Source: Blautia massiliensis (ex Durand et al. 2017)
GTDB taxonomy: Bacteria > Bacillota > Clostridia > Lachnospirales > Lachnospiraceae
Length of the DNA: 64,000 nucleotides
Direction of reading: 5' to 3'
NCBI RefSeq assembly: GCF_001487165.1
Contig: NZ_LN913006.1
Span: 1,511,651 to 1,575,650, forward strand
This document shows, piece by piece, positions 1 through 64,000 of this stretch (positions within the stretch are counted from its first letter, which is position 1; each line of letters starts with the position of its first letter). The position numbers and the translations under genes were made by a program. Under the pieces are notes generated by a model. The model worked only from the letters and a program-made list of their open reading frames with translations, did no database searches and was not told the DNA's origin.

Positions 1-134
<134 letters not shown>

Positions 135-299
135 ATGTTTGATTCGTTTACTCAAGACAACCGTTTGGCTATCTCTCGTTTTTACTGCTTTTGGTTTGTT
201 TAAACCGTTCTTTAAATGTAAAGAAATTTTCGAGAATCGTATGTGTTTCACTGTTTAGTTATCAAGGTTTGTTGTGTCTGTCTCTCAGACAGCTCGTTT

Positions 300-328
300 A
301 TTTTATCTCATCTCTTTTTGTTTGTCAA
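300..328 (-). promoter_or_regulatory. rRNA operon promoter P1 (gene-proximal)
   Basis: On the minus strand TTGACA (323-328) is followed after exactly 17 nt by TAAAAT (300-305). It reads toward the 16S gene with a leader of about 165 nt. The surrounding sequence is very AT-rich, as expected for UP-element-stimulated rrn promoters. Confidence 0.8.
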
Positions 329-398
329 GCACTTTTTTAAGTTTTTTTCAAACATTTTTGAGTTAAGATTTTGTTGTCGTTTCGTTGACGACTTGGAT

Positions 399-427
399 AC
401 TTTATCATATCTTCTGTCTTTTGTCAA
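399..427 (-). promoter_or_regulatory. rRNA operon promoter P2
   Basis: TTGACA (422-427) and TAAAGT (399-404) on the minus strand are spaced by 17 nt. It lies 99 bp upstream of P1 and has the same orientation. Confidence 0.72.
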
Positions 428-501
428 CTGTGAATTTCATTTTTCTGAAATTCTTTTTAATTGTTTGCTTTTCAAAAACAATTATTTGCGACAGCTCAGT
501 T

Positions 502-530
502 ATAATACCACTGGGAGTTATGCTTGTCAA
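502..530 (-). promoter_or_regulatory. rRNA operon promoter P3 (distal)
   Basis: TTGACA (525-530) and TATTAT (502-507) on the minus strand are spaced by 17 nt. Together with P1 and P2 it gives three evenly placed, near-consensus promoters for one rRNA operon, roughly 100 bp apart. Confidence 0.72.
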
Positions 531-715
531 CCATAAATTTCAATTTTTTTAGATTTTCCTGGAAGTTTATCTTTATAGGACAATTTTTTATTCTTATTTG
601 TAATTTTAGGATTATCTTTATTGTTGTTTATTGTGTTGTTTATCGTGTTGTTTTTTAATAATAAGTCTCTTCGCTGGATGGCGCTATGCCGGTCGCATTT
701 TCAATGCGGGAATAT

Positions 716-788
716 GCAGGGGGAAGGCCATCTCAGAGTTCCGTAGCCCGAAGGCCCTCCCCCTGCACCCCCACCCTCTTGGGCACGG
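716..788. repeat. Short hairpin element, family 2, copy A
   Basis: The 14-nt arm GCAGGGGGAAGGCC (716-729) pairs with GGCCCTCCCCCTGC (753-766), one mismatch. The loop carries CTCAGAGTTCCGTAGCCCG, and the 3' arm is followed by ACCCCC...GGGCACGG. The same layout with a closely similar loop recurs at 5178-5247, so this is a dispersed element and not a one-off terminator. There is no U-tract. It could be a REP/MITE-like element or a structured RNA; I do not recognise a named family. Confidence 0.6.
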
Positions 789-842
789 AAGGAGTTCTGC
801 GTTGTTGTGTGTGCTGCGTTGTTGACTTTTGTCTGTATGCTG

Positions 843-934
843 CGGTACTCAGAATGGAACGTTGTGCCGATCTGGTTTCTGTATTCTTCGGTACTTATGG
901 TGGTACGCTGTGCCGATCTGGATTCTGGATTCTT
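843..934. repeat. 46-bp tandem duplication in the rRNA upstream region
   Basis: Two adjacent imperfect copies (843-888 and 889-934) both begin CGGTACT and share TGTGCCGATCTGG and the ending ATTCTT. No gene is visible from about 789 to 1000; the short reading frames there have no ribosome binding site and follow the repeat. Confidence 0.55.
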
Positions 935-1000
935 TGATGTTTTCGTTAATGTTTGCTTCTGTCCCATACTCTGGCTTTTTCCTGTCGGCTGGAAGCGTCA

Positions 1001-1209
1001 GCCAGAGGAAGGTGGCATCGCTCCGGGCTGCTGCGGAGGAGGGGTGATTACTACTTGGGCTGCGGGAGACGGCGTTATTGCGGCAGGGTCTGCTGTCTGA
1101 GCCGGAGGCGAGTTCTGGCCCTGCCGCAATGCTTTTAGCCGTCTCACGGAGCCCTAGTAGTATCCCCCCGACGGAGTCCCTGCCCGGTGCGATGCCACCT
1201 TCCTCTGGC
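1001..1209. repeat. Long nested-hairpin element, family 1, copy A
   Basis: A perfect 21-bp terminal inverted repeat (1001-1021 against 1189-1209, GCCAGAGGAAGG... / ...CCTTCCTCTGGC) encloses a second stem near 1059-1075 / 1138-1154 and a 12-bp inner stem ATTGCGGCAGGG / CCCTGCCGCAAT. The apex holds GCTGTCTGAGC and GCGAGTTC, and the 3' side holds CTTTTAGC, CCTAG and CCCCGACG. The same order of stems and the same unpaired motifs recur at 16940-17151 although the outer stems differ in sequence. This is the signature of a conserved structure. No open reading frame inside looks coding. Confidence 0.62.
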
Positions 1210-1370
1210 GTTCCTCAACCACATCCACCTCTCAAAACCTCAAAAACATCCCCGACTGCATCCACTCCCGGAGCGATGCCACCTTCCTCTGGCGTCCCTC
1301 TCCATCCTTCTCACAACACCTCAAAAGCATCCCCGACTGCATCCACCGAGCGATGCCACCTTCCTCTGGC
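1189..1370. repeat. Three spaced copies of a 21-bp arm in a tandem array
   Basis: The right arm of the neighbouring hairpin element (GCGATGCCACC...TCTGGC) occurs at 1189, 1273 and 1350, each followed by GT(T/C)CCTC and a C-rich linker that includes CATCCCCGACTGCATCCA. The period is 84 then 77 bp. The linker lengths are uneven and there are only three units, so a CRISPR is excluded. Confidence 0.65.
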
Positions 1371-1453
1371 GTCCCTCGACCACATCCATACACACAAAAA
1401 AAGCCCAGCATCTTCATATTCCAAAGACACCGGACTCCCATCAGTCATATATA

Positions 1454-1526
1454 AGCTGGAAATGAGACTCGAACTCACGACCCCTTCATTACGAGTGAAG
1501 TGCTCTACCGACTGAGCTATTCCAGC
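1454..1526 (-). tRNA. tRNA-Thr (anticodon CGT)
   Basis: The reverse complement folds into a full cloverleaf: acceptor GCTGGAA / TTCCAGC, D-arm, anticodon stem CTTCA / TGAAG with loop CTCGTAA, and T-arm with GTTCGAGTC. The anticodon is CGT, reading ACG (threonine). The 3' CCA is not encoded. It is a single tRNA with its own promoter just upstream. Confidence 0.95.
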
Positions 1527-1546
1527 TTGTGCTAAACACAACTGAT

Positions 1547-1574
1547 ATTATACCGTATTTTACAAAAAATGCAA
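1547..1574 (-). promoter_or_regulatory. Promoter of the tRNA-Thr gene
   Basis: TTGCAT (1569-1574) and a perfect TATAAT (1547-1552) on the minus strand are separated by 16 nt. The tRNA 5' end lies 21 nt downstream of the -10 box. Confidence 0.75.
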
Positions 1575-1652
1575 GCACTTTTTCCTACAATCCACTTAAA
1601 TCCTCACCACCCCAATCACCCCCAAACATATTCCCATTTAATTCACAAACCA

Positions 1653-3926
1653 TCACTCATCCCCGGAAGCCCCCTTCCTGCGAGAAGCCACCCGTTTCAC
1701 AACCTTTACCGCATCCTTTACAGCCACAGATTTTTCAACCACCTTCATTTTCGCCTTATCCATACGCTTTCCCCTGCTTTTCCCCACAGTCTTTTTCACA
1801 TTTCCTTTCTTCACAGAGCTTTTCTTCACATCCCCCTTCTCCGGTGTACACCCAAATACCGCCACACCATAAGCCGGAAGCTTCAGCTTCAAAGAAAATT
1901 CCCTGTTATCACACTCCATATGAATAGCCGCTTTCGCCCGTGCGTTCACCACACCCTGTCCGCCAAACTTTTCACTGTCACTGTTGAAAATTTCCTTATA
2001 TTTCCCCGCAAAAGGCACACCAACCCGGTAACTGTCATAAGATACCGGTGAAAAATTACACACCGCAAGAATCGTTTCTTCCTGCTTTTCCGTCTTACGA
2101 AGAAACGCAACCACATTCTCATCATAGCTGGTAAACTGGATCCACTCAAACCCATCCGAATTACCATCCATTGCATACAACGCCGGATGATTCCTGTAAA
2201 GTTCATTCAGATCATGCAGATACGCCCTCATTTCCGGCCCCACATCCCCATCCGGCGCAGTCATCTTCACACCCGGATGAAGCATCAGATAGCCATACGC
2301 AGCACGCAGCTGAGCATCCTTCTGCCTTGAAGATCCCGGAAGCTTCTCCAGAAACTCTTTTAACGTACCCACATCTCTCTTCCCCAGAGTCAGTACATAA
2401 TGCTCACTATATGCATACATCATGGAAAGCGTCAGCTGATCATAATAATTTCGTCTGTCCAAAGGCTCTGCTTCCAGGTAAGAGAGAAGATCCTTTGTCC
2501 AGCCACCACTCCATTTATAGTCAAACCCCAGATGATCATTCTCCACACTGTCTGTAAGCTGCGGCCATAAACCATCCTCCTGTGCGATCAGAAGAATCCC
2601 CGGATACTGCTTCTTCACAATAGAATTCAGATGCTTCAGAAACTCCATTGCCTGAAGGTTCTCATTGGAACTATAAAGATTAGCCGTCCACTGTCCCGCC
2701 TCTCTTCCAAAATCCAGATACAGCATCGCATCTACATCATCCATCCGAAATCCGTCCACATGAAATTCATCCAGCCAGAAAAACGCATTGGAAATAAGAA
2801 AATCTTTGACCATAGGACTTCCGTAATTATAAAGCATGGTGCCCCACATCGGATGAACGGCCATAGCCGGATCCTGTACTTCATAAAGAGGAGTTCCGTC
2901 AAATTTCTCAAGCCCTGCATCAAACCGCGGAAACTGAGCCGGTGTCCAGTCCAGGATCACGCCAATCCCTGCCTGATGAAGATCCTCCACCAGTGTCCGG
3001 AAATCTGCCGCAGTCCCAAAACGGGTAGTCACAGCATAATACGCAGACGTAGAATATCCTCCTGAACTTCGGTCAAGATACTCCATCACCGGATGAAATT
3101 CTACATGCGTATAACCGGTTTCCTTCAGAAACTCCACCAGTTCACCACTGTTTTTCCACTCTGTTACATCCGTTTCATAAATAGAAACCGGAACTTCACG
3201 GCTGGCAAACCTTTCACGTTCCTTCATCCACGCTTCATCCTGCCATAAAAAATCCCCCAGCTCTGTTACAACAGAAATCACAGACGGCGCTCCCTGGGTT
3301 CCATTTCCGTAAGGATCAGACTTCCGCTGTACATTGCCGCCTTTGATCTTGATCTCATACTGGTAAGAGGCCCCTGCCTGTACACCTGGAACAAAAATCT
3401 CAAAAATTCCGGACATTGGCATCCGATGCATCGGAAGACGCCTTCCATCCCACCTGTCAAAATCACCGACCACACTGACACGGATTGCATTGGGTGCCCA
3501 GACAGCAAAATATGTTCCTTCTACCTCGCCACAGGTCCCCGGATGCGCTCCCAGCTTCTCATATGCCTTGTAATAGACACCGGCACAAAAAGCTCGTTCC
3601 TCCTCTTCCGTGATCTGGCATGGACATTCATACGCATCGTAAAAAGTCTCTTTCCTGCTTCCTCTTATCACACGGAAACGATATTCCGGAATCCTTTTCA
3701 GCGGAAGCATTACAGCATAATAACCAGCCTCATCTTCCAGGATCATCGGATAACTCTTTTCCCCTACAACAACCTCTGCAGCATCCGCTCCCGGAAAAAA
3801 TCCCTGGATCAGAACGCCATCCTCTGTTACCCTTGGCTGCATCACATCACGAGGTGATGCCTCCTCCCCATAAACGATCGCCTCGATCCGGGGCCAATCC
3901 ATATATTCATACGCTTTATCAGCCAT
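1653..3926 (-). CDS. Glycogen branching enzyme-like protein (GH13), catalytic motifs altered
   Basis: This 757-aa protein has the build of a 1,4-alpha-glucan branching enzyme: an N-terminal beta domain, CBM48 at about 118-225, a GH13 barrel at about 240-610 and a C-terminal beta domain to about 690. The nucleophile motif DGFRMDD (D396) and the acid motif AQE (E450) are present. Region I reads DWTPAQFP (usual His is Gln331), and region IV reads LTLGKRD where active enzymes have LPLSHDE, so the third catalytic aspartate is replaced by Arg517. The loop after region IV is also shortened. The last 60 residues are a Lys-rich basic tail. The start at 3926 has GGAGGAG 8 nt upstream; an upstream in-frame extension lacks one. 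It may be an inactive paralogue or a glucan-binding protein. Confidence 0.85.
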   Translation of the reverse strand: MADKAYEYMDWPRIEAIVYGEEASPRDVMQPRVTEDGVLIQGFFPGADAAEVVVGEKSYPMILEDEAGYYAVMLPLKRIPEYRFRVIRGSRKETFYDAYECPCQITEEEERAFCAGVYYKAYEKLGAHPGTCGEVEGTYFAVWAPNAIRVSVVGDFDRWDGRRLPMHRMPMSGIFEIFVPGVQAGASYQYEIKIKGGNVQRKSDPYGNGTQGAPSVISVVTELGDFLWQDEAWMKERERFASREVPVSIYETDVTEWKNSGELVEFLKETGYTHVEFHPVMEYLDRSSGGYSTSAYYAVTTRFGTAADFRTLVEDLHQAGIGVILDWTPAQFPRFDAGLEKFDGTPLYEVQDPAMAVHPMWGTMLYNYGSPMVKDFLISNAFFWLDEFHVDGFRMDDVDAMLYLDFGREAGQWTANLYSSNENLQAMEFLKHLNSIVKKQYPGILLIAQEDGLWPQLTDSVENDHLGFDYKWSGGWTKDLLSYLEAEPLDRRNYYDQLTLSMMYAYSEHYVLTLGKRDVGTLKEFLEKLPGSSRQKDAQLRAAYGYLMLHPGVKMTAPDGDVGPEMRAYLHDLNELYRNHPALYAMDGNSDGFEWIQFTSYDENVVAFLRKTEKQEETILAVCNFSPVSYDSYRVGVPFAGKYKEIFNSDSEKFGGQGVVNARAKAAIHMECDNREFSLKLKLPAYGVAVFGCTPEKGDVKKSSVKKGNVKKTVGKSRGKRMDKAKMKVVEKSVAVKDAVKVVKRVASRRKGASGDE

Positions 3927-4067
3927 AATCGTCTCCTCCATCATATTTGTTGTTTTATAGACTAAGTTTACCACCATTTTACAGAAAAATAAAGATAACA
4001 GTTCTAATCTTCGCAAAAAGCACCACAAGTAACCGGTAACAGAACAGAAAATAATTCGATTTGGTCC

Positions 4068-4096
4068 TTCCCAAAATCATGTGTAACGATTATAAT
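4068..4096 (+). promoter_or_regulatory. Probable promoter of the PfkB sugar kinase
   Basis: A perfect TATAAT (4091-4096) lies 17 nt after a weak -35 TTCCCA (4068-4073), giving a leader of about 40 nt before the kinase start codon. Confidence 0.5.
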
Positions 4097-4141
4097 ATGA
4101 AGCAGAATATGAAACAAATAACTTATCAGGAGGAATCATCA

Positions 4142-5113
4142 ATGGAAAACAGACAGTATGATGTAACAGCTCTCGGCGAGCTTCTGATCGACTTCACAGA
4201 AAACGGTGACAGTTCCCAAGGAAACCCTACTTTCGAGGCAAACCCGGGCGGAGCTCCCTGTAACGTTCTTGCCATGCTGAACCGTCTTGGCAAAAAAACT
4301 GCATTTATCGGAAAGGTCGGAAACGACATGTTCGGCAAGCAGCTGAAGGCTGCCGTAGAAGAATGCGGCATTGATACCAGAAATCTTGTCATGGACGATG
4401 AAATTCACACTACCCTTGCTTTTGTACATACTTACCCGGACGGAGACCGTGATTTTTCTTTCTACCGTAATCCAGGTGCAGATATGATGCTGACAAAGGA
4501 TGAGGTAGATGCCGATCTGATCCGCAATTCCAGGATCTTCCATTTCGGCACGCTTTCTTCCACACATGAGGGTGTCCGTGAAGCAACCCGCTATGCTCTT
4601 GACGTGGCAAAAGAAGCCGGATGCATCATCACCTTTGACCCGAACTTACGCCCTCCACTCTGGAAGGATCTGAACGATGCCCGCAAAGAGATCGAATACG
4701 GCATGGAACGCTGTGATGTACTGAAGATTTCTGATAATGAAGTGGAATTTCTTTTTGACACAACAGATTATGATAAGGGTGCTGCCCTTATCGAAGAAAA
4801 ATATCATATCCCGCTTGTGCTGATCACAATGGGAAAAGACGGAAGCCGCGCTTATTATCGCGGACGGAAGGTCGAGGCTGCTCCTTTCCTTCAGGAAAAA
4901 ACCATTGAAACCACCGGTGCAGGAGACACCTTCTGTGCAAGCACCCTGAATTATGTGCTGGAACACGGTCTTGAGGATCTCACTGACGAAAATCTCGCAG
5001 AGCTTCTTACTTTTGCAAATGCAGCAGCTTCTCTCATCACAACAAAGAAGGGAGCACTCCGCGTAATGCCTGAAAGAGATGAAGTTCTTGACTTCATCGC
5101 ATCCCGCAAGTAG
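4142..5113 (+). CDS. Carbohydrate kinase, PfkB family (probable fructokinase)
   Basis: This 323-aa ribokinase-fold cytoplasmic kinase shows the N-terminal sugar-binding signature GGAPCNVLAMLNRLG, DPNLRPPLW in the middle, and the C-terminal PfkB signature ETTGAGDTF, where the Asp is the catalytic base. Overall similarity in motif and length is closest to bacterial fructokinases (fructose to fructose-6-phosphate), but 2-keto-3-deoxygluconate or other sugars cannot be excluded. The start at 4142 follows AGGAGG at ideal spacing; an upstream in-frame ATG at 4061 has none. It stands alone, divergent from the branching-enzyme-like gene. Confidence 0.85.
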   Translation: MENRQYDVTALGELLIDFTENGDSSQGNPTFEANPGGAPCNVLAMLNRLGKKTAFIGKVGNDMFGKQLKAAVEECGIDTRNLVMDDEIHTTLAFVHTYPDGDRDFSFYRNPGADMMLTKDEVDADLIRNSRIFHFGTLSSTHEGVREATRYALDVAKEAGCIITFDPNLRPPLWKDLNDARKEIEYGMERCDVLKISDNEVEFLFDTTDYDKGAALIEEKYHIPLVLITMGKDGSRAYYRGRKVEAAPFLQEKTIETTGAGDTFCASTLNYVLEHGLEDLTDENLAELLTFANAAASLITTKKGALRVMPERDEVLDFIASRK

Positions 5114-5177
5114 TGTATGTTTTTCTTTTATTGAATTATTTTTTTGTTTATTGGCTTTGAAAAGCTGAGAAAACACC

Positions 5178-5247
5178 GCAGGGGGAGAAAGCACTCAAAG
5201 TTACGAAGCCCGTTTTTCTCCCCCTGCACCCCCTCTTTCCGGGCACG
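5178..5247. repeat. Short hairpin element, family 2, copy B
   Basis: GCAGGGGGAGAAA (5178-5190) pairs with TTTCTCCCCCTGC ending at 5227. The loop contains CTCAAAGTTACGAAGCCCG, matching copy A at 716-788 in both loop and 3' flank (CACCCC...GGGCACG). It sits 65 bp after the sugar kinase but lacks a U-tract, so it is probably not a plain terminator. Confidence 0.6.
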
Positions 5248-5397
5248 TACCGCAGAAACGACGCTTCGCGCCTATCCGCCAATTGTTGTGTATTCTTCAT
5301 ATTTTCCCTATTATATCATATATTTTTATTAATATCTTATCGTATAAAAATTTACAACCAATATCATTACGCATATTATATTTGCACATTATATTTG

Positions 5398-5692
5398 TAT
5401 TTGATATATTTACATTTAATATATTTGCATTTAATATATTTGCATTTGATATATTTGCATTTAATATATTTGCATTTGATATATTTGCATTTGATATATT
5501 TGCATTTGATATATTTGCATTTGATATATTTGCATTTGATATATTTGCATTTGATATATTTGCATTTGATATATTTACATTTGATCATTTGATATATTTG
5601 AATTTGATATATTTACATTTGATCATTTGATATATTTGAATTTGATCATTTGATATATCTGCATTTGATATATTTACCGCTCAAATTCACTT
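5398..5692. repeat. 15-bp AT-rich tandem repeat array
   Basis: About 13 near-identical units of TTTGATATATTTGCA (with G/A and GAT/AAT variants) run from about 5398 to 5580. Degenerate units with GATCATT inserts continue to about 5692. Because the unit is a multiple of 3, it leaves long open frames on both strands with repeated pentapeptides such as YIKCK. These have no ribosome binding site or start context and are not called as genes. Confidence 0.85.
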
Positions 5693-5941
5693 CTATATTA
5701 TTCCAAAAAATCCGCAGATGTGCCCCGCACATCGAGACCTACCAACGCCCTCCCACCCTCACTCTCGGCTCAACCTTCCACATCCAATACCGTCACATAC
5801 CTACAACGGCCTCAAGACTTTTTCCCTCTCAACAACCCCTTCAGGCCGTTCTCCTCCATCGGCTCAACCTTTCGTTCCCAGCACCGTCGCATACAGACAC
5901 AAGTCAACAAAACTCCCGTCCTCCACAACCAAGCACTCCTA

Positions 5942-5990
5942 AAAAAAGCCCGAGGGGTGTGCAGAGGGGCCGCGGCTTTGCGGCCCCTTT
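5942..5990 (-). repeat. Short GC-rich hairpin related to family 2
   Basis: On the minus strand GGGGCCGC AAAG-containing loop pairs with GCGGCCCC and is followed by CTGCACACCCC...GGGC and a run of seven T. The 3' flank matches the tail of the two family-2 elements, but the stem is shorter. It lies directly after the serA terminator and could act as a second terminator. Confidence 0.5.
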
Positions 5991-6010
5991 GCGGTTTTCC
6001 TTTTTTCCTC

Positions 6011-6069
6011 AAAAAAATACTGTGCGCCATTCGCCAAAAAAGCAAACGCCACACAGTATTTAAAAAAAA
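6011..6069 (-). terminator. Terminator of the leuB-ilvD-ilvB-serC-serA operon
   Basis: On the minus strand AAATACTGTGTGGCG pairs with CGCACAGTATTT around a 20-nt loop and runs into T7. It starts 23 nt after the serA stop codon. Confidence 0.8.
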
Positions 6070-6091
6070 GTATTTCTAACCTCTTGTTACT

Positions 6092-7255
6092 TTACTTAAC
6101 AACACGCACCCTGTACATTCCCTCAATCTCCTTGAGTTCATCTAACGCCTTAGCAGACGCCGCACTCTCAAGATCTATAAGAGTATAAGCAAACTCCCCT
6201 TTACTCTTATTCGTCATATCCGCAATATTCAATCCCTCAGATCCAAGGATCTTGGTAACCTGACTGATCATATTCGGTGTGTTGCTGTGCGCAAGAGAGA
6301 TTCTTCCAACAGCCACACAGGTACCCATATCACAGTTCGGATAATTAACTGAATTTTTGATATTACCATTCTCAAGGTAATCGCGGATCTCCTTTACAGC
6401 CATCTCTGCACAGTTTTCTTCAGATTCCTCTGTAGACGCACCAAGATGCGGAGTTACCAGAATACCCTCACGTCCTGCAACTGTCTCATTTGCAAAGTCA
6501 GTTACATACTTCTTAACCTTGCCACTCTCAACAGCCTCGATCAGCGCATCCTCATCAACAAGAAGATCTCTTGCAAAATTCAGAAGAACTACGCCGTCCT
6601 TCATCTTATCGAAAGCTTCTTTGTTGATCATCTTCTTAGTGCTGTCAAGAAGCGGCACATGAATGGTGATATAATCGCACTGGCTGTAGATCTCATCCAG
6701 GCTCTTGCTGTGCTTGATGGTTCTGGACAGGTTCCATGCTGCATCAATAGAAAGATATGGGTCATAGCCATATACCTCCATGCCAAGACCGCATGCTGCG
6801 TTTGCCACCATGGCTCCAATGGCTCCAAGACCGATGATACCAAGCTTTTTGCCGCTGATCTCGCATCCTGCGAACTGTTTTTTCTGCTTCTCGGCAAGCT
6901 TGCCGATGTGCTCTTTATCTTTCTCCTGTGCAACCCACTCGATACCTCCTACGATATCTCTGGATGCAAGGAGCATACCTGCAAGTACCAGCTCTTTTAC
7001 GCCGTTTGCGTTAGCTCCAGGCGTGTTGAATACAACAACACCCTTCTCTGCATACTCCTTAACCGGAATATTATTGACGCCTGCACCTGCACGTGCAACT
7101 GCACAAACGCTCTTCGGCAGCTCCATGTCGTGCATTTTTGCACTTCTTACAAGGATTGCGTCACACTGGTCAGCGGTCTCTGTTTTTTTATAATTATCGC
7201 CAAAAAGTTTCAGACCTTTTTCAGCGATCGGATTCAGGCAATGATACTGGAACAT
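6092..7255 (-). CDS. serA: D-3-phosphoglycerate dehydrogenase
   Basis: The 387-aa cytoplasmic enzyme oxidises 3-phosphoglycerate to 3-phosphohydroxypyruvate with NAD+, the first step of serine synthesis. The Rossmann motif GLGAIGAMVANAA (about 141-153), the catalytic Arg in LNFARD and the HLGAST region are visible. A C-terminal ACT domain (about 315-387) gives the short SerA form common in Clostridia. The start codon overlaps the serC stop (TAATG), with GAGGAG just upstream, so the two are translationally coupled. It is the last gene of the operon. Confidence 0.95.
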   Translation of the reverse strand: MFQYHCLNPIAEKGLKLFGDNYKKTETADQCDAILVRSAKMHDMELPKSVCAVARAGAGVNNIPVKEYAEKGVVVFNTPGANANGVKELVLAGMLLASRDIVGGIEWVAQEKDKEHIGKLAEKQKKQFAGCEISGKKLGIIGLGAIGAMVANAACGLGMEVYGYDPYLSIDAAWNLSRTIKHSKSLDEIYSQCDYITIHVPLLDSTKKMINKEAFDKMKDGVVLLNFARDLLVDEDALIEAVESGKVKKYVTDFANETVAGREGILVTPHLGASTEESEENCAEMAVKEIRDYLENGNIKNSVNYPNCDMGTCVAVGRISLAHSNTPNMISQVTKILGSEGLNIADMTNKSKGEFAYTLIDLESAASAKALDELKEIEGMYRVRVVK

Positions 7256-8337
7256 TATGCATTCTCCTCCTCGAATTTTTTCATGAATGCAACCAGTGCC
7301 TCTACGCCGGCCTTTGGCATGGCATTGTAGATGCTGGCACGCATTCCGCCAACAGTACGGTGTCCTTTCAGGTTTACAAGTCCTGCTTCAGTTGCCTCTT
7401 TAACAAACTTGGCATCCATTTCCTTGTCACCGGTTACGAACGGTACATTCATAAGGGATCTGTCTTCCGGAACTACAGTTCCTTTGAACAGCTTGCTGGA
7501 ATCCAGGTAATCATAAAGGATTTTTGCTTTTTCCTCATTGCGCTGCTTCATCACTTCCAGACCGCCCATCTTCTTCAGCCATTTGAATACTTTTCCGCAT
7601 ACATAGATGCAGTAAGCATTCGGCGTATTGTAAAGAGAGCCTGCGTCTGCATGTGTCTTATAAGTAAGCATGGTTGGGGTTCCCGGAAGAACATCCTCTG
7701 TGATCAGGTCCTCACGGATGATCACGATAACCATGCCTGCCGGTCCGATGTTCTTCTGAACACCGCCATAGATAATACCATATTTGCTTACATCCACCGG
7801 CTCAGACAGGAAGCAGGAGGATACATCTGCTACCAGAGTCTTACCTTTTGTGTTTGGAAGTTTTTTGAATTTTGTGCCGTAAATGGTGTTGTTCTCACAG
7901 ATGTATACGTAGTCTGCATCCGGGCTGATCGGCAGATCACTGCAGTCCGGGATATAGCTGAAGGTTTTATCTTCAGAAGAGGCGATCTTGTTTGCTTTTC
8001 CGTATTTCTGAGCTTCCTGATAAGCTTTTTTTGCCCACTGTCCTGTTACGATATAATCTGCGACCTTGTTTTTCATAAGGTTCATCGGGATCATGGCAAA
8101 CTGCTGGGATGCTCCTCCCTGAAGGAAAAGTACCTTGTAGTTATCCGGAATGTTCATAAGCTCGCGAAGATCTTTCTCTGCAGTATCAATGATCTCCTGA
8201 AAAGCTGCACTTCTGTGGCTCATTTCCATAACAGACATTCCTGTGCCGTTATAATCCATCATCTCATCCGCTACTTCTTTGAGTACTTCCTCTGGAAGCA
8301 CTGCCGGTCCGGCAGAAAAATTATACACTCTACTCAT
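7255..8337 (-). CDS. serC: Phosphoserine aminotransferase
   Basis: The 360-aa PLP enzyme converts 3-phosphohydroxypyruvate and glutamate to phosphoserine and 2-oxoglutarate, the second serine-pathway step. It shows the N-terminal YNFSAGPAVLP signature, GGASQQF phosphate-contact motif, DVSSCFLS and the PLP lysine in GGVQKNIGPAG. Length is normal. Its start lies inside the ilvB 3' end (8-bp overlap), with GAGGAGGAT as ribosome binding site. SerB (phosphoserine phosphatase) is not in the window. Confidence 0.96.
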   Translation of the reverse strand: MSRVYNFSAGPAVLPEEVLKEVADEMMDYNGTGMSVMEMSHRSAAFQEIIDTAEKDLRELMNIPDNYKVLFLQGGASQQFAMIPMNLMKNKVADYIVTGQWAKKAYQEAQKYGKANKIASSEDKTFSYIPDCSDLPISPDADYVYICENNTIYGTKFKKLPNTKGKTLVADVSSCFLSEPVDVSKYGIIYGGVQKNIGPAGMVIVIIREDLITEDVLPGTPTMLTYKTHADAGSLYNTPNAYCIYVCGKVFKWLKKMGGLEVMKQRNEEKAKILYDYLDSSKLFKGTVVPEDRSLMNVPFVTGDKEMDAKFVKEATEAGLVNLKGHRTVGGMRASIYNAMPKAGVEALVAFMKKFEEENA

Positions 8338-10012
8338 GTTTCTTCATATCCTCCTCGTCAAATACATCATCAAGGTTCGCACCAGCCGGTACCATCGGGA
8401 ACACACTCAGATCCTGATCGATCCAGCAATCCAGAACGACAGGTCCCTCTGCTGCCAGTGCCATCTTAAGTGCAGGCTCCACATCCTCCATCTTTGTCAC
8501 ACGAATGGCTTTTGCACCCAGCGCCTCTGATAATTTCACAAAATCAACGGCGTCATCCAGTACTGTGGAAGAGTATCTCTTTCCATAGAAGAGCGTCTGC
8601 CACTGACGCACCATTCCCAGTACATGATTGTTCATAACAATCTGGATCAGCTGTCTGCCACAGCGTGCAGCTGTTGCCAGCTCATTCATATTCATACGGA
8701 AGCATCCGTCACCTGCTATATTTACAACTGTTTTTTCCGGTCTGCCCATCTTCGCGCCAATTGCAGCGCCAAGGCCGTAGCCCATGGTTCCAAGGCCACC
8801 GGAAGTAAGAAGAGTTCTCGGCTCTTTGTATTTATAATACTGCGCCGCCCACATCTGATGCTGTCCAACATCTGTGGAGATGATCGCATCACCGTTGGTC
8901 AACTCATAAAGCTTCTCTATAATATACGGACCTGTAAGCTGTGTGTGATCATAATTCAGCGGATATTTTGATTTCAATTCCTGGATATGTGCGATCCACT
9001 CCGGATGTTCTTTCTTCGGAATTTCCTCCAGAAGGCGTTTCAGCACTTCCTTCACATCACCGATCACACTGGCATCCACTTTGATATTTTTATTGATCTC
9101 CGCAGCATCCACATCAATCTGAAGGATTTTTGCATTATGCGCAAAAGTTTTGGTATTTCCTGTTACACGGTCACTAAAGCGTGCACCGAGAACAATAAGA
9201 AGATCGCACTCTGTTACGCCAAGATCGGAAGTCTTGGTTCCGTGCATACCTACCATACCTGTATAGAGAGGATCTTCTCCCGGGAAGGTACCCTTGCCCA
9301 TCAGAGTATCGCAGACAGGAGCCTGGATCCTGCGAGCCAGCTCACGTACTTCCTGGTCAGCACCGGAGATCACACATCCGCCGCCAACAAAAATAAACGG
9401 TTTCTCTGCCTCTCTGATCATTTCCAGTGCCTGATCAATATCTTCTTTACGGATACTTTTGATCTCACGGTTAACCGTAGCCGGATGGCATGGCTCATAT
9501 TCATATTTCATTCCTGTGATATCCTTCGGGACATCCACAAGCACCGGGCCGGGTCTTCCGCTTTTTGCAATATAAAATGCTCTTCTTAACGTATCTGCAA
9601 GATCTTCGATATTCTTTACGATGAAACTGTATTTTGTTACAGGCATTACGATACCTGCGATATCAACCTCCTGGAAAGAATCTCTTCCCAGGAGTGGTCT
9701 TCCTACGTTTGCAGTAATGGCTACCATCGGTACGGAATCCATGTATGCAGTCGCGATCCCTGTTACCAGGTTAGTTGCTCCTGGACCGGAGGTTGCCAGG
9801 CAGACACCCACCTTTCCAGTCGCTCTTGCATAACCGTCAGCAGCATGGGATGCACCCTGCTCGTGGGAGGTCAGTACATGTGTGATCTCATCTTTGTATT
9901 CATATAAGGCATCGTAAACATTCAGGATCGCGCCGCCCGGATATCCAAATACGGTATCAACGCCCTGTTCCTTCAGACATTCTACGATGATCTCTGCACC
10001 TGTAAGCTGCAT
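8330..10012 (-). CDS. ilvB: Acetolactate synthase, large (catalytic) subunit
   Basis: The 560-aa ThDP/FAD enzyme condenses two pyruvates, or pyruvate and 2-oxobutyrate, in branched-chain amino acid synthesis. It shows the FGYPGG motif with the ThDP-activating Glu in the next helix (about 46), the FAD-binding middle domain and the C-terminal ThDP motif GDGCFRMN...NNHVLGMV. The start at 10012 follows AAGGAGG. No small regulatory subunit (ilvN) follows; serC overlaps its 3' end directly. A catabolic acetolactate synthase is less likely because of its place next to ilvD. Confidence 0.94.
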   Translation of the reverse strand: MQLTGAEIIVECLKEQGVDTVFGYPGGAILNVYDALYEYKDEITHVLTSHEQGASHAADGYARATGKVGVCLATSGPGATNLVTGIATAYMDSVPMVAITANVGRPLLGRDSFQEVDIAGIVMPVTKYSFIVKNIEDLADTLRRAFYIAKSGRPGPVLVDVPKDITGMKYEYEPCHPATVNREIKSIRKEDIDQALEMIREAEKPFIFVGGGCVISGADQEVRELARRIQAPVCDTLMGKGTFPGEDPLYTGMVGMHGTKTSDLGVTECDLLIVLGARFSDRVTGNTKTFAHNAKILQIDVDAAEINKNIKVDASVIGDVKEVLKRLLEEIPKKEHPEWIAHIQELKSKYPLNYDHTQLTGPYIIEKLYELTNGDAIISTDVGQHQMWAAQYYKYKEPRTLLTSGGLGTMGYGLGAAIGAKMGRPEKTVVNIAGDGCFRMNMNELATAARCGRQLIQIVMNNHVLGMVRQWQTLFYGKRYSSTVLDDAVDFVKLSEALGAKAIRVTKMEDVEPALKMALAAEGPVVLDCWIDQDLSVFPMVPAGANLDDVFDEEDMKKHE

Positions 10013-10027
10013 ATCTTTCGTTCCTCC

Positions 10028-11701
10028 TTATTTTGCTTTCGGTACTTCCAGGATCGCACCACGGTTTCCGGATGTTACCATGGAAGCGTATCTTGCCAGA
10101 TATCCGGTTGTCACCTTCGGCTCTCTTGGCTGCCATTTTTCTCTTCTAGCCTGCATCTCTTCATCTGAAACCTTGATCTCCAGTTTCAGCTCCGGAATAT
10201 TGATGCTGATGATATCGCCTTCCTCAACCAGTGCGATCGGGCCGCCTACTGCTGCCTCCGGTGATACGTGTCCGATAGCGGCTCCTCTGGATGCACCACT
10301 GAAACGTCCGTCGGTGATCAGGGCTACGGAAGAACCAAGTCCCATTCCCACAATAGCAGATGTAGGATTCAGCATCTCTCGCATTCCAGGACCACCCTTT
10401 GGTCCCTCGTAGCGGATAACCACAACATCTCCCTCTACGATCTTACCGCCCTTGATGGCAACAATTGCGTCATCCTCGCTGTCAAATACACGTGCAGGAC
10501 CTTCATGTACCAGCATCTCCGGTACAACTGCAGAACGTTTTACAACACCACCATCCGGTGCAAGGTTTCCTTTCAGTACGGCAAGTCCGCCTGTCTTTGT
10601 ATACGGATTGTCGATCGGGCGGATAACATCCGGATTCAGGTTTACACAGTTTTTGATATTCTCACCTACTGTTTTTCCGGTTACTGTCATACACTCTGTA
10701 TGGAGAAGTCCCAGCTTGTTCAGCTCATTCATGACCGCATAGACACCACCGGCCTCATTAAGATCTTCCATGTAGGTCGGGCCTGCCGGTGCAAGGTGGC
10801 AAAGGTTCGGGGTCTTCTCACTGATCTCATTTGCAAAGCTGATATCAAAATCCATTCCGATCTCATGTGCGATAGCCGGAAGATGAAGCATACTGTTTGT
10901 GGAGCATCCAAGTGCCATATCTACTGTAAGTGCATTTAAAACTGCCTCTTTTGTCATAATGTCTCTTGGGCGGATGTTCCTTCTGTACATTTCCATTACC
11001 TGCATTCCTGCATGCTTTGCAAGACGGATACGTTCAGAGTATACTGCCGGGATGGTACCGTTTCCTTTCAGTCCCATACCGAGAACCTCTGTCAGGCAGT
11101 TCATGCTGTTCGCAGTGTACATACCGGAACATGATCCGCAGGTCGGGCAGGTTTTGTTCTCGAATTCTTCCAGATCATCTGCTGTGATGGTTCCTGCTGC
11201 ATAGGATCCTACTGCCTCAAACATACTGGAAAGACTGGTTTTGTGCCCTTTTACATGGCCGGCAAGCATCGGACCGCCGCTTACGAATACAGTAGGAACG
11301 TTGATCCTTGCCGCTGCCATCAGAAGACCAGGTACGTTTTTGTCACAGTTGGGAACCATGACCAGAGCATCAAACTGATGAGCCAGTGCCATGGCCTCTG
11401 TGGAATCTGCGATCAGGTCACGTGTTACAAGGGAATATTTCATTCCAACGTGTCCCATTGCGATTCCGTCACATACTGCGATCGCCGGAAATACAACCGG
11501 TGTGCCGCCAGCCATTGCAACGCCGAGCTTTACAGCATTTACAATTTTGTCAAGGTTCATATGTCCCGGTACGATCTCGTTATAAGAGCTTACGATTCCT
11601 ACCAGTGGTTTGTCCATTTCTTCCTTTGTCATTCCAAGGGCATTGAACAGGGAACGATGTGGTGCCTGCTGTGTGCCTTTTCTTACGGTATCACTTTTCA
11701 T
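10028..11701 (-). CDS. ilvD: Dihydroxy-acid dehydratase
   Basis: The 557-aa Fe-S dehydratase forms 2-oxoisovalerate and 2-oxo-3-methylvalerate from the dihydroxy acids. Cluster cysteines sit in PNCDKNVPG and [18 protein letters not shown]. The C-terminal [10 protein letters not shown] segment, typical for IlvD/Edd proteins, is intact. The ribosome binding site AAAGGAGAG precedes the start. It is separated by 15 bp from ilvB, consistent with one transcript. IlvC, the preceding pathway enzyme, is not in the window. Confidence 0.96.
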
Positions 11702-11820
11702 TTTTAAGGTCTCTCCTTTTTATTCTTTACGATAGGATCCGGTATCTGTTTATAGACTTCCTCTTCCAGGTACCGGTTTTTTCTGTTCTGTTTCGTTTTC
11801 TTCTCTCTGTCCCGCTTTAT

Positions 11821-12906
11821 TTATGCAATGGCATCTGCGATCAGATCGCCCATCTCTTTGGTTCCGACAAGCTTGCATCCGTCAGACATGATATCTCCTG
11901 TTCTGTAACCCTCTGTAAGAACCTTCTGTACTGCTGTTTCCACAGCATCTGCTTCTTTATCAAGATCCAGAGAATATCTCAGCATCATAGCAGCGGAAAG
12001 AATGGTTGCGATGGGGTTTGCCTTGTTCTGGCCTGCGATATCCGGTGCAGAACCATGGCTCGGCTCATAGAGACCAAGCTTTGTCTCATTTAAGCTTGCG
12101 GAGGAAAGCATTCCGATAGAACCGGTCACCATACTTGCCTCATCAGAGAGGATATCTCCGAACATGTTTTCTGTAAGGATAACATCAAACTGCTTCGGAT
12201 CACGTACCAGCTGCATTGCACAGTTATCAACCAGCATATGCTCCAGTGTTACATCCGGATAGTCCTTTGCCACATCCTCTACTACACTTCTCCAGAGTCT
12301 GGAAGAATCAAGAACATTGGCTTTATCTACACTTGTAACCTTATTTCTTCTCTTACGTGCGATCTCAAATGCCTTAATGGCAATACGGCGGATCTCATTC
12401 TCATTATAAGAAAGAGTATCTACTGCTGTGCGGACTCCGTTCTCCTCAGTAGTCTTTCTTGCTCCGAAATAAAGACCTCCTGTAAGCTCTCTTACGATGA
12501 TCATGTCAAAACCATCTCCGATGATCTCATCACGGAGCGGGCATGCATCACGAAGCTCATTGTAAAGATAAGCCGGACGAAGGTTTGCAAACAGGTTCAG
12601 CGCCTTACGTATCGCAAGAAGACCTGCCTCCGGGCGTTTGGACGGCTCCAGCTTGTACCACGGGGATGTCTTGGCATCGCCGCCAATGGAACCCATCAGT
12701 ACTGCATCAGAAGCTTTTGCCTGGGCAATGGCTTCCTCTGTAAGAGGTACTCCGTGAGCATCAATGGATGCCCCTCCTAAAAGAACCTCTGTGTATGAAA
12801 ATTTATGACTGTATTTCTCACATACTCTGTCTAAAACTTTTTTGGCCTCGGCAACAATCTCCGGACCGATTCCGTCTCCCGGAATCAGGGCAATCTTGTA
12901 CTCCAT
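11821..12906 (-). CDS. leuB: 3-isopropylmalate dehydrogenase
   Basis: The 361-aa NAD-dependent beta-decarboxylating dehydrogenase acts in leucine synthesis. It shows [13 protein letters not shown] at the N-terminus, the substrate arginines and [10 protein letters not shown], the active-site Lys/Asp regions, and the NAD motif [18 protein letters not shown]. The start at 12906 has CGGAGGAG 9 nt upstream; an in-frame upstream ATG at 13002 lies over the promoter and is rejected. First gene of the operon, 119 bp before ilvD. leuA and leuCD are absent here. Confidence 0.95.
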
Positions 12907-12973
12907 TTTATTCACTCCTCCGATTTCCCCTGTGCTGTAAAATTTTAACGCACTGGTGTGGATAATTGTTATT

Positions 12974-13002
12974 ATCATAACGCACTTTTCGACGGATTTC
13001 AA
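12974..13002 (-). promoter_or_regulatory. Promoter of the leuB-ilvD-ilvB-serC-serA operon
   Basis: TTGAAA (12997-13002) and TATGAT (12974-12979) on the minus strand are spaced by 17 nt. The predicted leader is only about 60 nt. I see no T-box specifier structure, leader peptide or attenuator in it, so control is probably by a DNA-binding regulator. Confidence 0.72.
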
Positions 13003-13091
13003 CCTATTAAATAGATAAAGTTATTTCCGGAATGCAAAAAATAAACGGCAATTCCCTGTTTCTGCCGCCACAGAGACATACTTTCGCACAC

Positions 13092-13141
13092 AGAAAAAAG
13101 AAAAACTGCCTACCATTCCGGTACAGCAGTCTTTCTTTTTT
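13092..13141 (-). terminator. Terminator after the TPM-domain gene
   Basis: On the minus strand ACTGC TGTACC...GGTAG GCAGT forms the hairpin, followed by TTTTTCTTTTTT. It is flanked by T-rich sequence on the other strand too, so it may act in both directions, but only the minus-strand gene ends here. Confidence 0.75.
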
Positions 13142-13171
13142 TATCATATTCTGTTTTTCCTGATGATCTTC

Positions 13172-13972
13172 TCAGAATTTCCCGCTGGAACCACCGAAGG
13201 TATCACCGGAAGATGAGGTATGGGTGCTGGAACCACCGCTATTATCCTCATTTTTCGGTTTTGCGGATTTTGATACCGTACTGTAGAGGTAAAAATCATT
13301 ACTTCTGGTCACATTCATACTGCCCTGCCGCACATAAGAAGCCGCCCGATCCTGTTTTCGCACAGTTTTCAGCTTTCTTCTCATATTTCCGGTCACCAGT
13401 AATCCTGCCACAAGCCCCACAGCAAGAGCGATCAGCAGGTTTATCCCAACCGCAAAAGGCTCATCTGGAAGGTTTTCCACATCGTATGGCTCTGCCTCAT
13501 CTGCCTGCGTGATAAAATCATCGCATTCCGTGGCAAACTTATGAAACGCTTCGTTATAATCACCGTCACTTAAATAAGGCTTCACCTGATCCATGATGTA
13601 GGACTGTCCGGCATCCGTAAACACTTCTATCGCATATCCGTGTGTTGCAATGGCCCAGTTACGGTCTCCCATATCCAACAGGAATAAAATACCGTCACCA
13701 TTTTCCCCCTGTCCATATCCATGGTCAATAAAATAATCCTCCGCATACGCCTGGGCTGTTTTTCCCTCAAGACTGTTAACGGTAACGACCACAACATCTA
13801 CCTGATCTCGCTCACTGATCTCATCCAGAGTACTGCTCAGGCTCTCCTGCTGCTCTGCATCCAGAAGGCCCGCCTGGTCATCCAGACGGCTTACGGTGCC
13901 TGCCCATACTGGAAAAGCACATGCCAGACACAAAAAGATCGATATCAAAAATACAGATATTCTTTTTTTCAT
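13172..13972 (-). CDS. TPM-domain secreted/membrane protein (YgcG-like)
   Basis: The 266-aa protein has a signal peptide (KKRISVFLISIFLCLACAF, cleavage near PVWA-GT), then a TPM domain (about 25-160) that begins with LDDQAGLLDAEQQESL and carries VVVVTVNSLEG and DYFIDHGYGQGENGDGILFLLD. A transmembrane segment follows at about 172-192, then a short basic region and a Ser/Gly-rich tail (SSGDTFGGSSGKF). The TPM domain would lie outside the membrane. The start at 13972 has GGAGG at 8 nt; ATG at 13981 is too close to it. Last gene of a three-gene set with the zinc-ribbon and SPFH genes. The biochemical role of TPM proteins is uncertain. Confidence 0.82.
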   Translation of the reverse strand: MKKRISVFLISIFLCLACAFPVWAGTVSRLDDQAGLLDAEQQESLSSTLDEISERDQVDVVVVTVNSLEGKTAQAYAEDYFIDHGYGQGENGDGILFLLDMGDRNWAIATHGYAIEVFTDAGQSYIMDQVKPYLSDGDYNEAFHKFATECDDFITQADEAEPYDVENLPDEPFAVGINLLIALAVGLVAGLLVTGNMRRKLKTVRKQDRAASYVRQGSMNVTRSNDFYLYSTVSKSAKPKNEDNSGGSSTHTSSSGDTFGGSSGKF

Positions 13973-13985
13973 GGCATCCACCTCC

Positions 13986-15071
13986 CTACAAAGCCCAGAT
14001 CAGATACAGGATAATATAAGTGATCACACCCACGACCCCCGTTGTTCCCAGGAACCATCGTGCAAAAGCGTTCTTATCTGTAGGCAGATTTCCCACAAAT
14101 TTCCCTGTCTGACCATTCATAGCAAATATGTAATTATCACCCTTCCACTTCGTCTGCAGGATCCATACGGGATATAACGCATATTTCGTTGTCCCGTTAT
14201 GAAGCCGGATACTGGTATTCTCCGGTACCACACTGGCGTATCCTCTCACCGTATCCCGGAATGCAGCCTCTGTGCTGCGGCGGATACGCTCATTGGCACG
14301 TTCCTCACACTCGCTGGCTGTCACATCATATTTATCTGCAAAATATCCAGCCAGATACGCAGTCTGAAAATCCACCGCTTCTTTGAAATCAAAAGGCTCT
14401 ATAGACTCCATCAGATCATTTTCCATGCTGGCAGAGCCATCCACCGGTACATGATCAAAACCAAGAGAACCACTTCTGTGTACTGCATAATAGCTGGTCT
14501 CCGTATAATCATAATCACTATCGCTCCAGAACCGGGTCTTTGTTGCACGGTAACGGATATCTGCGTCTGCGTCTGTGTCATACAGCCAAAACGGAACGTA
14601 GATACCCTTAACCTCGCTGATATGATTCTCCGACTTAAACGCTTTCGGCAGAAGCCTCTTACCGGTAAGATGCTTTTTCAGCCTCTCCTTTGCCGCTTTC
14701 TTGTCCAGCTTAAACGGGATCACATAATCCGGCTTCAGTGCACCGGACAGCTGCCCGGTCATTACCACCGGACTTCCGCAAAACGGGCAGGCCGTTGCTG
14801 CCGTGTTGGCATCTCCCACGATCTCACCGCCACAGGACTTGCACACATAGGTACGCAGCCCCTCACTCTCCCCGTCCTGCCACTCACTGCCGGCCTCATC
14901 CGACCAGCTCATATCCTCAGGCTGCTCTTCCTCCACAGTCTGGGCATATTCCGATAACGTCCCGACATCAAACTCCGTATCACAAAACGGACACTTCATC
15001 TTCTGCACAGAACTGTCAAACTCTATAGAGCCACCACAGCACGGACACTTAAACTCCTGCATCTTCGCCAT
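13986..15071 (-). CDS. Zinc-ribbon membrane protein (TFIIB-like ribbons)
   Basis: The 361-aa protein has two Cys4 ribbons: FKCPCCGGSIEFD...MKCPFCDTEFD (about 8-36) and YVCKSCGGEIVGD...TACPFCGSP (about 75-100). A central beta-rich domain (about 110-320) contains FWLYDTDADADIRYRATKTRFW. One C-terminal transmembrane helix (about 338-358) is present. Such proteins are often mis-annotated as helicase PriA-like because of the ribbons; no helicase motif is present. It is 14 bp from the TPM gene and about 85 bp from the SPFH gene, pointing to a shared membrane-linked function. Confidence 0.8.
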   Translation of the reverse strand: MAKMQEFKCPCCGGSIEFDSSVQKMKCPFCDTEFDVGTLSEYAQTVEEEQPEDMSWSDEAGSEWQDGESEGLRTYVCKSCGGEIVGDANTAATACPFCGSPVVMTGQLSGALKPDYVIPFKLDKKAAKERLKKHLTGKRLLPKAFKSENHISEVKGIYVPFWLYDTDADADIRYRATKTRFWSDSDYDYTETSYYAVHRSGSLGFDHVPVDGSASMENDLMESIEPFDFKEAVDFQTAYLAGYFADKYDVTASECEERANERIRRSTEAAFRDTVRGYASVVPENTSIRLHNGTTKYALYPVWILQTKWKGDNYIFAMNGQTGKFVGNLPTDKNAFARWFLGTTGVVGVITYIILYLIWAL

Positions 15072-15155
15072 ATATTCACCTCACTTCATCATTCTGTATC
15101 CAACAACCGGCAGGAGTTACCTTGCATTTTGCTCCTGACCATCTCTCTTTCTGAT

Positions 15156-16511
15156 CTATACTGCATCCTCCGGTCCGAACGGATCACCGCACTCCGGGCA
15201 GAATTTCGGTGGATTCTCCGGATCTGCCGGTTCCCATCCGCACCTGCTGCAGCGATACTGCATCTTCTTCTCCGGTTTCTTCGCTCCGCAGTTCATACAG
15301 AACTTGCCTTTATTCACCGTACCGCAGGAACAGGTCCAGCTGTCCTCCACCGGACGCGATGCACCACACTCCGGACAGAATTTCCCCGAAGAAACCGCAC
15401 CACAACTGCAGGTCCAGGAACCAGCCGCAGCCCCTGCTCCGTTCCCTGCCGGCGAAACCGGCCGCGCTGCCTGCTGCTGTACACTCTGCTGCTGCGCCTG
15501 TTGCTTCTGGCCCATCTCAAACAACTGCTGCGCATTCAGACCACCTGCATTAGCAGCCATACCCATGCCCATAAAACCAGTCATAGCCCCTGCTGAATTA
15601 GAAGCCGCAGCCTTCATAGCATCCGCCTGGGCCCCGGTCAGAGTAGCCGCAGCCATAGCAGGATCACGCATCATAGCCGTACGCTGAGCCTGCTTGATCA
15701 TCTCGGCATCCTCATCCGGCAATGTCACAGAACCAAGTGCCACACTGACCACCTTAAGCCCACGAAGCTCCTCCCACTTGGCAGAAAGCACCTCATTCAT
15801 GGCATTCTCCAGCTCCGTATTATGAGTCACGATCTGATTCGGACGCAACTCCAGCTCCGAAAGCCTTCCGAAAGCAGGCTGCAGCGCACTGATAAACTCC
15901 GCCTTCAGCTGTCCGTCCAGCTCCTCTCTGGTATACTCCCGCTCCACATTTCCACACACATTCGTATAAAAAAGAAGGGGATCCGCGATCCTGTAGGAAT
16001 AAACACCATGACACCTCACAGCCACATCCACATCCAGCCCGATCCTAGAATCCACAACCCGGAACGGGATCGGATTAGCAGTACCAAACTTGTTATCCAC
16101 AAGCTCCTTGGTATTAAAATAATACACCCTCTGATCCTTACCCGTATCACCGCCAAAAGCAAACCTCTTCCCGATCGTATCAAAGGTCTTCCTGATTCCG
16201 TCACCCAGACTACCTGAAAAAATACTCGGCTCCGTAGAAGCATCATACGTATACTCTCCCGGATCCGCACAAACCTCAACAACCTTTCCCTGCTCCACGA
16301 TCATCATACACTGACCATCCGCCACAGCGATCCCGCTGCCGCTGGAAATGATATTATCACTCCCATGTTTATTGGAAGACCTGGAAGAAGACCTCTTCGT
16401 CCCCTTCACAACCATCACTTCTTTATCCATAGCCTCACAGTAAAAAAACTCCTTCCACTGATCCGCCAACGTACCACCCGCTGCACCCACAGCCGCTCTG
16501 ATAAGACCCAT
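15156..16511 (-). CDS. SPFH-domain protein with C-terminal zinc ribbons (YdjI-like)
   Basis: The 451-aa protein starts GLIRAAVGAAGGTLADQWKEFF and has an SPFH (stomatin/prohibitin-like) domain over about 40-290, an Ala/Gln/Met-rich linker (about 290-365), and C-terminal zinc ribbons (CSCGAVSSGKFCPECG, CSCGTVNKGKFCMNCG, CSRCGWEPADP...CPECG). This arrangement matches YdjI-type proteins once called virion core protein-like; in Bacillus this family is membrane-recruited and stress-linked. The start at 16511 follows AAAGGGG; an ATG 27 nt upstream lacks a ribosome binding site. It leads the three-gene cluster with the ribbon and TPM proteins. Confidence 0.85.
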   Translation of the reverse strand: MGLIRAAVGAAGGTLADQWKEFFYCEAMDKEVMVVKGTKRSSSRSSNKHGSDNIISSGSGIAVADGQCMMIVEQGKVVEVCADPGEYTYDASTEPSIFSGSLGDGIRKTFDTIGKRFAFGGDTGKDQRVYYFNTKELVDNKFGTANPIPFRVVDSRIGLDVDVAVRCHGVYSYRIADPLLFYTNVCGNVEREYTREELDGQLKAEFISALQPAFGRLSELELRPNQIVTHNTELENAMNEVLSAKWEELRGLKVVSVALGSVTLPDEDAEMIKQAQRTAMMRDPAMAAATLTGAQADAMKAAASNSAGAMTGFMGMGMAANAGGLNAQQLFEMGQKQQAQQQSVQQQAARPVSPAGNGAGAAAGSWTCSCGAVSSGKFCPECGASRPVEDSWTCSCGTVNKGKFCMNCGAKKPEKKMQYRCSRCGWEPADPENPPKFCPECGDPFGPEDAV

Positions 16512-16662
16512 AAATCCAACCCCTTTCTGAAAATTCATTCTTATTTACAATTTTACGATATTCCAAAGCCATCGTCACTCTCATTTCTGATAGTAACATC
16601 ATTATTACACGAATTTTATCAAAAATCCACTTATTTCTATACAATATTACAATTGTCATATT

Positions 16663-16795
16663 CCCATCACATCCACAATTGTAGGCATATCCACACAGTC
16701 CATCCGCGCTGGCATCAAAGGCTATTCTAGGCACATCCACACAGTCCATCTGCGCTGGCATCAAAGGCTATTCTCCCATCACATCCGCAATTCTA
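16663..16795. repeat. Composite tandem repeat upstream of the SPFH gene
   Basis: A 46-bp unit is duplicated (16684-16729 and 16730-16774; both contain CACACAGTCCATC and GCGCTGGCATCAAAGG). It is flanked on both sides by a 21-bp unit CCCATCACATCC(A/G)CAATT (16663-16683 and 16775-16795). Between 16512 and 17262 there is no gene; the stretch holds this repeat and the long hairpin element at 16940. Confidence 0.7.
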
Positions 16796-16939
16796 GGCAC
16801 ATCCGCAATCCAGGCTGACAGCGCAGCGCCTCAGCCGTCCCCCCAATCAAACACAAACTCAGCCATTGCAGTCGTCCAACGCAACGCTGACGACCCACAA
16901 CCAACCGTCAAACGACACTATTTCTCACCGGAAGCACCA

Positions 16940-17151
16940 GCCGGGGAAGGGGATGCTGGATGGCTCTGCTTCTGCAGGAGGGGAGCTGATTCTTGGACGG
17001 CGGGAATCTGCGTTGTTTTTCAAAAGTTCGCTGTCTGAGCGGCAGCAGGCCGCGAGTTCGGACTTTTTAAAAACGCTTTTAGCAGATTTCCGGCGTCCTA
17101 GAAGCCAGCCCCCGACGAAGCCGCAGACCAGCCAGCATCCCCTTCCCCGGC
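16940..17151. repeat. Long nested-hairpin element, family 1, copy B
   Basis: A perfect 20-bp terminal inverted repeat (16940-16959 / 17132-17151) encloses a 17-bp stem (16994-17010 / 17082-17098, 15 of 17 paired), an A/T-rich stem, and an apex with GCTGTCTGAGC, a GCGGC/GCCGC mini-stem and GCGAGTTC. The 3' side has CTTTTAGC, CCTAGAAG and CCCCCGACGAAG. The apex and 3' motifs match copy A at 1001-1209 while the stem sequences do not, so pairing is maintained by compensatory change. No protein is encoded. Confidence 0.65.
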
Positions 17152-17262
17152 GTCCCTTCATCCGTTCGTTCGTCCGTTCGTCCACATACAAATACAAAAA
17201 AAGACACCACGTCACAAAAAACGCAGTGCCTCTCTCATATTCAAGTTATTGCGAAAAAAGCA

Positions 17263-17577
17263 TCAAGCAGAAGCCTGATCAGCCTTCTCAACCTCAGCAA
17301 TCGCCTGCTTCCTCATAGGAATACGGCAATTCTTATTATTACCAAACTCAACAATAACATCTTCCTCAGTCATATCAATAACAACACCATAAAAACCACT
17401 GGTAGTAACAACACTGTCACCAACCTCCATGCTGTTCAACATAGTCTGAGTTCTCTTCTGCTCCTTCTTCTGCGGACGGATCATCATAAAATACATAATT
17501 CCAAACAGAACTACGATCCAGACAATACCAAGACCCGCGCTAAGTCCGCCAGCTGCCGCTGTAGATGATGCGATCAT
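17263..17577 (-). CDS. yajC: Preprotein translocase accessory subunit YajC
   Basis: The 104-aa single-pass membrane protein binds SecDF-YidC and supports Sec-dependent export. It has a short N-terminal periplasm-side stretch, a transmembrane helix (about 16-36: GIVWIVVLFGIMYFMMI), the family signature IRPQKKEQKR right after it, and a small SH3-like cytoplasmic domain with NSMEVGDSVVTTSGFYG. Ribosome binding site AGGAGG. It lies just downstream of tgt, a pairing found in many bacteria. Confidence 0.93.
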   Translation of the reverse strand: MIASSTAAAGGLSAGLGIVWIVVLFGIMYFMMIRPQKKEQKRTQTMLNSMEVGDSVVTTSGFYGVVIDMTEEDVIVEFGNNKNCRIPMRKQAIAEVEKADQASA

Positions 17578-17734
17578 TTCAAATTCCTCCTGCTAAAAAC
17601 AAATAATCTGCGGTACCCCCGCCGTTACTGACCTCTAAAAGTGTCACTTCGTACTATCATACACAAAAACCAAAAAACCTTCAAGAGTTTTCTTATAAAA
17701 TCAAAGTAATTTACACAAATTTTATAAATAAAAC

Positions 17735-18898
<1,164 letters not shown>

Positions 18899-19045
18899 CT
18901 AAAAACATTTTAAAGTTGTCTCTGCCCGGCATCTGCGTCGCAGATACAGCCATAACCAGCTGTCGATGCAAATATCTTTCAAAACTTTTAGTCAATATCA
19001 TAACACATTTTTTTCTTTACGGCTACTGATTGTTAAACTTTTACA

Positions 19046-19074
19046 TTGCCATTTTTTAAACGATATCGTATAAT
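19046..19074 (+). promoter_or_regulatory. Promoter of the dehydratase activase fusion gene
   Basis: TTGCCA (19046-19051) and perfect TATAAT (19069-19074) are spaced by 17 nt. The leader of about 110 nt contains a short TCTGACAGAAATGTCAGA hairpin near 19124. Confidence 0.7.
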
Positions 19075-19188
19075 ATAGAATATTCGCTTAAAAATCCTTT
19101 ATAATAAGAAGAAACAACTCCCATCTGACAGAAATGTCAGAGTCGGGCAACCCCTGTATAGATACAACGAGGAGGAAATCAATTTTTT

Positions 19189-22100
19189 ATGAAGAAACAC
19201 ACACTTGGAATTGACATTGGTTCCACCACTGTTAAGATTGCGATCTTAGACGAAAACGATACGCTTGTCTTCTCCGACTATGAGAGACATTTTGCAAATA
19301 TCCAGGAAACCCTTGCAGATCTTCTTCAGAAAGCTGAGGATCAGCTTGGTGAACTGACACTCTGTCCGGTCATTACAGGTTCCGGCGGACTGACACTTGC
19401 CAATCATCTGGAAGTACCTTTTGTACAGGAGGTTATCGCCGTATCCACTTCCCTGCAGAAGCTGGCACCAAAGACGGATGTTGCTATCGAGCTTGGAGGC
19501 GAGGATGCCAAGATCATCTATTTCGAAAACGGAAATGTAGAGCAGCGTATGAATGGCATCTGTGCCGGCGGTACCGGTTCCTTCATTGACCAGATGGCAT
19601 CTCTGCTCCAGACCGATGCACCAGGTCTTAATGAATACGCCAAACATTACAAGGCACTTTATCCCATTGCGGCACGCTGCGGTGTTTTCGCAAAAACAGA
19701 TATCCAGCCACTGATCAACGACGGAGCAACTAAGGAAGACCTTTCTGCCTCCATTTTCCAGGCAGTTGTCAACCAGACCATCTCCGGTCTTGCCTGCGGT
19801 AAACCGATCCGCGGACATGTTGCCTTCCTTGGCGGGCCTCTTCACTTCCTTTCTGAGCTGAAGACTGCTTTTATCCGAACCCTGAAGCTGGATGATGAAC
19901 ATATTATCGCACCGGACAACTCTCATCTGTTCGCAGCCATCGGCTCCGCCCTGAATGCAAAGCAGGATGTTACCGTTTCCCTGACTGAACTGAAGGAACG
20001 CATGCGGACTACCATCAAGCTGGATTTTGAGGTAGAACGTATGGAGCCGCTTTTTGCCACAGAGGACGACTACCAGGCTTTCCATGACCGTCAGAGTGCC
20101 TACAGGGTAAAAACCGGAGATCTTTCCACCTATAAGGGAAAATGCTTCCTGGGGATCGACGCCGGCTCTACCACAACAAAAACCGCGCTGGTAAGCGAAG
20201 ACGGAACTCTTCTTTATTCCTTCTACAGCAGTAACAACGGAAACCCGCTGAAAACCACCATCAATTCCATCAAGGAGATTTACAGCCTTCTTCCGGAAGA
20301 TGCAGAAATTGCTTTTTCCTGCTCCACCGGTTACGGCGAAGCCCTGATCAAAGCGGCACTTCTTCTTGACGAAGGTGAAGTCGAAACCGTTTCCCATTAT
20401 TACGCAGCTGCTTTCTTTGATCCTGAAGTAGACTGCATCCTGGATATCGGCGGTCAGGATATGAAATGTATCAAGATCCGTAACCAGACGGTTGACAGTG
20501 TACAGCTCAACGAAGCATGTTCCTCAGGCTGCGGTTCCTTTATCGAAACCTTTGCAAAATCTCTGAACTACACAGTACAGGACTTTGCAAAAGCAGCTCT
20601 TTTTGCAAAACATCCCATTGATCTTGGAACACGCTGTACTGTATTTATGAATTCCAAAGTTAAGCAAGCCCAGAAGGAAGGCGCTGAGGTTTCCGATATC
20701 TCCGCTGGTCTTGCCTACTCCGTTATCAAAAACGCCCTCTACAAGGTTATCAAGGTTTCCGATGCTTCCGAGCTTGGCAAGCATATCGTTGTACAGGGTG
20801 GTACCTTCTATAATGACGCAGTTCTCCGCAGCTTTGAGAAGATTGCCAACTGCCAGGCCATCCGCCCGGATATCGCCGGGATCATGGGTGCTTTCGGTGC
20901 TGCTCTGATCGCAAGGGAGCGCTATCAGGAGGGTGAAAAAACCTCCATGCTTTCCATCGATCAGATCAACAGCCTCCAGTACACCACCTCCATGGCAAAC
21001 TGCCGCGGATGTACCAACAACTGCCGTCTGACCATCAACAAATTCTCCGGCGGCCGTAAATACATCAGCGGAAACCGCTGTGAGCGCGGACTTGGAAAGG
21101 AAAAGAACAAGGATCATATCCCGAACCTTTTCGATTACAAATATAAGAGGCTCTTTTCCTATGAACCACTTTCCGCAGATAAGGCTACCCGTGGACAGGT
21201 TGGTATCCCACGTGTTCTGAACATGTTTGAAAATTACCCGTTCTGGTATACCTTCTTTACAGAGCTGAAATACCAGGTGGTACTTTCTCCTACTTCCACA
21301 CGTAAGATCTACGAGCTGGGTATCGAATCCATCCCAAGTGAATCCGAATGCTACCCGGCCAAGCTTGCTCACGGACATGTCACATGGCTGATCCGTAACG
21401 GTGTGAAATTTATCTTCTACCCATGCATCCCTTACGAACGCAACGAGTTCCCGGATGCGGTCAACCATTATAACTGCCCGATCGTTACTTCCTATGCGGA
21501 AAATATCAAGAACAATGTGGACGAGCTCAGTGATCCATCCATCACCTTCCGCAACCCGTTCCTGGCATTTACTTCCGAGGATATCCTGACAAACCGCCTT
21601 GTGGAAGAATTCCAGGATATTCCTGCTGCCGAGGTCAAAGCTGCTGCCCATAAGGCCTGGGAAGAACTTGCAGCCGTACATATGGATATCCAGAAAAAGG
21701 GTGAAGAAACCCTGCAGTACCTGAAAGAAACCGGCCGCCGCGGAATCGTTCTTGCAGGCCGTCCATACCATATTGATCCGGAAATCCACCACGGTATCCC
21801 AGATATGATCAACAGCTACGGAATCGCCGTATTTACCGAAGACTCCGTTGCACACCTTGGACATCTGGAGCGTCCCATCCGTGTCAACGACCAGTGGATG
21901 TATCACTCCCGTCTCTACTCTGCCGCAAATTTTGTAAAAACAAGAGAGGATCTGGATCTGATCCAGCTGAATTCCTTCGGATGCGGACTTGATGCCGTTA
22001 CCACCGATGAGGTTTATGAGATCCTGGATGGAAGTGACAAGATCTACACCTGCCTGAAGATCGATGAGGTCAACAACCTGGGTGCGGCAAGGATCCGTAT

Positions 22101-23430
22101 CCGTTCCCTGATCGCTGCTATCCGTGCAAAACAGGCACAGAATAAAAAAAGGAACATCAAGCCGGCTTCCATCGAGAAGATATCCTTTACCAAGCAGATG
22201 CGTAAGGAGTACACCATTCTCTGCCCGCAGATGTCTCCATTCCACTTCGGAATCTTTGAGGCTGCTTTTAAGGCATCCGGCTATAACCTGGAAGTCCTCC
22301 CCAACGACAACAAGCATGCTGTTGATGTGGGCCTTAAATATGTAAACAACGATGCCTGCTATCCGTCCCTGATGGTTGTGGGACAGATCATGGATGCTCT
22401 TCTTTCCGGCAAATATGACCTGAACAAAACTGCAGTCATCATGTCTCAGACAGGCGGCGGCTGCCGTGCCTCCAACTATATCGCATTCATCCGCCGCGCC
22501 CTGAAAAAAGCCGGTATGGAGCAGATTCCGGTTATCTCCCTCAACTTAAGCGGACTGGAGAGCAACCCTGGCTTTAAGCTGACACTGCCGCTGATCAGGC
22601 GCATCGTTTACAGTGCCGTATTCGGTGATATCCTGATGAAATGCGTATATCGCATGCGTCCTTACGAGCTGGAAAAGGGTATCGTAAACCGCAAGCACAA
22701 GATCTGGGAGCAGCGCGTCATTGCCTTCGTAACAGGCAGCAGCGTCAGCCATGGTACCTTCAAAAAAATGTGCCGTGAGATGGTCCATGATTTTGATACG
22801 ATCCCGATCTCCGATGAGAAAAAGCCTCGCGTTGGTATCGTAGGTGAGATCCTTGTCAAGTTCCTGCCTGCTGCCAACAACCACCTGGCAGATCTTCTGG
22901 AGGCAGAAGGGGCAGAACCGGTTGTTCCGGATCTTATCGACTTTATCTGCTACTGCTTCTACAACCAGAATTTCAAGGTTGAAAAGCTTGGATTCAAGAA
23001 ATCCAAGGCAACCATCGCAAATCTTGGCCTCAGAGCCATCGACTGGCTGAGAAAAACAGCAAATGAGGCCCTGGAGCAGAGCCGCCACTTTACACCGGCC
23101 GCAGATATCCGTGATCTTGCAAAAATGGCTGCGCCCATCGTTTCTGCCGGAAATCAGACCGGTGAAGGATGGTTCCTGACCGGAGAGATGATGGAACTCA
23201 TCCACGGCGGTATCCCGAACATCGTCTGCATCCAGCCTTTTGGATGCCTGCCGAACCACATCGTAGGAAAAGGTGTCATCAAGGAAGTTCGCCGTGAGCA
23301 TCCGGAAGCCAACATTGTTGCCATCGACTACGATCCAGGTGCCAGCGAAGTAAATCAGCTGAACAGGATCAAGCTTATGCTTTCCACAGCACAGAAGAAT
23401 CTGCATAAAGACGATAAAAAAGACGCATAA
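19189..23430 (+). CDS. Large acyl-CoA dehydratase activase / HgdB-like fusion protein
   Basis: The 1413-aa protein has two ASKHA ATPase modules of the BadF/BadG/BcrA type (about 5-255, starting [15 protein letters not shown], and about 318-580, starting [15 protein letters not shown]), each with a glycine/cysteine segment ([20 protein letters not shown]) where activators bind the bridging [4Fe-4S] cluster. A Cys cluster [10 protein letters not shown]...CERG (about 604-630) leads into a DUF2229 region and a C-terminal 2-hydroxyacyl-CoA dehydratase-like region (to about 1400). Family members are 2-hydroxyglutaryl-CoA dehydratase activator-like. The substrate of this single-chain form is not known. 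It is monocistronic, with its own promoter and terminator. Confidence 0.88.
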
Positions 23431-23477
23431 CAAGAAATGCAGGTTACAAACATCTTTTTCCCAAAAAACAAATTCAA

Positions 23478-23523
23478 AGCTGCACAGCCGCAGGATCCCT
23501 GCCGGCTGTGCAGCTCTTTTTAT
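23478..23523 (+). terminator. Terminator after the dehydratase activase gene
   Basis: AGCTGCACAGCCG (23478-23490) pairs perfectly with CGGCTGTGCAGCT (23503-23515) and is followed by CTTTTTATTT. It lies between the convergent activase and cotJC genes and could serve both. Confidence 0.85.
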
Positions 23524-23565
23524 TTCAGATATGATTCCTGTCAGACAGATTTTTTCTCTGATCCA

Positions 23566-24099
23566 TCACTCTTCACAGGAAGCTTTGCACGGAGCATCAA
23601 AGCTCGGGTTAAAGGCATAGAAATTTTTGGCATCCAGCTGCTCCTGCACGGATCTCAGTGCTTCACCGAAACGCTGGAAATGGACTACCTCTCTTGCCCG
23701 AAGGAAACGGATGGGATCTGCAACCTCCGGGATATTTTTCACCACCCGGAGGATATTATCGTAGGTGGAGCGTGCCTTCTGTTCTGCTGCCAGATCTTCA
23801 AACAGATCCGTGATCGGATCACCCTTACTCTGGAATTCGCAGGCATTAAAGGGCACTCCACCTGCAGCCTGCGGCCAGATTCCCACCGTGTGGTCAATAT
23901 AATACGGCCCAAGTCCGCTGTTCTCGATTTCTTCCATAGAAAGATCCTTTGTCAGCTGATGGACAATGGTGGATACGATTTCCAAATGCGCCAGTTCTTC
24001 TGTTCCCACATCATTGAGCACTGCCGCGACCATCCGGTTCGGTGCGGTAAAACGCTGGGAAAGATACCGCATGGAAGCTCCTATTTCTCCGTCCGGCCC
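23566..24099 (-). CDS. cotJC: CotJC spore coat protein (Mn-catalase-like), C-terminal part of a split gene
   Basis: Codons 33 to the stop of cotJC, starting PDGEIGASMRYLSQRF and carrying the ferritin-like di-metal ligands (EELAHLE, AEQKARSTYDN, REVVHFQRF) of manganese catalases. The normal N-terminus is missing: upstream of the GGGCCGGA core at 24092-24099 the sequence is prophage DNA. The missing 32 codons lie at 63313-63410 beside cotJA/cotJB. Joining both at the core gives GGP-DGEIG in frame and a protein of about 207 aa. The open frame can be extended to a TTG at 24111 through prophage sequence, but there is no ribosome binding site, so this half should be silent until excision. Confidence 0.9.
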   Translation of the reverse strand, partial: GPDGEIGASMRYLSQRFTAPNRMVAAVLNDVGTEELAHLEIVSTIVHQLTKDLSMEEIENSGLGPYYIDHTVGIWPQAAGGVPFNACEFQSKGDPITDLFEDLAAEQKARSTYDNILRVVKNIPEVADPIRFLRAREVVHFQRFGEALRSVQEQLDAKNFYAFNPSFDAPCKASCEE

Positions 24100-24121
24100 A
24101 CCTGAGTACAATAACAGATAA
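24092..24121. other. Left attachment site of the prophage (attL)
   Basis: The core TCCGGCCC (24092-24099) is followed on the prophage side by ACCT and the arm GAGTACAATAACAGATAA (24104-24121). The other prophage end carries the matching inverted arm with two substitutions. Left of the core the cotJC coding sequence continues. Confidence 0.85.
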
Positions 24122-24149
24122 TTTAACTTTCCGAATGATGATACAATCT

Positions 24150-24179
24150 GTCCGGCAGTGGGTACCTGCCGGACTTTTT
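24150..24179 (+). terminator. Hairpin terminator at the left prophage end
   Basis: GTCCGGCAG (24150-24158) pairs with CTGCCGGAC (24166-24174) and is followed by TTTTTC on the plus strand. It lies between the endolysin stop and attL. The U-tract favours plus-strand reading, which would stop host or recombinase-side transcripts entering the circularised phage; it may also act after the endolysin. Confidence 0.6.
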
Positions 24180-24192
24180 CTACAATAGGAAG

Positions 24193-25638
24193 TTATTTTG
24201 TGTTGGTTTTCATGTGTTCGATCACTCTTTTCCAGGAATCAATACCGCAGGTTCCATTTGCCTTTACGCCTGTGTTTTTCTGGAAAACTTTCAGGGATGT
24301 TTCTGTATCGTCTCCGAAATTGCCATCCACAGTAACACCAAGTACAGACTGCAGCACAGAAACTGCAACGCCGGAATTCCCTTTCCGGATGATTGGAAGC
24401 TGGGTCTCAAACTTTCCCGTCAGAACTACTGCCTTTTTTGAAGTCTGTACCGGATACACTGCTTTTCCGTTCCAGTCATAGATGGTGTATCCCTGTTTCC
24501 ACTCTTTCTTTGCATTCTCAAGGCTCTTGTATGCTCCGATCTGGCTCTTGCTGTCAGCCCAGGACTTTCTTGTGCGATAGTACTTATCTACCGTCGGTGT
24601 GGCGGTCTTAGCTCCGATCAGCTGCTTGAACCGGTTCCAGTCACCTTTTGCTCGAATTGCTGACGGGCAGTTCTTTGCACATACATCATAATGCTGCACA
24701 ACTCTGTCTGCCGGGATTCCCAGCTGTTTCATAAGCTGTTTGCACACCTGGACTGTATTCTGGAAAGCTTTCTCATAGTTATAGCCTGCCTGGACGCACA
24801 TCTCGATCCCTACTGAATTTCTGTTGTTGACAGTACCAAACAGCCGACCGCCGTAGTTAACCCCTACGTGCCATGCGCCACGGTTATATGGAAGCGCCTG
24901 ATACGCCTCTGTGTCATCCACATATACATGTGCGGAATAGCCTTTAAAGTTGCCATCATGCTGAGCCTTAGCATGCGCTTTCGCATTTGCACCCTTGGCA
25001 TAGTTATCTGTGTTGTGAATTACGATATATGCCGGTGTCTGGCCTGCATAGCTGTTATTGTTACTGATAAGACTTGTGTTGATATTCATGGTTGTACTCT
25101 CCTTTTCTGTTTTTGATGTCTTATTTGATGCCTTAATGGATAATATGCTATTCAGAATATTAATGATCTTCTGGCCGTAATTCCGGCCGGATGCCCACCC
25201 CTGACCTTTTGGATTCTCCTGAATGCCCAGATGCTCCACGTGCTCTGCACAGCCTCTGTTGACGTATGTATAGCGCGGATCCACGCAACGATTCTTTAGT
25301 CGGTCTGTGGATGCGTAGGCCTGCAGGTGCTGGATCTGTGCTCGGATGCCCTCTGCCGGGGTTTTGAAACTGTTGCCCTTCATGCCGATTTTAGTCACGC
25401 CCATTCCACAGAAGTTGTTCTGGCTGAGCGTCACCGCGGATCCGCTGAAAGTGAAGTTCCCAGTTTCCAAGCAAGACTGAGCAAAAGCAATGTCACCACG
25501 GACTCCTTCTGCCGCACCTTCTGCGATATACAGAGAAATCATCTTGATGACCGAATCGGACACCTTTGGGTTTACTTTTTTGATATAAGCCCGCATCTGT
25601 TCAATGCTGACCTGTGATTTTCCCATGATCTTCAGCAT
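24193..25638 (-). CDS. Endolysin: glucosaminidase + amidase + peptidoglycan-binding domain
   Basis: The 481-aa lysis enzyme has an N-terminal glucosaminidase domain (about 10-165; FAQSCLETGNF with the catalytic Glu, NNFCGMG), a T/K/S-rich linker, an N-acetylmuramoyl-L-alanine amidase type 2 domain (about 200-335; IVIHNTD, WHVGVNYGG, and H/C ligands in VVQHYDVCAKNCP), an SPOR-like segment, and a C-terminal peptidoglycan-binding domain (about 410-475). The start at 25638 follows AGAGGAG; an in-frame TTG/ATG upstream is less well placed. A strong internal ribosome binding site before codon 184 could yield a separate amidase. It follows the holin genes. Confidence 0.9.
   Translation of the reverse strand: MLKIMGKSQVSIEQMRAYIKKVNPKVSDSVIKMISLYIAEGAAEGVRGDIAFAQSCLETGNFTFSGSAVTLSQNNFCGMGVTKIGMKGNSFKTPAEGIRAQIQHLQAYASTDRLKNRCVDPRYTYVNRGCAEHVEHLGIQENPKGQGWASGRNYGQKIINILNSILSIKASNKTSKTEKESTTMNINTSLISNNNSYAGQTPAYIVIHNTDNYAKGANAKAHAKAQHDGNFKGYSAHVYVDDTEAYQALPYNRGAWHVGVNYGGRLFGTVNNRNSVGIEMCVQAGYNYEKAFQNTVQVCKQLMKQLGIPADRVVQHYDVCAKNCPSAIRAKGDWNRFKQLIGAKTATPTVDKYYRTRKSWADSKSQIGAYKSLENAKKEWKQGYTIYDWNGKAVYPVQTSKKAVVLTGKFETQLPIIRKGNSGVAVSVLQSVLGVTVDGNFGDDTETSLKVFQKNTGVKANGTCGIDSWKRVIEHMKTNTK
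25087..25105 (-). promoter_or_regulatory. Internal ribosome binding site and start within the endolysin gene
   Basis: AAAGGAGAG stands 7 to 9 nt before an in-frame ATG at 25089 (codon 184, NINTSLISNNNSY), exactly between the glucosaminidase and amidase domains. Starting there would give a 298-aa amidase plus cell-wall-binding protein. Secondary translation products of this kind are known in some clostridial phage endolysins. Confidence 0.6.
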
Positions 25639-25668
25639 ATTGTTTTCTCCTCTCAAAAAAGAGGACGA

Positions 25669-26001
25669 TCACTCGCCCTCTGAATCCTTATATTTTGTTC
25701 TATCCCAGATTTCCTTAACTTTTTCCCAACCCCCGGTTGCAACTAAATAAACGATAAATGCCGCAATGACTGATGCTGCGATGTAGTACCAGGTAACTGC
25801 AGCTTTATAATATGTGCACATGACCATCAGTGCCAGTGGACACAGGATCATAGATGATACAAGCGCCACAATGCTGGTCTGGATGTTCTTCAGTCCCGGA
25901 AGGTCTTTGATTACCTGCACAATAGCTGATACGATGAAAGCCAGAATGCCGATCAGGGCAAGGGCGTAAGTTACATACTGTGTAATTGTATTAATATTCA
26001 T
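25669..26001 (-). CDS. Phage holin
   Basis: The 110-aa protein begins MNINTITQYVTYALALIGI and has a hydrophobic N-terminal segment (about 8-33) and one or two more (about 45-65, 70-92), ending in a charged tail WDRTKYKDSEGE. This layout and position between tail genes and the endolysin fit a phage holin. The start at 26001 has GGAG at 7 nt; the ATG at 26007 overlaps the upstream gene. Confidence 0.82.
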   Translation of the reverse strand: MNINTITQYVTYALALIGILAFIVSAIVQVIKDLPGLKNIQTSIVALVSSMILCPLALMVMCTYYKAAVTWYYIAASVIAAFIVYLVATGGWEKVKEIWDRTKYKDSEGE

Positions 26002-26003
26002 GA

Positions 26004-26306
26004 TCATTCTCCTTTTCTTTTGATATGTAATTCTTCAATTTCCTGTTTCATTTTTGTTACCATGCCGTTCCCGCCAAGTTCATGATAAGCCTCATACATC
26101 TCACAAAAGTTCTGATAAGCATAAGATGGGATATCTCCCATTTTCATGTACTTTGAATGGTATTCGATCATCTGAACACGAAGCAAGAGCATGGTTCCCT
26201 TACTATTTGCATCCCGGTCTTTTTTCTGGTTTTTTAGAAGCCAGACGATGTATCCTAAAACAATCGGAAGTGCAATAACGTATGTCTGTGTAAGCATTTC
26301 TTTCAA
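26004..26306 (-). CDS. Small membrane protein of the lysis module
   Basis: The 100-aa protein has one N-terminal membrane helix (about 7-24, VIALPIVLGYIVWLL) followed by a basic and then amphipathic cytosolic domain (MIEYHSKYMKMGDIPSYAYQNFCEMYEAYHELGGNG). Its position just upstream of the holin suggests a second holin, antiholin or holin-associated protein. Similar small proteins are common in Firmicutes prophage lysis modules. The stop overlaps the next gene. Confidence 0.75.
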   Translation of the reverse strand: MKEMLTQTYVIALPIVLGYIVWLLKNQKKDRDANSKGTMLLLRVQMIEYHSKYMKMGDIPSYAYQNFCEMYEAYHELGGNGMVTKMKQEIEELHIKRKGE

Positions 26307-26327
26307 TCATTCACACTTTCTCCGGTG

Positions 26328-26341
26328 TTGCGCCGGCGCAA
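26328..26341. repeat. 14-bp palindrome TTGCGCCGGCGCAA, copy 1
   Basis: A perfect palindrome in the intergenic region between the tail operon terminator and the lysis genes. The identical 14-mer occurs at 52806 and 56609, both in coding sequence and in different reading frames. Confidence 0.7.
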
Positions 26342-26348
26342 TTTTGCG

Positions 26349-26373
26349 TAAAACAAAAGAGCCTTACGGCTCT
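26349..26373 (-). terminator. Terminator between tail and lysis modules
   Basis: On the minus strand AGAGCC GTAA GGCTCT forms a tight hairpin followed by TTTTGTTTT. It ends the tail transcript 26 bp after the 26400-26597 gene. Confidence 0.78.
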
Positions 26374-26399
26374 GCTCTGATCTTCATATATGTTTTCTC

Positions 26400-26597
26400 C
26401 TATTCTGTGAGGTGATTATCTTCGATATATTTCTTAATTTCGCTGATATGATTTTTCAGTTCTTTGTTAAGTACGAGGAAGTTTTTCTTGTTATTCTGGC
26501 TGATGATTGTTCCGTCCTCAGCTACTTCCGAATAGGTGAATGAGATTCTTTCACCTTCTCCTGTGTTTAATACTATAAAACTCGTTAATACCTTCAT
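26400..26597 (-). CDS. Small phage protein of unknown function
   Basis: A 65-aa acidic protein (VLTSFIVLNTGEGERISFTYSE..., ending YIEDNHLTE). It overlaps the end of the large tail protein gene by 4 bp and is therefore co-translated with it. Small proteins of this size are frequent between tail and holin genes in Firmicutes phages. No motif allows a functional call. Confidence 0.7.
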   Translation of the reverse strand: MKVLTSFIVLNTGEGERISFTYSEVAEDGTIISQNNKKNFLVLNKELKNHISEIKKYIEDNHLTE

Positions 26598-28951
26598 ATT
26601 TCCTCTCTTTCTTCGATGAGCTTTTCTGTTTCTGCGATATACTCTTCGTCATATGCTATTTTTCTGAATCCTACTACTCTGTCCTCGCCTTCGTATCGGT
26701 TGTACTCATAACCTTTCTGTTTTGCCTTTAATTCCCAAAAAAATCTGAGACCAGGTGTACCAGTGACTATGAAGTAATCCGGGAAGCATTCTGATACGTA
26801 CAGATCTCCCTCACCGCATTTCTGCAAAAAAACATAGTACTGCATTTCTGTGTTAATCATCTCTTTTAAGATGTCCTCAATGTCAATGTAGCACTTTCCA
26901 TCCTCTGATATCTCTCCGGATCCAATGTCGCCGAAATGCGGCGTTGGGGTCTCATAGCAGTAAACGCCTTTTTCTCCGTAGTTTTCTGTTTGACGAACTG
27001 CCTGTTTAGTTCCAGCTGTCCGAAAACTATCTGCTACGTATAAATTCCCGTAAATGTTTGTATGTCCCATAGAGTGATGAGCTCCAGAGGAAAAACCCTC
27101 GCTGCTGTCATTTGTTTCTGCGTCTGATATCAGGTTTAATCTTTTTCCTCCACTGGCTCGCAGACCTCGTATATCAAATGTAATGTAGTCAGATGTTCCC
27201 GGTCCTTTTCGAAAAGTAAGGCGTTTATCCTTTGAAGAAAAAAATGTATCGTAATAGTTCTGTCCGATACCGCTTTCGGGGTTTGTAATGCTTTGATGCG
27301 ATATCGTATCTGATGAGATCTTGAACCCGGCTATGCTTGCTTTCAAAGAGTACAGATCATCTACTTTAATTTTTTCAGCTGTTACACTGTCAGCTGCAAG
27401 TGCGGCCGTGGTTATAGACTTAGACTTGATGTATGTTCCATTCCAGTACAACTTGCCGTCGGTCATGTACATACCCTGGATGTTTCCGTTGTTGGTCAGT
27501 AAATTGAATATATCTTCCGAAGAATATCCGTGCCGCACGTCTGGCCGGTAAATATAGATAGTTCCATCACCGGTGCTGATTGAATTGCTACCGCCGAATA
27601 TTATCAAACTTCCGGATGTTGCGATACTCGTGATATCCTTTATGAAGGAGAACTTTTTCCAGGTGGTGGTTAACGCTATGCTTTCACTGACCTTGTTAAA
27701 GGAGAATGTCACTGTCTGCGCTTTTGATGCCTTGGCCCAGAAGGTCACTGTATATCGGCCTGTGGCGTTGATTATCGTGTTTTCGTTTCTTTTTGAAGCC
27801 AAATAGCAATTCGCTGCGTCCGCAACGATAGCCACTGCATTTTTCCCACCATCTGGATCATTCTGTCCCGACTTGATTGTCCCGGCCGTGTTCCAGTATG
27901 CTTTAATGTTATCGTCAGAGAACCTGTATCCTTTGACGAGATTTCCTCCGGACGCTTCCAGCTTTCCGATTTCGGAAAGTGTGTAGCTTTTTGAGTAATC
28001 CTGTGAATCTTTAATCACTAACTTATCACATTCATCCGTGTACTTTTTTGCATCTGACAATGCCGTGATACTATAGTTTTTGATAGTATCCATAGCGTCG
28101 TTAGATATATCCGTGATACTGATGTTGCCCTGCAGGTCTATGATGTTTGCACGGATCTTGATCTGTTCTGCCGACTGATTGATCTGACTGATCAGTGATG
28201 CTTTGTCAGCCTTTTTTGTCCATTCCGTGCTCGATGTGACTGTTGATACTATAGCGCTGTCAGTGATCTTCTGAGACGCTTCTGTTTTCCATGTTTGCAA
28301 TTCGCCAACAGATTTTTTTGTGGCGTACGTAGATGATACCTTACTTTCAATGCTTCCTGCCTTCTGGTCAATCATTGACTGTGTTTGCGTAACTGTGGCA
28401 TATGACTTTAACAACTCTTTTGCTGAAGCCTGTGCGGTATCAACAGCTGCCTGTTTTGCCGCATCTGCATAGCCTTTTGCAGTTGCATCGGCAGATGCAA
28501 GCTTCTGTTGAACATCTGATCCTGTGGCATAAGTCTGTGATATAGTTGAGGACAGGCCATCTATCTTGGCCTGAATAGTAGCATTCATCGTGGCTGTGGT
28601 ACTATAGTTGTCCCGTAGATTTGTCTGCACCCGCGAAAGGTTTTGCGACATGCCATCCACACCTGATTTATACTCAGCAACTTTGGCATCGAGGTCTGTG
28701 TACTTTCCGCTGACAGCATCGTATTTGGACGTTATGTCTGTATAGGTCTGCTCAAGTCCATCTACAGTAAGCTTCACATCCGCAAGTTTGCTATACATAG
28801 TAACCTTGCTGTTCTGCAGTTCGAGGATTTCGCTCTCGCTGATCAGAGCTTCAATCTTGCCTTTGACAACAGAAAAATTTGTCTCATTTGCCTGGAAGCG
28901 CTTTAATATCGCGTCCGGTGCAAAAATATTCACTTCTTTCTGAAATCTCAT
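26594..28951 (-). CDS. Large phage tail / baseplate fibre protein
   Basis: The 785-aa protein has N-terminal coiled-coil repeats (about 10-270, SKYDAVSGKYTDLDAKV, ASADATAKGYADAAKQAA), a carbohydrate-binding-like beta module (about 325-465, ending in YIYRPDVRHG), a linker that resembles other siphovirus tail proteins (SKSITTAALAADSVTAEKIKVDDL), and a C-terminal domain that looks like chaperone or receptor-binding segments (DGKCYIDIEDILKEMINTEMQYYVFLQKCGEGDLYV). It is transcribed after the tail fibre cassette region. The start at 28951 follows AAAGGAGGTGAG. It does not share the variable cassettes. Confidence 0.8.
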   Translation of the reverse strand: MRFQKEVNIFAPDAILKRFQANETNFSVVKGKIEALISESEILELQNSKVTMYSKLADVKLTVDGLEQTYTDITSKYDAVSGKYTDLDAKVAEYKSGVDGMSQNLSRVQTNLRDNYSTTATMNATIQAKIDGLSSTISQTYATGSDVQQKLASADATAKGYADAAKQAAVDTAQASAKELLKSYATVTQTQSMIDQKAGSIESKVSSTYATKKSVGELQTWKTEASQKITDSAIVSTVTSSTEWTKKADKASLISQINQSAEQIKIRANIIDLQGNISITDISNDAMDTIKNYSITALSDAKKYTDECDKLVIKDSQDYSKSYTLSEIGKLEASGGNLVKGYRFSDDNIKAYWNTAGTIKSGQNDPDGGKNAVAIVADAANCYLASKRNENTIINATGRYTVTFWAKASKAQTVTFSFNKVSESIALTTTWKKFSFIKDITSIATSGSLIIFGGSNSISTGDGTIYIYRPDVRHGYSSEDIFNLLTNNGNIQGMYMTDGKLYWNGTYIKSKSITTAALAADSVTAEKIKVDDLYSLKASIAGFKISSDTISHQSITNPESGIGQNYYDTFFSSKDKRLTFRKGPGTSDYITFDIRGLRASGGKRLNLISDAETNDSSEGFSSGAHHSMGHTNIYGNLYVADSFRTAGTKQAVRQTENYGEKGVYCYETPTPHFGDIGSGEISEDGKCYIDIEDILKEMINTEMQYYVFLQKCGEGDLYVSECFPDYFIVTGTPGLRFFWELKAKQKGYEYNRYEGEDRVVGFRKIAYDEEYIAETEKLIEEREEI

Positions 28952-28979
28952 TTTTTCTCACCTCCTTTCTGTGAGATTA

Positions 28980-29276
28980 AATAGTAAGGTCTTCATTGAT
29001 ATTCGAAATCTCTCAACATTTTCTGTAAATATTAAGCTTAATACTTACACCTATGCATCGTTTCTCATGTACGGAGCGACTTCACGATATAATGGATTTA
29101 TGTACATTGTCTTTGTTGATGTTGCATCGGAAAAACGGACAGTAAATTTTATTAAAATTGCAGACTTTGTGGCAAGCAGGACTTTTTCGGGTACATACAG
29201 TGATGACACATCTACATTGACGATAAACGCCAGCGAAACCATATGGGGAGGCATTAAGATGCTGATGCTTAAATAG
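28980..29276 (+). other. Silent tail-fibre cassette 1 (plus orientation)
   Basis: Opens with AATAGTAAG (Asn-Ser-Lys) in frame with 98 codons ending TAG at 29274. The encoded C-terminus (VFIDIRNLSTFSVNIKLN..., ending GGIKMLMLK) is unrelated to the expressed one. It has no start codon or ribosome binding site of its own apart from a chance GTG at 28971. It can be expressed only after inversion next to the constant head at 32120. Confidence 0.82.
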
Positions 29277-29529
29277 TAACCGGTTTTCAATCTGTGAAAA
29301 AAATGTATCCGACTTAGATAATCCACCAGCTGCATTTATTTTAAATACGGATATAAATCCTAAAGGGCTTCCTAAATTGGACAGCAATGGGTGTTGCGTT
29401 ATACAACATAACCCTGGTAATGAAATATATACTGCACAATTGGCTTTTTCGTTCGGCTGCGAAAAAATAGCAATAAGGACGAAAAAGACTGATTCTTGGA
29501 GTGCTTGGAAATACTTTTCAGCTCAATAA
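29272..29529 (+). other. Silent tail-fibre cassette 2 (plus orientation)
   Basis: Opens AATAGTAAC (Asn-Ser-Asn), 85 codons, stop TAA at 29527. The product (RFSICEKNVSDLDNPPAAF...) ends DSWSAWKYFSAQ, a typical tail fibre C-terminus with spaced tryptophans. No start codon. It is missed by standard gene calling. Confidence 0.82.
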
Positions 29530-29826
29530 AATAGTAAGCGGTTCAAGGCCGATAGTTATATTATACATAGTGATGGCTCTACCAAAACAGTAAGCGTAAA
29601 GTGGAATAGTGTAAACAATCATATGACTTCGTTTCTACTAATTGATAACAACTGCATTACTTCTTTATACATAACAGGAAAGCAGACGGGAGCGACAGAA
29701 CTATCAAAAAAATCTGAATACGCAGCACCACCCGTACTTGATACTTCTTCGGCAACATTGAAAGTGACACTTATTCCCTGGAGCACAGCACTTTTAATCT
29801 GCTTTGATCCTGTGACTATAAGTTAA
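29530..29826 (+). other. Silent tail-fibre cassette 3, near-copy of the expressed cassette
   Basis: Opens AATAGTAAG, 98 codons plus stop TAA at 29824. It is about 95% identical over 297 bp to the cassette now joined to the tail fibre head on the minus strand. Most differences fall in one 45-bp window, changing about seven residues (KQTGATELSKKSEYAA here, KGAGVTTISGESEYAV in the expressed form). It lacks its own start; an internal ATG open frame is incidental. Confidence 0.85.
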
Positions 29827-30074
29827 ATAGTAACCGTATTTCCAGTTATGCAAGTGCCGCCTACGACAAGATTCCAGACGGCAACGAAATTGCTTTTTTC
29901 CGTGCTGGTGAAAACGCAATTGTAGTAAACGAAAACCTTACTATACCTCCGTGGGCATTCTGCATCTACATTCCATTCGGACGGGATGCTGGATTGATAG
30001 TTGTTGGAATTGGTAAAGTAATAGCAGCCTACCGGATGAACAGCACTTGGACATATCGTTACGACATAAAATAG
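29826..30074 (+). other. Silent tail-fibre cassette 4 (plus orientation)
   Basis: Opens AATAGTAAC, 82 codons, stop TAG at 30072. The product (RISSYASAAYDKIPDGNEIAF..., ending STWTYRYDIK) includes PPWAFCIYIPFG. No start codon. The stop codon of this cassette and the entry codon of cassette 5 share the same site. Confidence 0.82.
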
Positions 30075-30315
30075 TAAGACGCCATCAAAATACGTAAATT
30101 CTTTGGAAAACTACATGAAAAACGCTCCTATAGGCGTGAATTTTTGTGATTGTCAAGGAGCAGACGATAATCCCGACAAAGGTACTATGTCAATATGTAT
30201 GACATTTGTTAATGATGATCACAGTTGGGGAGTACAGTATCTTTTTGTATATGAGCGCATTCGTTACCGTATAATGAGTAATGGTGCTGTGGACGAATGG
30301 AGGCGAATAATATAG
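30070..30315 (+). other. Silent tail-fibre cassette 5 (plus orientation)
   Basis: Opens AATAGTAAG, 81 codons, stop TAG at 30313. The product (TPSKYVNSLENYMKNAPIG..., ending GAVDEWRRII) resembles known phage tail C-termini that end in a Trp-rich strand. Last plus-strand cassette before the recombinase gene; no further site is visible at its right end. Confidence 0.8.
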
Positions 30316-30406
30316 AAATTTTCCTCTTCCCATTTAATTGGTTTGTGAACAGAGCACTTCTTGTGGCAAAATAAAGGTAAAATAAAGCCATAGGAGGTGC
30401 ACTTTT

Positions 30407-31405
30407 TTGACAAAAATCGAAATGATACAATCGAGGATAATGGAGAGGATGCAGGATATACTTTCGAACGAACAGTTGCAGCACTTGGAGAACGTCTTGG
30501 CGATAGAATTCCACGGGATTGAGGTGCAGGAGGAGTGTACGCAGCTAGTAACGTCAGAAATTCACTGGCAGAAGATTCTTAGGACCTTCATTGCTTCGAA
30601 AAGAATCGAGAACTGCAGTCCAGGAACACTGGAAAGATATAATGACTGTGTAGTTAAGCTTGTCACGGCTCTGAATAAGCGGCTACAGGATATCACAACG
30701 AATGACATTCGATACTATCTTGCAATGTATCAGGAACAGAGGAAGATCTCTATGAGCTATATGGATACGATCAGACGGTACCTAAGTAGCTTTTTTGCAT
30801 GGATATCGGATGAGGGGTATATTAGCCGCAATCCTATGAGGCGCCTTAAGAAGATTAAGGTACCAAGAATGATTAAGAAACCCTTTACACAAGCTGAAAT
30901 GGAGCATCTGCGCTGTAACGCGGAGTGCCAGCGAGACATAGCAATCATGGCGTTCCTGTACAGTACAGCGGCCAGAATTGGGGAGGTTGTGAGACTGAAC
31001 CGGAAAGACATAAATTGGGCTAATAAGGAAGTGATTATATACGGAGAAAAGGGAAAGAAGGAGAGAAGAGTATACCTGACGGATGATTGTGCATATCATC
31101 TGCATAAGTATCTGTTATCCAGAGATGATACAAACCCGGCCTTGTTCGTGAGCAATAAGCGGCCACACACCCGCCTAGGAAAGCAGGCAATCCAGTCCAT
31201 GCTACGAACACTTGGCCAGAAGACGGAAATCCATGCACATCCGCATAAATTCCGTCGCACATTACTGACGGACGCCGGAAACCGAGGCATACCACTTCAG
31301 GAAATCCAGATGTATGCCGGACACCAGAAGCCAGACACGACTATGATGTATGTGACGGTAAGTGAAGAAAACGTCCGAGCATCATTCAGACGGTATATAG
31401 CCTGA
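30407..31405 (+). CDS. Tyrosine recombinase of the tail-fibre inversion module (Rci-like role)
   Basis: The 332-aa recombinase has an N-terminal SAM-like core-binding domain (about 60-150) and a catalytic domain with all key residues: Arg in STAARIGEVVRL, Lys in the YGEKGKKERRVYL beta hairpin, HxxR in HPHKFRRTLL, His in YAGHQKPD and the nucleophile Tyr in TTMMYVTVS. It starts at a TTG preceded by AGGAGG at 8 nt. It sits between plus- and minus-oriented cassettes and so would itself be flipped by inversions. The prophage integrates with a serine recombinase, so this enzyme is free for cassette shuffling. XerC/D-like or phage integrase use cannot be fully excluded. Confidence 0.88.
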   Translation: MTKIEMIQSRIMERMQDILSNEQLQHLENVLAIEFHGIEVQEECTQLVTSEIHWQKILRTFIASKRIENCSPGTLERYNDCVVKLVTALNKRLQDITTNDIRYYLAMYQEQRKISMSYMDTIRRYLSSFFAWISDEGYISRNPMRRLKKIKVPRMIKKPFTQAEMEHLRCNAECQRDIAIMAFLYSTAARIGEVVRLNRKDINWANKEVIIYGEKGKKERRVYLTDDCAYHLHKYLLSRDDTNPALFVSNKRPHTRLGKQAIQSMLRTLGQKTEIHAHPHKFRRTLLTDAGNRGIPLQEIQMYAGHQKPDTTMMYVTVSEENVRASFRRYIA

Positions 31406-31547
31406 ATTGTTCTAAATAAATAATATAATTTTTTGAAGCTGGCAGAAATGGCAGCCTTTTTGTCGTACCTAAAAAACTACAAAAAGGAAATGAGGATTAA
31501 GAAGATGTTCAGAGAGACGATATTATACAAAATGGGAAGGTGGCAAA

Positions 31548-31823
31548 TTAATTCACTCTTTCATATGAATACTTCGCCCATTTCGACCATACGTTAGGAT
31601 TTCCGGTGAAATCTCTAATATACATAACACCGCCGCCAATGATAACTATTTGTATATCATACACGTTCAGCAAAATTAATACGCCCCAATATTTCTCAGT
31701 GGATGATATTCCAGGAATGATTGCTCCGTCAATTTGATATTCCCCGGGTAATTTCCCGTTGCCCGCCCGGTATTCTTCCAGTGTGGTTGTACCGGTTATT
31801 TTCTCCCTATACCGCTTACTATT
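31548..31823 (-). other. Tail-fibre cassette 6 (minus orientation, downstream of the expressed one)
   Basis: On the minus strand it opens AATAGTAAGCGG right at the stop codon of the expressed fibre and runs 91 codons (RYREKITGTTTLEEYRAGNG..., ending SKWAKYSYERVN) to TAA at 31548. It has no start codon, so it is silent in the present arrangement, in tandem behind the expressed cassette. Confidence 0.82.
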
Positions 31824-32335
31824 TAACTTATAGTCACAGGATCAAAGCAGATTAAAAGTGCTGTGCTCCAGGGAATAAGTGTCACTTTCAATGTTGCAGA
31901 AGAAGTATCAAGTACGGGTGGTACTGCGTATTCAGATTCTCCTGATATTGTTGTCACTCCCGCCCCCTTTCCTGTTATATATAAAGAGGTAATGCAGTTG
32001 TTATCAATTAGTAGAAACGAAGTCATATGATTGTTTACACTATTCCACTTTACGCTTACTGTTTTGGTAGAGTCATCACTATGTATAATATAACTATCGG
32101 CCTTGAACCGCTTACTATTTAATTCATTAAGTGCGGCTGGAAGTGTCTTGGTTCCCTGATCTAATGCAAATGTTTGCGATGTCAAATTTTTGAGTATCTG
32201 GGTGGTCAAATCCTCAAGTGTGATAACACCACCCTCATTTGTGGTTGGGTCTACAAATATCAATTTCTTTCCTGTTGGTACTTCTTTTACTGTGGCCAAG
32301 GCATTTGCGTTCTGGCCGTCCTGCGGTAATGCCAT
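31823..32335 (-). CDS. Tail fibre protein: constant head joined to the expressed variable cassette
   Basis: The 170-aa protein has a constant N-terminal part of 72 codons (32120-32335; ALPQDGQNANALATVKEV, KKLIFVDPTTNEGG, ending PAALNEL) and a variable C-terminal part of 98 codons (31823-32119) that opens Asn-Ser-Lys at the recombination site. The head would anchor the fibre and the tail would bind the receptor. Six other cassettes can replace the tail by site-specific recombination. Ribosome binding site AAAGGAG precedes the ATG. It is between the Tal gene and the large tail protein in the late transcript. Confidence 0.88.
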   Translation of the reverse strand: MALPQDGQNANALATVKEVPTGKKLIFVDPTTNEGGVITLEDLTTQILKNLTSQTFALDQGTKTLPAALNELNSKRFKADSYIIHSDDSTKTVSVKWNSVNNHMTSFLLIDNNCITSLYITGKGAGVTTISGESEYAVPPVLDTSSATLKVTLIPWSTALLICFDPVTIS

Positions 32336-32368
32336 ATTATCTCCTTTCTGGTGCCCTGATCGGGCACC

Positions 32369-35300
32369 TTACGCATCTACTTGTAAGCATATAGCCTTAC
32401 TTCCAACTACCAGAATCTTGTCACCAACGACAAGAGCCATATGTATATATCTTGTGAATTGTCCGATAACTACTCCACCGAACATATAATCATTGTTATT
32501 TACTGTTACTGAATAGCCATACTGTAGGAACACTTCGCCGCTCTCTGTGCGTCTGCTCCAGGCAAACCATGCAGCCGGATATTCTTTTGTAACATCCTTG
32601 CCAGCTTTATATAGAACCGCTGATATCGTAGTAGTTCCGTCGCCATTGTCCTGATACTTCGCATTGTATAGGAGTGTTCCATCTGTAACACCATGCAGAT
32701 CAGTTATGGTTTGAGATAGTTCTGTTTCAAACCCTTTGATACTGCTCTGGATATTAGCCACCTCCTGAGATGTCGTTTCAATTGCGCTCTTAGCTTCCTG
32801 TGCCTTCTTGTCTGCTGCGGCTATATCTTTTGCAAGACCTGCAGCATCTGATATGATCGATACCGTCTGCGTATCCAGGAGCTGCACACCAGATTCATCA
32901 TACAGAGAGCATTTGATGATATTTACATCCGGGCCAGATGGAGTATATACCTTCATCAGCTCCGGAGATGTGGATCCATATTTGATATTGTAGGTCTTCC
33001 CGGAATCCGTTGACTCTTCGATCTGGAACTTTCCGGAATAACTGCTCACCATACCATTGTCATTTTTAAAAGCTGAGAACGTCACATTTGCTGGTTCCAG
33101 TGTTTTATCATCTTTCAGTTTCTTAATAATCTGTGTACTAGCTCTCAGGTCATAACTCAGGCCAATCTTACCGTCCTTAGCTTTGGATACAGAAAAACGC
33201 TTTGTGATCCATGAGCCCACGGACTTCACTACCATCGTTTTGCCACTAATAATCAAGCCTTTACCGCCTACCAGAAGTACTTTACTTTCCAGTCCGTACA
33301 GTGCCGATATATCAACATATCCGCTGTCAGTGGACATTGCAGTAACCTGATACTTTCTGAGATTCGGATCCCATGTTCCGGCTATGCCGGGAGATGTAGT
33401 AGCCTTGATCTCATCAATATGATCAGATACATCTGTATCACCCAGGAACACTGAAAAGACAGTGTAACAGGAACTGTAATCCCCTCCGGTTCCATCTGCG
33501 TAGGTATGGACCACATGAGCGTCATTATTGAGCGATGCACCAATAGCATCCAGTATTGAGATACCAGATAATGTTTCCATGGCCTTCTTAGCCGCATCTG
33601 TTGCCGCTGATGCACTATCTGATGCAGAACTTGCAGTGTCTCCAATCCGGGTGATATTCTGGCTCATCTTAGTGTATGCCTGATTAAGACTTTGGTTAGA
33701 ATCATCCAGCCAGATACGGTTACTCTTGATTACCTTGGAGCTGTTATTGATTTCTGTAAACAGGCTGTTTATATCAAGTTTAGATGCTGCTATGTTGGCC
33801 GAATCAGACACCATCTTATTGACGATCAGCCCATCTGCTATCGCATCAGGCTTAACACCTGTTGCATCGATCAGGATGCCTTTTCCGGTCTTATCAAACA
33901 GGGAGAAGGTGAAATCTCCATTTGCGTCCCGTCCAGCCTGCATCCGGACTGTGCCATCTGTATCGGACCACTGCTGCGTTGCTCCCTGGATACGGATGCC
34001 GCCATCGTCGGAAGCTATCAGGAATTTGTTTGTTGAGATTGTGCCGGCAAGAAGATCTGCAACAGATACTGTTTGCATCACCGCTGACCGAATCAGAGCC
34101 GAGTCAATGACCGCATTCTGTGAGGTCAGGTGGATGTTCTGTATTTCACCAATACCAGCACCGCCTGATAAAAGTACCTTGATATTCCCGAATTCATTAT
34201 CCAGGATACCGATTTTGGCGTTAACAGCTGTAAAATCAGTTGTTCTGAGGGTGTAGATATCTCCTTCTACAGCTTCCAGTCTTTTCGTATACGTTTCCTC
34301 AAACTGTGCCGTATTTGATTTCAGTATTCCAAATTCGCCTTCTACAGCTGTGATTTTTCCAGACACATCCAGATATTTTACACCTAGCTCTTTGATGTAC
34401 GCTGATTCAATTATTCCATTTTCCAAATCAATAATCTGTCTGCTATGTATTCCATCGATTGCATCTCCGTCAATCTGGCCATTATCGTTCGTGATGTTAT
34501 CCACCGTATCTGCGGTATCTTCATACTTTTGTGCCAGCTCATCAAAAGTCAGAACTTTATTCGCCAGTGTGCAGCTATTCTTTTCCGGCGCCTCCGGATA
34601 AATTTTCACACTTACAATACGCTGCTTCTCTTTCTCTCCAGTAACGTGATCGATTAAAGTTACCGTATCACCGATTTCGTATTGGAGTATTGAATATTTT
34701 TGGGAATTTCGTGATAAATCTACGATGTCTGCACTGTATGATACATACGGCTTGCTCATATCTGCCAGCTTTGCTGCAGCATCTTCTTTTAATGAATCTG
34801 CGATCGTATATCTCTCATCTTTCCAGATGCAGCGTTTTTTCTTGCTGCTGTACTGATGATTTTCCAGATAAATCTTTCCTGAATTAACTGTTTCAATGGT
34901 TAATCCATCTTTTCCGTATGGCTCTATCTCTGTGTAGAAATCATATGTGGAATACTGTACAGTAAGCTTTCGAAGATTCAGCTGGTCTGAAAAATACACT
35001 CCCTTGTCACTTCCGATTTCCGGATATATATCGATGCTCTGTTTTTTAGAATCAATCTTAATCTCAGCCCGATATGTTTTCAAAGCCTGTTTCAGGACAT
35101 CCAGCGCAGACACATTTGCCATGGACAGTGTTCGTTTTTTTGAAACACTACACTCACCAACTGTCCAGCCAGTTCCTGTAAATGCCAGCTGCAATGCTGC
35201 TTTTATCGTTTGTTCTTCTGATCTGAATGTCCTGAACGGTTTTCCTTCCAGGCTTTCCAAGTCCAGTTGCGCCGTTATATTTGCTGTTCCCTCACTGCTT

Positions 35301-35500
35301 TTTTCGATTTCTTTAACAACAAATCGGTCTTCTTTTGTTTCTATGTACCCTTCAACCACAATAGCTGATCTGACATTTCTGTACGGTACTGAAAACGTAA
35401 GTGTCTTATCATCAAGCTCGATCGAGTTCTCGATACACAAATCACTGTATTTTCGCAAACCCTTCACGGGGACTTTATTTTTATCTAATATTCTAAGCAT
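32369..35500 (-). CDS. Tail-associated protein Tal / tail tip (prophage endopeptidase-type)
   Basis: The 1043-aa protein begins LRILDKNKVPVKGLRKYSDL and has an N-terminal gp18/Tal baseplate hub domain (about 1-370; YGKDGLTIETVNSGKIYLEN, DTVTLIDHVTGEKEKQRI) followed by a long coiled-coil/beta extension with repeated linkers and a C-terminal beta region (about 640-1043) with Ig-like character. Such proteins form the tail tip and contact the cell wall. Its place after Dit and before the tail fibre is standard for siphoviruses of Gram-positive hosts. Confidence 0.87.
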   Translation of the reverse strand: MLRILDKNKVPVKGLRKYSDLCIENSIELDDKTLTFSVPYRNVRSAIVVEGYIETKEDRFVVKEIEKSSEGTANITAQLDLESLEGKPFRTFRSEEQTIKAALQLAFTGTGWTVGECSVSKKRTLSMANVSALDVLKQALKTYRAEIKIDSKKQSIDIYPEIGSDKGVYFSDQLNLRKLTVQYSTYDFYTEIEPYGKDGLTIETVNSGKIYLENHQYSSKKKRCIWKDERYTIADSLKEDAAAKLADMSKPYVSYSADIVDLSRNSQKYSILQYEIGDTVTLIDHVTGEKEKQRIVSVKIYPEAPEKNSCTLANKVLTFDELAQKYEDTADTVDNITNDNGQIDGDAIDGIHSRQIIDLENGIIESAYIKELGVKYLDVSGKITAVEGEFGILKSNTAQFEETYTKRLEAVEGDIYTLRTTDFTAVNAKIGILDNEFGNIKVLLSGGAGIGEIQNIHLTSQNAVIDSALIRSAVMQTVSVADLLAGTISTNKFLIASDDGGIRIQGATQQWSDTDGTVRMQAGRDANGDFTFSLFDKTGKGILIDATGVKPDAIADGLIVNKMVSDSANIAASKLDINSLFTEINNSSKVIKSNRIWLDDSNQSLNQAYTKMSQNITRIGDTASSASDSASAATDAAKKAMETLSGISILDAIGASLNNDAHVVHTYADGTGGDYSSCYTVFSVFLGDTDVSDHIDEIKATTSPGIAGTWDPNLRKYQVTAMSTDSGYVDISALYGLESKVLLVGGKGLIISGKTMVVKSVGSWITKRFSVSKAKDGKIGLSYDLRASTQIIKKLKDDKTLEPANVTFSAFKNDNGMVSSYSGKFQIEESTDSGKTYNIKYGSTSPELMKVYTPSGPDVNIIKCSLYDESGVQLLDTQTVSIISDAAGLAKDIAAADKKAQEAKSAIETTSQEVANIQSSIKGFETELSQTITDLHGVTDGTLLYNAKYQDNGDGTTTISAVLYKAGKDVTKEYPAAWFAWSRRTESGEVFLQYGYSVTVNNNDYMFGGVVIGQFTRYIHMALVVGDKILVVGSKAICLQVDA

Positions 35501-35524
35501 GTTATCCTCCCCGCTTTTTCATGA

Positions 35525-35899
35525 TTATTTTGCTATTTCAAGTAAAGTCATAAGCTGATTTGGAGTTGCGTTCATTTTCTTGAATTCTTCTTCTGAAAAG
35601 CGCTCAACATTCACATCGGTTTCTGTATTCATCAACGTGGTGATTTCCGTGTTATATCCAGGGATATCTGTGATACGGATTCTTCCGTCTTCGTCCATGA
35701 CGATCTTGCCTTTTTCATCTTTTTCGCCATATTTTCTTAAGATATCGTTTTTAACTTTCAGAACAGGATTTAATACCTGAGTAAGGTTATAGTTGTTTCT
35801 TGCAATTTTAAGTGCGAGAACGGGATTATCAATTTCTTTATTTCCAACTGCCGTAAGCACGTTCTGCATGTTCTCAATCTTCTGATTTGTAAATCTCAT
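35525..35899 (-). CDS. DUF1617-like phage tail-region protein
   Basis: The 124-aa protein begins RFTNQKIENMQNVLTAVGNK and contains KIARNNYNLTQVLNPVLKVK. Proteins of this pattern are frequent between distal tail and Tal genes or nearby in siphovirus prophages and are usually annotated DUF1617. No catalytic motif; a structural or assembly role is likely. Confidence 0.7.
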   Translation of the reverse strand: MRFTNQKIENMQNVLTAVGNKEIDNPVLALKIARNNYNLTQVLNPVLKVKNDILRKYGEKDEKGKIVMDEDGRIRITDIPGYNTEITTLMNTETDVNVERFSEEEFKKMNATPNQLMTLLEIAK

Positions 35900-35911
35900 T
35901 TCAACTCTCCT

Positions 35912-36640
35912 TTACATATATCGTGGTTTGTATTTAATAACAATATCGCACTGATCACTTGTGCAGCTGATTGTATTGCTTCCTGGTCTCAGGTGCGGAA
36001 ACGCCCAGAACTCTGTGTCTGAAAATTTGTTCTTTCCCTCCTGAAGAACTGTGCAATCATCTCCGCTAATCACTATCTTTTTTCCTTGCTTCAGATTTTT
36101 GATAATTATTCCTTCATCGGATCCGGAGACCTGGTCGTAAAATGCGCCAAACAACTGAATCTGTGCTATATCTGTTTTTGGAGTGATTTCAATATCGCAA
36201 GGAGCCGCTAGATTTCCTTCTGCAAGAATAATCTGTACGGTACCATTCACCGCAACCGTAATCTGCTCTGTACTCTTTTCCCATCCCTGCATTGTTATTG
36301 TCACTTTATAGTCCCATCTTTTTATGAATTCTTTTTCGACTCCGGTAACTTCTGCACTGATATTTATATCAACATTGTCCAGTCTGATCATACTTCCGGT
36401 CACAAAGTCGTTAACTACCTCACTGATTCTCAGCTCTGCCTCTGTTTTAGTGCTCCCGGATACAATCATTTCTATCTGCACTTCGAAAAACCGCGTCTCA
36501 GGGAACCATGATCGGGTCGGATCCGCATTATGATCCAGCCACTCTGTGTAAGTATTTACCTGTCGTGGCTGGATGGTCTGCTGGCCAAATTTTATTTTTC
36601 CTTTATATTTTTTTGTCAGATCTTTTCCATCTACTATCAT
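35912..36640 (-). CDS. Distal tail protein (Dit)
   Basis: The 242-aa protein begins IVDGKDLTKKYKGKIKFGQQ and has the N-terminal hexamer-ring half (about 1-120, WFPETRFFEVQIEMIVSGST) and a C-terminal galectin-like beta half ending RPGSNTISCTSDQCDIVIKYKPRYM. This build and its position immediately after the tape measure identify Dit, the ring that joins tail tube and tip. Its start codon overlaps the tape-measure stop by 1 bp. Confidence 0.87.
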   Translation of the reverse strand: MIVDGKDLTKKYKGKIKFGQQTIQPRQVNTYTEWLDHNADPTRSWFPETRFFEVQIEMIVSGSTKTEAELRISEVVNDFVTGSMIRLDNVDINISAEVTGVEKEFIKRWDYKVTITMQGWEKSTEQITVAVNGTVQIILAEGNLAAPCDIEITPKTDIAQIQLFGAFYDQVSGSDEGIIIKNLKQGKKIVISGDDCTVLQEGKNKFSDTEFWAFPHLRPGSNTISCTSDQCDIVIKYKPRYM

Positions 36641-39600
36641 TAACGTTTCCTCGATATTCTCAGTGCTGCCTGGTTCATTAAGTAGTCAATCTCCTGCGCA
36701 TCTTCAAACTTATAATTTCCGTAGAAATTTACGTTTGTGGTTCCGGCAGTCTGAACACCTGTTACATTTGCAGATACAATCAGGTCACTACTAAGGCCCT
36801 GTACTGCTTTCTGTATCATTCCCCGGCTGTTCTCAAGGCTTTTGGCAAGTCCCTGAACGAAGTCCGGCATCCAACTTTCATAGTCAGTCAAAGGTCCTTC
36901 ATCTGGTACAGAGAAATGAAGGAAAGCCCGAATCTTACCTGCCACGTCCGAAGCAGCGCTTGTCACGGCTCCTATGGCGCTTCTGATTCCATTTGCGATT
37001 CCGTTCACGAAATCTACACCCCAGTTCCATGCTTTCCCAGGAAGAGAAACGATAAAGTTAATTGCCGACTGAAATCCATTCTCGACTACGGTTCCTAACC
37101 CGGACAAGGCAGTGCCAATGTTTGATACCATGCTTCTAAACGCATCAACAGCTGAATCCTTCAGCTTTCCAGCTGTAGTCGTAACTTTTTCTTTAATAGA
37201 TTCCCAAATTCCATTCGCTATATCTCTTATGCTAGTGAATAGTGTTGAGACATTCGTTTTTAGCCCCTGTATCAGTGTTGTTACAACCGTTTTGATTCCT
37301 GTCCAGATCCGGCTTGCTGCATTTTTGATATTATTCCAGATAGCCTGTGCATCCGTGCTTAATTTGCTGAAATCTCCTGTTACGAGATCTATCAGTAAAA
37401 GAACCGGTGCGAGAATCGTGTTTTTCAAAAGCTCCCATGCACCTTTTGCGATATCAACAAGTCCGCTCCAGATTGACTGAATTGTATTAACTCCGGTCTG
37501 CCAAAGGCCTGTTATGGTTCCTATAGTTTCTTGTACTACAGGATTCTGCATGATCGTATTCCATGCGTTTGTGAAAAAATCCGAAATCTGGTTCCAGATT
37601 CCAGCCCACCATTCCGGGATACTTTGGAATTTTGCCACCAGGCTGTCCCATGCCTGCGGTATCGTTTCGGTAAAAAATGAGCAGATTGATTCCCACACTT
37701 GTGAGCATTTCTCTTTCACTTTTACCCATAAATCTCCGAACCACTCCGATATAGCGCCCCAGTTTTTCACAATGGCTATGATTGCGGTAATTGCTGCAGC
37801 TACACCGGCAATAATTCCGATGATTGGTCCTAGGACCGCTGTTCCTAGCGTTCCCACAATCATCATAACCGCTGTTATGGCAGGGGCTAAAGTGGTAAAG
37901 GCGGCAATCACAGCCCCCAGTATAATCACAAAATTCTGTACCGGCTCTGGCAGTTTTCCGAAAAACTCTCCCGTCTGTTTCAATCCTGCTGCTATCGGTG
38001 GAATGATATTGTTTGCCAGGTTCATCAGTGCCTCTCCCAACGGAATCAGGCTCTGCTCCAGCTGTCTCATGCTTGCCTCAAACGTCTGGGAGTCTGTCGT
38101 GGACTGGTCGAACATATTCTCTGCTGATCCAGCCACGTCATCATAGGTGTCCCCTACCGTAGTGAGCGACTCGATAAACTTCGCATTGCCGTCCTCGGCC
38201 ATTGTACCGAATGCCAGCGCTGCTTTGTTCAGTTTGTCCTGCTGGTTCTCTGTGTTTTGAATATCTGTCACAATGGCATCAATAACATCTTTCTGTGTAG
38301 CTCCGCCCTGCTGCCACTGTTTGAATACATCCTCAACTTCTTTGCTCCAGCCTCCGGTTCCGGCTTGTACCTCCCCGGTCTTTTCATCAATTTTGCTCAG
38401 TGAATCCGCTATAGTTCCATCAACCAGTCTGGTCGTGACTTCGTTAATGGCATCGTTTACCTTGTCCAGGTTATACGCTCCATTGTCCAGTCCGTTCTGC
38501 AATAGCTGGAAATACTCCTGAGCGGAATAACCGGCCTGAGCGAACTTTCCAGAATACTCTGAGAGGTTATCCCCCAGCTCGTTTGTCTTATCCAGGCCAT
38601 TCTGTGTACCCTTTACGATATAGTCCATGGCCTGCTGTGCCGTGAGTCCGTACTGCTCCATGAGGCTGTTGACACCTCGGAGAGTCTCATTCATGTCAAT
38701 TCCATACAGCTCATCCAGCGTGATTGCCTGCTCTGTCAGATGTGTCAGTGTAGTCTCATCCAGATCTTTCAGGTTCTTTTTGACCGTAATGACCGCATTT
38801 GATACAGAGTCCATGGAATCTCCCACGCCCTCAGCATATACGTCCTTGATGACTCCGGCTGTTTCCTCAGCCGTTTTCCCGGTTTCTCCAAAATAAGTGG
38901 ACGCTTTTACTGTGGCATCTTGTGTCTCCAGAAAAGCGTCCTTTGCTTTGTCTCCTAATTCTGTTATTTTATCCCCCAGTCCAGAAAGCTGATCGGCAGC
39001 CTCCATCAATGCGCCTGCTGAGAGGGTTTTTCCCATCTCGTCCAGTTGTTCTGCTGTGTTGTCTGTCTGTGTTCCTGCTTCTTTCAAGTCCTGGATGAGG
39101 TTCTTGATTGCCTGTCCATCGTCTACCGTATCCAGAGCGTCTGTCATCTGTTTGATGTCAGCTTTTCCGTCTGTGGCTGATCTTCCGATCTTTTCAATGG
39201 CCAGTTTTAACTGATCTGATGATGCAGATCCGTTTTTGATTGCTGTTACCAACTTGCTGCCCAGGACGTCCGCATAATCATCCACGTCCGCTCCCAGAGC
39301 ATCAAATAATTTGCTGAGACGTTCGGTATTTGTAGCCAGTCTGTCCTGTTCGGTGTTTAATCCGTCCAGTTCTGACTGATACCGGCTCAGTGTTGCCTTG
39401 GTTGCCTCAACTTCCCGCTGGAAAGCCATGTACTCCTCCTGACCAATCTTTCCGGCCTCCAGAGCCGCCGTCACATCTTTCTGTGCCGCCTCCAGCGTAT
39501 TCAATTTGTTTGCTGTGTCTGCTATCGCATTTTTCAATAATTCCTGTTTTTGCGCTACCAGCACCGTATTTGATGGATCTAATTTCAGCAGAGTGTTCAC

Positions 39601-39723
39601 GTCTTTCAGCTGTGCCTGGGTATTTTTCAGCTTGTCGTTTACACCGCTTAGGGCTTTCTGCAGGCCCGTGGTATCTCCGCCGATTTCAATCGTTATTCCT
39701 TTGATATTCCGGCCTGTCGCCAT
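36640..39723 (-). CDS. Tail tape measure protein
   Basis: The 1027-aa protein sets tail length. It has an N-terminal coiled coil (about 20-110, SGVNDKLKNTQAQLKDVNTLLKL cut short here), the phage tail tape measure domain with FLETQDATVKASTYFGETGKT (about 270-480), hydrophobic membrane-active segments (about 630-690, IIGIIAGVAAAITAIIAI) and tryptophan-rich repeats such as WAGIWNQISDFFTNAWN, ending with SVPDEGPLTDYESWMPDFVQG. At about 1 kb x 3 it predicts a tail of roughly 150 nm by the usual 1.5 angstrom per residue rule (inference). Confidence 0.93.
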   Translation of the reverse strand: MATGRNIKGITIEIGGDTTGLQKALSGVNDKLKNTQAQLKDVNTLLKLDPSNTVLVAQKQELLKNAIADTANKLNTLEAAQKDVTAALEAGKIGQEEYMAFQREVEATKATLSRYQSELDGLNTEQDRLATNTERLSKLFDALGADVDDYADVLGSKLVTAIKNGSASSDQLKLAIEKIGRSATDGKADIKQMTDALDTVDDGQAIKNLIQDLKEAGTQTDNTAEQLDEMGKTLSAGALMEAADQLSGLGDKITELGDKAKDAFLETQDATVKASTYFGETGKTAEETAGVIKDVYAEGVGDSMDSVSNAVITVKKNLKDLDETTLTHLTEQAITLDELYGIDMNETLRGVNSLMEQYGLTAQQAMDYIVKGTQNGLDKTNELGDNLSEYSGKFAQAGYSAQEYFQLLQNGLDNGAYNLDKVNDAINEVTTRLVDGTIADSLSKIDEKTGEVQAGTGGWSKEVEDVFKQWQQGGATQKDVIDAIVTDIQNTENQQDKLNKAALAFGTMAEDGNAKFIESLTTVGDTYDDVAGSAENMFDQSTTDSQTFEASMRQLEQSLIPLGEALMNLANNIIPPIAAGLKQTGEFFGKLPEPVQNFVIILGAVIAAFTTLAPAITAVMMIVGTLGTAVLGPIIGIIAGVAAAITAIIAIVKNWGAISEWFGDLWVKVKEKCSQVWESICSFFTETIPQAWDSLVAKFQSIPEWWAGIWNQISDFFTNAWNTIMQNPVVQETIGTITGLWQTGVNTIQSIWSGLVDIAKGAWELLKNTILAPVLLLIDLVTGDFSKLSTDAQAIWNNIKNAASRIWTGIKTVVTTLIQGLKTNVSTLFTSIRDIANGIWESIKEKVTTTAGKLKDSAVDAFRSMVSNIGTALSGLGTVVENGFQSAINFIVSLPGKAWNWGVDFVNGIANGIRSAIGAVTSAASDVAGKIRAFLHFSVPDEGPLTDYESWMPDFVQGLAKSLENSRGMIQKAVQGLSSDLIVSANVTGVQTAGTTNVNFYGNYKFEDAQEIDYLMNQAALRISRKR

Positions 39724-39737
39724 CCTGTTCCACCTCC

Positions 39738-40288
39738 TTAGAACTTGTCAAAATCCTCCTGTGTTGCCATCTTCGGATATTTGTACGAATCATTCTGTTG
39801 CTCAGTAAACATATCCATGACCATTCCGACTGTTAGCAGATCAAGATCCCGGATAGAGATTCCGACCTGACAGCATCTCAGGAGGAACAGTGGAGTATTT
39901 AACTCCCTGCTACTCGGTCTAAGTTTTTTTTTGCCCGACTTTTCGTCTCCTCATTCATATTCCAGAGTTCCAGAATGGCAGGCAGAATCTGGTAAATAGA
40001 GAATGTGTTGAACTGCTCCAGCCAGTCCATAATGTCCGGCGGCACATTCTCCGGATCCGCGTGCTGTGCCATGACATACGCGATATTTTCAAACATTTCC
40101 AGGTCCTCAATCGGAATCTCGCTTGACTCCTTATCCTCTTTTTTGCCTTTCTTTTTCACAGACTTTGCAATTTTCTGCAAATCCACGAAAAGATCTCTGC
40201 GGAATTTCATCCGGTAGATTCTCGGCACCGCTGCTGACGCCTTGAACTCCACCTCTCTGCCATCAATTTCCACCTTTTTTCTCAGCAT
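39738..40288 (-). CDS. Tail assembly chaperone G-T fusion by programmed -1 frameshift
   Basis: Near the end of the chaperone gene the run GGGC-A9-C contains the heptamer A-AAA-AAC in the zero frame. Slipping back by one there continues through KLRPSSRELNTPLFLLRCC and VGISIRDLDLLTVGMVMDMF to a stop at 39738, adding about 64 residues. The added part has the usual T-domain features and no start codon of its own. This G/GT arrangement is conserved in lambda-like and Gram-positive siphoviruses. The slip site lies at about 39924-39935. Confidence 0.85.
39899..40288 (-). CDS. Tail assembly chaperone G
   Basis: The 129-aa zero-frame product starts LRKKVEIDGREVEFKASAAV, holds a Lys/Glu-rich middle and ends LDRVAGS. 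It binds the tape measure protein during tail assembly together with its frameshifted long form. It lies between the major tail protein and tape measure genes, the standard place. Confidence 0.85.
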   Translation of the reverse strand: MLRKKVEIDGREVEFKASAAVPRIYRMKFRRDLFVDLQKIAKSVKKKGKKEDKESSEIPIEDLEMFENIAYVMAQHADPENVPPDIMDWLEQFNTFSIYQILPAILELWNMNEETKSRAKKNLDRVAGS

Positions 40289-40300
40289 AATCTATCCCTC

Positions 40301-40915
40301 CTATCTCTTTGCTTCAGCTGTCTGTGCCACCTCGCTTGTCACGGCAACCGGCTCATATACTTTGTTGTACCAACCTGTATATGTTCCATCTGCTGTGTCC
40401 GGTCCTGTCTGTACTTTTACCAGACCGTCTTTTCTCGGACTGTTTGTGATTGTCAGAGTCTCTGTTCCAGGGTCTACTGTCTCCTCTTTTGTCTCGGATG
40501 CAATAGACGGTCTTGTGCATGTGCAGTTATATAAGCATCTGCGGATTGCTTTCACATCTCCATCAAACTCAAACAGTAGAGCGAACGGATTCGTTGTTTT
40601 GTCTGCATTTTCCGCCAGAACACCATTTTTATCCTGCTCCTCATTGAGAATTTCCACGCGGAACCAGCTCGGAATGAGTGCCATTTCCAAATCTCCCTCA
40701 TATCCATTGTTTGCACTTGTCACATAGTACGCAATTCCGTCCGCGTAGAACTTGGAAATCTCTCCTTGCGCGTCCAGGCTGATGCTGACCGCTCCAGGAA
40801 TACTTTTCGGAGCATCATACGTGTATGTAGTAGCTCCCTCTGTGTTCTTTTCTGTCTGCTTGGCCACATGAACGTTTTTAATGTTGTACTTGACTTTGTT
40901 CTCTTCTCCAGTCAT
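40301..40915 (-). CDS. Major tail tube protein
   Basis: The 204-aa protein begins TGEENKVKYNIKNVHVAKQT and contains PGAVSISLDAQGEISKFYAD and FRVEILNEEQDKNGVL, the pattern of phi13/HK97-type major tail proteins. The C-terminal part (about 135-204) looks like a short beta extension. Forms the tail tube with one hexamer per ring. Between tail completion and chaperone genes. Confidence 0.9.
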   Translation of the reverse strand: MTGEENKVKYNIKNVHVAKQTEKNTEGATTYTYDAPKSIPGAVSISLDAQGEISKFYADGIAYYVTSANNGYEGDLEMALIPSWFRVEILNEEQDKNGVLAENADKTTNPFALLFEFDGDVKAIRRCLYNCTCTRPSIASETKEETVDPGTETLTITNSPRKDGLVKVQTGPDTADGTYTGWYNKVYEPVAVTSEVAQTAEAKR

Positions 40916-40918
40916 TTT

Positions 40919-41245
40919 CTATACCTCCATTTCATATAATGACTCCCACATTTTCTCCGACTCCAGCCATTCAGATGCCGTCTGTTCCCAGGCAATGCCA
41001 TATTTGTCCAGGACTTCCTCCAGCTTTTTCTCCAGCTCCCAGTCTTTGTCATCTGTGTAGAGTTCAATATCCAGTTTCGTTATCTTTTTGTATGTCTTGC
41101 CATCTGCGAAAAAATTATCTGTTCCCGGTGTTAGCCATACAGCAATAGGGAGCGGGATGCCCTGCATCTCTTTCTGTGTGAAATGATGATATCTGAATGG
41201 GATTCCCATTTCTCCCAGCATCTGTTCAATTTGATTTTTGGTCAT
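40919..41245 (-). CDS. Tail completion / terminator protein
   Basis: The 108-aa protein (TKNQIEQMLGEMGIPFRYHH..., LYTDDKDWELEKKLEEVLDK) matches the small tail completion proteins placed between the gp10-like and major tail genes in HK97-type phages. It overlaps the previous gene by 4 bp. Confidence 0.78.
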   Translation of the reverse strand: MTKNQIEQMLGEMGIPFRYHHFTQKEMQGIPLPIAVWLTPGTDNFFADGKTYKKITKLDIELYTDDKDWELEKKLEEVLDKYGIAWEQTASEWLESEKMWESLYEMEV

Positions 41246-41613
41246 AATCTCATCCTCAGCTCCTTTTCCAGCTCATCTACTGCTTCCTCCTCTGCAGGTG
41301 CAATATGCACTATTGCCTTGGTTCTTCCACCGCCCCGTTTCTGGTGTCCTTTCTCCAGTAGATGTGTCAAAGCATATTCCGGTTTATCCGCGTAGACAAC
41401 CATTGTATGCTTTGTCCTTTTGGTCTCTCCCGTCCCATAGGTCCATGATGCTGCATAGTCTCCTGTCAGCTTTGGAGATGTTTTATTCAGTATTTTTGCT
41501 GTATCCTCGGCAACTTCCTTGGACACTTTCTCGACTTCCAAGCCGACCGCCACGCCATAATCATCCAGCTCTTTCATGACTGCCTTGGCTAGGTCTCCGA
41601 TTTTAATTGCCAC
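41242..41613 (-). CDS. HK97 gp10-like head-tail joining protein
   Basis: The protein (about 123 aa) carries KVSKEVAEDTAKILNKTSPK, GDYAASWTYG and ALTHLLEKGHQKRGGGRT, the signature of HK97 gp10/minor tail connector proteins. A GTG at 41613 has GGGAGG at good spacing; an ATG at 41628 overlaps that ribosome binding site, so 41613 is preferred. Overlaps the genes on both sides by a few bp. Confidence 0.82.
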   Translation of the reverse strand: MAIKIGDLAKAVMKELDDYGVAVGLEVEKVSKEVAEDTAKILNKTSPKLTGDYAASWTYGTGETKRTKHTMVVYADKPEYALTHLLEKGHQKRGGGRTKAIVHIAPAEEEAVDELEKELRMRL

Positions 41614-42031
41614 CAGAATCCCTCCCATCTTTGAACGGGTGCATCAGCTTTTCCAGTGATAAATACAACGCCGGCGGTTTCGTATCATACTTCGGTTGTA
41701 CCTGCTTGATCTGATAATGCCCGGCTCTGTCTTTCATCTCTGACTCATCAAATGTCATATTGCCACATAACCAGTCCGTCTCGTTTTCCAGAATAATCAC
41801 ATCATTGACCTCGATCTGCTCTGCATCCAGTACCTCCAGCGGAATTGCTAGAAGCTTATCCACCTGGTTTCCGGCCGTTTGCGCCTTCCAGTATCTTGTT
41901 ACGCCTACCGTTCTGTTTCCAAAACGTATATGCTCCAACTTTGTTCTGGTCAGACTTCGTTCATCCGCTTCACAGATCGTCAGCAGGCCGTCTCCAAAAT
42001 TTTCAAAATGCTTACTACTGATCCGCGGCAT
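41603..42031 (-). CDS. Head closure (head-tail adaptor) protein
   Basis: The 142-aa beta-rich protein begins PRISSKHFENFGDGLLTICE and contains LEVLDAEQIEVNDVIILENE. Position and size fit the head closure knob (SPP1 gp16-like / phage head-tail adaptor). Overlaps its neighbours, showing tight translational coupling in the head-tail block. Confidence 0.7.
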   Translation of the reverse strand: MPRISSKHFENFGDGLLTICEADERSLTRTKLEHIRFGNRTVGVTRYWKAQTAGNQVDKLLAIPLEVLDAEQIEVNDVIILENETDWLCGNMTFDESEMKDRAGHYQIKQVQPKYDTKPPALYLSLEKLMHPFKDGRDSGGN

Positions 42032-42314
42032 ATCCGTCCACCTTTCTGTCTATCTGCAGAGAAATGATCTCATCTCTGTAATTCTGCCAGAACTGTGGTA
42101 TCTCCCCCGCTCTGGCATACATGACATAATCAAAAAGGAGTGCTTTTTCCTGAGTTTCCTCATAGAAATTGCACTCCCCTATTTTCCCGCTTATGGCAGC
42201 CATTCCTCTTTTGACCATGCCCCTGATTTTCTCATCTCCCAGGGAATCATCCCAGGTTATCTCCAGATAATTTTTGATCTCGTTTAGGAGCTTGTTGTCT
42301 TTATCGTCTGCCAT
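42015..42314 (-). CDS. Head-tail connector (gp6-like)
   Basis: The 99-aa alpha-helical protein (LLNEIKNYLEITWDDSLGDE, MVKRGMAAISGKIGE, LLFDYVMYARAGEIPQFWQN) matches phage gp6/DNA-packaging connector proteins that follow the capsid gene. It would form the ring below the portal. Confidence 0.82.
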   Translation of the reverse strand: MADDKDNKLLNEIKNYLEITWDDSLGDEKIRGMVKRGMAAISGKIGECNFYEETQEKALLFDYVMYARAGEIPQFWQNYRDEIISLQIDRKVDGYAADQ

Positions 42315-42321
42315 AATTCAT

Positions 42322-43782
42322 TTACTCCTTTGTCACTGTTACTTTGTAGCTCTTTGTCTGTGCTCCGTCAGTCGCTTTTACAGTCACAGTATTGGAACCC
42401 TCGGACCAGTTTGCTGCTGCTCCATTTGTCACTTTCACATCTCCCACCGTGATCTCAATTTCCGCTGTGGAACTTGCCGGTACTGCTGTGATTGTGTTGG
42501 ACGCATTCTGTGTGGTTGCTGTGTATTCTGTGGTTTCTGCTGTAAATGTCGGAGACAGTTTCAGTGCACCAATTTTTAAGTCGGCCAGTGTTGCATCATC
42601 TGTCTTTGTTTTTTCTGTCTCGCTTACAACCTTAAAACGTAACGGCTGGAGATCCTTGATATCCAGAACCTGGAAAGCATTGTTATCCAGTGCGAAACCA
42701 TGAGCATACAGCTTGATGAGATATACCCTCTCATCTTCCAGGAATCTGTATTCGTCAGAATATTCAATTTTTCCATTTTTTGCCATTCCGACTCCCAGGA
42801 AATACTTGGTTGCCATTCCATATACTGCTTTTCCCTCCGGAACAGCTGCGCTCTGAATGATTTCAGCGTCCACCGGGAGCACAGATGCATAGATTCCATC
42901 CGGAGTCAGCATCCTTGTGGCCGGGAGCACTCTGCGGAAATAATCTACCGGATTAACCAACAAAATGAGGCTTGTGACAGTTCTTGCCTGTCCTTTGTCG
43001 TTTCTGGCCATGATTGCTGTAACATTTCCCATCTGTGTCATGTCCAGTGCAGTCATTTTGATAGCGTTTTTGTCCGGATATTTTCCGCCTGTCACTACAA
43101 CGCCCTCTCCGACCTGTTTCATCATACCGATTGGCTCATCTTTTCCAGTTCCCTGTACAATACCGTGCTCCAGCCCGTTTGCCAGTGCCTCATAGAGCAC
43201 CTGACGCACGTATGTATCCAACCATGTCGGTCCTAAATCCAGCATAGCCTTGGAAACTGGCAGGAATGCGCTCAGTTTTTCCTGTGTTACATCTACCTCT
43301 TTGAATCCAGAGGTCAGCTCCTCGATGATCTTGGCTGTCAGCTTGCCCCATGCTGCTTTCTGCTCGCCGTTTATATTCATCATCATTCTTGTCAGACCTG
43401 TCACTGTGGTTGCATTCAGCTTGGACAGGAGCGGGTGGTTTGTCTGGAGTTCATCAAAGACAGAATCAATGATTGTTTCCGGCATAACCACCTCAACGTC
43501 ATTAAGAGCCTGTTTCGGATCTGTGGATCTCATAGCCTCAATGATTTTCTCATAATACTGTTTTTCCTTAGAGGTCAGCTGGCGCACACCTCTCTGTGCC
43601 AGGATTGTTGCATCCTGCTCAACCAGCATCTCTTTGGCCTGCTCCAGAACATTGTCCTCAATCTTCTGGCACAGCTCAGTGAACGCCTCGCTGAATGCTT
43701 TTGTATCGTCATCTTTGATGGCCTGATTCATTTTTTCAACAATCTTGGCCTTTTCCATTGCTAATACGTCTTTATTCTTCAT
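42322..43782 (-). CDS. HK97-fold major capsid protein with C-terminal Ig/cadherin-like domain
   Basis: The 486-aa protein has an N-terminal coiled-coil scaffold (delta) domain (about 1-100, KAKIVEKMNQAIKDDDTKA), an HK97 capsid fold (about 110-400, PETIIDSVFDELQTNHPLLS, VTGGKYPDKNAIKMTA) and an extra C-terminal beta-sandwich (about 405-486, TFTAETTEYTATTQNASNTI ... KSYKVTVTKE) of the cadherin-like type, which would decorate the capsid surface. It directly follows the ClpP-like maturation protease that would remove the delta domain. Confidence 0.92.
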   Translation of the reverse strand: MKNKDVLAMEKAKIVEKMNQAIKDDDTKAFSEAFTELCQKIEDNVLEQAKEMLVEQDATILAQRGVRQLTSKEKQYYEKIIEAMRSTDPKQALNDVEVVMPETIIDSVFDELQTNHPLLSKLNATTVTGLTRMMMNINGEQKAAWGKLTAKIIEELTSGFKEVDVTQEKLSAFLPVSKAMLDLGPTWLDTYVRQVLYEALANGLEHGIVQGTGKDEPIGMMKQVGEGVVVTGGKYPDKNAIKMTALDMTQMGNVTAIMARNDKGQARTVTSLILLVNPVDYFRRVLPATRMLTPDGIYASVLPVDAEIIQSAAVPEGKAVYGMATKYFLGVGMAKNGKIEYSDEYRFLEDERVYLIKLYAHGFALDNNAFQVLDIKDLQPLRFKVVSETEKTKTDDATLADLKIGALKLSPTFTAETTEYTATTQNASNTITAVPASSTAEIEITVGDVKVTNGAAANWSEGSNTVTVKATDGAQTKSYKVTVTKE

Positions 43783-43794
43783 ATCAGTTCTCCT

Positions 43795-44583
43795 TTACAT
43801 ATTTTGGAATAATTTTGCTAACTGGTTTGTGAGTTTCTTTTCTTCCGGCTCTGGTTTTGGAGTCGGTACCGGAGGTTTTGGTTCTCCTCCCTGCTGCCGC
43901 ATAGACTCCAACTGTTCCCGGAATGATTTCTGCTGTGCAATCACACCGGACAGCTGCTGCACGCGGCTCATCAGTCTCTGCTGTACATCCTTATCATCAG
44001 CCTGGTAGCTGTCTACCCTGTCAATGAGGCCGTATTCCAGAGCTTTCTCCGGTGTTAGGAATGTTTCTGCCTCCATCATGTCAATGAGCTGCTGTTCTTC
44101 CAGGTTTGATTTTTCCAGAAAAATCTGTCTGTTTGACTCCATGAGCGTATCCAGATCATCTGCTGCTTTTCTGAGTTCTTTGGCATTTCCATCCACGCTC
44201 ATCCACATATTGTGAATCAATGCAGATGTTCCCAGTCCCATGACGCGCTCATCACACGCCTGCAGGATCAGGAACGCTACGCTGTAGGCAACTCCATCCA
44301 CATATCCAACCTTTTTGCAGTTCTTCTGTTTCAGCTGGCTATAGATCGCCACGCCCTCTTTGACAGATCCTCCGTTTGAGTTGATATGCAGCTCAATGGT
44401 TGCTGTATCAGGAATTGCTGCAAGCTGCTCCTGGAAATACTTTGCAGATGTCTCCGATTCCTCATAGCTCCATGTGCTCCAGTTAAATGTGCCGTATGCT
44501 GTCACATCGTCATAGATGTATAATTTGTGAGTATCGTCCTCTGCTTTCTGAAAACATACAAATACTTTATCCTGTCTTGGCAT
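43795..44583 (-). CDS. Head maturation protease (ClpP-like, S14)
   Basis: The 262-aa prohead protease contains IELHINSNGGSVKEGVAIYS, the nucleophile Ser in DGVAYSVAFLILQA, and the catalytic His in TSALIHNMWMSVDGNA. Starts at 44583, where GGAGGTGGGA gives the ribosome binding site; an upstream in-frame extension lies inside the portal gene. A helical C-terminal part (about 200-262) ends with Pro/Glu-rich sequence. Between portal and capsid as in most HK97-type phages. Confidence 0.92.
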   Translation of the reverse strand: MPRQDKVFVCFQKAEDDTHKLYIYDDVTAYGTFNWSTWSYEESETSAKYFQEQLAAIPDTATIELHINSNGGSVKEGVAIYSQLKQKNCKKVGYVDGVAYSVAFLILQACDERVMGLGTSALIHNMWMSVDGNAKELRKAADDLDTLMESNRQIFLEKSNLEEQQLIDMMEAETFLTPEKALEYGLIDRVDSYQADDKDVQQRLMSRVQQLSGVIAQQKSFREQLESMRQQGGEPKPPVPTPKPEPEEKKLTNQLAKLFQNM

Positions 44584-45766
44584 TCTTCCCACCTCCTTTC
44601 TGCTGTTCTTCCAGGATTTCCTGGATAGTTGAGTAGTTTTTCGTGATGAAATGCTGGTCTGCCCAGTCCTCATCTATCGGAATCTCTCCCAGTGCTCTCA
44701 GAATCATATTCACTGTATAAATTCCGGAGCTGATGAGCTTGTCTGCTGATGTTGCAATGTCGAACATGTCAATATGTTTGACTCTCATGGTGTCGATCTG
44801 TAGCTTTGTTCCTTTCTGTATCCCGTTTTTTCCAATCCTCTTGCGGTTGATCTCCTGCATGAACATCTGTGCAAGCGGGTCCAGGCAAAACGTCAACATC
44901 TCGTCCACTGCTTTCTCGGTGTCCTGCACGTCTCCCTTGGCCAGTGTAGGCGGCATGGAGAATCCTCTGGCTGTAAAGTCAAAGATGTCATCATACTGAC
45001 TCTTGATATCACGACTGGTTCCCTCACTGTAAGTCTTTGAGCCAATGTCTGTGTATGAATATCCCTCAAACAGTGGCAGGACAGCGTTTGGACTTTCAAA
45101 GAATGACTTAAAATACTCATTCATGAGCTTTTCCAGTTTCTTATTGAACAATTTGTCACTCTGAGCCATTGCCGAAATGTCCAGGATTCCTCTACTGCCT
45201 CTGCTTTTGAGATACGATTTTGCAGAATAATCAATCAGCTTGCTGTATGAGTCATACAGGTGCTGTATGATCCGGTTTACATTCTTGTTGTTGAGTGTCC
45301 AGTGAAGCACGTCTGAACTTCGAAATGACCGCGAAAATGTGTAATTATCCACCTGCACATTGGTATAAGTGTCTCCATACAGTGCATTTTTCGTCACAGA
45401 AAAATCATCAGCCACCAGGAGCTGTCCGTCATAGCTCTCTACAATCAAAAGCTCATTGTTTCGGAACAACTGCTCCATAGCCTTTGATAAAAATTCTGCT
45501 TTGTTCTGGTTGCGGTTCGGTTCGTAGTTCCATAGATAATATTCATCTTTGAACAATTCCTCTCCCTCGTAAAATGTGCGAAATTCACATTTTGTCAGAG
45601 CGTTGGCAATCTTCCCTACACAAGTCCAGAACGCCAGCTCTCTCAGACAAATTTCTGTTACCGCATCACGAACCTGTTGATCTGTAATCTCCACAGTTGA
45701 TACCCGCTGCACATCTTCTCCCGGTTTTTCTCTTGCCTTGAACAGCTTTCTAAGACTTAATCCCAT
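44567..45766 (-). CDS. Phage portal protein (HK97 family)
   Basis: The 399-aa protein begins GLSLRKLFKAREKPGEDVQR and shows LYDSYSKLIDYSAKSYLKSR and FTARGFSMPPTLAKGDVQDT, typical of HK97 gp3 portals. It forms the dodecameric DNA entry ring. Overlaps the protease start by 17 bp. Confidence 0.92.
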   Translation of the reverse strand: MGLSLRKLFKAREKPGEDVQRVSTVEITDQQVRDAVTEICLRELAFWTCVGKIANALTKCEFRTFYEGEELFKDEYYLWNYEPNRNQNKAEFLSKAMEQLFRNNELLIVESYDGQLLVADDFSVTKNALYGDTYTNVQVDNYTFSRSFRSSDVLHWTLNNKNVNRIIQHLYDSYSKLIDYSAKSYLKSRGSRGILDISAMAQSDKLFNKKLEKLMNEYFKSFFESPNAVLPLFEGYSYTDIGSKTYSEGTSRDIKSQYDDIFDFTARGFSMPPTLAKGDVQDTEKAVDEMLTFCLDPLAQMFMQEINRKRIGKNGIQKGTKLQIDTMRVKHIDMFDIATSADKLISSGIYTVNMILRALGEIPIDEDWADQHFITKNYSTIQEILEEQQKGGGKNAKTG

Positions 45767-45787
45767 GTCAGTTTCCTCCTTTCTGCG

Positions 45788-47485
45788 CTAATATGTGAAT
45801 ACGCCCAGATCCGGCGCGCTTACGCTCTGAGCATACGGCAGGTCATCCTCTACCGTCATAGATGCAGCCAATGCCATGAAAGGGTCTGTCTTTCTTGACT
45901 TTGCCTCAATCTTTGCATATACAAAGTTTCCAATATCGGCATCATCTTCCTTTCCCAGTTTCCGGCCGTATCTGACCATCTTTGTGTTATTTGTTGCCCA
46001 GCGCAACACTGGGTTATCTCCCCATACGAAATAGTCATTTGCAAAACAGCTGTCTATAACCGGCGCAACTTTCATGATATCTGACGGTCTTACCAGTTTT
46101 AGGTTTTTGTACGCTTTTGCATCAAAACCAATGTTCTGCAGATACTTGGCCACCAGAGCATAACGGAAATCATCTATTGCCATTTTCTTGATCGAATAGT
46201 ATTCCATCTGTGCTTCAATATAGTCCACAATCAGCTCTGGGTGGATTTCCACATCATCAACCAGCGTGATATGCCCCCGATCCGCCCACTCTTTCCATGG
46301 TGCCTTTATTCTTGGCAGATCTTTTGACTGCAGGCAGAGCCAGGAATGGTTTAGATCATACCTGGTATCCACGTCTCTGAAATGGAGATTAACAGAAATC
46401 ATATCAGTGACTTTTGAGAAGTCGATGCCACAGGTGCACATTCTTCCCACCAGATCATCTACTGGCACAGGTCTATTAGTTGCCTTGATTCTTTCATAGG
46501 CGCACACTTTGATCTCGCTGGAGCCGTCTGGGAGGTTCATTCTCTTTGTCATGAATGCCGTAAACTTCTCAGGCCGTTTCAACCAATCTCTGTATTCTTT
46601 CCGGATTTCCTCCATGAGATCCGGCAGGTATCTCAATGATGGGTTAGCCTTTTCCCAGTTCTTCTCATCGTGTACCTCTTCCTTGCTGTCCAACCGGCAG
46701 ATAAACGGTAGTAGGCCGTTGTCCGGTTCTCCTCCGAACAGGATTTCCTCTGTTGTCCCCAGCAGGTCATCCAACGGCCCCTCCCTGACATCTCCCTGGG
46801 TAGTGTAATAAGACCGGCGCGGGTGTTTTTTCTTACCCAAGCCGGTCGTAAATACATTGATGTTCTTATAGTCCTGATACTGATGGATCTCATTGAGCAC
46901 TACCATCCCGGAACGGAGACCATCTTTTCCGCCTGGATTGTTTGTGTGCCCCTTTATGGTTGACCTTGTATCCTTACAGACTACTTCTTCCCTCGTCCAT
47001 TTAAAAAATCGCTGGAGCTTTTTGAGCCACTTCGGCTGCTCAAATGCTCCAACGATATCCTTCACCGGCCGGAGAGCCTGGTCCTCATTATTCGCACAGA
47101 TATCAACGTCATATTCTCTGATTCCGTTGTACTCAGATGCCAGTGCTGTTGATTCCAGCGCTATTGTTCCGTCCTTTCCTGCACCTCGTCCAATCAAGCA
47201 GAACAAATCCGGCCACCTTGGCCGTCCATTTTCCCTCCAGTACGTGCAGTCATGCAATCCAATCACGAACTGCTGCCACGGGAAAACCTCATCATACGGG
47301 AAATATCGTGCCAGTCCCAGGTAGTCCGTCAGTTGCTGCTGGTCCACATAGATGTCCTCCGTCTCAAAACACTTTCTGACATGTTTCATCAGTGCCTTGA
47401 CATCTTTGGACGCCTCCACTTTTCCTGTCTCCACTGCCTCCATGTAGGCTTCTATTCGTGGATCACAGTTTGTCATCATCGTCAT
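45788..47485 (-). CDS. Terminase large subunit
   Basis: The 565-aa packaging motor has an N-terminal ATPase with Walker A LIGRGAGKDGTI (about 103-113), Walker B MVVLNEIHQ (about 190-198) and a C-terminal RNase H-like nuclease with acidic residues in CGIDFSKVTDM and IDDFRYALV. Terminase_1/YmfN-like. Starts within the small subunit gene (22-bp overlap); several adjacent ATG codons at 47477-47485 make the exact start uncertain by two or three residues. Confidence 0.94.
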   Translation of the reverse strand: MTMMTNCDPRIEAYMEAVETGKVEASKDVKALMKHVRKCFETEDIYVDQQQLTDYLGLARYFPYDEVFPWQQFVIGLHDCTYWRENGRPRWPDLFCLIGRGAGKDGTIALESTALASEYNGIREYDVDICANNEDQALRPVKDIVGAFEQPKWLKKLQRFFKWTREEVVCKDTRSTIKGHTNNPGGKDGLRSGMVVLNEIHQYQDYKNINVFTTGLGKKKHPRRSYYTTQGDVREGPLDDLLGTTEEILFGGEPDNGLLPFICRLDSKEEVHDEKNWEKANPSLRYLPDLMEEIRKEYRDWLKRPEKFTAFMTKRMNLPDGSSEIKVCAYERIKATNRPVPVDDLVGRMCTCGIDFSKVTDMISVNLHFRDVDTRYDLNHSWLCLQSKDLPRIKAPWKEWADRGHITLVDDVEIHPELIVDYIEAQMEYYSIKKMAIDDFRYALVAKYLQNIGFDAKAYKNLKLVRPSDIMKVAPVIDSCFANDYFVWGDNPVLRWATNNTKMVRYGRKLGKEDDADIGNFVYAKIEAKSRKTDPFMALAASMTVEDDLPYAQSVSAPDLGVFTY

Positions 47486-47780
47486 CCCTTATGGTTTTCT
47501 CCGTGGTTAGACCAAGCTTGTCCAATATCATAAGCATTTGCTTATTTACGGCCACCAGATCTTTGACGGATTGATTTTGTTTTATGATGGTGGCCTTGCC
47601 GGATGCAGATTGTGCCTCATAGGATACTCCTCTCTTTTTTATGTCTGTTTTTAGCTTTTTCTTGATATCGTAGAGGGCCATATAGTCATCTATGAGGTCC
47701 AAAAAGCATGAAATATCAGCCTGTTTTTTCTCAAGCTGAGAAATTAAACTTTCTAATATATCCGATTTTTTTTGCGCCAT
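47463..47780 (-). CDS. Terminase small subunit (P27-like)
   Basis: The 105-aa helical protein (ESLISQLEKKQADISCFLDL, VNKQMLMILDKLGL) ends in an acidic DDDDDKL tail. Size, helix pattern and position directly upstream of the large subunit match P27-type small terminases that recognise the packaging site. Confidence 0.78.
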   Translation of the reverse strand: MAQKKSDILESLISQLEKKQADISCFLDLIDDYMALYDIKKKLKTDIKKRGVSYEAQSASGKATIIKQNQSVKDLVAVNKQMLMILDKLGLTTEKTIRDDDDDKL

Positions 47781-47873
47781 ATTCCCGCCCCCTATTTTTT
47801 ATTTTTTATCATGTGCGAACTTTCTCGGCGTTGTCGAGGCCTCCCACCGGTCTCCGTAGTTGAAATTAAAACG

Positions 47874-48086
47874 CTAATTTTTTCGACCGGGGGTATACGC
47901 TTTTTTCTGTGCTTTCTGTCCACTTTCCAGAGCAAAATCCGGATTCGTTGTGTGATCGCACAGCCCGTCTATTGCATTTATATTATGCACACAGAACTCT
48001 TTGTCACATTGCGTATTCTTTTCCGGATCACAGTTGAATACCTTTATCTTTTGTCCTCCGCATTCGATGATCTGTTCCTGCTTCAT
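47874..48086 (-). CDS. Small Cys-rich phage protein
   Basis: 70 aa with cysteines in IIECGGQKIKVFNCDPEKNT, CDKEFCVHN and GLCDHTTNPDFA, compatible with a zinc-binding knuckle. It overlaps the preceding gene by 59 bp, which is a lot, but has a good start context (AAGGAGGG region not seen; weak). Unknown function. Confidence 0.55.
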   Translation of the reverse strand: MKQEQIIECGGQKIKVFNCDPEKNTQCDKEFCVHNINAIDGLCDHTTNPDFALESGQKAQKKAYTPGRKN

Positions 48087-48378
48087 GTTGTCCCTCTTTT
48101 ATTTTCCCTATCTTCTGAGCGATTTTGTCCACAGTGTCATTGACTGCTGCTACATCATCAATCAATCTGTCTAACTGGTCACGTTCCACGTCTACCTGCA
48201 CCGTGATTCTGCTCGTTGGTCTCTCCTGTAGTATTGCGTATCCCACGGGCATCAATGGCCCTCCGGAACAATTCGCGCACACTTGACCGTCTTGATACTC
48301 TCTCGGTATCACATTCAGCATTCCACACGCCTGGCATTGTGTAACCATATAATCTGCTGCATCGCTTGTCCTTGCCAT
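48028..48378 (-). CDS. Zinc-ribbon phage protein
   Basis: 116 aa, N-terminal Cys4 ribbon (TQCQACGMLNVIPREYQ ... CANCSG, about 13-39), then a helical coiled-coil part (RDQLDRLIDDVAAVNDTVDK). Lies between the HNH gene and terminase. Perhaps a packaging or regulatory factor; unknown. Confidence 0.65.
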   Translation of the reverse strand: MARTSDAADYMVTQCQACGMLNVIPREYQDGQVCANCSGGPLMPVGYAILQERPTSRITVQVDVERDQLDRLIDDVAAVNDTVDKIAQKIGKIKEGQHEAGTDHRMRRTKDKGIQL

Positions 48379-48379
48379 A

Positions 48380-48721
48380 TCAATCCCACCTTTCCTCTGT
48401 CAGAGTTTCTTTCTTCTCTGGTTTCCTGTATCCATGCACTGCCTCATGGCAGTCGTGACACAGACTGACCAGGTTCCTTTTCCGTACACCATGCCACTCA
48501 TACCATATCTCCAGTGCCATATCCGGATGTTTCCTCACGTAGTTCACGTGATGCACGGTCGTTGCCGGTGTGTATTTGTGATGTTCTCTGCATCTCTGAC
48601 ACTCACTGTGATCCATCTTCAATACCTGCTTCCGGATCTGTTTCCATCGTGTCCACGTGTAGAATCTATGTATGTCGTTCTCCACGCACCAGCGCGTAAA
48701 TTCTTTTTCCTGTTCTGTCAT
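48380..48721 (-). CDS. HNH endonuclease (packaging-associated)
   Basis: 113 aa with the zinc-supported HNH core: CQRCREHHKYTPATTVHHVN, NLVSLCHDCHEAVHG. HNH nucleases next to terminase genes are needed for cos-type cutting and maturation in HK97-like phages, which suggests that this phage has cohesive ends. Ribosome binding site and start are clear. Confidence 0.88.
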   Translation of the reverse strand: MTEQEKEFTRWCVENDIHRFYTWTRWKQIRKQVLKMDHSECQRCREHHKYTPATTVHHVNYVRKHPDMALEIWYEWHGVRKRNLVSLCHDCHEAVHGYRKPEKKETLTEERWD

Positions 48722-48749
48722 TCTTCTTCAACAGCAAAGAGCACCCGGA

Positions 48750-48959
48750 TCATTCCGAGTGCTCTTCGTTCATTTTGTCTGTAAATTCTTTCATCATTTT
48801 CATTAGTTGTCCTGCCTGGCTGACGTTTGCTTTCCTGCAGGCTTCGGCGTATTGTTCTGCTATATCCCGTTTCAGTTTATAGCTCTTTGATATCCATCCG
48901 GCTTTGTCCTGATATTTCTTTGACGCTACCGTCTGTGGCTTCGGATTACCTGTTGGCAC
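48750..48959 (-). CDS. Small phage DNA-binding-like protein
   Basis: 69 aa, basic N-terminus and two helices (WISKSYKLKRDIAEQYAEAC, SQAGQLMKMMKEFTDKMNEE), like an Arc/ribbon-helix-helix protein. GTG start at 48959 with GGAGGG upstream. Stands at the head of the HNH-terminase block; could be a transcription regulator. Confidence 0.6.
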   Translation of the reverse strand: MPTGNPKPQTVASKKYQDKAGWISKSYKLKRDIAEQYAEACRKANVSQAGQLMKMMKEFTDKMNEEHSE

Positions 48960-49044
48960 TGTTATCCCTCCGTTTCCGGATGAGATAATACACCAATTTG
49001 GCTAAACCGATCGCTACAAAGAATATTCCCAGTTTCCACAGCAT
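48946..49044 (-). CDS. 32-aa single-helix membrane protein
   Basis: Short frame LWKLGIFFVAIGLAKLVYYL plus a basic tail RKRRDNSANR gives one membrane helix with positive-inside topology. Overlaps the next gene start by 14 bp, with its 3' end carrying that gene's ribosome binding site. Too short for ordinary gene calling; coding status is likely but not certain. Confidence 0.5.
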   Translation of the reverse strand: MLWKLGIFFVAIGLAKLVYYLIRKRRDNSANR

Positions 49045-49107
49045 ACTTTACACAGATGAGTTATTGTGTTATATTTTGTTTAAGAGAAGGGCTTTCGCCC
49101 CTCTCTG

Positions 49108-49239
49108 CTAATTTAATAGCTTATCGAGAATCAGTAGAATGATTCCGATGACCAAGTCCGTTATCGCTCCGAGTAGCCAGCTCTTTAAGTCGATATCGGA
49201 CTTTTTCTTTTCCGGATGCTTCCGGTTCTTGTTACTCAT
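49108..49239 (-). CDS. 43-aa membrane protein, first gene after the late promoter
   Basis: SNKNRKHPEKKKSDIDLKSW is a basic head followed by one membrane helix (LLGAITDLVIGIILLILDKLL). An excellent ribosome binding site GGAGGTGAG precedes ATG at 49239. It starts only about 20 nt after the predicted transcription start of the promoter at 49265-49293. Unknown role. Confidence 0.65.
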   Translation of the reverse strand: MSNKNRKHPEKKKSDIDLKSWLLGAITDLVIGIILLILDKLLN

Positions 49240-49264
49240 CTGTTTCTCACCTCCTTATATTTAT

Positions 49265-49293
49265 ATTATACAATATGGTGCACCATATGTCAA
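49265..49293 (-). promoter_or_regulatory. Consensus promoter with a palindromic operator in its spacer
   Basis: On the minus strand TTGACA (49288-49293) and TATAAT (49265-49270) are both perfect and spaced 17 nt. The spacer contains the perfect 16-bp palindrome ATATGGTGCACCATAT (49273-49288). A repressor bound there would block RNA polymerase. The promoter points into the membrane-protein, HNH and terminase genes, so it may be the late promoter. Confidence 0.85.
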
Positions 49294-49371
49294 GTAATAT
49301 CATAAAAGCACCTAACATAATGTCAGATGCTTTACAGAGGTGTGCTATTGGCCAGATATGGGTATATCTGA

Positions 49372-49440
49372 TCGGAATGGCAGGATTCGAACCTGCGACC
49401 TCACTTTTGTAGTGCGCTCTTCCACCTGAGCTACGTTCCG
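49372..49440 (-). tRNA. tRNA-like gene with a shortened anticodon arm
   Basis: The reverse complement has an acceptor stem CGGAACG / CATTCCG (one mismatch), D-arm GCTC AGGTGGAA GAGC, and T-arm GCAGG TTCGAAT CCTGC, all normal. The whole is 69 nt, about 4 nt short in the anticodon region: CACT ACAAA AGTG leaves a 5-nt loop, or a 7-nt loop TACAAAA without U33. No standard isotype can be assigned. CCA is not encoded. It may be a decayed phage tRNA or a functional tRNA mimic. Confidence 0.6.
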
Positions 49441-49554
49441 AAACCACTGTCTGTGGGTTGACAGTGGAATTTGCGAAAGGAGGATTTCATTTATTTTTCC
49501 TGAAATCCATTGTAATAATAACACAGATATTGTGTGTACTTCCATGTACTCTTT

Positions 49555-49977
49555 TCAGATTTTAAAATTTTGTAATGCTCGACCATGAATCTTATGTATC
49601 CATTTCCAGCTATAATTCATCTTCAAGGCTACTTCCTCCCATTTCAGTCCTGTTATATATCTCAATCTCAGCACTTCCTGTTCATCCTCATTTTCCATCT
49701 GTTTGATTTGCCTTTCAATCTTCTGATAACATCTGGCTTTTTCCAGGCGTTCTACCTTCAGGAGCTCGATCTGCTCATCCAGAATAGCTATGTAGTCTGA
49801 CAGATCGGACTGGTTGCTGCCTTTTGGCATCCCGTCATTGGCCACGGCAGGGAACATCTTGTCTGCCCTCAGTCTCTGGATCTCGTCAAGGATATCTTTT
49901 TCTCTCTTCACTGCTCTTCGATAGGATTTCAGATATTCTTTTTTCTCTTCGTTTTCTTTCTGGATTTCTGTTTCCAC
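49555..49977 (-). CDS. ArpU/sigma-like late transcription regulator (DUF1492-type)
   Basis: 140 aa with a coiled-coil N-terminal half (EEKKEYLKSYRRAVKREKDI) and a C-terminal sigma region 4-like helix-turn-helix (EVLRLRYITGLKWEEVALKM, NYSWKWIHKIHGRAL). Such proteins activate late genes in Gram-positive siphoviruses and lie just before the packaging block, as here. The tRNA-like gene and the operator-containing promoter lie directly downstream. Confidence 0.82.
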   Translation of the reverse strand: METEIQKENEEKKEYLKSYRRAVKREKDILDEIQRLRADKMFPAVANDGMPKGSNQSDLSDYIAILDEQIELLKVERLEKARCYQKIERQIKQMENEDEQEVLRLRYITGLKWEEVALKMNYSWKWIHKIHGRALQNFKI

Positions 49978-50044
49978 TGGTATCCTCCCCTTTCGATGCT
50001 TTTAGCCGGGAGCATACACGTTCCCGGCTTTCTCTGCATTTCTT

Positions 50045-50968
50045 TTATTTATCCGCGATCACGGCATCGGCTCCCTGGACTGTAACCCAGCCATTTTTGT
50101 AATGTGCTTCTGCTTCCTTCATTTTGATCAATTCATCTGTAATGGATGCACTGAGTTCTTTATTAGCCTCTGCCTGTGCTTTTGCCTTGGTTTTTGTGTT
50201 TTCTGCTTCAGCTGCTGCTTTAACCTTAGCTTTCTTTGCGTCTGCCTCTGCCTTGGTCAGTTCGATCTGAGCGTCCGCTTCTGCCTGGAGCTTCTCTGTT
50301 TCCTTCTGGACTTTTACTTTTTCCTGCTCTGCCTGCGCCTGCTGTTTTTCCTGCAGGGCAGTAACACGATTATCAATGGCCTGTTTCAGCTTTTTATCCG
50401 GATGCACGTCCACGATGGAAGCATCCAGGACTTCAATGCCGTATTTTTTATGAAAATCTTTGTTAAGATATTCCGTGATAGCGTTATTCAGCTCAGATCT
50501 GTTTCCGGAATAGATGTCCATCATTGAATAATCGGTTGTAACCTCAGAAATCTTTGACTTCAAAACAGTTTTGACACGGTTTTCGATAATATCTTCCCCG
50601 TCCATTCCCTTGAAACGTTTGTATGTATCAATCACTGTATCTGGATCGTATCGGTAACTCATCTGGAAAGATACTGTAATGCTGGCATCGTCTGATGTGG
50701 CTACTTTGAAAGAATCATCCTCTTTACTGCCATCCCTTTTGTCCTTTGTGAGAACGAGGATCTCATTGCTGGTACTGAATTCTTTTACTTTGTTCATCGG
50801 TGCGATAAAATGCATTCCCGTGGTGAGTACTGTGTCCTGTACTCCATCTTTATAGTTGTAGACGATACCAACTTTACCTGTGCCGATAAAATCCATTCTT
50901 GATACAGTGTATCCTCCGCCAAGAACTGCTACTGCTGCCACGATTCCGATAATAATCTTACTTTTCAT
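50045..50968 (-). CDS. Phage-encoded SPFH/prohibitin-like membrane protein
   Basis: 307 aa: N-terminal membrane anchor (IIIGIVAAVAVLGGGYTV), SPFH domain (about 25-200; FIGTGKVGIVYNYKDGVQDT, TTGMHFIAPMNKVKEFST) and a long Ala/Lys/Glu coiled coil (about 205-290). Resembles HflC/prohibitin. Possibly shields the lysogen or influences membrane proteases during infection; function in phages is unclear. It overlaps the small membrane protein upstream by 11 bp, and is distinct from the host SPFH protein at 15156-16511, which has zinc ribbons. Confidence 0.85.
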   Translation of the reverse strand: MKSKIIIGIVAAVAVLGGGYTVSRMDFIGTGKVGIVYNYKDGVQDTVLTTGMHFIAPMNKVKEFSTSNEILVLTKDKRDGSKEDDSFKVATSDDASITVSFQMSYRYDPDTVIDTYKRFKGMDGEDIIENRVKTVLKSKISEVTTDYSMMDIYSGNRSELNNAITEYLNKDFHKKYGIEVLDASIVDVHPDKKLKQAIDNRVTALQEKQQAQAEQEKVKVQKETEKLQAEADAQIELTKAEADAKKAKVKAAAEAENTKTKAKAQAEANKELSASITDELIKMKEAEAHYKNGWVTVQGADAVIADK

Positions 50969-51140
50969 TTTTGTTCTCCTTTTCTTTGATAGCTTCTTTT
51001 ACTTTGTTATATGTTTCATCTTCAATCTCGAATTTCTTCTGCTGCCGCCTGATCGACAGGATCACTCTGCTTCCAATCCAGGCCAGCACCAGGGCTGCGA
51101 TTCCGAACACCATACCGGAACCAAGAAATATTACCCACAT
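50958..51140 (-). CDS. Small membrane protein paired with the SPFH gene
   Basis: 60 aa: WVIFLGSGMVFGIAALVLAW gives a membrane helix near the N-terminus, then a charged coiled-coil tail (EDETYNKVKEAIKEKENKNE). ATG at 51140 has GAGGAGGTGAG upstream; a longer frame to 51164 lacks support. Overlap with the SPFH start suggests the two act together. Confidence 0.65.
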   Translation of the reverse strand: MWVIFLGSGMVFGIAALVLAWIGSRVILSIRRQQKKFEIEDETYNKVKEAIKEKENKNEK

Positions 51141-51145
51141 TGTTC

Positions 51146-51334
51146 TCACCTCCTCTGTGGCCATTCTTTTCCCGTTTTCTTATCTCTCAGGCCCATGATT
51201 TCCAGTCCATGGAGCCCCGCCACAGCATTTAAGGCGCAGCTGACATTATAGATGTATGTCGGCATCCGGCCTGCTGCCTGGACTGCCTTACCAGCTGTCG
51301 GATCTGGATAACCTTCATTGTTCTTGTAGCTCAT
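51146..51334 (-). CDS. Small phage protein of unknown function
   Basis: 62 aa (SYKNNEGYPDPTAGKAVQAA..., ending KEWPQRR). It overlaps the upstream gene by 4 bp (ATGA), and the pattern YPDPTAGKA is frequent in small proteins of Firmicutes prophage replication-to-packaging intervals. No motif. Confidence 0.68.
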   Translation of the reverse strand: MSYKNNEGYPDPTAGKAVQAAGRMPTYIYNVSCALNAVAGLHGLEIMGLRDKKTGKEWPQRR

Positions 51335-51750
51335 TTCACACCTTCTTTCATTTCCGCAAGTCTTTCTTCTGCATCCTCTCGGCTAGAAAATATGATTTGC
51401 TTGACTTTACCAGCCTTTATGTAGTGAATCGTGTTTCCTGTCAAATACGGATAGTGTATCTCCTGCCAGTCTTCTGGAGGAAGATTTGATGTACCTGGGC
51501 AGTGCTGGTACAGGATGCAGTTACTGCAGGTTCCATCTTCACTGGCCGGCTGGCTTCTACAGAACTGGATCAGTGTGTTGTATGCTGCCAGTGCCAGCTC
51601 TGGAGTAATGTCCAACTTCTTTTCATGTTTCTTCATTCTGGGTTTCTCTGCCTTCCGATACCGGTCACAGTGGTCTCCGTCTTCTACAAGGATTCCTTTA
51701 CGATCACAAAGACCATCGTCGTTATCGATACAGTTTTTGCATGTCTTCAT
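51331..51750 (-). CDS. Cys-rich phage protein
   Basis: 139 aa with cysteine pairs in KTCKNCIDNDDGLCDRKGIL and EDGTCSNCILYQHCPGTSN, consistent with one or two zinc-binding sites, separated by a basic linker. Unknown function. Overlaps the downstream small gene by ATGA. Confidence 0.62.
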   Translation of the reverse strand: MKTCKNCIDNDDGLCDRKGILVEDGDHCDRYRKAEKPRMKKHEKKLDITPELALAAYNTLIQFCRSQPASEDGTCSNCILYQHCPGTSNLPPEDWQEIHYPYLTGNTIHYIKAGKVKQIIFSSREDAEERLAEMKEGVK

Positions 51751-51761
51751 ACCTTTCCTCC

Positions 51762-52007
51762 TTACGATATCCTGATTGCTCTGTTTACCCGGCGCTGGCC
51801 TTTTGGCCTGGGTGTGAAAATCTCTTTTTCTTTACATTCCATCGGACTGCAGCCCCTTGGGTGACCTGTGATCAAAAGATATTCGCAGAACCTGGAACCA
51901 GTCGTGTTTGTGTCTCCGCCTCTGGAAAAATACAGGCATTTCTCGCAATGTTTCTTTTTGTTATGATTAATCTCTCTTTCTGTCAGTTCTGACCATTTCT
52001 TCATCAT
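51762..52007 (-). CDS. Small zinc-finger-like phage protein
   Basis: 81 aa. Cysteines CEKCLYFSRG...FCEYLLITGHPRGCSPMEC form a plausible Cys4-5 site, and the C-terminus is basic. Overlaps the end of the HNH-like gene by 41 bp. Such proteins are often seen in phage regulatory regions. Confidence 0.62.
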   Translation of the reverse strand: MMKKWSELTEREINHNKKKHCEKCLYFSRGGDTNTTGSRFCEYLLITGHPRGCSPMECKEKEIFTPRPKGQRRVNRAIRIS

Positions 52008-52368
52008 TCTCTCCTGACGGACCTAAAAAGTTTCGTCCGAACACTTCCATAAATTTTGCGTGATCATATCTCTTTTCAAATTCTCTCTGTGCCATGCGCT
52101 GCATCTCATGCCGGATCCGGGCGTTGTTGTGTACAGCCTCCGGGCCGTAGATGTGATGATCATTGCACAGGTATACTTTCAGACCATATTCCTCGGAGTT
52201 CTTCCGGTTTGGTCCTCCGAACACATGATGCTCATCAAGGATCCTGTGTTCATTCCAGTTATCGTGAAGCGCAACACAGAGATAGCAGGTCCGGCTGCTC
52301 TTGTCATGCAGGATGCTGGCTGGATGGCGCATTCTCTTTTTCTTACTTTTTTGTTTTGGAAATAACAT
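51967..52368 (-). CDS. Phage HNH-like zinc protein
   Basis: 133 aa. The core TCYLCVALHDNW, DEHHVFGGPNRKNSEEYGL and VYLCNDHHIYGPEAVHNNA has the Cys/His spacing of an HNH (beta-beta-alpha metal) nuclease fold, and the ending FMEVFGRNFL is family typical. It lies in the replication block. Function likely in recombination or replication; not shown. Confidence 0.7.
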   Translation of the reverse strand: MLFPKQKSKKKRMRHPASILHDKSSRTCYLCVALHDNWNEHRILDEHHVFGGPNRKNSEEYGLKVYLCNDHHIYGPEAVHNNARIRHEMQRMAQREFEKRYDHAKFMEVFGRNFLGPSGENDEEMVRTDRKRD

Positions 52369-52442
52369 TTCTGCCCCTTCCCGGGGAGGTCAGGGCCTCC
52401 CCTTATGTAGTTGTGATATATTTGGATTTTCAAAAACACCCT

Positions 52443-53699
52443 TTACTCAATCCATGGACGTCCTTTTTTGTCCACTTTTCCACGCAGCCATTCTTCCCAG
52501 AAGCTGATCTCTCGTAACCTGGAGAATGGTATGCTTCCAAAGGTCCGCATTGCTGCTGCCACGTAATCCGCCCAGCCGTATAATGTGAGCGTTTCAAGAT
52601 ATTCTTTCCGGGTTATTGCTTTTTCCGGAATAGCTTCCGGAATAGTTTCATTGTTTTCCGGTACTGGGTCGGACTTCTGTTCTTCTTTATGGATCCCCGG
52701 TACAGAATCTTCTGGTTTCTTCGGGATATCTGGTTCTTGCACCGGTTCCGGCATATATTCCGGATGCTGATCGATACTGTCCTGTCCAGGAATCTGTTCT
52801 TCCTGTTGCGCCGGCGCAATCTCTGGTTTTTCCATCACCTTCTCCGCCGAAATATCCCCATGTACATTCCCGATGTTTTTACCGCTATGCTCTGGCATTT
52901 TCGGTTCCACAGGTTCTTCCTGCTTCTGGGCTGTTGTTCCCTCGTCCGGCAGTACCCCGAAGCATTTCTCCCAGGTATGGGCCCCTGCATCGTACTCATC
53001 GAACAGGCTATGCACAACATCGAGGAAATATCGATATGTGATATCCACCGGCGTCTCTCCGAACACCTTGACCATGATCCCTTTTGTTTCCTCGTAAAAC
53101 ATCAGATACACAGTGCCTTTCCGGTAACTCCTGCTGCCGGACGGGCTGATCATCTCTGCCAGGTCTTTTGGTTCCATAATTGAGCTGTACACTGCGTTGA
53201 GGATATCTTTATTCTCCCTGCAAAACTCCTGTATCGTTGCTTTCAGCTTTTCTTCCGGGCTTTTTGCATCCTTCCAGTCAAGCAGCCGGGCCGGATCTGC
53301 TTCATTTTCTTTTTCAAACCTCTGGAATTCTCTGATATCCTCCCTTTTCACTTCCGGCGTGAACATCTGCCGGTCTGCTTCCTGGACCTGCAGGAGTTCG
53401 GTCAGCTGCGAGAACTTAAATTCCCGGTACTGTTCTTTCAATTCCGGTGTATCCCCATCTGTAGAATATGTTTCATATACGTTCATAAAACGGCTTACAC
53501 CGGTCCTGGTCATTCCATATTCTGCGGCCGCAAATTCGGCTATGCTGCTGTATCCGTCATTTTTATAAGCACCTGACCGGTCGATCCTCGTCAGCTGCCA
53601 TCCGATCCGGACAAAACTCTTTACGATACCCCCAAGATTATTTTTGATGTCATTTTTACTCTGGATGTATTCATCCATGCTCAGCTGTACATATTCCAT
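52443..53699 (-). CDS. Replication-region phage protein with Pro/Glu-rich linker
   Basis: 418 aa. The N-terminal part (about 1-130; NLGGIVKSFVRIGWQLTRID, YSSIAEFAAAEYGMTRTGVS) resembles ParB/DUF3102-like DNA-binding proteins with a helix-turn-helix. A middle domain (about 150-245) precedes a long low-complexity Pro/Glu linker (about 250-355), and a small C-terminal domain ends FWEEWLRGKVDKKGRPWIE. It carries palindrome copy 2 in the linker region. Located downstream of pcfJ. I cannot name a function. Confidence 0.68.
   Translation of the reverse strand: MEYVQLSMDEYIQSKNDIKNNLGGIVKSFVRIGWQLTRIDRSGAYKNDGYSSIAEFAAAEYGMTRTGVSRFMNVYETYSTDGDTPELKEQYREFKFSQLTELLQVQEADRQMFTPEVKREDIREFQRFEKENEADPARLLDWKDAKSPEEKLKATIQEFCRENKDILNAVYSSIMEPKDLAEMISPSGSRSYRKGTVYLMFYEETKGIMVKVFGETPVDITYRYFLDVVHSLFDEYDAGAHTWEKCFGVLPDEGTTAQKQEEPVEPKMPEHSGKNIGNVHGDISAEKVMEKPEIAPAQQEEQIPGQDSIDQHPEYMPEPVQEPDIPKKPEDSVPGIHKEEQKSDPVPENNETIPEAIPEKAITRKEYLETLTLYGWADYVAAAMRTFGSIPFSRLREISFWEEWLRGKVDKKGRPWIE
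52806..52819. repeat. 14-bp palindrome TTGCGCCGGCGCAA, copy 2
   Basis: Identical to copies at 26328 and 56609. Here it is read as Ile-Ala-Pro-Ala-Gln within the linker of the 418-aa protein. Confidence 0.7.
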
Positions 53700-53709
53700 G
53701 CTTTCCTCC

Positions 53710-55782
53710 TTATGCGGTCACTGACTTTATCTGATCTTTTTCCTTTAATGCTTTTATGTATCTTCTCAGATGCCTTTCTATCCTGATTTCATCTGGCTTT
53801 GTATCCCGGATCCCATACCACTGTAGGATCTTTGTCCCGCAGATCTCTATTGTGATATACGGTGTTTCCGGCGCTAACTTTGAACGCAGGAAAAGGATCG
53901 TGCTCCGGCCGGTGTTATGCTTATTCAGATAGCTGTCCCCGCCGACGCAATGATGGAGGATCCTTCCTTCTGCAACGATCTCTTCTGCTGATCTTGCCGG
54001 CCGTATCAGATAATCCTCGTCTTCGTAAATATATTGATTCCTCAGACCCCTGTAGTTCTTTCGGATGTCCGGATATTTTTCGCTAACTGCCTGTTCTCTC
54101 TTGCGGATCTCTTCCGCATTTGTCTCAATGACCATCTGGTCATGGGCAAGCCTCAGGTCTCTCGGAAAAAGGAAAATCTGGTTATGCAGGTCATACCCCC
54201 TCTGTATCCGCATATGCAGATAATCCACATAAGTGCGGGTTACGCCGCTTACAGCACCTGCTGCCCTTCCACACATGGGTTCCTGCATAGTATCCGGGAT
54301 CCCGCATCCGGAATACTGCTCTATCCTGTGCATGAACTTTGCTACTGTGGTATATTTCAATATTTCTTCCAGATCGTTCTGCCGTACCTGGCTTTCCGCA
54401 AGGAATATGCTTTCCTGTACTGTCACGTGGAGTCCCATCCGTTTCTCCATCTGCCACACTTTCAGATAGTCAGGGTTTCCCTGCAAGGTCTTCAGGTCCC
54501 TGAGCCTTCTTTTATAGATTCCAAGAAAACATTCCGGCTTTATGGCATCCTTGTCTGCTATGATCCCGCAGTAGCCCTCTACTATGGATTCCGCTATATG
54601 ATGTAATCCCATTTTCGCAAACATCTCTATCTGCGGCCATTGGATATATCTTTCGAGGTATTCTTTCAAGTTGTACATGGTCTTATGTTTTCCATACATC
54701 TCTGCTGCCGAATATCTCAGGAATGTGGTCCGGAGTTCTTTGTAGCTTTCCGGATATATCTTTGCTGCTTTGATCGAAATGTTGTTCATTCCGCACAAAT
54801 TGCAGTCATCCCAGAATTCTCCGGAGTAAGAACTAAATTTATGATAATCTGTCTGTGGCCTTTTTCCTTTTTCCAGGTAAGTCCTTGCGATCTCAGTTAT
54901 GATCATCTTTTCGCCTGCGCCTATCATGATCTCTTTTTCATCCAGGAAAGTATCCAGTCTGTATATTTTTTCTATCTCCACGTATCTGATCACTGCTCCG
55001 TCGTCCTTATATCTCTGTGCAATAAAGCAGTTCATCCCATGCCCCCATACTCCTTTGGCCTTTCCCTGGGCTTTATACACCCCTGCAGCACCACAATGAG
55101 GGCACGTTCCCACCGAATCATGTTGCGGGACCGGGATTATCTTTTCAAACTGTCCCTCGTAGGTGTCTTTTCTTCTGACCGCTGCCTCCGTCACCTGTCC
55201 GCATGCAGAGCAGGTTATATCCGCATATCTTCCATGACGCTTGTAGTACAGGAAGTGTTCTGTTCCGATACCTGTTTTTTTCGCCCAGTCTTCCAGTCCT
55301 TTCGGAAGCGGCGGGGTGTTCTGTTCCCGTTCTTTAAGCCTGTCCGCACGTTTGTCTTCCCTTTTCTGGACTCTTTGCGCTTTGATGTTATAGATCAGGC
55401 TCTGCAGGGCACCTACCCAGGTGGTGTATTTCCGTTCCCACGTATCTCCAGTAAACTTCCACACCATATCTCCCTGGGACCTAGCCATATAACACTTGTT
55501 GTCTCTTTTTTTGCAGTTACTGCCGATCTTTTCCCTTTCTTCATCCAGACCTGCTGCCGACCAGACCCCTGCATCCGGATAATACAAGCCCCAGTCCTTC
55601 TGGGTAAACACCATCCGGATCCACGGGGTCTGCAGCTCCCGTTTTTTGTTTTCGTAAACTTCAACAAACAGATGGCTCTCTCCACGGATATCCTGCAAAA
55701 ATACAACTGCTGTGTTACGATACTGTTTGTCTGCCCTGACGCCACCCCGGAAAGGGATCTTTTCTATCTCCTTTTTCTTCAT
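53710..55782 (-). CDS. PcfJ-like protein
   Basis: 690 aa. The C-terminal signature EGRILHHCVGGDSYLNKHNT (about 610-630) with ILFLRSK and YITIEI is that of PcfJ domain proteins first seen on conjugative plasmids. A zinc ribbon lies at about 195-235 (TCSACGQVTEAA...GTCPHCGAAG). Paired with pcfK just upstream (4-bp overlap). The role is not understood; in phages it sits in replication modules. Homology to RNA/DNA-processing proteins has been proposed only by inference. Confidence 0.86.
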   Translation of the reverse strand: MKKKEIEKIPFRGGVRADKQYRNTAVVFLQDIRGESHLFVEVYENKKRELQTPWIRMVFTQKDWGLYYPDAGVWSAAGLDEEREKIGSNCKKRDNKCYMARSQGDMVWKFTGDTWERKYTTWVGALQSLIYNIKAQRVQKREDKRADRLKEREQNTPPLPKGLEDWAKKTGIGTEHFLYYKRHGRYADITCSACGQVTEAAVRRKDTYEGQFEKIIPVPQHDSVGTCPHCGAAGVYKAQGKAKGVWGHGMNCFIAQRYKDDGAVIRYVEIEKIYRLDTFLDEKEIMIGAGEKMIITEIARTYLEKGKRPQTDYHKFSSYSGEFWDDCNLCGMNNISIKAAKIYPESYKELRTTFLRYSAAEMYGKHKTMYNLKEYLERYIQWPQIEMFAKMGLHHIAESIVEGYCGIIADKDAIKPECFLGIYKRRLRDLKTLQGNPDYLKVWQMEKRMGLHVTVQESIFLAESQVRQNDLEEILKYTTVAKFMHRIEQYSGCGIPDTMQEPMCGRAAGAVSGVTRTYVDYLHMRIQRGYDLHNQIFLFPRDLRLAHDQMVIETNAEEIRKREQAVSEKYPDIRKNYRGLRNQYIYEDEDYLIRPARSAEEIVAEGRILHHCVGGDSYLNKHNTGRSTILFLRSKLAPETPYITIEICGTKILQWYGIRDTKPDEIRIERHLRRYIKALKEKDQIKSVTA

Positions 55783-56273
55783 TTCCTGCTGCCTCCCAGA
55801 TAGTAATCACGGATCAGTTTTTTTGCGGTACCCATGTCCGGATCTCCGAAGGTCACTTTTCCGGCGTTGACTCCTGCAGCCTTTATGATCTCCTTGTCCA
55901 CAGGTACCTGGTTCTTAAAGGCATGCTTCAAGATCTCTGCGATGCACTGCTTCAGGCTCTTTCCTTTCTTGCGGACCTGGTGTGCGACCATCTCATCCTC
56001 CATGCAGAGCCCACGGATATACTCCACCCAGTCATTCATCAGACCGGCCAGTTTCAGGGATCCGCATTCCACATCCAATTTCCCCATGGCGGCCGTCACA
56101 GCATCGCAAAGATACGGGATATCGCCGGACTGATACATCTCAACATAGTCTTCCGGGATGCCGTTCTCCTGCGCCATCACTTTCAGGTTCTGGATATCTC
56201 CTTCATTCAGCAGGTTCTCTGCAAGCTCGTTGATCTCCCTGCAGCTGCTCATCTCTCCAAATCTTTCGAACAT
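55779..56273 (-). CDS. PcfK-like protein
   Basis: 164 aa with SLKLAGLMNDWVEYIRGLCM, KSLKQCIAEILKHAFKNQVP and KVTFGDPDMGTAKKLIRDYY, the pattern of PcfK family proteins. Overlaps pcfJ by 4 bp; the two form a conserved pair in Firmicutes mobile elements. Molecular function unknown. Confidence 0.84.
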   Translation of the reverse strand: MFERFGEMSSCREINELAENLLNEGDIQNLKVMAQENGIPEDYVEMYQSGDIPYLCDAVTAAMGKLDVECGSLKLAGLMNDWVEYIRGLCMEDEMVAHQVRKKGKSLKQCIAEILKHAFKNQVPVDKEIIKAAGVNAGKVTFGDPDMGTAKKLIRDYYLGGSRK

Positions 56274-56708
56274 TTACATCTTCTCCTTTCGTTTTTTCAT
56301 AGCTTCCTGAAGCCAGTTTGAGTAACTATGCTTCCCGGCTTTTGCTGTTAATGTTAAGCGATGCTCTTCTATCAGCTCCCAGATCCTTTTCCAGAGTTCT
56401 GCGTTCCCAATCCTGGTGCCTCTGGCATCTTCCCAATTGGCTGCTGCCATTTCCGGAAGTTTCCGGATACGGGAGACCACATAAACATCTTCTGTATGGA
56501 CGCAGACATTGCTTGTCTTTCTGATCCGCGATAATGCTGCCACCAGATTTTGAAGGGTTGCACTATGGTATGTTCCAGAAATACATTGGAACCCTTCTGC
56601 TGTTTTAATTGCGCCGGCGCAAATCGTTTCCAGGATATATGCACATTTTCTCTCTGTATTCTTCTGGGCCTTGCTGTCTGCCTCCAGATATATGTCTACT
56701 TTCCACAT
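56274..56708 (-). CDS. Phage RNase H-like protein, catalytic residues degenerate
   Basis: 144 aa. Order of strands and helices follows RNase HI (KVDIYLEADSKAQKNTERKC, LQNLVAALSRIRKTSNVCVH, NAELWKRIWELIEEHRLTLT), but the first-strand Asp-Gly motif and the usual D/E carboxylates are not all conserved. Related phage RNase H-like proteins share AANWEDARGTRIGNAELW. Possibly a structural or nucleic-acid binding version. Carries palindrome copy 3. Confidence 0.7.
   Translation of the reverse strand: MWKVDIYLEADSKAQKNTERKCAYILETICAGAIKTAEGFQCISGTYHSATLQNLVAALSRIRKTSNVCVHTEDVYVVSRIRKLPEMAAANWEDARGTRIGNAELWKRIWELIEEHRLTLTAKAGKHSYSNWLQEAMKKRKEKM
56609..56622. repeat. 14-bp palindrome TTGCGCCGGCGCAA, copy 3
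   Basis: Identical to the copies at 26328 and 52806. Here the reading frame is Cys-Ala-Gly-Ala-Ile, different from copy 2, so selection acts on the nucleic acid and not the peptide. Confidence 0.7.
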
Positions 56709-56709
56709 G

Positions 56710-57468
56710 TCAATCCCTTCTATTCCCTGTTCTGACCAGTATGTAATGCCGGTATGCGTAGCCTGTCACCTTGTTTTTCCCATGTTTTACTGAACCAGGA
56801 ACAATCGCCCATCCCTTTGGTGGTTTCGGATCTCTCGGTATCCCCTGCCTGTCCACCAGGCTCCGTTTCTTTATCTCTTCTTTCTCCGGATCCTTGCGGA
56901 TCAGGTTTCTGGATGGGTGGTACCGTTTCAGGTCCTCTGGCTCATGTTCTTTTAACGGCTTGGTTATGTATTCTGCCAGTTCTCCGGAATCTACGTCATA
57001 TACTCTCTTCGTCTGTGCATGGCCATGGTTCCATAACATTTCCACTAGAAGCCCTGTATCTGTCTCATTGTTTGATTTCCGGTTGACCAGGATATGTACG
57101 TGGGGTCCGCCCTGCTTTCCAATCTCCAAGCGGTATATGTACTTCAACTCCCATCCATATTTTTTATACTTGTCCCGGAGCTTTCGAATGAATTTTGACA
57201 TATCTTTCTGCATCTGTTTCCAGGGCGGCCGTGAGCCTTTCTTGTACGTCAGCGTGAACCAGTAATCTCCTATTCCGAAATTCCATTTAATCAGACGGCG
57301 GACATCCCGTTCCCTTTTCCATTGGTTCTGTTTAGCAATCTCTTCCGGAGTGGCTTTTCTCCTCTTCTGTCTTTTCTGTCCCCTGGCTCCATATCTGCCC
57401 GTATGCTTTTCTTCAACTTCCCTGGTGTTCCCACAGTCCCAGATCCATCTTATATATCCACACTTCAT
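56710..57468 (-). CDS. Rolling-circle replication initiator-like protein (HUH Rep)
   Basis: 252 aa. The HUH motif GGPHVHILVN (about 117-126) and a downstream Tyr motif GELAEYITKPL (about 165) match HUH endonucleases that nick DNA to start replication; WFTLTYKKGSRPP is the usual first motif. N-terminal basic region (GARGQKRQKRRKATPEEIAK). Starts best at ATG 57468. A phage with a HUH Rep may replicate through a rolling-circle or plasmid-like mode. Confidence 0.82.
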   Translation of the reverse strand: MKCGYIRWIWDCGNTREVEEKHTGRYGARGQKRQKRRKATPEEIAKQNQWKRERDVRRLIKWNFGIGDYWFTLTYKKGSRPPWKQMQKDMSKFIRKLRDKYKKYGWELKYIYRLEIGKQGGPHVHILVNRKSNNETDTGLLVEMLWNHGHAQTKRVYDVDSGELAEYITKPLKEHEPEDLKRYHPSRNLIRKDPEKEEIKKRSLVDRQGIPRDPKPPKGWAIVPGSVKHGKNKVTGYAYRHYILVRTGNRRD

Positions 57469-57489
57469 AAGCAATCCTTGTCCTATCTC

Positions 57490-57656
57490 TAATACGTTTA
57501 ATCAAGCCTGTAAGGGGATTCATACCCCAAAAATAAATACGGGCTTTTCACCCGTGCCGCTTGACTGTTCTCCTCCCAGATGCTATGATGATGTTGAACG
57601 TTTACATCTGGGATTTTTCCCTTTGCCAGCACACTGCTATGTGCTGGCATTTTTTA
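57490..57656 (+). ncRNA. Candidate small structured RNA with terminator, antisense to the early transcript
   Basis: On the plus strand are consecutive hairpins GGGG...CCCC, ACGGG CTTTTCA CCCGT, CCCAGATG...CATCTGGG (loop ATGATGATG), and a perfect TGCCAGCACA CTGCTA TGTGCTGGCA followed by TTTTTTATC. The last one is a good plus-strand terminator although no plus-strand protein gene precedes it. This suggests a short RNA of about 150 nt, antisense to the leader of the HUH Rep gene. No clear promoter seen. Confidence 0.4.
57498..57650 (-). CDS. Possible 50-aa phage protein
   Basis: Minus-strand frame PAHSSVLAKGKIPDVNVQHH..., ending GYESPYRLD, between the HUH Rep gene and the small membrane gene. 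The ribosome binding site is weak (GAAG). It occupies the same DNA as the plus-strand hairpins; only one of the two interpretations may be right. Confidence 0.3.
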   Translation of the reverse strand: MPAHSSVLAKGKIPDVNVQHHHSIWEENSQAARVKSPYLFLGYESPYRLD

Positions 57657-57815
57657 TCTTCGTTTCTTATACCCCGTCCCGACCACGGCCACAAACGCCA
57701 CCTGCCAGAACAATCCTACCATCAGGAGCATCTCTGCCGGGCTTCTCCACTGCCAGAACGGCAGATTTGCCACCGGGAGGGCTATACACAGGGATATGAT
57801 CGCATCTCGTTTCAT
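57654..57815 (-). CDS. 53-aa small membrane protein
   Basis: KRDAIISLCIALPVANLPFW and a second hydrophobic stretch MLLMVGLFWQVAFVAVVGTG give two membrane segments, ending YKKRR. Its ATG overlaps the stop of the preceding gene (ATGA). Unknown role; early phage transcript. Confidence 0.6.
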   Translation of the reverse strand: MKRDAIISLCIALPVANLPFWQWRSPAEMLLMVGLFWQVAFVAVVGTGYKKRR

Positions 57816-57991
57816 TTCTTGCCTCTTTTCTTATGTTCTTCATCCACCAGAGGGCTGAGCTCTGCAAGTTCCTTCTCGATCTGGTTCAATTCCAGGCCGT
57901 ATTCCGGTTTCCAGTCCACTCCACTGTGGTTCAGGATCTGTGTCCGTCTGTTTACCAGCTCTATGTATCTGCTTACCTGCTGTGCTGTCAT
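57812..57991 (-). CDS. 59-aa small phage protein
   Basis: TAQQVSRYIELVNRRTQILN, WKPEYGLELNQIEKELAELS, ending KKRGKK: two helices, charged. AAGGAGG precedes the ATG at 57991. Coupled by ATGA overlap to the next gene. Confidence 0.65.
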   Translation of the reverse strand: MTAQQVSRYIELVNRRTQILNHSGVDWKPEYGLELNQIEKELAELSPLVDEEHKKRGKK

Positions 57992-58002
57992 GTGTTCCTC
58001 CT

Positions 58003-58140
58003 TTATGCTGTCTTTTCGTAGTTCATTCCTTCCAGGGCTTCTTTTACACGCCGGAGGATCAACTCCGACGCTTCTTCTTTTGTGAGCTCTCTTTTTTCTC
58101 CGTTTACCTGGATTCTTGTGATAAATTCAATATCTTTCAT
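58003..58140 (-). CDS. 45-aa small phage protein
   Basis: KDIEFITRIQVNGEKRELTK EEASELILRR (two parts) ending MNYEKTA. Ribosome binding site GAGGTG at 9 nt from ATG 58140. First of a run of three small early genes. Similar short proteins with RVKEALEGM endings are common next to phage repressors. Unknown function. Confidence 0.6.
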   Translation of the reverse strand: MKDIEFITRIQVNGEKRELTKEEASELILRRVKEALEGMNYEKTA

Positions 58141-58221
58141 GTTTATCACCTCTGTTATATCTTATGAATGTATTGATTTTTGTGTTTATAAAATTTTCAC
58201 TACTTTGTCGAACGCTTTTTC

Positions 58222-58250
58222 TTGCAGTTTCGACGGTGCGCTCCTATTCT
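58222..58250 (+). promoter_or_regulatory. Probable promoter of the 59-aa plus-strand gene
   Basis: TTGCAG (58222-58227) and TATTCT (58245-58250) are spaced by 17 nt and point to the ATG at 58301. Confidence 0.5.
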
Positions 58251-58300
58251 GTATATACAGGACACTGCCATGCCTGAGTAAAATGAAAGGAGCGATTTCT

Positions 58301-58480
58301 ATGGAAAAAATCACAACCAATGATCTTCGCGAACATCTTGACCATTATTCCGCAGAGTTTCAAAAAATGATCAATAATCCTTCTATTCCACCTGAATATC
58401 AGAGTCTTTTTGACACTCTTTCCAGGAATTGTCACTATATGTTCTCTGAAATTATTGATTATCTAAATCAGGCCGAATAG
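58301..58480 (+). CDS. 59-aa plus-strand protein in the switch region
   Basis: EKITTNDLREHLDHYSAEFQ, then NNPSIPPEYQSLFDTLSRNC, ending IIDYLNQAE: acidic and helical. AAAGGAG precedes ATG 58301 at 9 nt. Orientation is opposite to the early operon and the end overlaps the convergent 57-aa gene by 29 bp. Could be a lysogeny-stage regulator or recombination directionality factor, but no motif proves it. Confidence 0.55.
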   Translation: MEKITTNDLREHLDHYSAEFQKMINNPSIPPEYQSLFDTLSRNCHYMFSEIIDYLNQAE

Positions 58481-58625
58481 CATCTGATTCTTTTTCTGTA
58501 CCGCCTACCTCAAATTCAATTTTTGTTGGCATGTGGTACAGAATCTTTCCAGCTTCATCAATCAGCTTTTTTGCTTTTTCCAGATCCTGTAGCACTTCTG
58601 TTTTTCCTCTTATATTAATCAGCAT
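58452..58625 (-). CDS. 57-aa small phage protein downstream of Cro
   Basis: LINIRGKTEVLQDLEKAKKL, IDEAGKILYHMPTKIEFEVG, ending SDAIRPDLDNQ. AAGGAGG precedes ATG 58625 and lies in the end of the Cro-like gene, so it is co-translated. Too short for standard calling. Unknown role. Confidence 0.62.
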   Translation of the reverse strand: MLINIRGKTEVLQDLEKAKKLIDEAGKILYHMPTKIEFEVGGTEKESDAIRPDLDNQ

Positions 58626-58627
58626 TT

Positions 58628-58831
58628 TCAACTCGCCTCCTTCTGATCTGACAAAAGATATTCCATGGTTACTCCTAAGTAGTCAGAAACTTTCTTGAGT
58701 TTCCCTATTCCAGGCTGATGTGTATCCCATTTATAAATAGTACTTCTCGCAAATCCTAAATCGGCTTCCAGCTTTGTTACCGAAATACCTTTTTGTTTAC
58801 AGGTTTTCTTTATATTTGTATAAATTGGCAT
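58628..58831 (-). CDS. Cro-like HTH (XRE) regulator
   Basis: 67 aa: PIYTNIKKTCKQKGISVTKL then EADLGFARSTIYKWDTHQPG is a complete XRE helix-turn-helix, with KKVSDYLGVTMEYLL at the end. AGGAGGTGC precedes ATG 58831; the longer frame to 58969 crosses operators and is rejected. Divergent from the CI-like gene; operators lie between. First gene of the early (lytic) transcript. Confidence 0.85.
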   Translation of the reverse strand: MPIYTNIKKTCKQKGISVTKLEADLGFARSTIYKWDTHQPGIGKLKKVSDYLGVTMEYLLSDQKEAS

Positions 58832-58853
58832 TTTGCACCTCCTTTGTTTTTTT

Positions 58854-59028
58854 CGCAAAATATTGCGTTTTTCATTGACAAATTGCGCAAAATATTCTAT
58901 ATTAAAAGCGTGACCAATATAATATAGAACGCTATTTTTTATCTTTGACTTTCGCAATATCTTGCGCAACTTGTAATTTTATTATACACAAGATATGGCG
59001 TATGTCAATAGTAAATTGCGCAAAATTT
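58854..59028. promoter_or_regulatory. Divergent operator region of the Cro/CI switch
   Basis: Four related sites: CGCAAAATATTGCG (58854-58867), TTGCGCAAAATATT (58883-58896), CGCAATATCTTGCG (58953-58966) and TTGCGCAAAATTT (59016-59028). Two are palindromes CGCAA-N4-TTGCG. The second covers the -10 of the early promoter, and the fourth touches the ribosome binding site of the CI-like gene, which suggests autoregulation. Confidence 0.75.
58889..58917 (-). promoter_or_regulatory. Early (Cro-side) promoter
   Basis: TTGGTC (58912-58917) and TATTTT (58889-58894) on the minus strand, spacer 17 nt. The -10 box lies inside an operator. Confidence 0.6.
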
Positions 59029-59041
59029 GGAGGAACTTACT

Positions 59042-59461
59042 ATGGGACTTTACGAAAACGTAAAGGAAGCCGCCAAAGCAAAGGGATATTCTATAAACAG
59101 ACTGGAAAAAGAACTTGGATTTGCAAGAAGTTATATAAGTAAATTCAAAAATATAACTCCCAGTGCTGACAAAATTCAAAAGATTGCAGACTTCCTTGAC
59201 GTAACATCTGAATTTCTACTGAACGGAAAAGAAAGCAGTTCTGAATCCGTTCTTACTTCAAAAGACAACCGTGACATCGCCAAAGACCTGGACAACATCA
59301 TGGAGAAACTCACTGCCGGTGAAGATGGCCCTGCCAGTTACAACGGTGAAGAGCTCAGCCCAGATGCCGCAGAGCTGTTCCGGGATGAGTTAGAGATTGC
59401 CCTGAAGCGATTGAAGATCATCAACAAAGAAAAATACACGCCAAAGAAATATAAGAAGTAG
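59042..59461 (+). CDS. CI-like repressor (XRE HTH)
   Basis: 139 aa: N-terminal XRE helix-turn-helix (KAKGYSINRLEKELGFARSY, KIQKIADFLDVTSEFLL) and a helical C-terminal part without a LexA-type protease, KPTSGED-like linker and basic end YTPKKYKK. GGAGG sits 8 nt before ATG 59042. Paired with the following ImmA-like gene, induction is probably through repressor cleavage by that protease, as with ImmR/ImmA. Confidence 0.87.
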   Translation: MGLYENVKEAAKAKGYSINRLEKELGFARSYISKFKNITPSADKIQKIADFLDVTSEFLLNGKESSSESVLTSKDNRDIAKDLDNIMEKLTAGEDGPASYNGEELSPDAAELFRDELEIALKRLKIINKEKYTPKKYKK

Positions 59462-59899
59462 GTGAGATGCTTGAATCGTGACATCAAGAAGATCGTTTCG
59501 TACTATAAAAGAAAAACAGGAACATCAGACCCTTTCGCCATTGCCGATCAGCTTGGTATTCTCTACCAGATCTGTAACCTGCAATTCGAAGGATGCTACA
59601 TGTTCCTGAAAAATCACCGCTACATATTCATTAATAGAAATCTTCCGGAACACGAACAACGTCTGGTCATGGCTCATGAGCTTGGTCATGCTCTCCTGCA
59701 CCGGAAAGAGAACTGTTACTTTATTAGAAATAAAACGCTTTTATTAAATTCAAAGAAGGAAATCGAAGCGAATAAGTTTGCTATGGAGCTACTGTTGCCG
59801 GATTCATTCTTAGATGAATACAGAGACTTTACTATTGATCAAATTTCCAGAATGACTGGATATGAACAAAAATTAATCCAACTTCGCATTGAAAATTAG
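59462..59899 (+). CDS. ImmA/IrrE-type metallopeptidase
   Basis: 145 aa with the zinc motif VMAHELGHALLH (about 71-82) and downstream ligand region EIEANKFAMELLLPDSFL. Cleaves cognate XRE repressors in ICEBs1-like systems. The first possible start is GTG at 59462, directly after the repressor stop; TTG at 59471 has AGGTGAG at better spacing. Either way translation is coupled to the repressor. Confidence 0.88.
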   Translation: MRCLNRDIKKIVSYYKRKTGTSDPFAIADQLGILYQICNLQFEGCYMFLKNHRYIFINRNLPEHEQRLVMAHELGHALLHRKENCYFIRNKTLLLNSKKEIEANKFAMELLLPDSFLDEYRDFTIDQISRMTGYEQKLIQLRIEN

Positions 59900-59917
59900 T
59901 ATTTATTGGAGAATATT

Positions 59918-61510
59918 ATGGAAAAGAACGTATTAGATAAGATTGTTGATAGTAAGAAACTTCCTGTTTTGTTTATAGGGTCTGGAATATCCAAAAGATA
60001 TTTATTTAATTATCCTACTTGGGACGAACTGCTTGAATTATCATTTAAAAAATATAATTCAGATATTTTCCAGTTGCAAAAACATAAAGATGCCCTATTT
60101 CGCCAAAATTTATCCGACTTTGAAATAAATGCTAAACTAGCATCTATCATAGAAAATGAATTTAATGCCGCGTTTTTTGACCGAAAAATAAAATTAAATA
60201 TCGGTAACGCCAAAAACCCCGAATGGGTAAAAAGAGGGATTTCACCTTATAAGATGTTTCTTTCTTCATATTTTAAAAAGATGCATTTACGCAGAGGTCA
60301 TTTAATAGAACAAGAGCTTGAACGCTTTAAGCAACTAAAGAACAAAATTTCAGCAATCATTACAACAAATTACGATTTATTTCTTGAAACATTTATTTTT
60401 CCCGATGACTATACAGTATTTACAAACCAAACTCAGCTTTTCAATTCGGATAGTTACAATATCGCTGAAATATATAAAATACATGGTTCTGCAACTGATG
60501 CTAATTCTATTATCATTACTGAACAAGATTATAGAACTTTTAATGATTCTCGCAAACTTATTATTGCCAAAATGTTAACATTATTCGCTGAATCTCCAAT
60601 TGTATTCTTAGGATATTCTTTTACTGACGAAAATATTCAAGGAATAATTAGCGACTTTTTAGGTTGTTTATCACCAATTCAGCTTCAAAGTATTCATAAC
60701 CACTTTATTTTCATTAGCTATAAAAAAGGAGAATTAAATTTACAACAAATTCAACGAACCATTACCACTCGTCAAGGAAACGAAATTCCTATTACGGAAA
60801 TTCAAACTGATAATTATTTAAAGGTATATGAATCACTTAACAAAATTACACCCGGTATTTCGCCTGTCAAAATCAGAGCAACAAAACGAATAGTTAAAAA
60901 CATCGTTGATAACAATTTATCTTCTGATAATGTAGAAGCAACTATTGTAGGATTAGATGATTTAAATAATATGAATTTTTCTAATAAACCTCTAGCAATT
61001 GCAATTGGTTATCGTGAAAGTATATTAAACAAATTTGGATATGGCATTTTTGATGATACACTGATATTTGAAGACATTTTATATGACAACAAACATTTTG
61101 ATGCTGACTCCATGTGCTCGGATCGATTTAAGTCAATTCCTCATACAAGATTACTTCCTGTATTCAAATATGTAAAAGCAACAACTTTACATATAGATCC
61201 ACTTTCACACTTAGGTGCCTATATAGAAAAACATAATTCTATTGACTTAATTATTACTAAAAAAATTCAAAAATCATTAAAGAACGTTCCAACCATTAAT
61301 AATTTTAATGATCTTTTAGCTGAAATAGATAATGTAACAGGTCTTAATAAAAAAGCCGGACTATTATTAAAAAATATTACTTCTTTTAATATTTCAAAGA
61401 TACGAGAAATATGTAAACGCTTATATTCCTCTGATAAAGAAGAAATTAAAACCTCTACTCATTTCAAAAGATGTGTTATGTATATTGATTTAATGGAAAA
61501 TTATTTCTAA
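59918..61510 (+). CDS. SIR2-domain protein, probable phage-encoded defence NADase
   Basis: 530 aa. An N-terminal SIR2-like domain (about 10-290) shows PVLFIGSGISKRYLFNYPTW (NAD-binding), ITTNYD, the catalytic His in YKIHGSATDANS, and PIVFLGYSFTDENIQ. The C-terminal part (about 300-530) has no recognisable domain. AT content is clearly higher than in neighbouring genes, a sign of separate acquisition. SIR2 proteins of this kind (DSR, Thoeris ThsA, others) deplete NAD+ on infection. Expressed with the repressor in lysogens, it could exclude other phages. Start at ATG 59918 after TTGGAG. Confidence 0.82.
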   Translation: MEKNVLDKIVDSKKLPVLFIGSGISKRYLFNYPTWDELLELSFKKYNSDIFQLQKHKDALFRQNLSDFEINAKLASIIENEFNAAFFDRKIKLNIGNAKNPEWVKRGISPYKMFLSSYFKKMHLRRGHLIEQELERFKQLKNKISAIITTNYDLFLETFIFPDDYTVFTNQTQLFNSDSYNIAEIYKIHGSATDANSIIITEQDYRTFNDSRKLIIAKMLTLFAESPIVFLGYSFTDENIQGIISDFLGCLSPIQLQSIHNHFIFISYKKGELNLQQIQRTITTRQGNEIPITEIQTDNYLKVYESLNKITPGISPVKIRATKRIVKNIVDNNLSSDNVEATIVGLDDLNNMNFSNKPLAIAIGYRESILNKFGYGIFDDTLIFEDILYDNKHFDADSMCSDRFKSIPHTRLLPVFKYVKATTLHIDPLSHLGAYIEKHNSIDLIITKKIQKSLKNVPTINNFNDLLAEIDNVTGLNKKAGLLLKNITSFNISKIREICKRLYSSDKEEIKTSTHFKRCVMYIDLMENYF

Positions 61511-61516
61511 GCAACA

Positions 61517-61570
61517 GAAAAAGTCAGTAAACCTTTTCTGGTAAACACCAAAAACATTACTGACTTTTTC
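61517..61570. terminator. Bidirectional terminator after the SIR2 gene
   Basis: GAAAAAGTCAGTAA (61517-61530) and TTACTGACTTTTTC (61557-61570) pair perfectly over 14 bp with A- and T-runs at both bases. It separates the repressor-ImmA-SIR2 transcript from the recombinase gene. Confidence 0.88.
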
Positions 61571-61649
61571 TAAATAATTATTCAGAACACTTGAGGTTCT
61601 GTGTTCTACTTAATCAACTGTCAACAAAAGGATAAATCCTTTTTTTCTC

Positions 61650-61678
61650 TTGACAATCTGAATAATACTCTTTTTATA
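61650..61678 (+). promoter_or_regulatory. Promoter of the serine recombinase
   Basis: TTGACA (61650-61655) and TTTATA (61673-61678) are spaced by 17 nt. It gives a leader of about 185 nt. Confidence 0.6.
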
Positions 61679-61698
61679 TCGATTTGTCAAGAAATTTC

Positions 61699-61830
61699 CG
61701 TCGACAAAAACCGGCTCCTGCGCCAACAGGAACCGGCATGTAGCTTCCGAAGATGCTACTCATTTCGCAAAAATATTGTATCATCTTCGGAGCGGCTGCA
61801 CAATCAGAACGTTTGTGCGCTGTTATTTTT
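61699..61830 (+). promoter_or_regulatory. Structured leader of the serine recombinase
   Basis: Three stems in the leader: CCGG-CTCCTG...CAGGA-ACCGG (near 61710-61736), GCTTCCGAAGATG...CATCTTCGGAGC (61742-61795) and GCACA...TGTGC (61799-61820). No riboswitch class is recognised. The frame is open through the leader but lacks any start with ribosome binding site until 61868. Confidence 0.45.
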
Positions 61831-61867
61831 GTACCCTTTTTTACATAATTTTAACCGAGGTGATAAA

Positions 61868-63292
61868 ATGCAAAAAAGAATGGCTGCTTTATATGTCCGT
61901 GTTTCCACAGAAGATCAGGCGGAATTGTCTCCGGATGCTCAAAAAAGATTGTTGCTGGAATACGCAAAGAAGAACGATCTCATAACCTGTGAAGAATTTA
62001 TTTTCTGTGAGAGTGTTTCCGGCCGTCACGCCCAAAAACGTCCAGAGTTTCAAAAAATGATTGCAATGGCAAAACAATCCTCTCATCCCTTTGATGTGAT
62101 ACTGGTATGGAAATTCTCTAGGTTTGCTAGAAACCAGGAAGAATCCATCGTATATAAAAGTATGCTCAAGAAAGATGATGTGGAAGTTATCAGTATCTCT
62201 GAGCCGCTCGTAGACGGTCCGTTTGGTTCTCTTATTGAGCGTATCATCGAATGGATGGATGAATATTATTCCATACGGCTCTCCGGTGAGGTAAAGCGTG
62301 GCATGAAAGAGAAAGCTTTGCGCCATGGTTATCAGAGCACCCCTCCCCTTGGTTATAAGGCGGTCGGTGGCGGAAAGCCATTCGTGATTGACGAAGCCAG
62401 CTACGCTATTGTGTCCTATGCTATGAATTTATACGATTGCGAAAATATGGATGAAACCGCTATAGCAAGGAAGTGCAATGATCTAGGATATCGCACTAAG
62501 CGTGGAAACCTCTTTGAACGAAGAAGTATTGACCGTATTTTACGAAATCCTTTTTACTGTGGGACAGTCACATGGAATGGAATGGAATTTGAAGGTTCTC
62601 ATGAGGTCAGAATCTCAAAGGAACGTTTTCAGGAGCGTCAAAAGCTGATCCAGGCCAGGATGCGCCCAGCCAAGTCCCGTAGCGTATCCACATGCAGGCA
62701 CTGGCTGTCTGGACTTTTGAAATGTTCGATCTGTGGCGCCACTCTTGCCTATACCGGTGGCGGCAAAGATGGCTATCATTATTTCAACTGCTGGCAATAT
62801 GCAAAGGGCTATCACAGAGGCACTTCTTCTATTCCGGTAAAAAAGGCTGAAGAAGCTGTTATTGAATATTTTGACAAGATTCTTGAAGGTGCTGACTTTT
62901 CTTATGTCCGGAAAAGTAATTATTCTGTCAATAATGAAGTTACAGTTGATCAGATTCACAAAGAGTTATCCCGGATAGATATGAAAAGCAAACGAATCCA
63001 TGATGCTTATGAAAGTGGAATTGACTCTCTTCAGGAATACAAAGAAAATAAAGAACGTCTGAATGATGATCGATCAAAGTTAGAGTTTGAACTTCACAAC
63101 CTACTGCGCAAGAAAAAAGAAAAGTTTACAGATAAATCAGAGGTTTTGAAAGAGATTAAATCTGTGAATGACGTACTCAAGGATCCGGATGTTGGATATG
63201 AAGAAAAAGGCATGCTTATCCGGACTATTGTTGATCAAATCGTCTGGAATAAAGAAAATAACAAGATGTATTTTGATATTATTGTACATTGA
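61868..63292 (+). CDS. Large serine recombinase (prophage integrase/excisionase)
   Basis: 474 aa. N-terminal resolvase domain (about 5-150) with catalytic Ser13 in LYVRVSTEDQAELS and Arg in WKFSRFARNQEE; recombinase domain (about 165-265); zinc ribbon (about 280-325: LLKCSICGATLAYTGGG ... YHYFNCWQYAKG); C-terminal coiled coil (about 360-450). Starts at 61868 after GAGGTG; the upstream in-frame extension covers the leader. Ends 20 bp before the attachment core, as usual for such integrases. It should recombine the cotJC-attL/attR sites; a directionality factor is needed for excision. Confidence 0.94.
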   Translation: MQKRMAALYVRVSTEDQAELSPDAQKRLLLEYAKKNDLITCEEFIFCESVSGRHAQKRPEFQKMIAMAKQSSHPFDVILVWKFSRFARNQEESIVYKSMLKKDDVEVISISEPLVDGPFGSLIERIIEWMDEYYSIRLSGEVKRGMKEKALRHGYQSTPPLGYKAVGGGKPFVIDEASYAIVSYAMNLYDCENMDETAIARKCNDLGYRTKRGNLFERRSIDRILRNPFYCGTVTWNGMEFEGSHEVRISKERFQERQKLIQARMRPAKSRSVSTCRHWLSGLLKCSICGATLAYTGGGKDGYHYFNCWQYAKGYHRGTSSIPVKKAEEAVIEYFDKILEGADFSYVRKSNYSVNNEVTVDQIHKELSRIDMKSKRIHDAYESGIDSLQEYKENKERLNDDRSKLEFELHNLLRKKKEKFTDKSEVLKEIKSVNDVLKDPDVGYEEKGMLIRTIVDQIVWNKENNKMYFDIIVH

Positions 63293-63295
63293 TTT

Positions 63296-63320
63296 TTTAT
63301 CTGCTATTGCACTCCGGCCC
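63296..63320. other. Right attachment site of the prophage (attR)
   Basis: Core TCCGGCCC at 63313-63320 and, on the prophage side, the arm TTATCTGCTATTGCACTC ending at 63314. This is the inverted counterpart of the left-end arm with 16 of 18 positions matching. Right of the core, cotJC codons 1-31 follow on the minus strand. Confidence 0.85.
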
Positions 63321-63410
63321 GCCATACTGGCTGGATATAAACTGTGCCAGCTTTGCGTTAGGCGTCTTGATATTTACAGGATACTGGAGTCTTTTTTCAT
63401 AATTCCACAT
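63313..63410 (-). CDS. cotJC: CotJC spore coat protein, N-terminal part of a split gene
   Basis: Starts ATG at 63410, 3 bp after the cotJB stop, with AAGGAGG in the cotJB 3' end. Encodes WNYEKRLQYPVNIKTP and AKLAQFISSQYGGP, the conserved CotJC N-terminus, then meets the attachment core. In the present arrangement the frame runs on through prophage DNA as E-C-N-S-R and stops at 63297, giving a useless 37-aa peptide. The rest of the gene is at 23566-24099. Confidence 0.9.
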
Positions 63411-63413
63411 ACC

Positions 63414-63695
63414 TTATCTGCACCCTCCTTCCTGTTCCCATGGAAACGGCTGTTCCATCCACTGCCATGACTTAAGATTGCTGTCGTTTCCGGTATCAAT
63501 GGTCAGCGGTCCATAAAATTTTGCATATTTTTCCAGAAGCTCATTTCTTCTTGCTGAAAGCTCACTGTAATATTCAAGAGCTCTTTTTTCTTTTGGATGC
63601 GTATCCAGAAAAAGGAGAAGATCGTCAATGGCAAAGCTTACCTGGTCAATAAACTGCAGCAGTTCTTTTTTGGAAGTACAATTTCCATACATCAT
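63414..63695 (-). CDS. cotJB: Spore coat protein CotJB
   Basis: 93 aa: KKELLQFIDQVSFAIDDLLL, DTHPKEKRALEYYSELSARR and YGPLTIDTGNDSN, ending WMEQPFPWEQEGGCR match the CotJB family. Start at 63695 with GGAGGAAG upstream, overlapping the cotJA stop (ATGA). Part of the mother-cell-expressed cotJABC operon that contributes to inner spore coat. Confidence 0.9.
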   Translation of the reverse strand: MMYGNCTSKKELLQFIDQVSFAIDDLLLFLDTHPKEKRALEYYSELSARRNELLEKYAKFYGPLTIDTGNDSNLKSWQWMEQPFPWEQEGGCR

Positions 63696-63937
63696 CGACT
63701 TCCTCCTCTCCTGCCGCAGAACGGCTTGCAAAGCTCAGGGAAAATAGTTCCGACCTGAAGAGCTTTTTTCAGCTCAAAGGTAGGCGCAAATTCCTGGTAT
63801 GGCACATACGCCATTGCAGGAACCTGTTTTGCCATATCAGAAAATGATCGATCCGTCCGGCCTGCCATCCCGCTATTCATCCCACAGGTATACTGATATG
63901 GCCGGCAGCCCGAACGATTCATCTGAAATCGGTCCAT
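63692..63937 (-). CDS. cotJA: Spore coat protein CotJA
   Basis: 81 aa ending with PAMAYVPYQEFAPTFELKKA, LQVGTIFPELCKPFCGRRGG, the conserved CotJA core. N-terminal part is variable (DRFQMNRSGCRPYQYTCGMN). Start at 63937 with AAAGGA at 8 nt; an in-frame ATG at 63964 lacks a ribosome binding site. First gene of cotJABC. Confidence 0.87.
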   Translation of the reverse strand: MDRFQMNRSGCRPYQYTCGMNSGMAGRTDRSFSDMAKQVPAMAYVPYQEFAPTFELKKALQVGTIFPELCKPFCGRRGGSR

Positions 63938-63969
63938 AATCGAAATCCTTTCATTCATGATCACGCTAT

Positions 63970-64000
63970 ATTTTATGACCGTTTTTTAAACTTGTGAAAA
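63970..64000 (-). promoter_or_regulatory. Possible sigma-E-type promoter of cotJABC
   Basis: On the minus strand CATAAAAT (63970-63977) matches the sporulation sigma-E -10 box CATANAAT. The -35 region would fall at about 63992-63999 (TTTCACAA), a poor match at the window edge. cotJ operons are known sigma-E targets in Bacillus. Confidence 0.4.

Follow-up and report, generated by a model that had tools for sequence, protein, structure and literature searches.

SPbeta is an active prophage in the spore-surface gene spsM of Bacillus subtilis and carries a serine recombinase. The timing of its excision is described as set by a small factor, sprB, whose mother-cell promoter is perfect in its −10 sequence but imperfect at −35; a separate DNA-damage promoter is also described (PMC4191935). 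The skin element of Clostridium difficile is located in sigK and has 19 genes. Its small factor CD1234 is reported to be under sigma-E and SpoIIID, whereas its recombinase CD1231 is not under sigma-E control (PMC5025042). The gin element in gerE of Bacillus cereus is a 28.6 kb non-phage element of the serine-recombinase type with three recombinases (PMC5595907). The yin element in yabG of Clostridium botulinum is prophage-like, restores a sporulation gene, shows a circular form and is described as unique to one strain (PMC10747680). Prophage phi027 of C. difficile lies beside a cotJC-like gene and is described as adjacent to it, not as splitting it (PMC11222575). In heterocyst-forming cyanobacteria, elements leave key nitrogen-fixation genes during differentiation (PMC4874684).

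The window analyzed here (the whole stretch of 64,000 nucleotides from Blautia massiliensis) contains an element of this general type in a different gene, cotJC. A sporulation gene is cut, the two junctions share a core sequence and a recombinase gene is next to one junction. Similar to SPbeta, the element is a prophage in a spore-surface gene with a serine recombinase, but its small factor is only predicted, and the target is cotJC instead of spsM. The small factors of SPbeta, of the C. difficile skin and of the cotJC elements are likened by role, not by sequence. The element differs from skin in its target and in being an apparently complete phage; however, the promoter contrast between recombinase and small protein in the cotJC family at site A (see below) is similar to that of skin. 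The smallest cotJC elements, like gin, appear to be non-phage serine-recombinase elements, although in another gene. Unlike yin, the cotJC elements are found across tens of genera, and they occur in other organisms and genes than the cyanobacterial elements. The kind of element is known from skin and SPbeta; cotJC would be a new target, and there can be several insertions in one gene. In the passages of the open-access papers searched, a recombinase catalogue (PMC10083194) among them, cotJC was not found to be described as an interrupted target.

The interrupted cotJC gene and its prophage

The cotJC gene is cut after codon 32 by an apparently complete siphophage-type prophage of 39,221 bp, which extends from position 24092 to 63312 as delimited by its junctions and phage genes. 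The 5′ part of cotJC (positions 63313–63410, ATG at 63410) has 32 codons plus two bases, including the core. It is found behind cotJA (63692–63964, PF11007 over cut-off) and cotJB (63414–63731, PF12652 over cut-off), all on the minus strand within 63313–63964. The 3′ part, also on the minus strand and including the core, is at positions 23566–24099 and displays the Mn_catalase domain PF05067 with 121 bits against a cut-off of 27. The identity of the gene thus follows from the PF05067 domain within a cotJ operon, and solved Mn catalases align with it. With the 3′ part as query, no second cotJC copy was found in the genome; the single match is the query itself.

Both junctions share GGGCCGGA on the gene strand. 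The sequence TCCGGCCC is found at 24092 and at 63313, the core copies being at 24092–24099 at the 3′-part junction and 63313–63320 at the 5′-part junction. Two further copies of TCCGGCCC, one at 2233 and a reversed one at 53288, are chance occurrences. Joining of the halves at the core gives the aa sequence SQYGGP-DGEIGAS across the joint and 207 open codons. The attP rebuilt from both element ends displays inverted arms, TATCTGyTATTGyAC, around a 14-nt center. Inverted arms around a short center are the expected attP layout for a large serine recombinase.

In the genus search the nearest cotJC is that of G016, which is uninterrupted and displays 100% identity over 207 residues. The joined window region and G016 align over 1214 bp with 96.7% identity and no gaps, and the predicted attB matches at 67 of 68 bp. 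A sequence-only reading of this DNA had proposed that a prophage splits cotJC with an 8-bp core shared by the halves, and had called for comparison with a close relative that carries the intact gene; both junctions, the Pfam matches and the contiguous empty site in G016 bear the proposal out. The exact in-frame restoration that it described is also correct but is not diagnostic. Every precise excision restores its target, and the in-frame join was therefore rejected as proof of developmental excision. As the element is absent from G016, the insertion in the window is probably recent, and a selection test is inapplicable to its cotJC parts.

The element possesses the modules of a temperate tailed phage, with genes for the head, for DNA packaging, for the tail, for lysis and for integration, and judged from the genes searched it looks like a complete temperate siphophage. 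On the minus strand are an endolysin gene (24193–25656), a holin-like gene with a weak holin match (25669–26007), tail genes (26594–40915, the 1027-aa open reading frame at 36640–39723 having been left out of the search) that include a Dit-like gene (35912–36640) and the major tail protein gene (40301–40915), genes for the major head protein, head protease, portal and large terminase (42322–47485), and a replication initiation protein gene (56710–57474). The terminase matches 1547 phage records, all with less than 60% identity. The large serine recombinase is encoded on the plus strand. Its mechanically called open reading frame has 563 aa from a GTG at 61601, displays Resolvase, Recombinase and Zn-ribbon domains and ends 20 bp from the right core. 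The likely start is the ATG at 61868, which follows a putative ribosome site, GAGGTGAT; with this start the protein has 474 aa (61868–63292).

The genome itself has Spo0A over the family cut-off and also SpoIVA. Its sigma-E/K-like genes are single frames that score below the cut-off of the sigK model. The best sigK-like match reaches 277 bits (cut-off 299) and is one frame of 212 aa; the element is located in cotJC and not in sigK.

Split cotJC genes in related bacteria

Among 64 genomes of the genus, 44 show a cotJC match. The gene is split in 24, intact in 19 and at a contig edge in one; one side of the break sufficed for the split count, and G033 and G052, for example, show one side only. 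The breaks fall at four sites, A (11), B (9), C (4) and D (3). SpoIVA is found in 41 of the 64 genomes, and by our own tally it is present in 21 of 24 with split cotJC, 17 of 19 with intact cotJC, the single edge case and two of 20 with no match. A family survey covered 130 genomes of 130 genera. Among the matches listed, 87 genomes have cotJC: 35 split with both sides seen, 48 full-length and four ambiguous, with breaks at A in 17, B in 14, C in six and D in two, four genomes having two sites. Two of the 48 full-length cases (G160 and G190) also show partial cotJC pieces. A second cotJC-like gene of full length is also present in seven of the 35 genomes with a split copy, by our own marking, and in G193. 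At the order level, 81 of 118 genomes have a match, and among the matches listed the breaks are at the same places in other families; two genomes (G296 and G301) show four cotJC pieces each, mostly on separate contigs.

The break positions are near codons 28–33, 60–68, 133–136 and 173–178. Each lies near a stretch in which conserved motifs of Mn catalases align, motifs that we take to hold the metal ligands. Ten genus sequences served to reject the idea that no part of the gene is better conserved than its attB sites; the conservation percentile of the 30-bp window is the 58th at A, the 53rd at B, the 94th at C and the 19th at D.

Register was analyzed at 36 junctions in single loci, with four duplicate loci and one inverted case left out. 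When no frame constraint was applied in the search, the longest repeat is in exact register at 22 of the 36. At the other 14 it is out of register and the repeats are short or shifted, as would be permitted by a two-base crossover. Joins where the frame was imposed are for that reason not counted as evidence.

A further array of pieces is displayed by the complete chromosome of Blautia parvula NBRC 113351. Here cotJC is in four pieces over 131 kb, at positions 94583–94486, 87652–87553 and, across the origin, 6233566–6233344 and 6210525–6210294, with gaps of 6,844, 101,032 and 22,826 bp. The joined pieces give 210 open codons. There is an 11-bp repeat at the A join and an 8-bp repeat at C; at B none of 6 bp or longer fits, and the join was therefore set manually at a 3-bp repeat. 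The site-B gap is flanked by two recombinases of different clades, therefore more than one element may lie within it.

Relatives of the recombinase were sought in one-genome-per-species contigs and the best 80 of 155 were kept. Among these best 80 the record titles are of Blautia, Roseburia, Butyrivibrio and other Lachnospiraceae, with some Eubacterium and Clostridia labels, and by our own count a cotJC piece is present at 53 of the 80 loci and absent at 27. When later loci are included, 84 of 125 recombinase open reading frames lie no further than 1.3 kb from a cotJC break, unlike the other 41; a few of the 41 were placed by hand in the tree. In a tree of 122 recombinase rows, the break-site labels need 17 changes, compared with a mean of 53.7 when shuffled. 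Site D corresponds to one clade (three rows) and site C to one clade with five of six labelled rows. Site B has two separate clades of 15 and six rows, the first with a few other labels, and site A has one main clade in which a clade with other targets is nested. On inspection, the enzyme in three of the rows with a B or C label proves to be a site-A one that is next to a short exon. Five recombinase clades thus go with four break positions in cotJC, in a tree made by a quick method with several long branches and weak deep joins. At the same sites there are also cotJC elements of 2–4 kb, which have room for few genes besides the recombinase.

Two genomes, G056 and G028, have the same small element at site B. 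The dS values of the element genes (0.80, 0.81 and 1.02) are about that of the flanking gene (0.99), and the element was therefore most simply inherited from an ancestor. The cotJC exons of this pair (197 codons) have sustained 65 synonymous but nine nonsynonymous changes (dS 0.91, omega 0.022), and the recombinase omega is 0.144. Over 60 codons around site A, cotJC omega is 0.021 in the pair L121/L124 (Roseburia titles); in the pair L148/L150 (Butyrivibrio titles) it is 0.013 over 60 codons. In L121/L124 the dS values are uneven (0.27 in one element gene, 0.69 in cotJC and 1.03 in the recombinase), thus the element may be partly exchanged and common descent is less clean. Two further split pairs (L101/L103 and L093/L090) are saturated at synonymous sites and gave no omega. 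Intact cotJC pairs have an omega of 0.017 and 0.037 in two cases, and three of five are saturated. These values argue for strong purifying selection on the cotJC parts while they are split, as in intact genes, most clearly in G056/G028. Since the parts appear constrained while split, routine rejoining of the gene is the best explanation.

A joined form was found in IMG/VR record 2900028168_000002 (L005). The record has the attP pattern, with the element ends meeting at GGTGGACCGGA, and no cotJC was found in the pieces searched. It is 99.1% identical over 6,659 bp to an element integrated in cotJC (L006, record 2882371534_000001), and its other arm matches the B. parvula element on the exon-1 side with 78.9% identity over 90 bp. 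The record is without an end overlap, and with its joined attP it would be a putatively circular form. This element is a relative of that in the window, with a recombinase 62% identical, and is silent on timing. A second match to the attP pattern, L232, is GC-rich and was set aside as unrelated by eye.

A small protein gene with a predicted mother-cell promoter

A candidate recombination directionality factor of 45 aa is encoded at positions 58003–58140 of the minus strand, starting at 58,140. A predicted −10 box of the mother-cell type, CATAAGATA, is found upstream at 58158–58166 on the same strand. A promoter profile trained on cotJA sequences gives 12 matches in a scan of the whole element, some overlapping, where 2.8 are expected. 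The scan pointed to two similar small open reading frames, this one and one at locus L089. An iterated profile search finds the family at 97 loci, each of which is a recombinase locus, and at none of 42 other loci, many of which are short. Where the recombinase is of the site-A or "other" type, 53 of 91 loci have the small protein; it is in none of the 11 B-only and two D-only loci. It is in one of five C-labelled loci (L095), where the enzyme is a site-A one.

The promoter set holds 59 of the 97 members, with a usable start and 140 bp of upstream sequence, ten duplicates having been dropped. The sequence CATAnnnTA, which we take to be of the sigma-E/K −10 type, is found at −75 to −18 in 21 of the 59 regions; the 21 are not all independent, because near-copies remain (for example L032/L039/L051 and L063/L137). 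In 200 shuffles the mean is 1.7 and the maximum seven. Control open reading frames with ribosome sites give eight of 232, and uncorrected recombinase starts 11 of 112. The strict box is absent upstream of the other 38, some of whose starts are probably misplaced. A second sequence, G[GT]ACA[AG], is located 8–12 bp upstream of CATAnnnTA in 17 of the 59 (shuffled mean 0.025, maximum two), and GGACAA presumably resembles a SpoIIID site. The candidate gene of the window has the −10 box and lacks the G[GT]ACA[AG] box.

Upstream of the recombinase genes the cotJA-trained profile shows no enrichment, with a clade A mean of 4.69 against 4.39 when shuffled; the recombinase of the window scores 2.1 against 4.1, and the cotJA control 13.75 against 0.1. 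Some starts in this comparison are too far upstream, and the −10 box was counted again with corrected starts. Clade A then has the box in nine of 58 (shuffles 1.9, maximum seven), a modest enrichment. The other counts are "other" 2/31, B1 0/12, B2 4/6, C 0/6 and D 0/3, and the upstream region of the window's recombinase misses the strict pattern.

Comparison of 15 members of the small-protein family with known families shows three matches to the functionless phrog_26314 (best E-value 2e-6) and otherwise single, weak PHROG and Pfam matches. Solved structures gave nothing convincing (best E-value 0.014). We infer that the 45-aa protein is a directionality factor and that the CATAnnnTA box of its gene is read by sigma-E or sigma-K.

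Explanations and meaning of the split gene

Quite probably, the recombinase of the prophage at 24,092–63,312 cuts this element out in the mother cell during sporulation, together with the 45-aa candidate factor and with rejoining of cotJC. In the proposed mechanism, sigma-E or sigma-K would read the CATAnnnTA box, and the 45-aa protein would then turn available integrase into excisionase. The large serine recombinase would cut out the prophage and leave cotJC as a single frame of 207 codons, while the phage would be retained in the forespore. In the lytic cycle the same 45-aa protein would be made from phage promoters. Such wiring would be like that of SPbeta and the C. difficile skin, where a small protein is under sporulation control. 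The sequence-only reading had likened the layout to skin-type developmental excision. This is supported for the element family by comparative evidence, namely the selection on split parts, the targeting by multiple clades, the −10 boxes in part of the small-protein family and the joined attP of a related element; for the window's own element, sporulation-timed excision in the mother cell with the phage kept in the forespore is what we infer.

A plain temperate phage with its attB in cotJC, whose lysogen loses CotJC and which excises on induction only and without connection to sporulation, would also possess the phage modules observed, would be absent from a near relative such as G016, and would restore the frame as a by-product of any precise excision. 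It leaves unexplained why genes that remain split in more than one species are under selection, why the same sites are occupied by 2–4 kb elements with room for few genes other than a recombinase, and why there are mother-cell-type −10 boxes on the recombinase-linked small protein. This explanation is considered improbable. Much less probable is a dispensable, decaying cotJC in which insertions accumulate without cost. The second full-length cotJC-like genes in some split genomes (7/35 and G193) would fit such decay, as would the C. difficile cotCB and cotD mutants, for which less catalase activity and no significant coat defect are reported (cited in PMC11222575). However, the omega of 0.013–0.022 in split pairs is as in intact genes, the joined frames are open and a second copy was not found in the window's own genome. 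Marginally less credible still is separate expression of two cotJC parts whose fragments assemble, which would make excision needless. Conservation of both parts would be expected here also, but the breaks at four places, with pieces down to about 31 codons, and the four pieces of B. parvula speak against it.

Excision in the mother cell thus remains the preferred explanation. A wider proposal, held with somewhat less assurance but still favored, is that across the Lachnospiraceae and the order cotJC is in pieces through five clades of serine recombinases that use four places in about 620 bp. The mother cell of B. parvula would then have to discard about 130 kb by several excisions, each element having its own sporulation-timed switch, which would amount to programmed genome elimination in a cell that is bound to die.

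If this is true, assembly of the spore coat would routinely involve excision of mobile elements in a large gut-bacterial family, and such excision would be more than an oddity of some few strains of Bacillus and Clostridium. The occurrence of split and intact cotJC within one genus offers a comparative system in which to ask what draws phages to genes of the mother cell, how several recombinases can operate on a single gene and by what means integrase is converted into excisionase. The new small-protein family is available for testing as directionality factors. In addition, annotation may record cotJC as defective or absent for genomes from which CotJC is likely made.

Genes carried by the window's prophage and by related elements

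An ImmA/IrrE-like peptidase gene, followed by a SIR2-domain protein gene, adjoins the recombinase gene of the window's prophage (positions 59462–61510, plus strand). The SIR2-domain protein has a PADLOC PDC-S25 match of 379 bits, and the two genes are candidate defence cargo. A predicted tRNA-Cys is also located within the prophage, at positions 49370–49441 on the minus strand. Elements inserted in cotJC in relatives (loci L174, L172 and L176/L177) carry metabolic genes: a Na/Pi cotransporter, an MttB-family methyltransferase and two serine-dehydratase-like genes, the last recognised by eye.

Position of the recombinase gene and arrangement of cotJC

Among 58 assignments to site A, one of the four break positions in cotJC, the recombinase gene is at the exon-2 side (facing the 3′ part of cotJC) and on the same strand as cotJC in 41. 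It is at the exon-1 side and on the opposite strand in 15, and the remaining 2 show another arrangement. Because side and strand divide in this way, attP (the joined element ends) has probably been turned around with respect to the recombinase gene among site-A elements. In the second recombinase clade that uses site B, the CATAnnnTA sequence, a predicted mother-cell-type −10 box, precedes the recombinase gene itself in 4 of 6 (L189, L192, L159 and L194). This differs from the site-A wiring, where the box is enriched upstream of a linked small protein.

Several relatives display unusual cotJC arrangements. The cotJC parts of locus L118 (3961–8079) are in opposing orientations, resembling the outcome of an inversion. 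In genome G085 cotJC (G085:C11:1041-1645) has an apparent frameshift close to codon 115, and in genome G102 (G102:C68) the 3′ part is present twice.

Other genes adjoining related recombinases

Fragments of a polysaccharide deacetylase (PdaB-like, under the cut-off) and of an M23 peptidase adjoin related recombinases in L149 (7438–7971) and L147 (7434–7967). A sister recombinase clade splits a second target gene, distinct from cotJC, in 10 of 15 loci inspected by eye (L146, L130, L139, L128, L141, L137, L127, L129, L140 and L154). The 5′ part of this gene shows a weak SpoIID likeness, with a score under the cut-off, and a PG_binding_1 domain is encoded in the 3′ part. The target of the sister clade is probably a cell-wall or spore gene.
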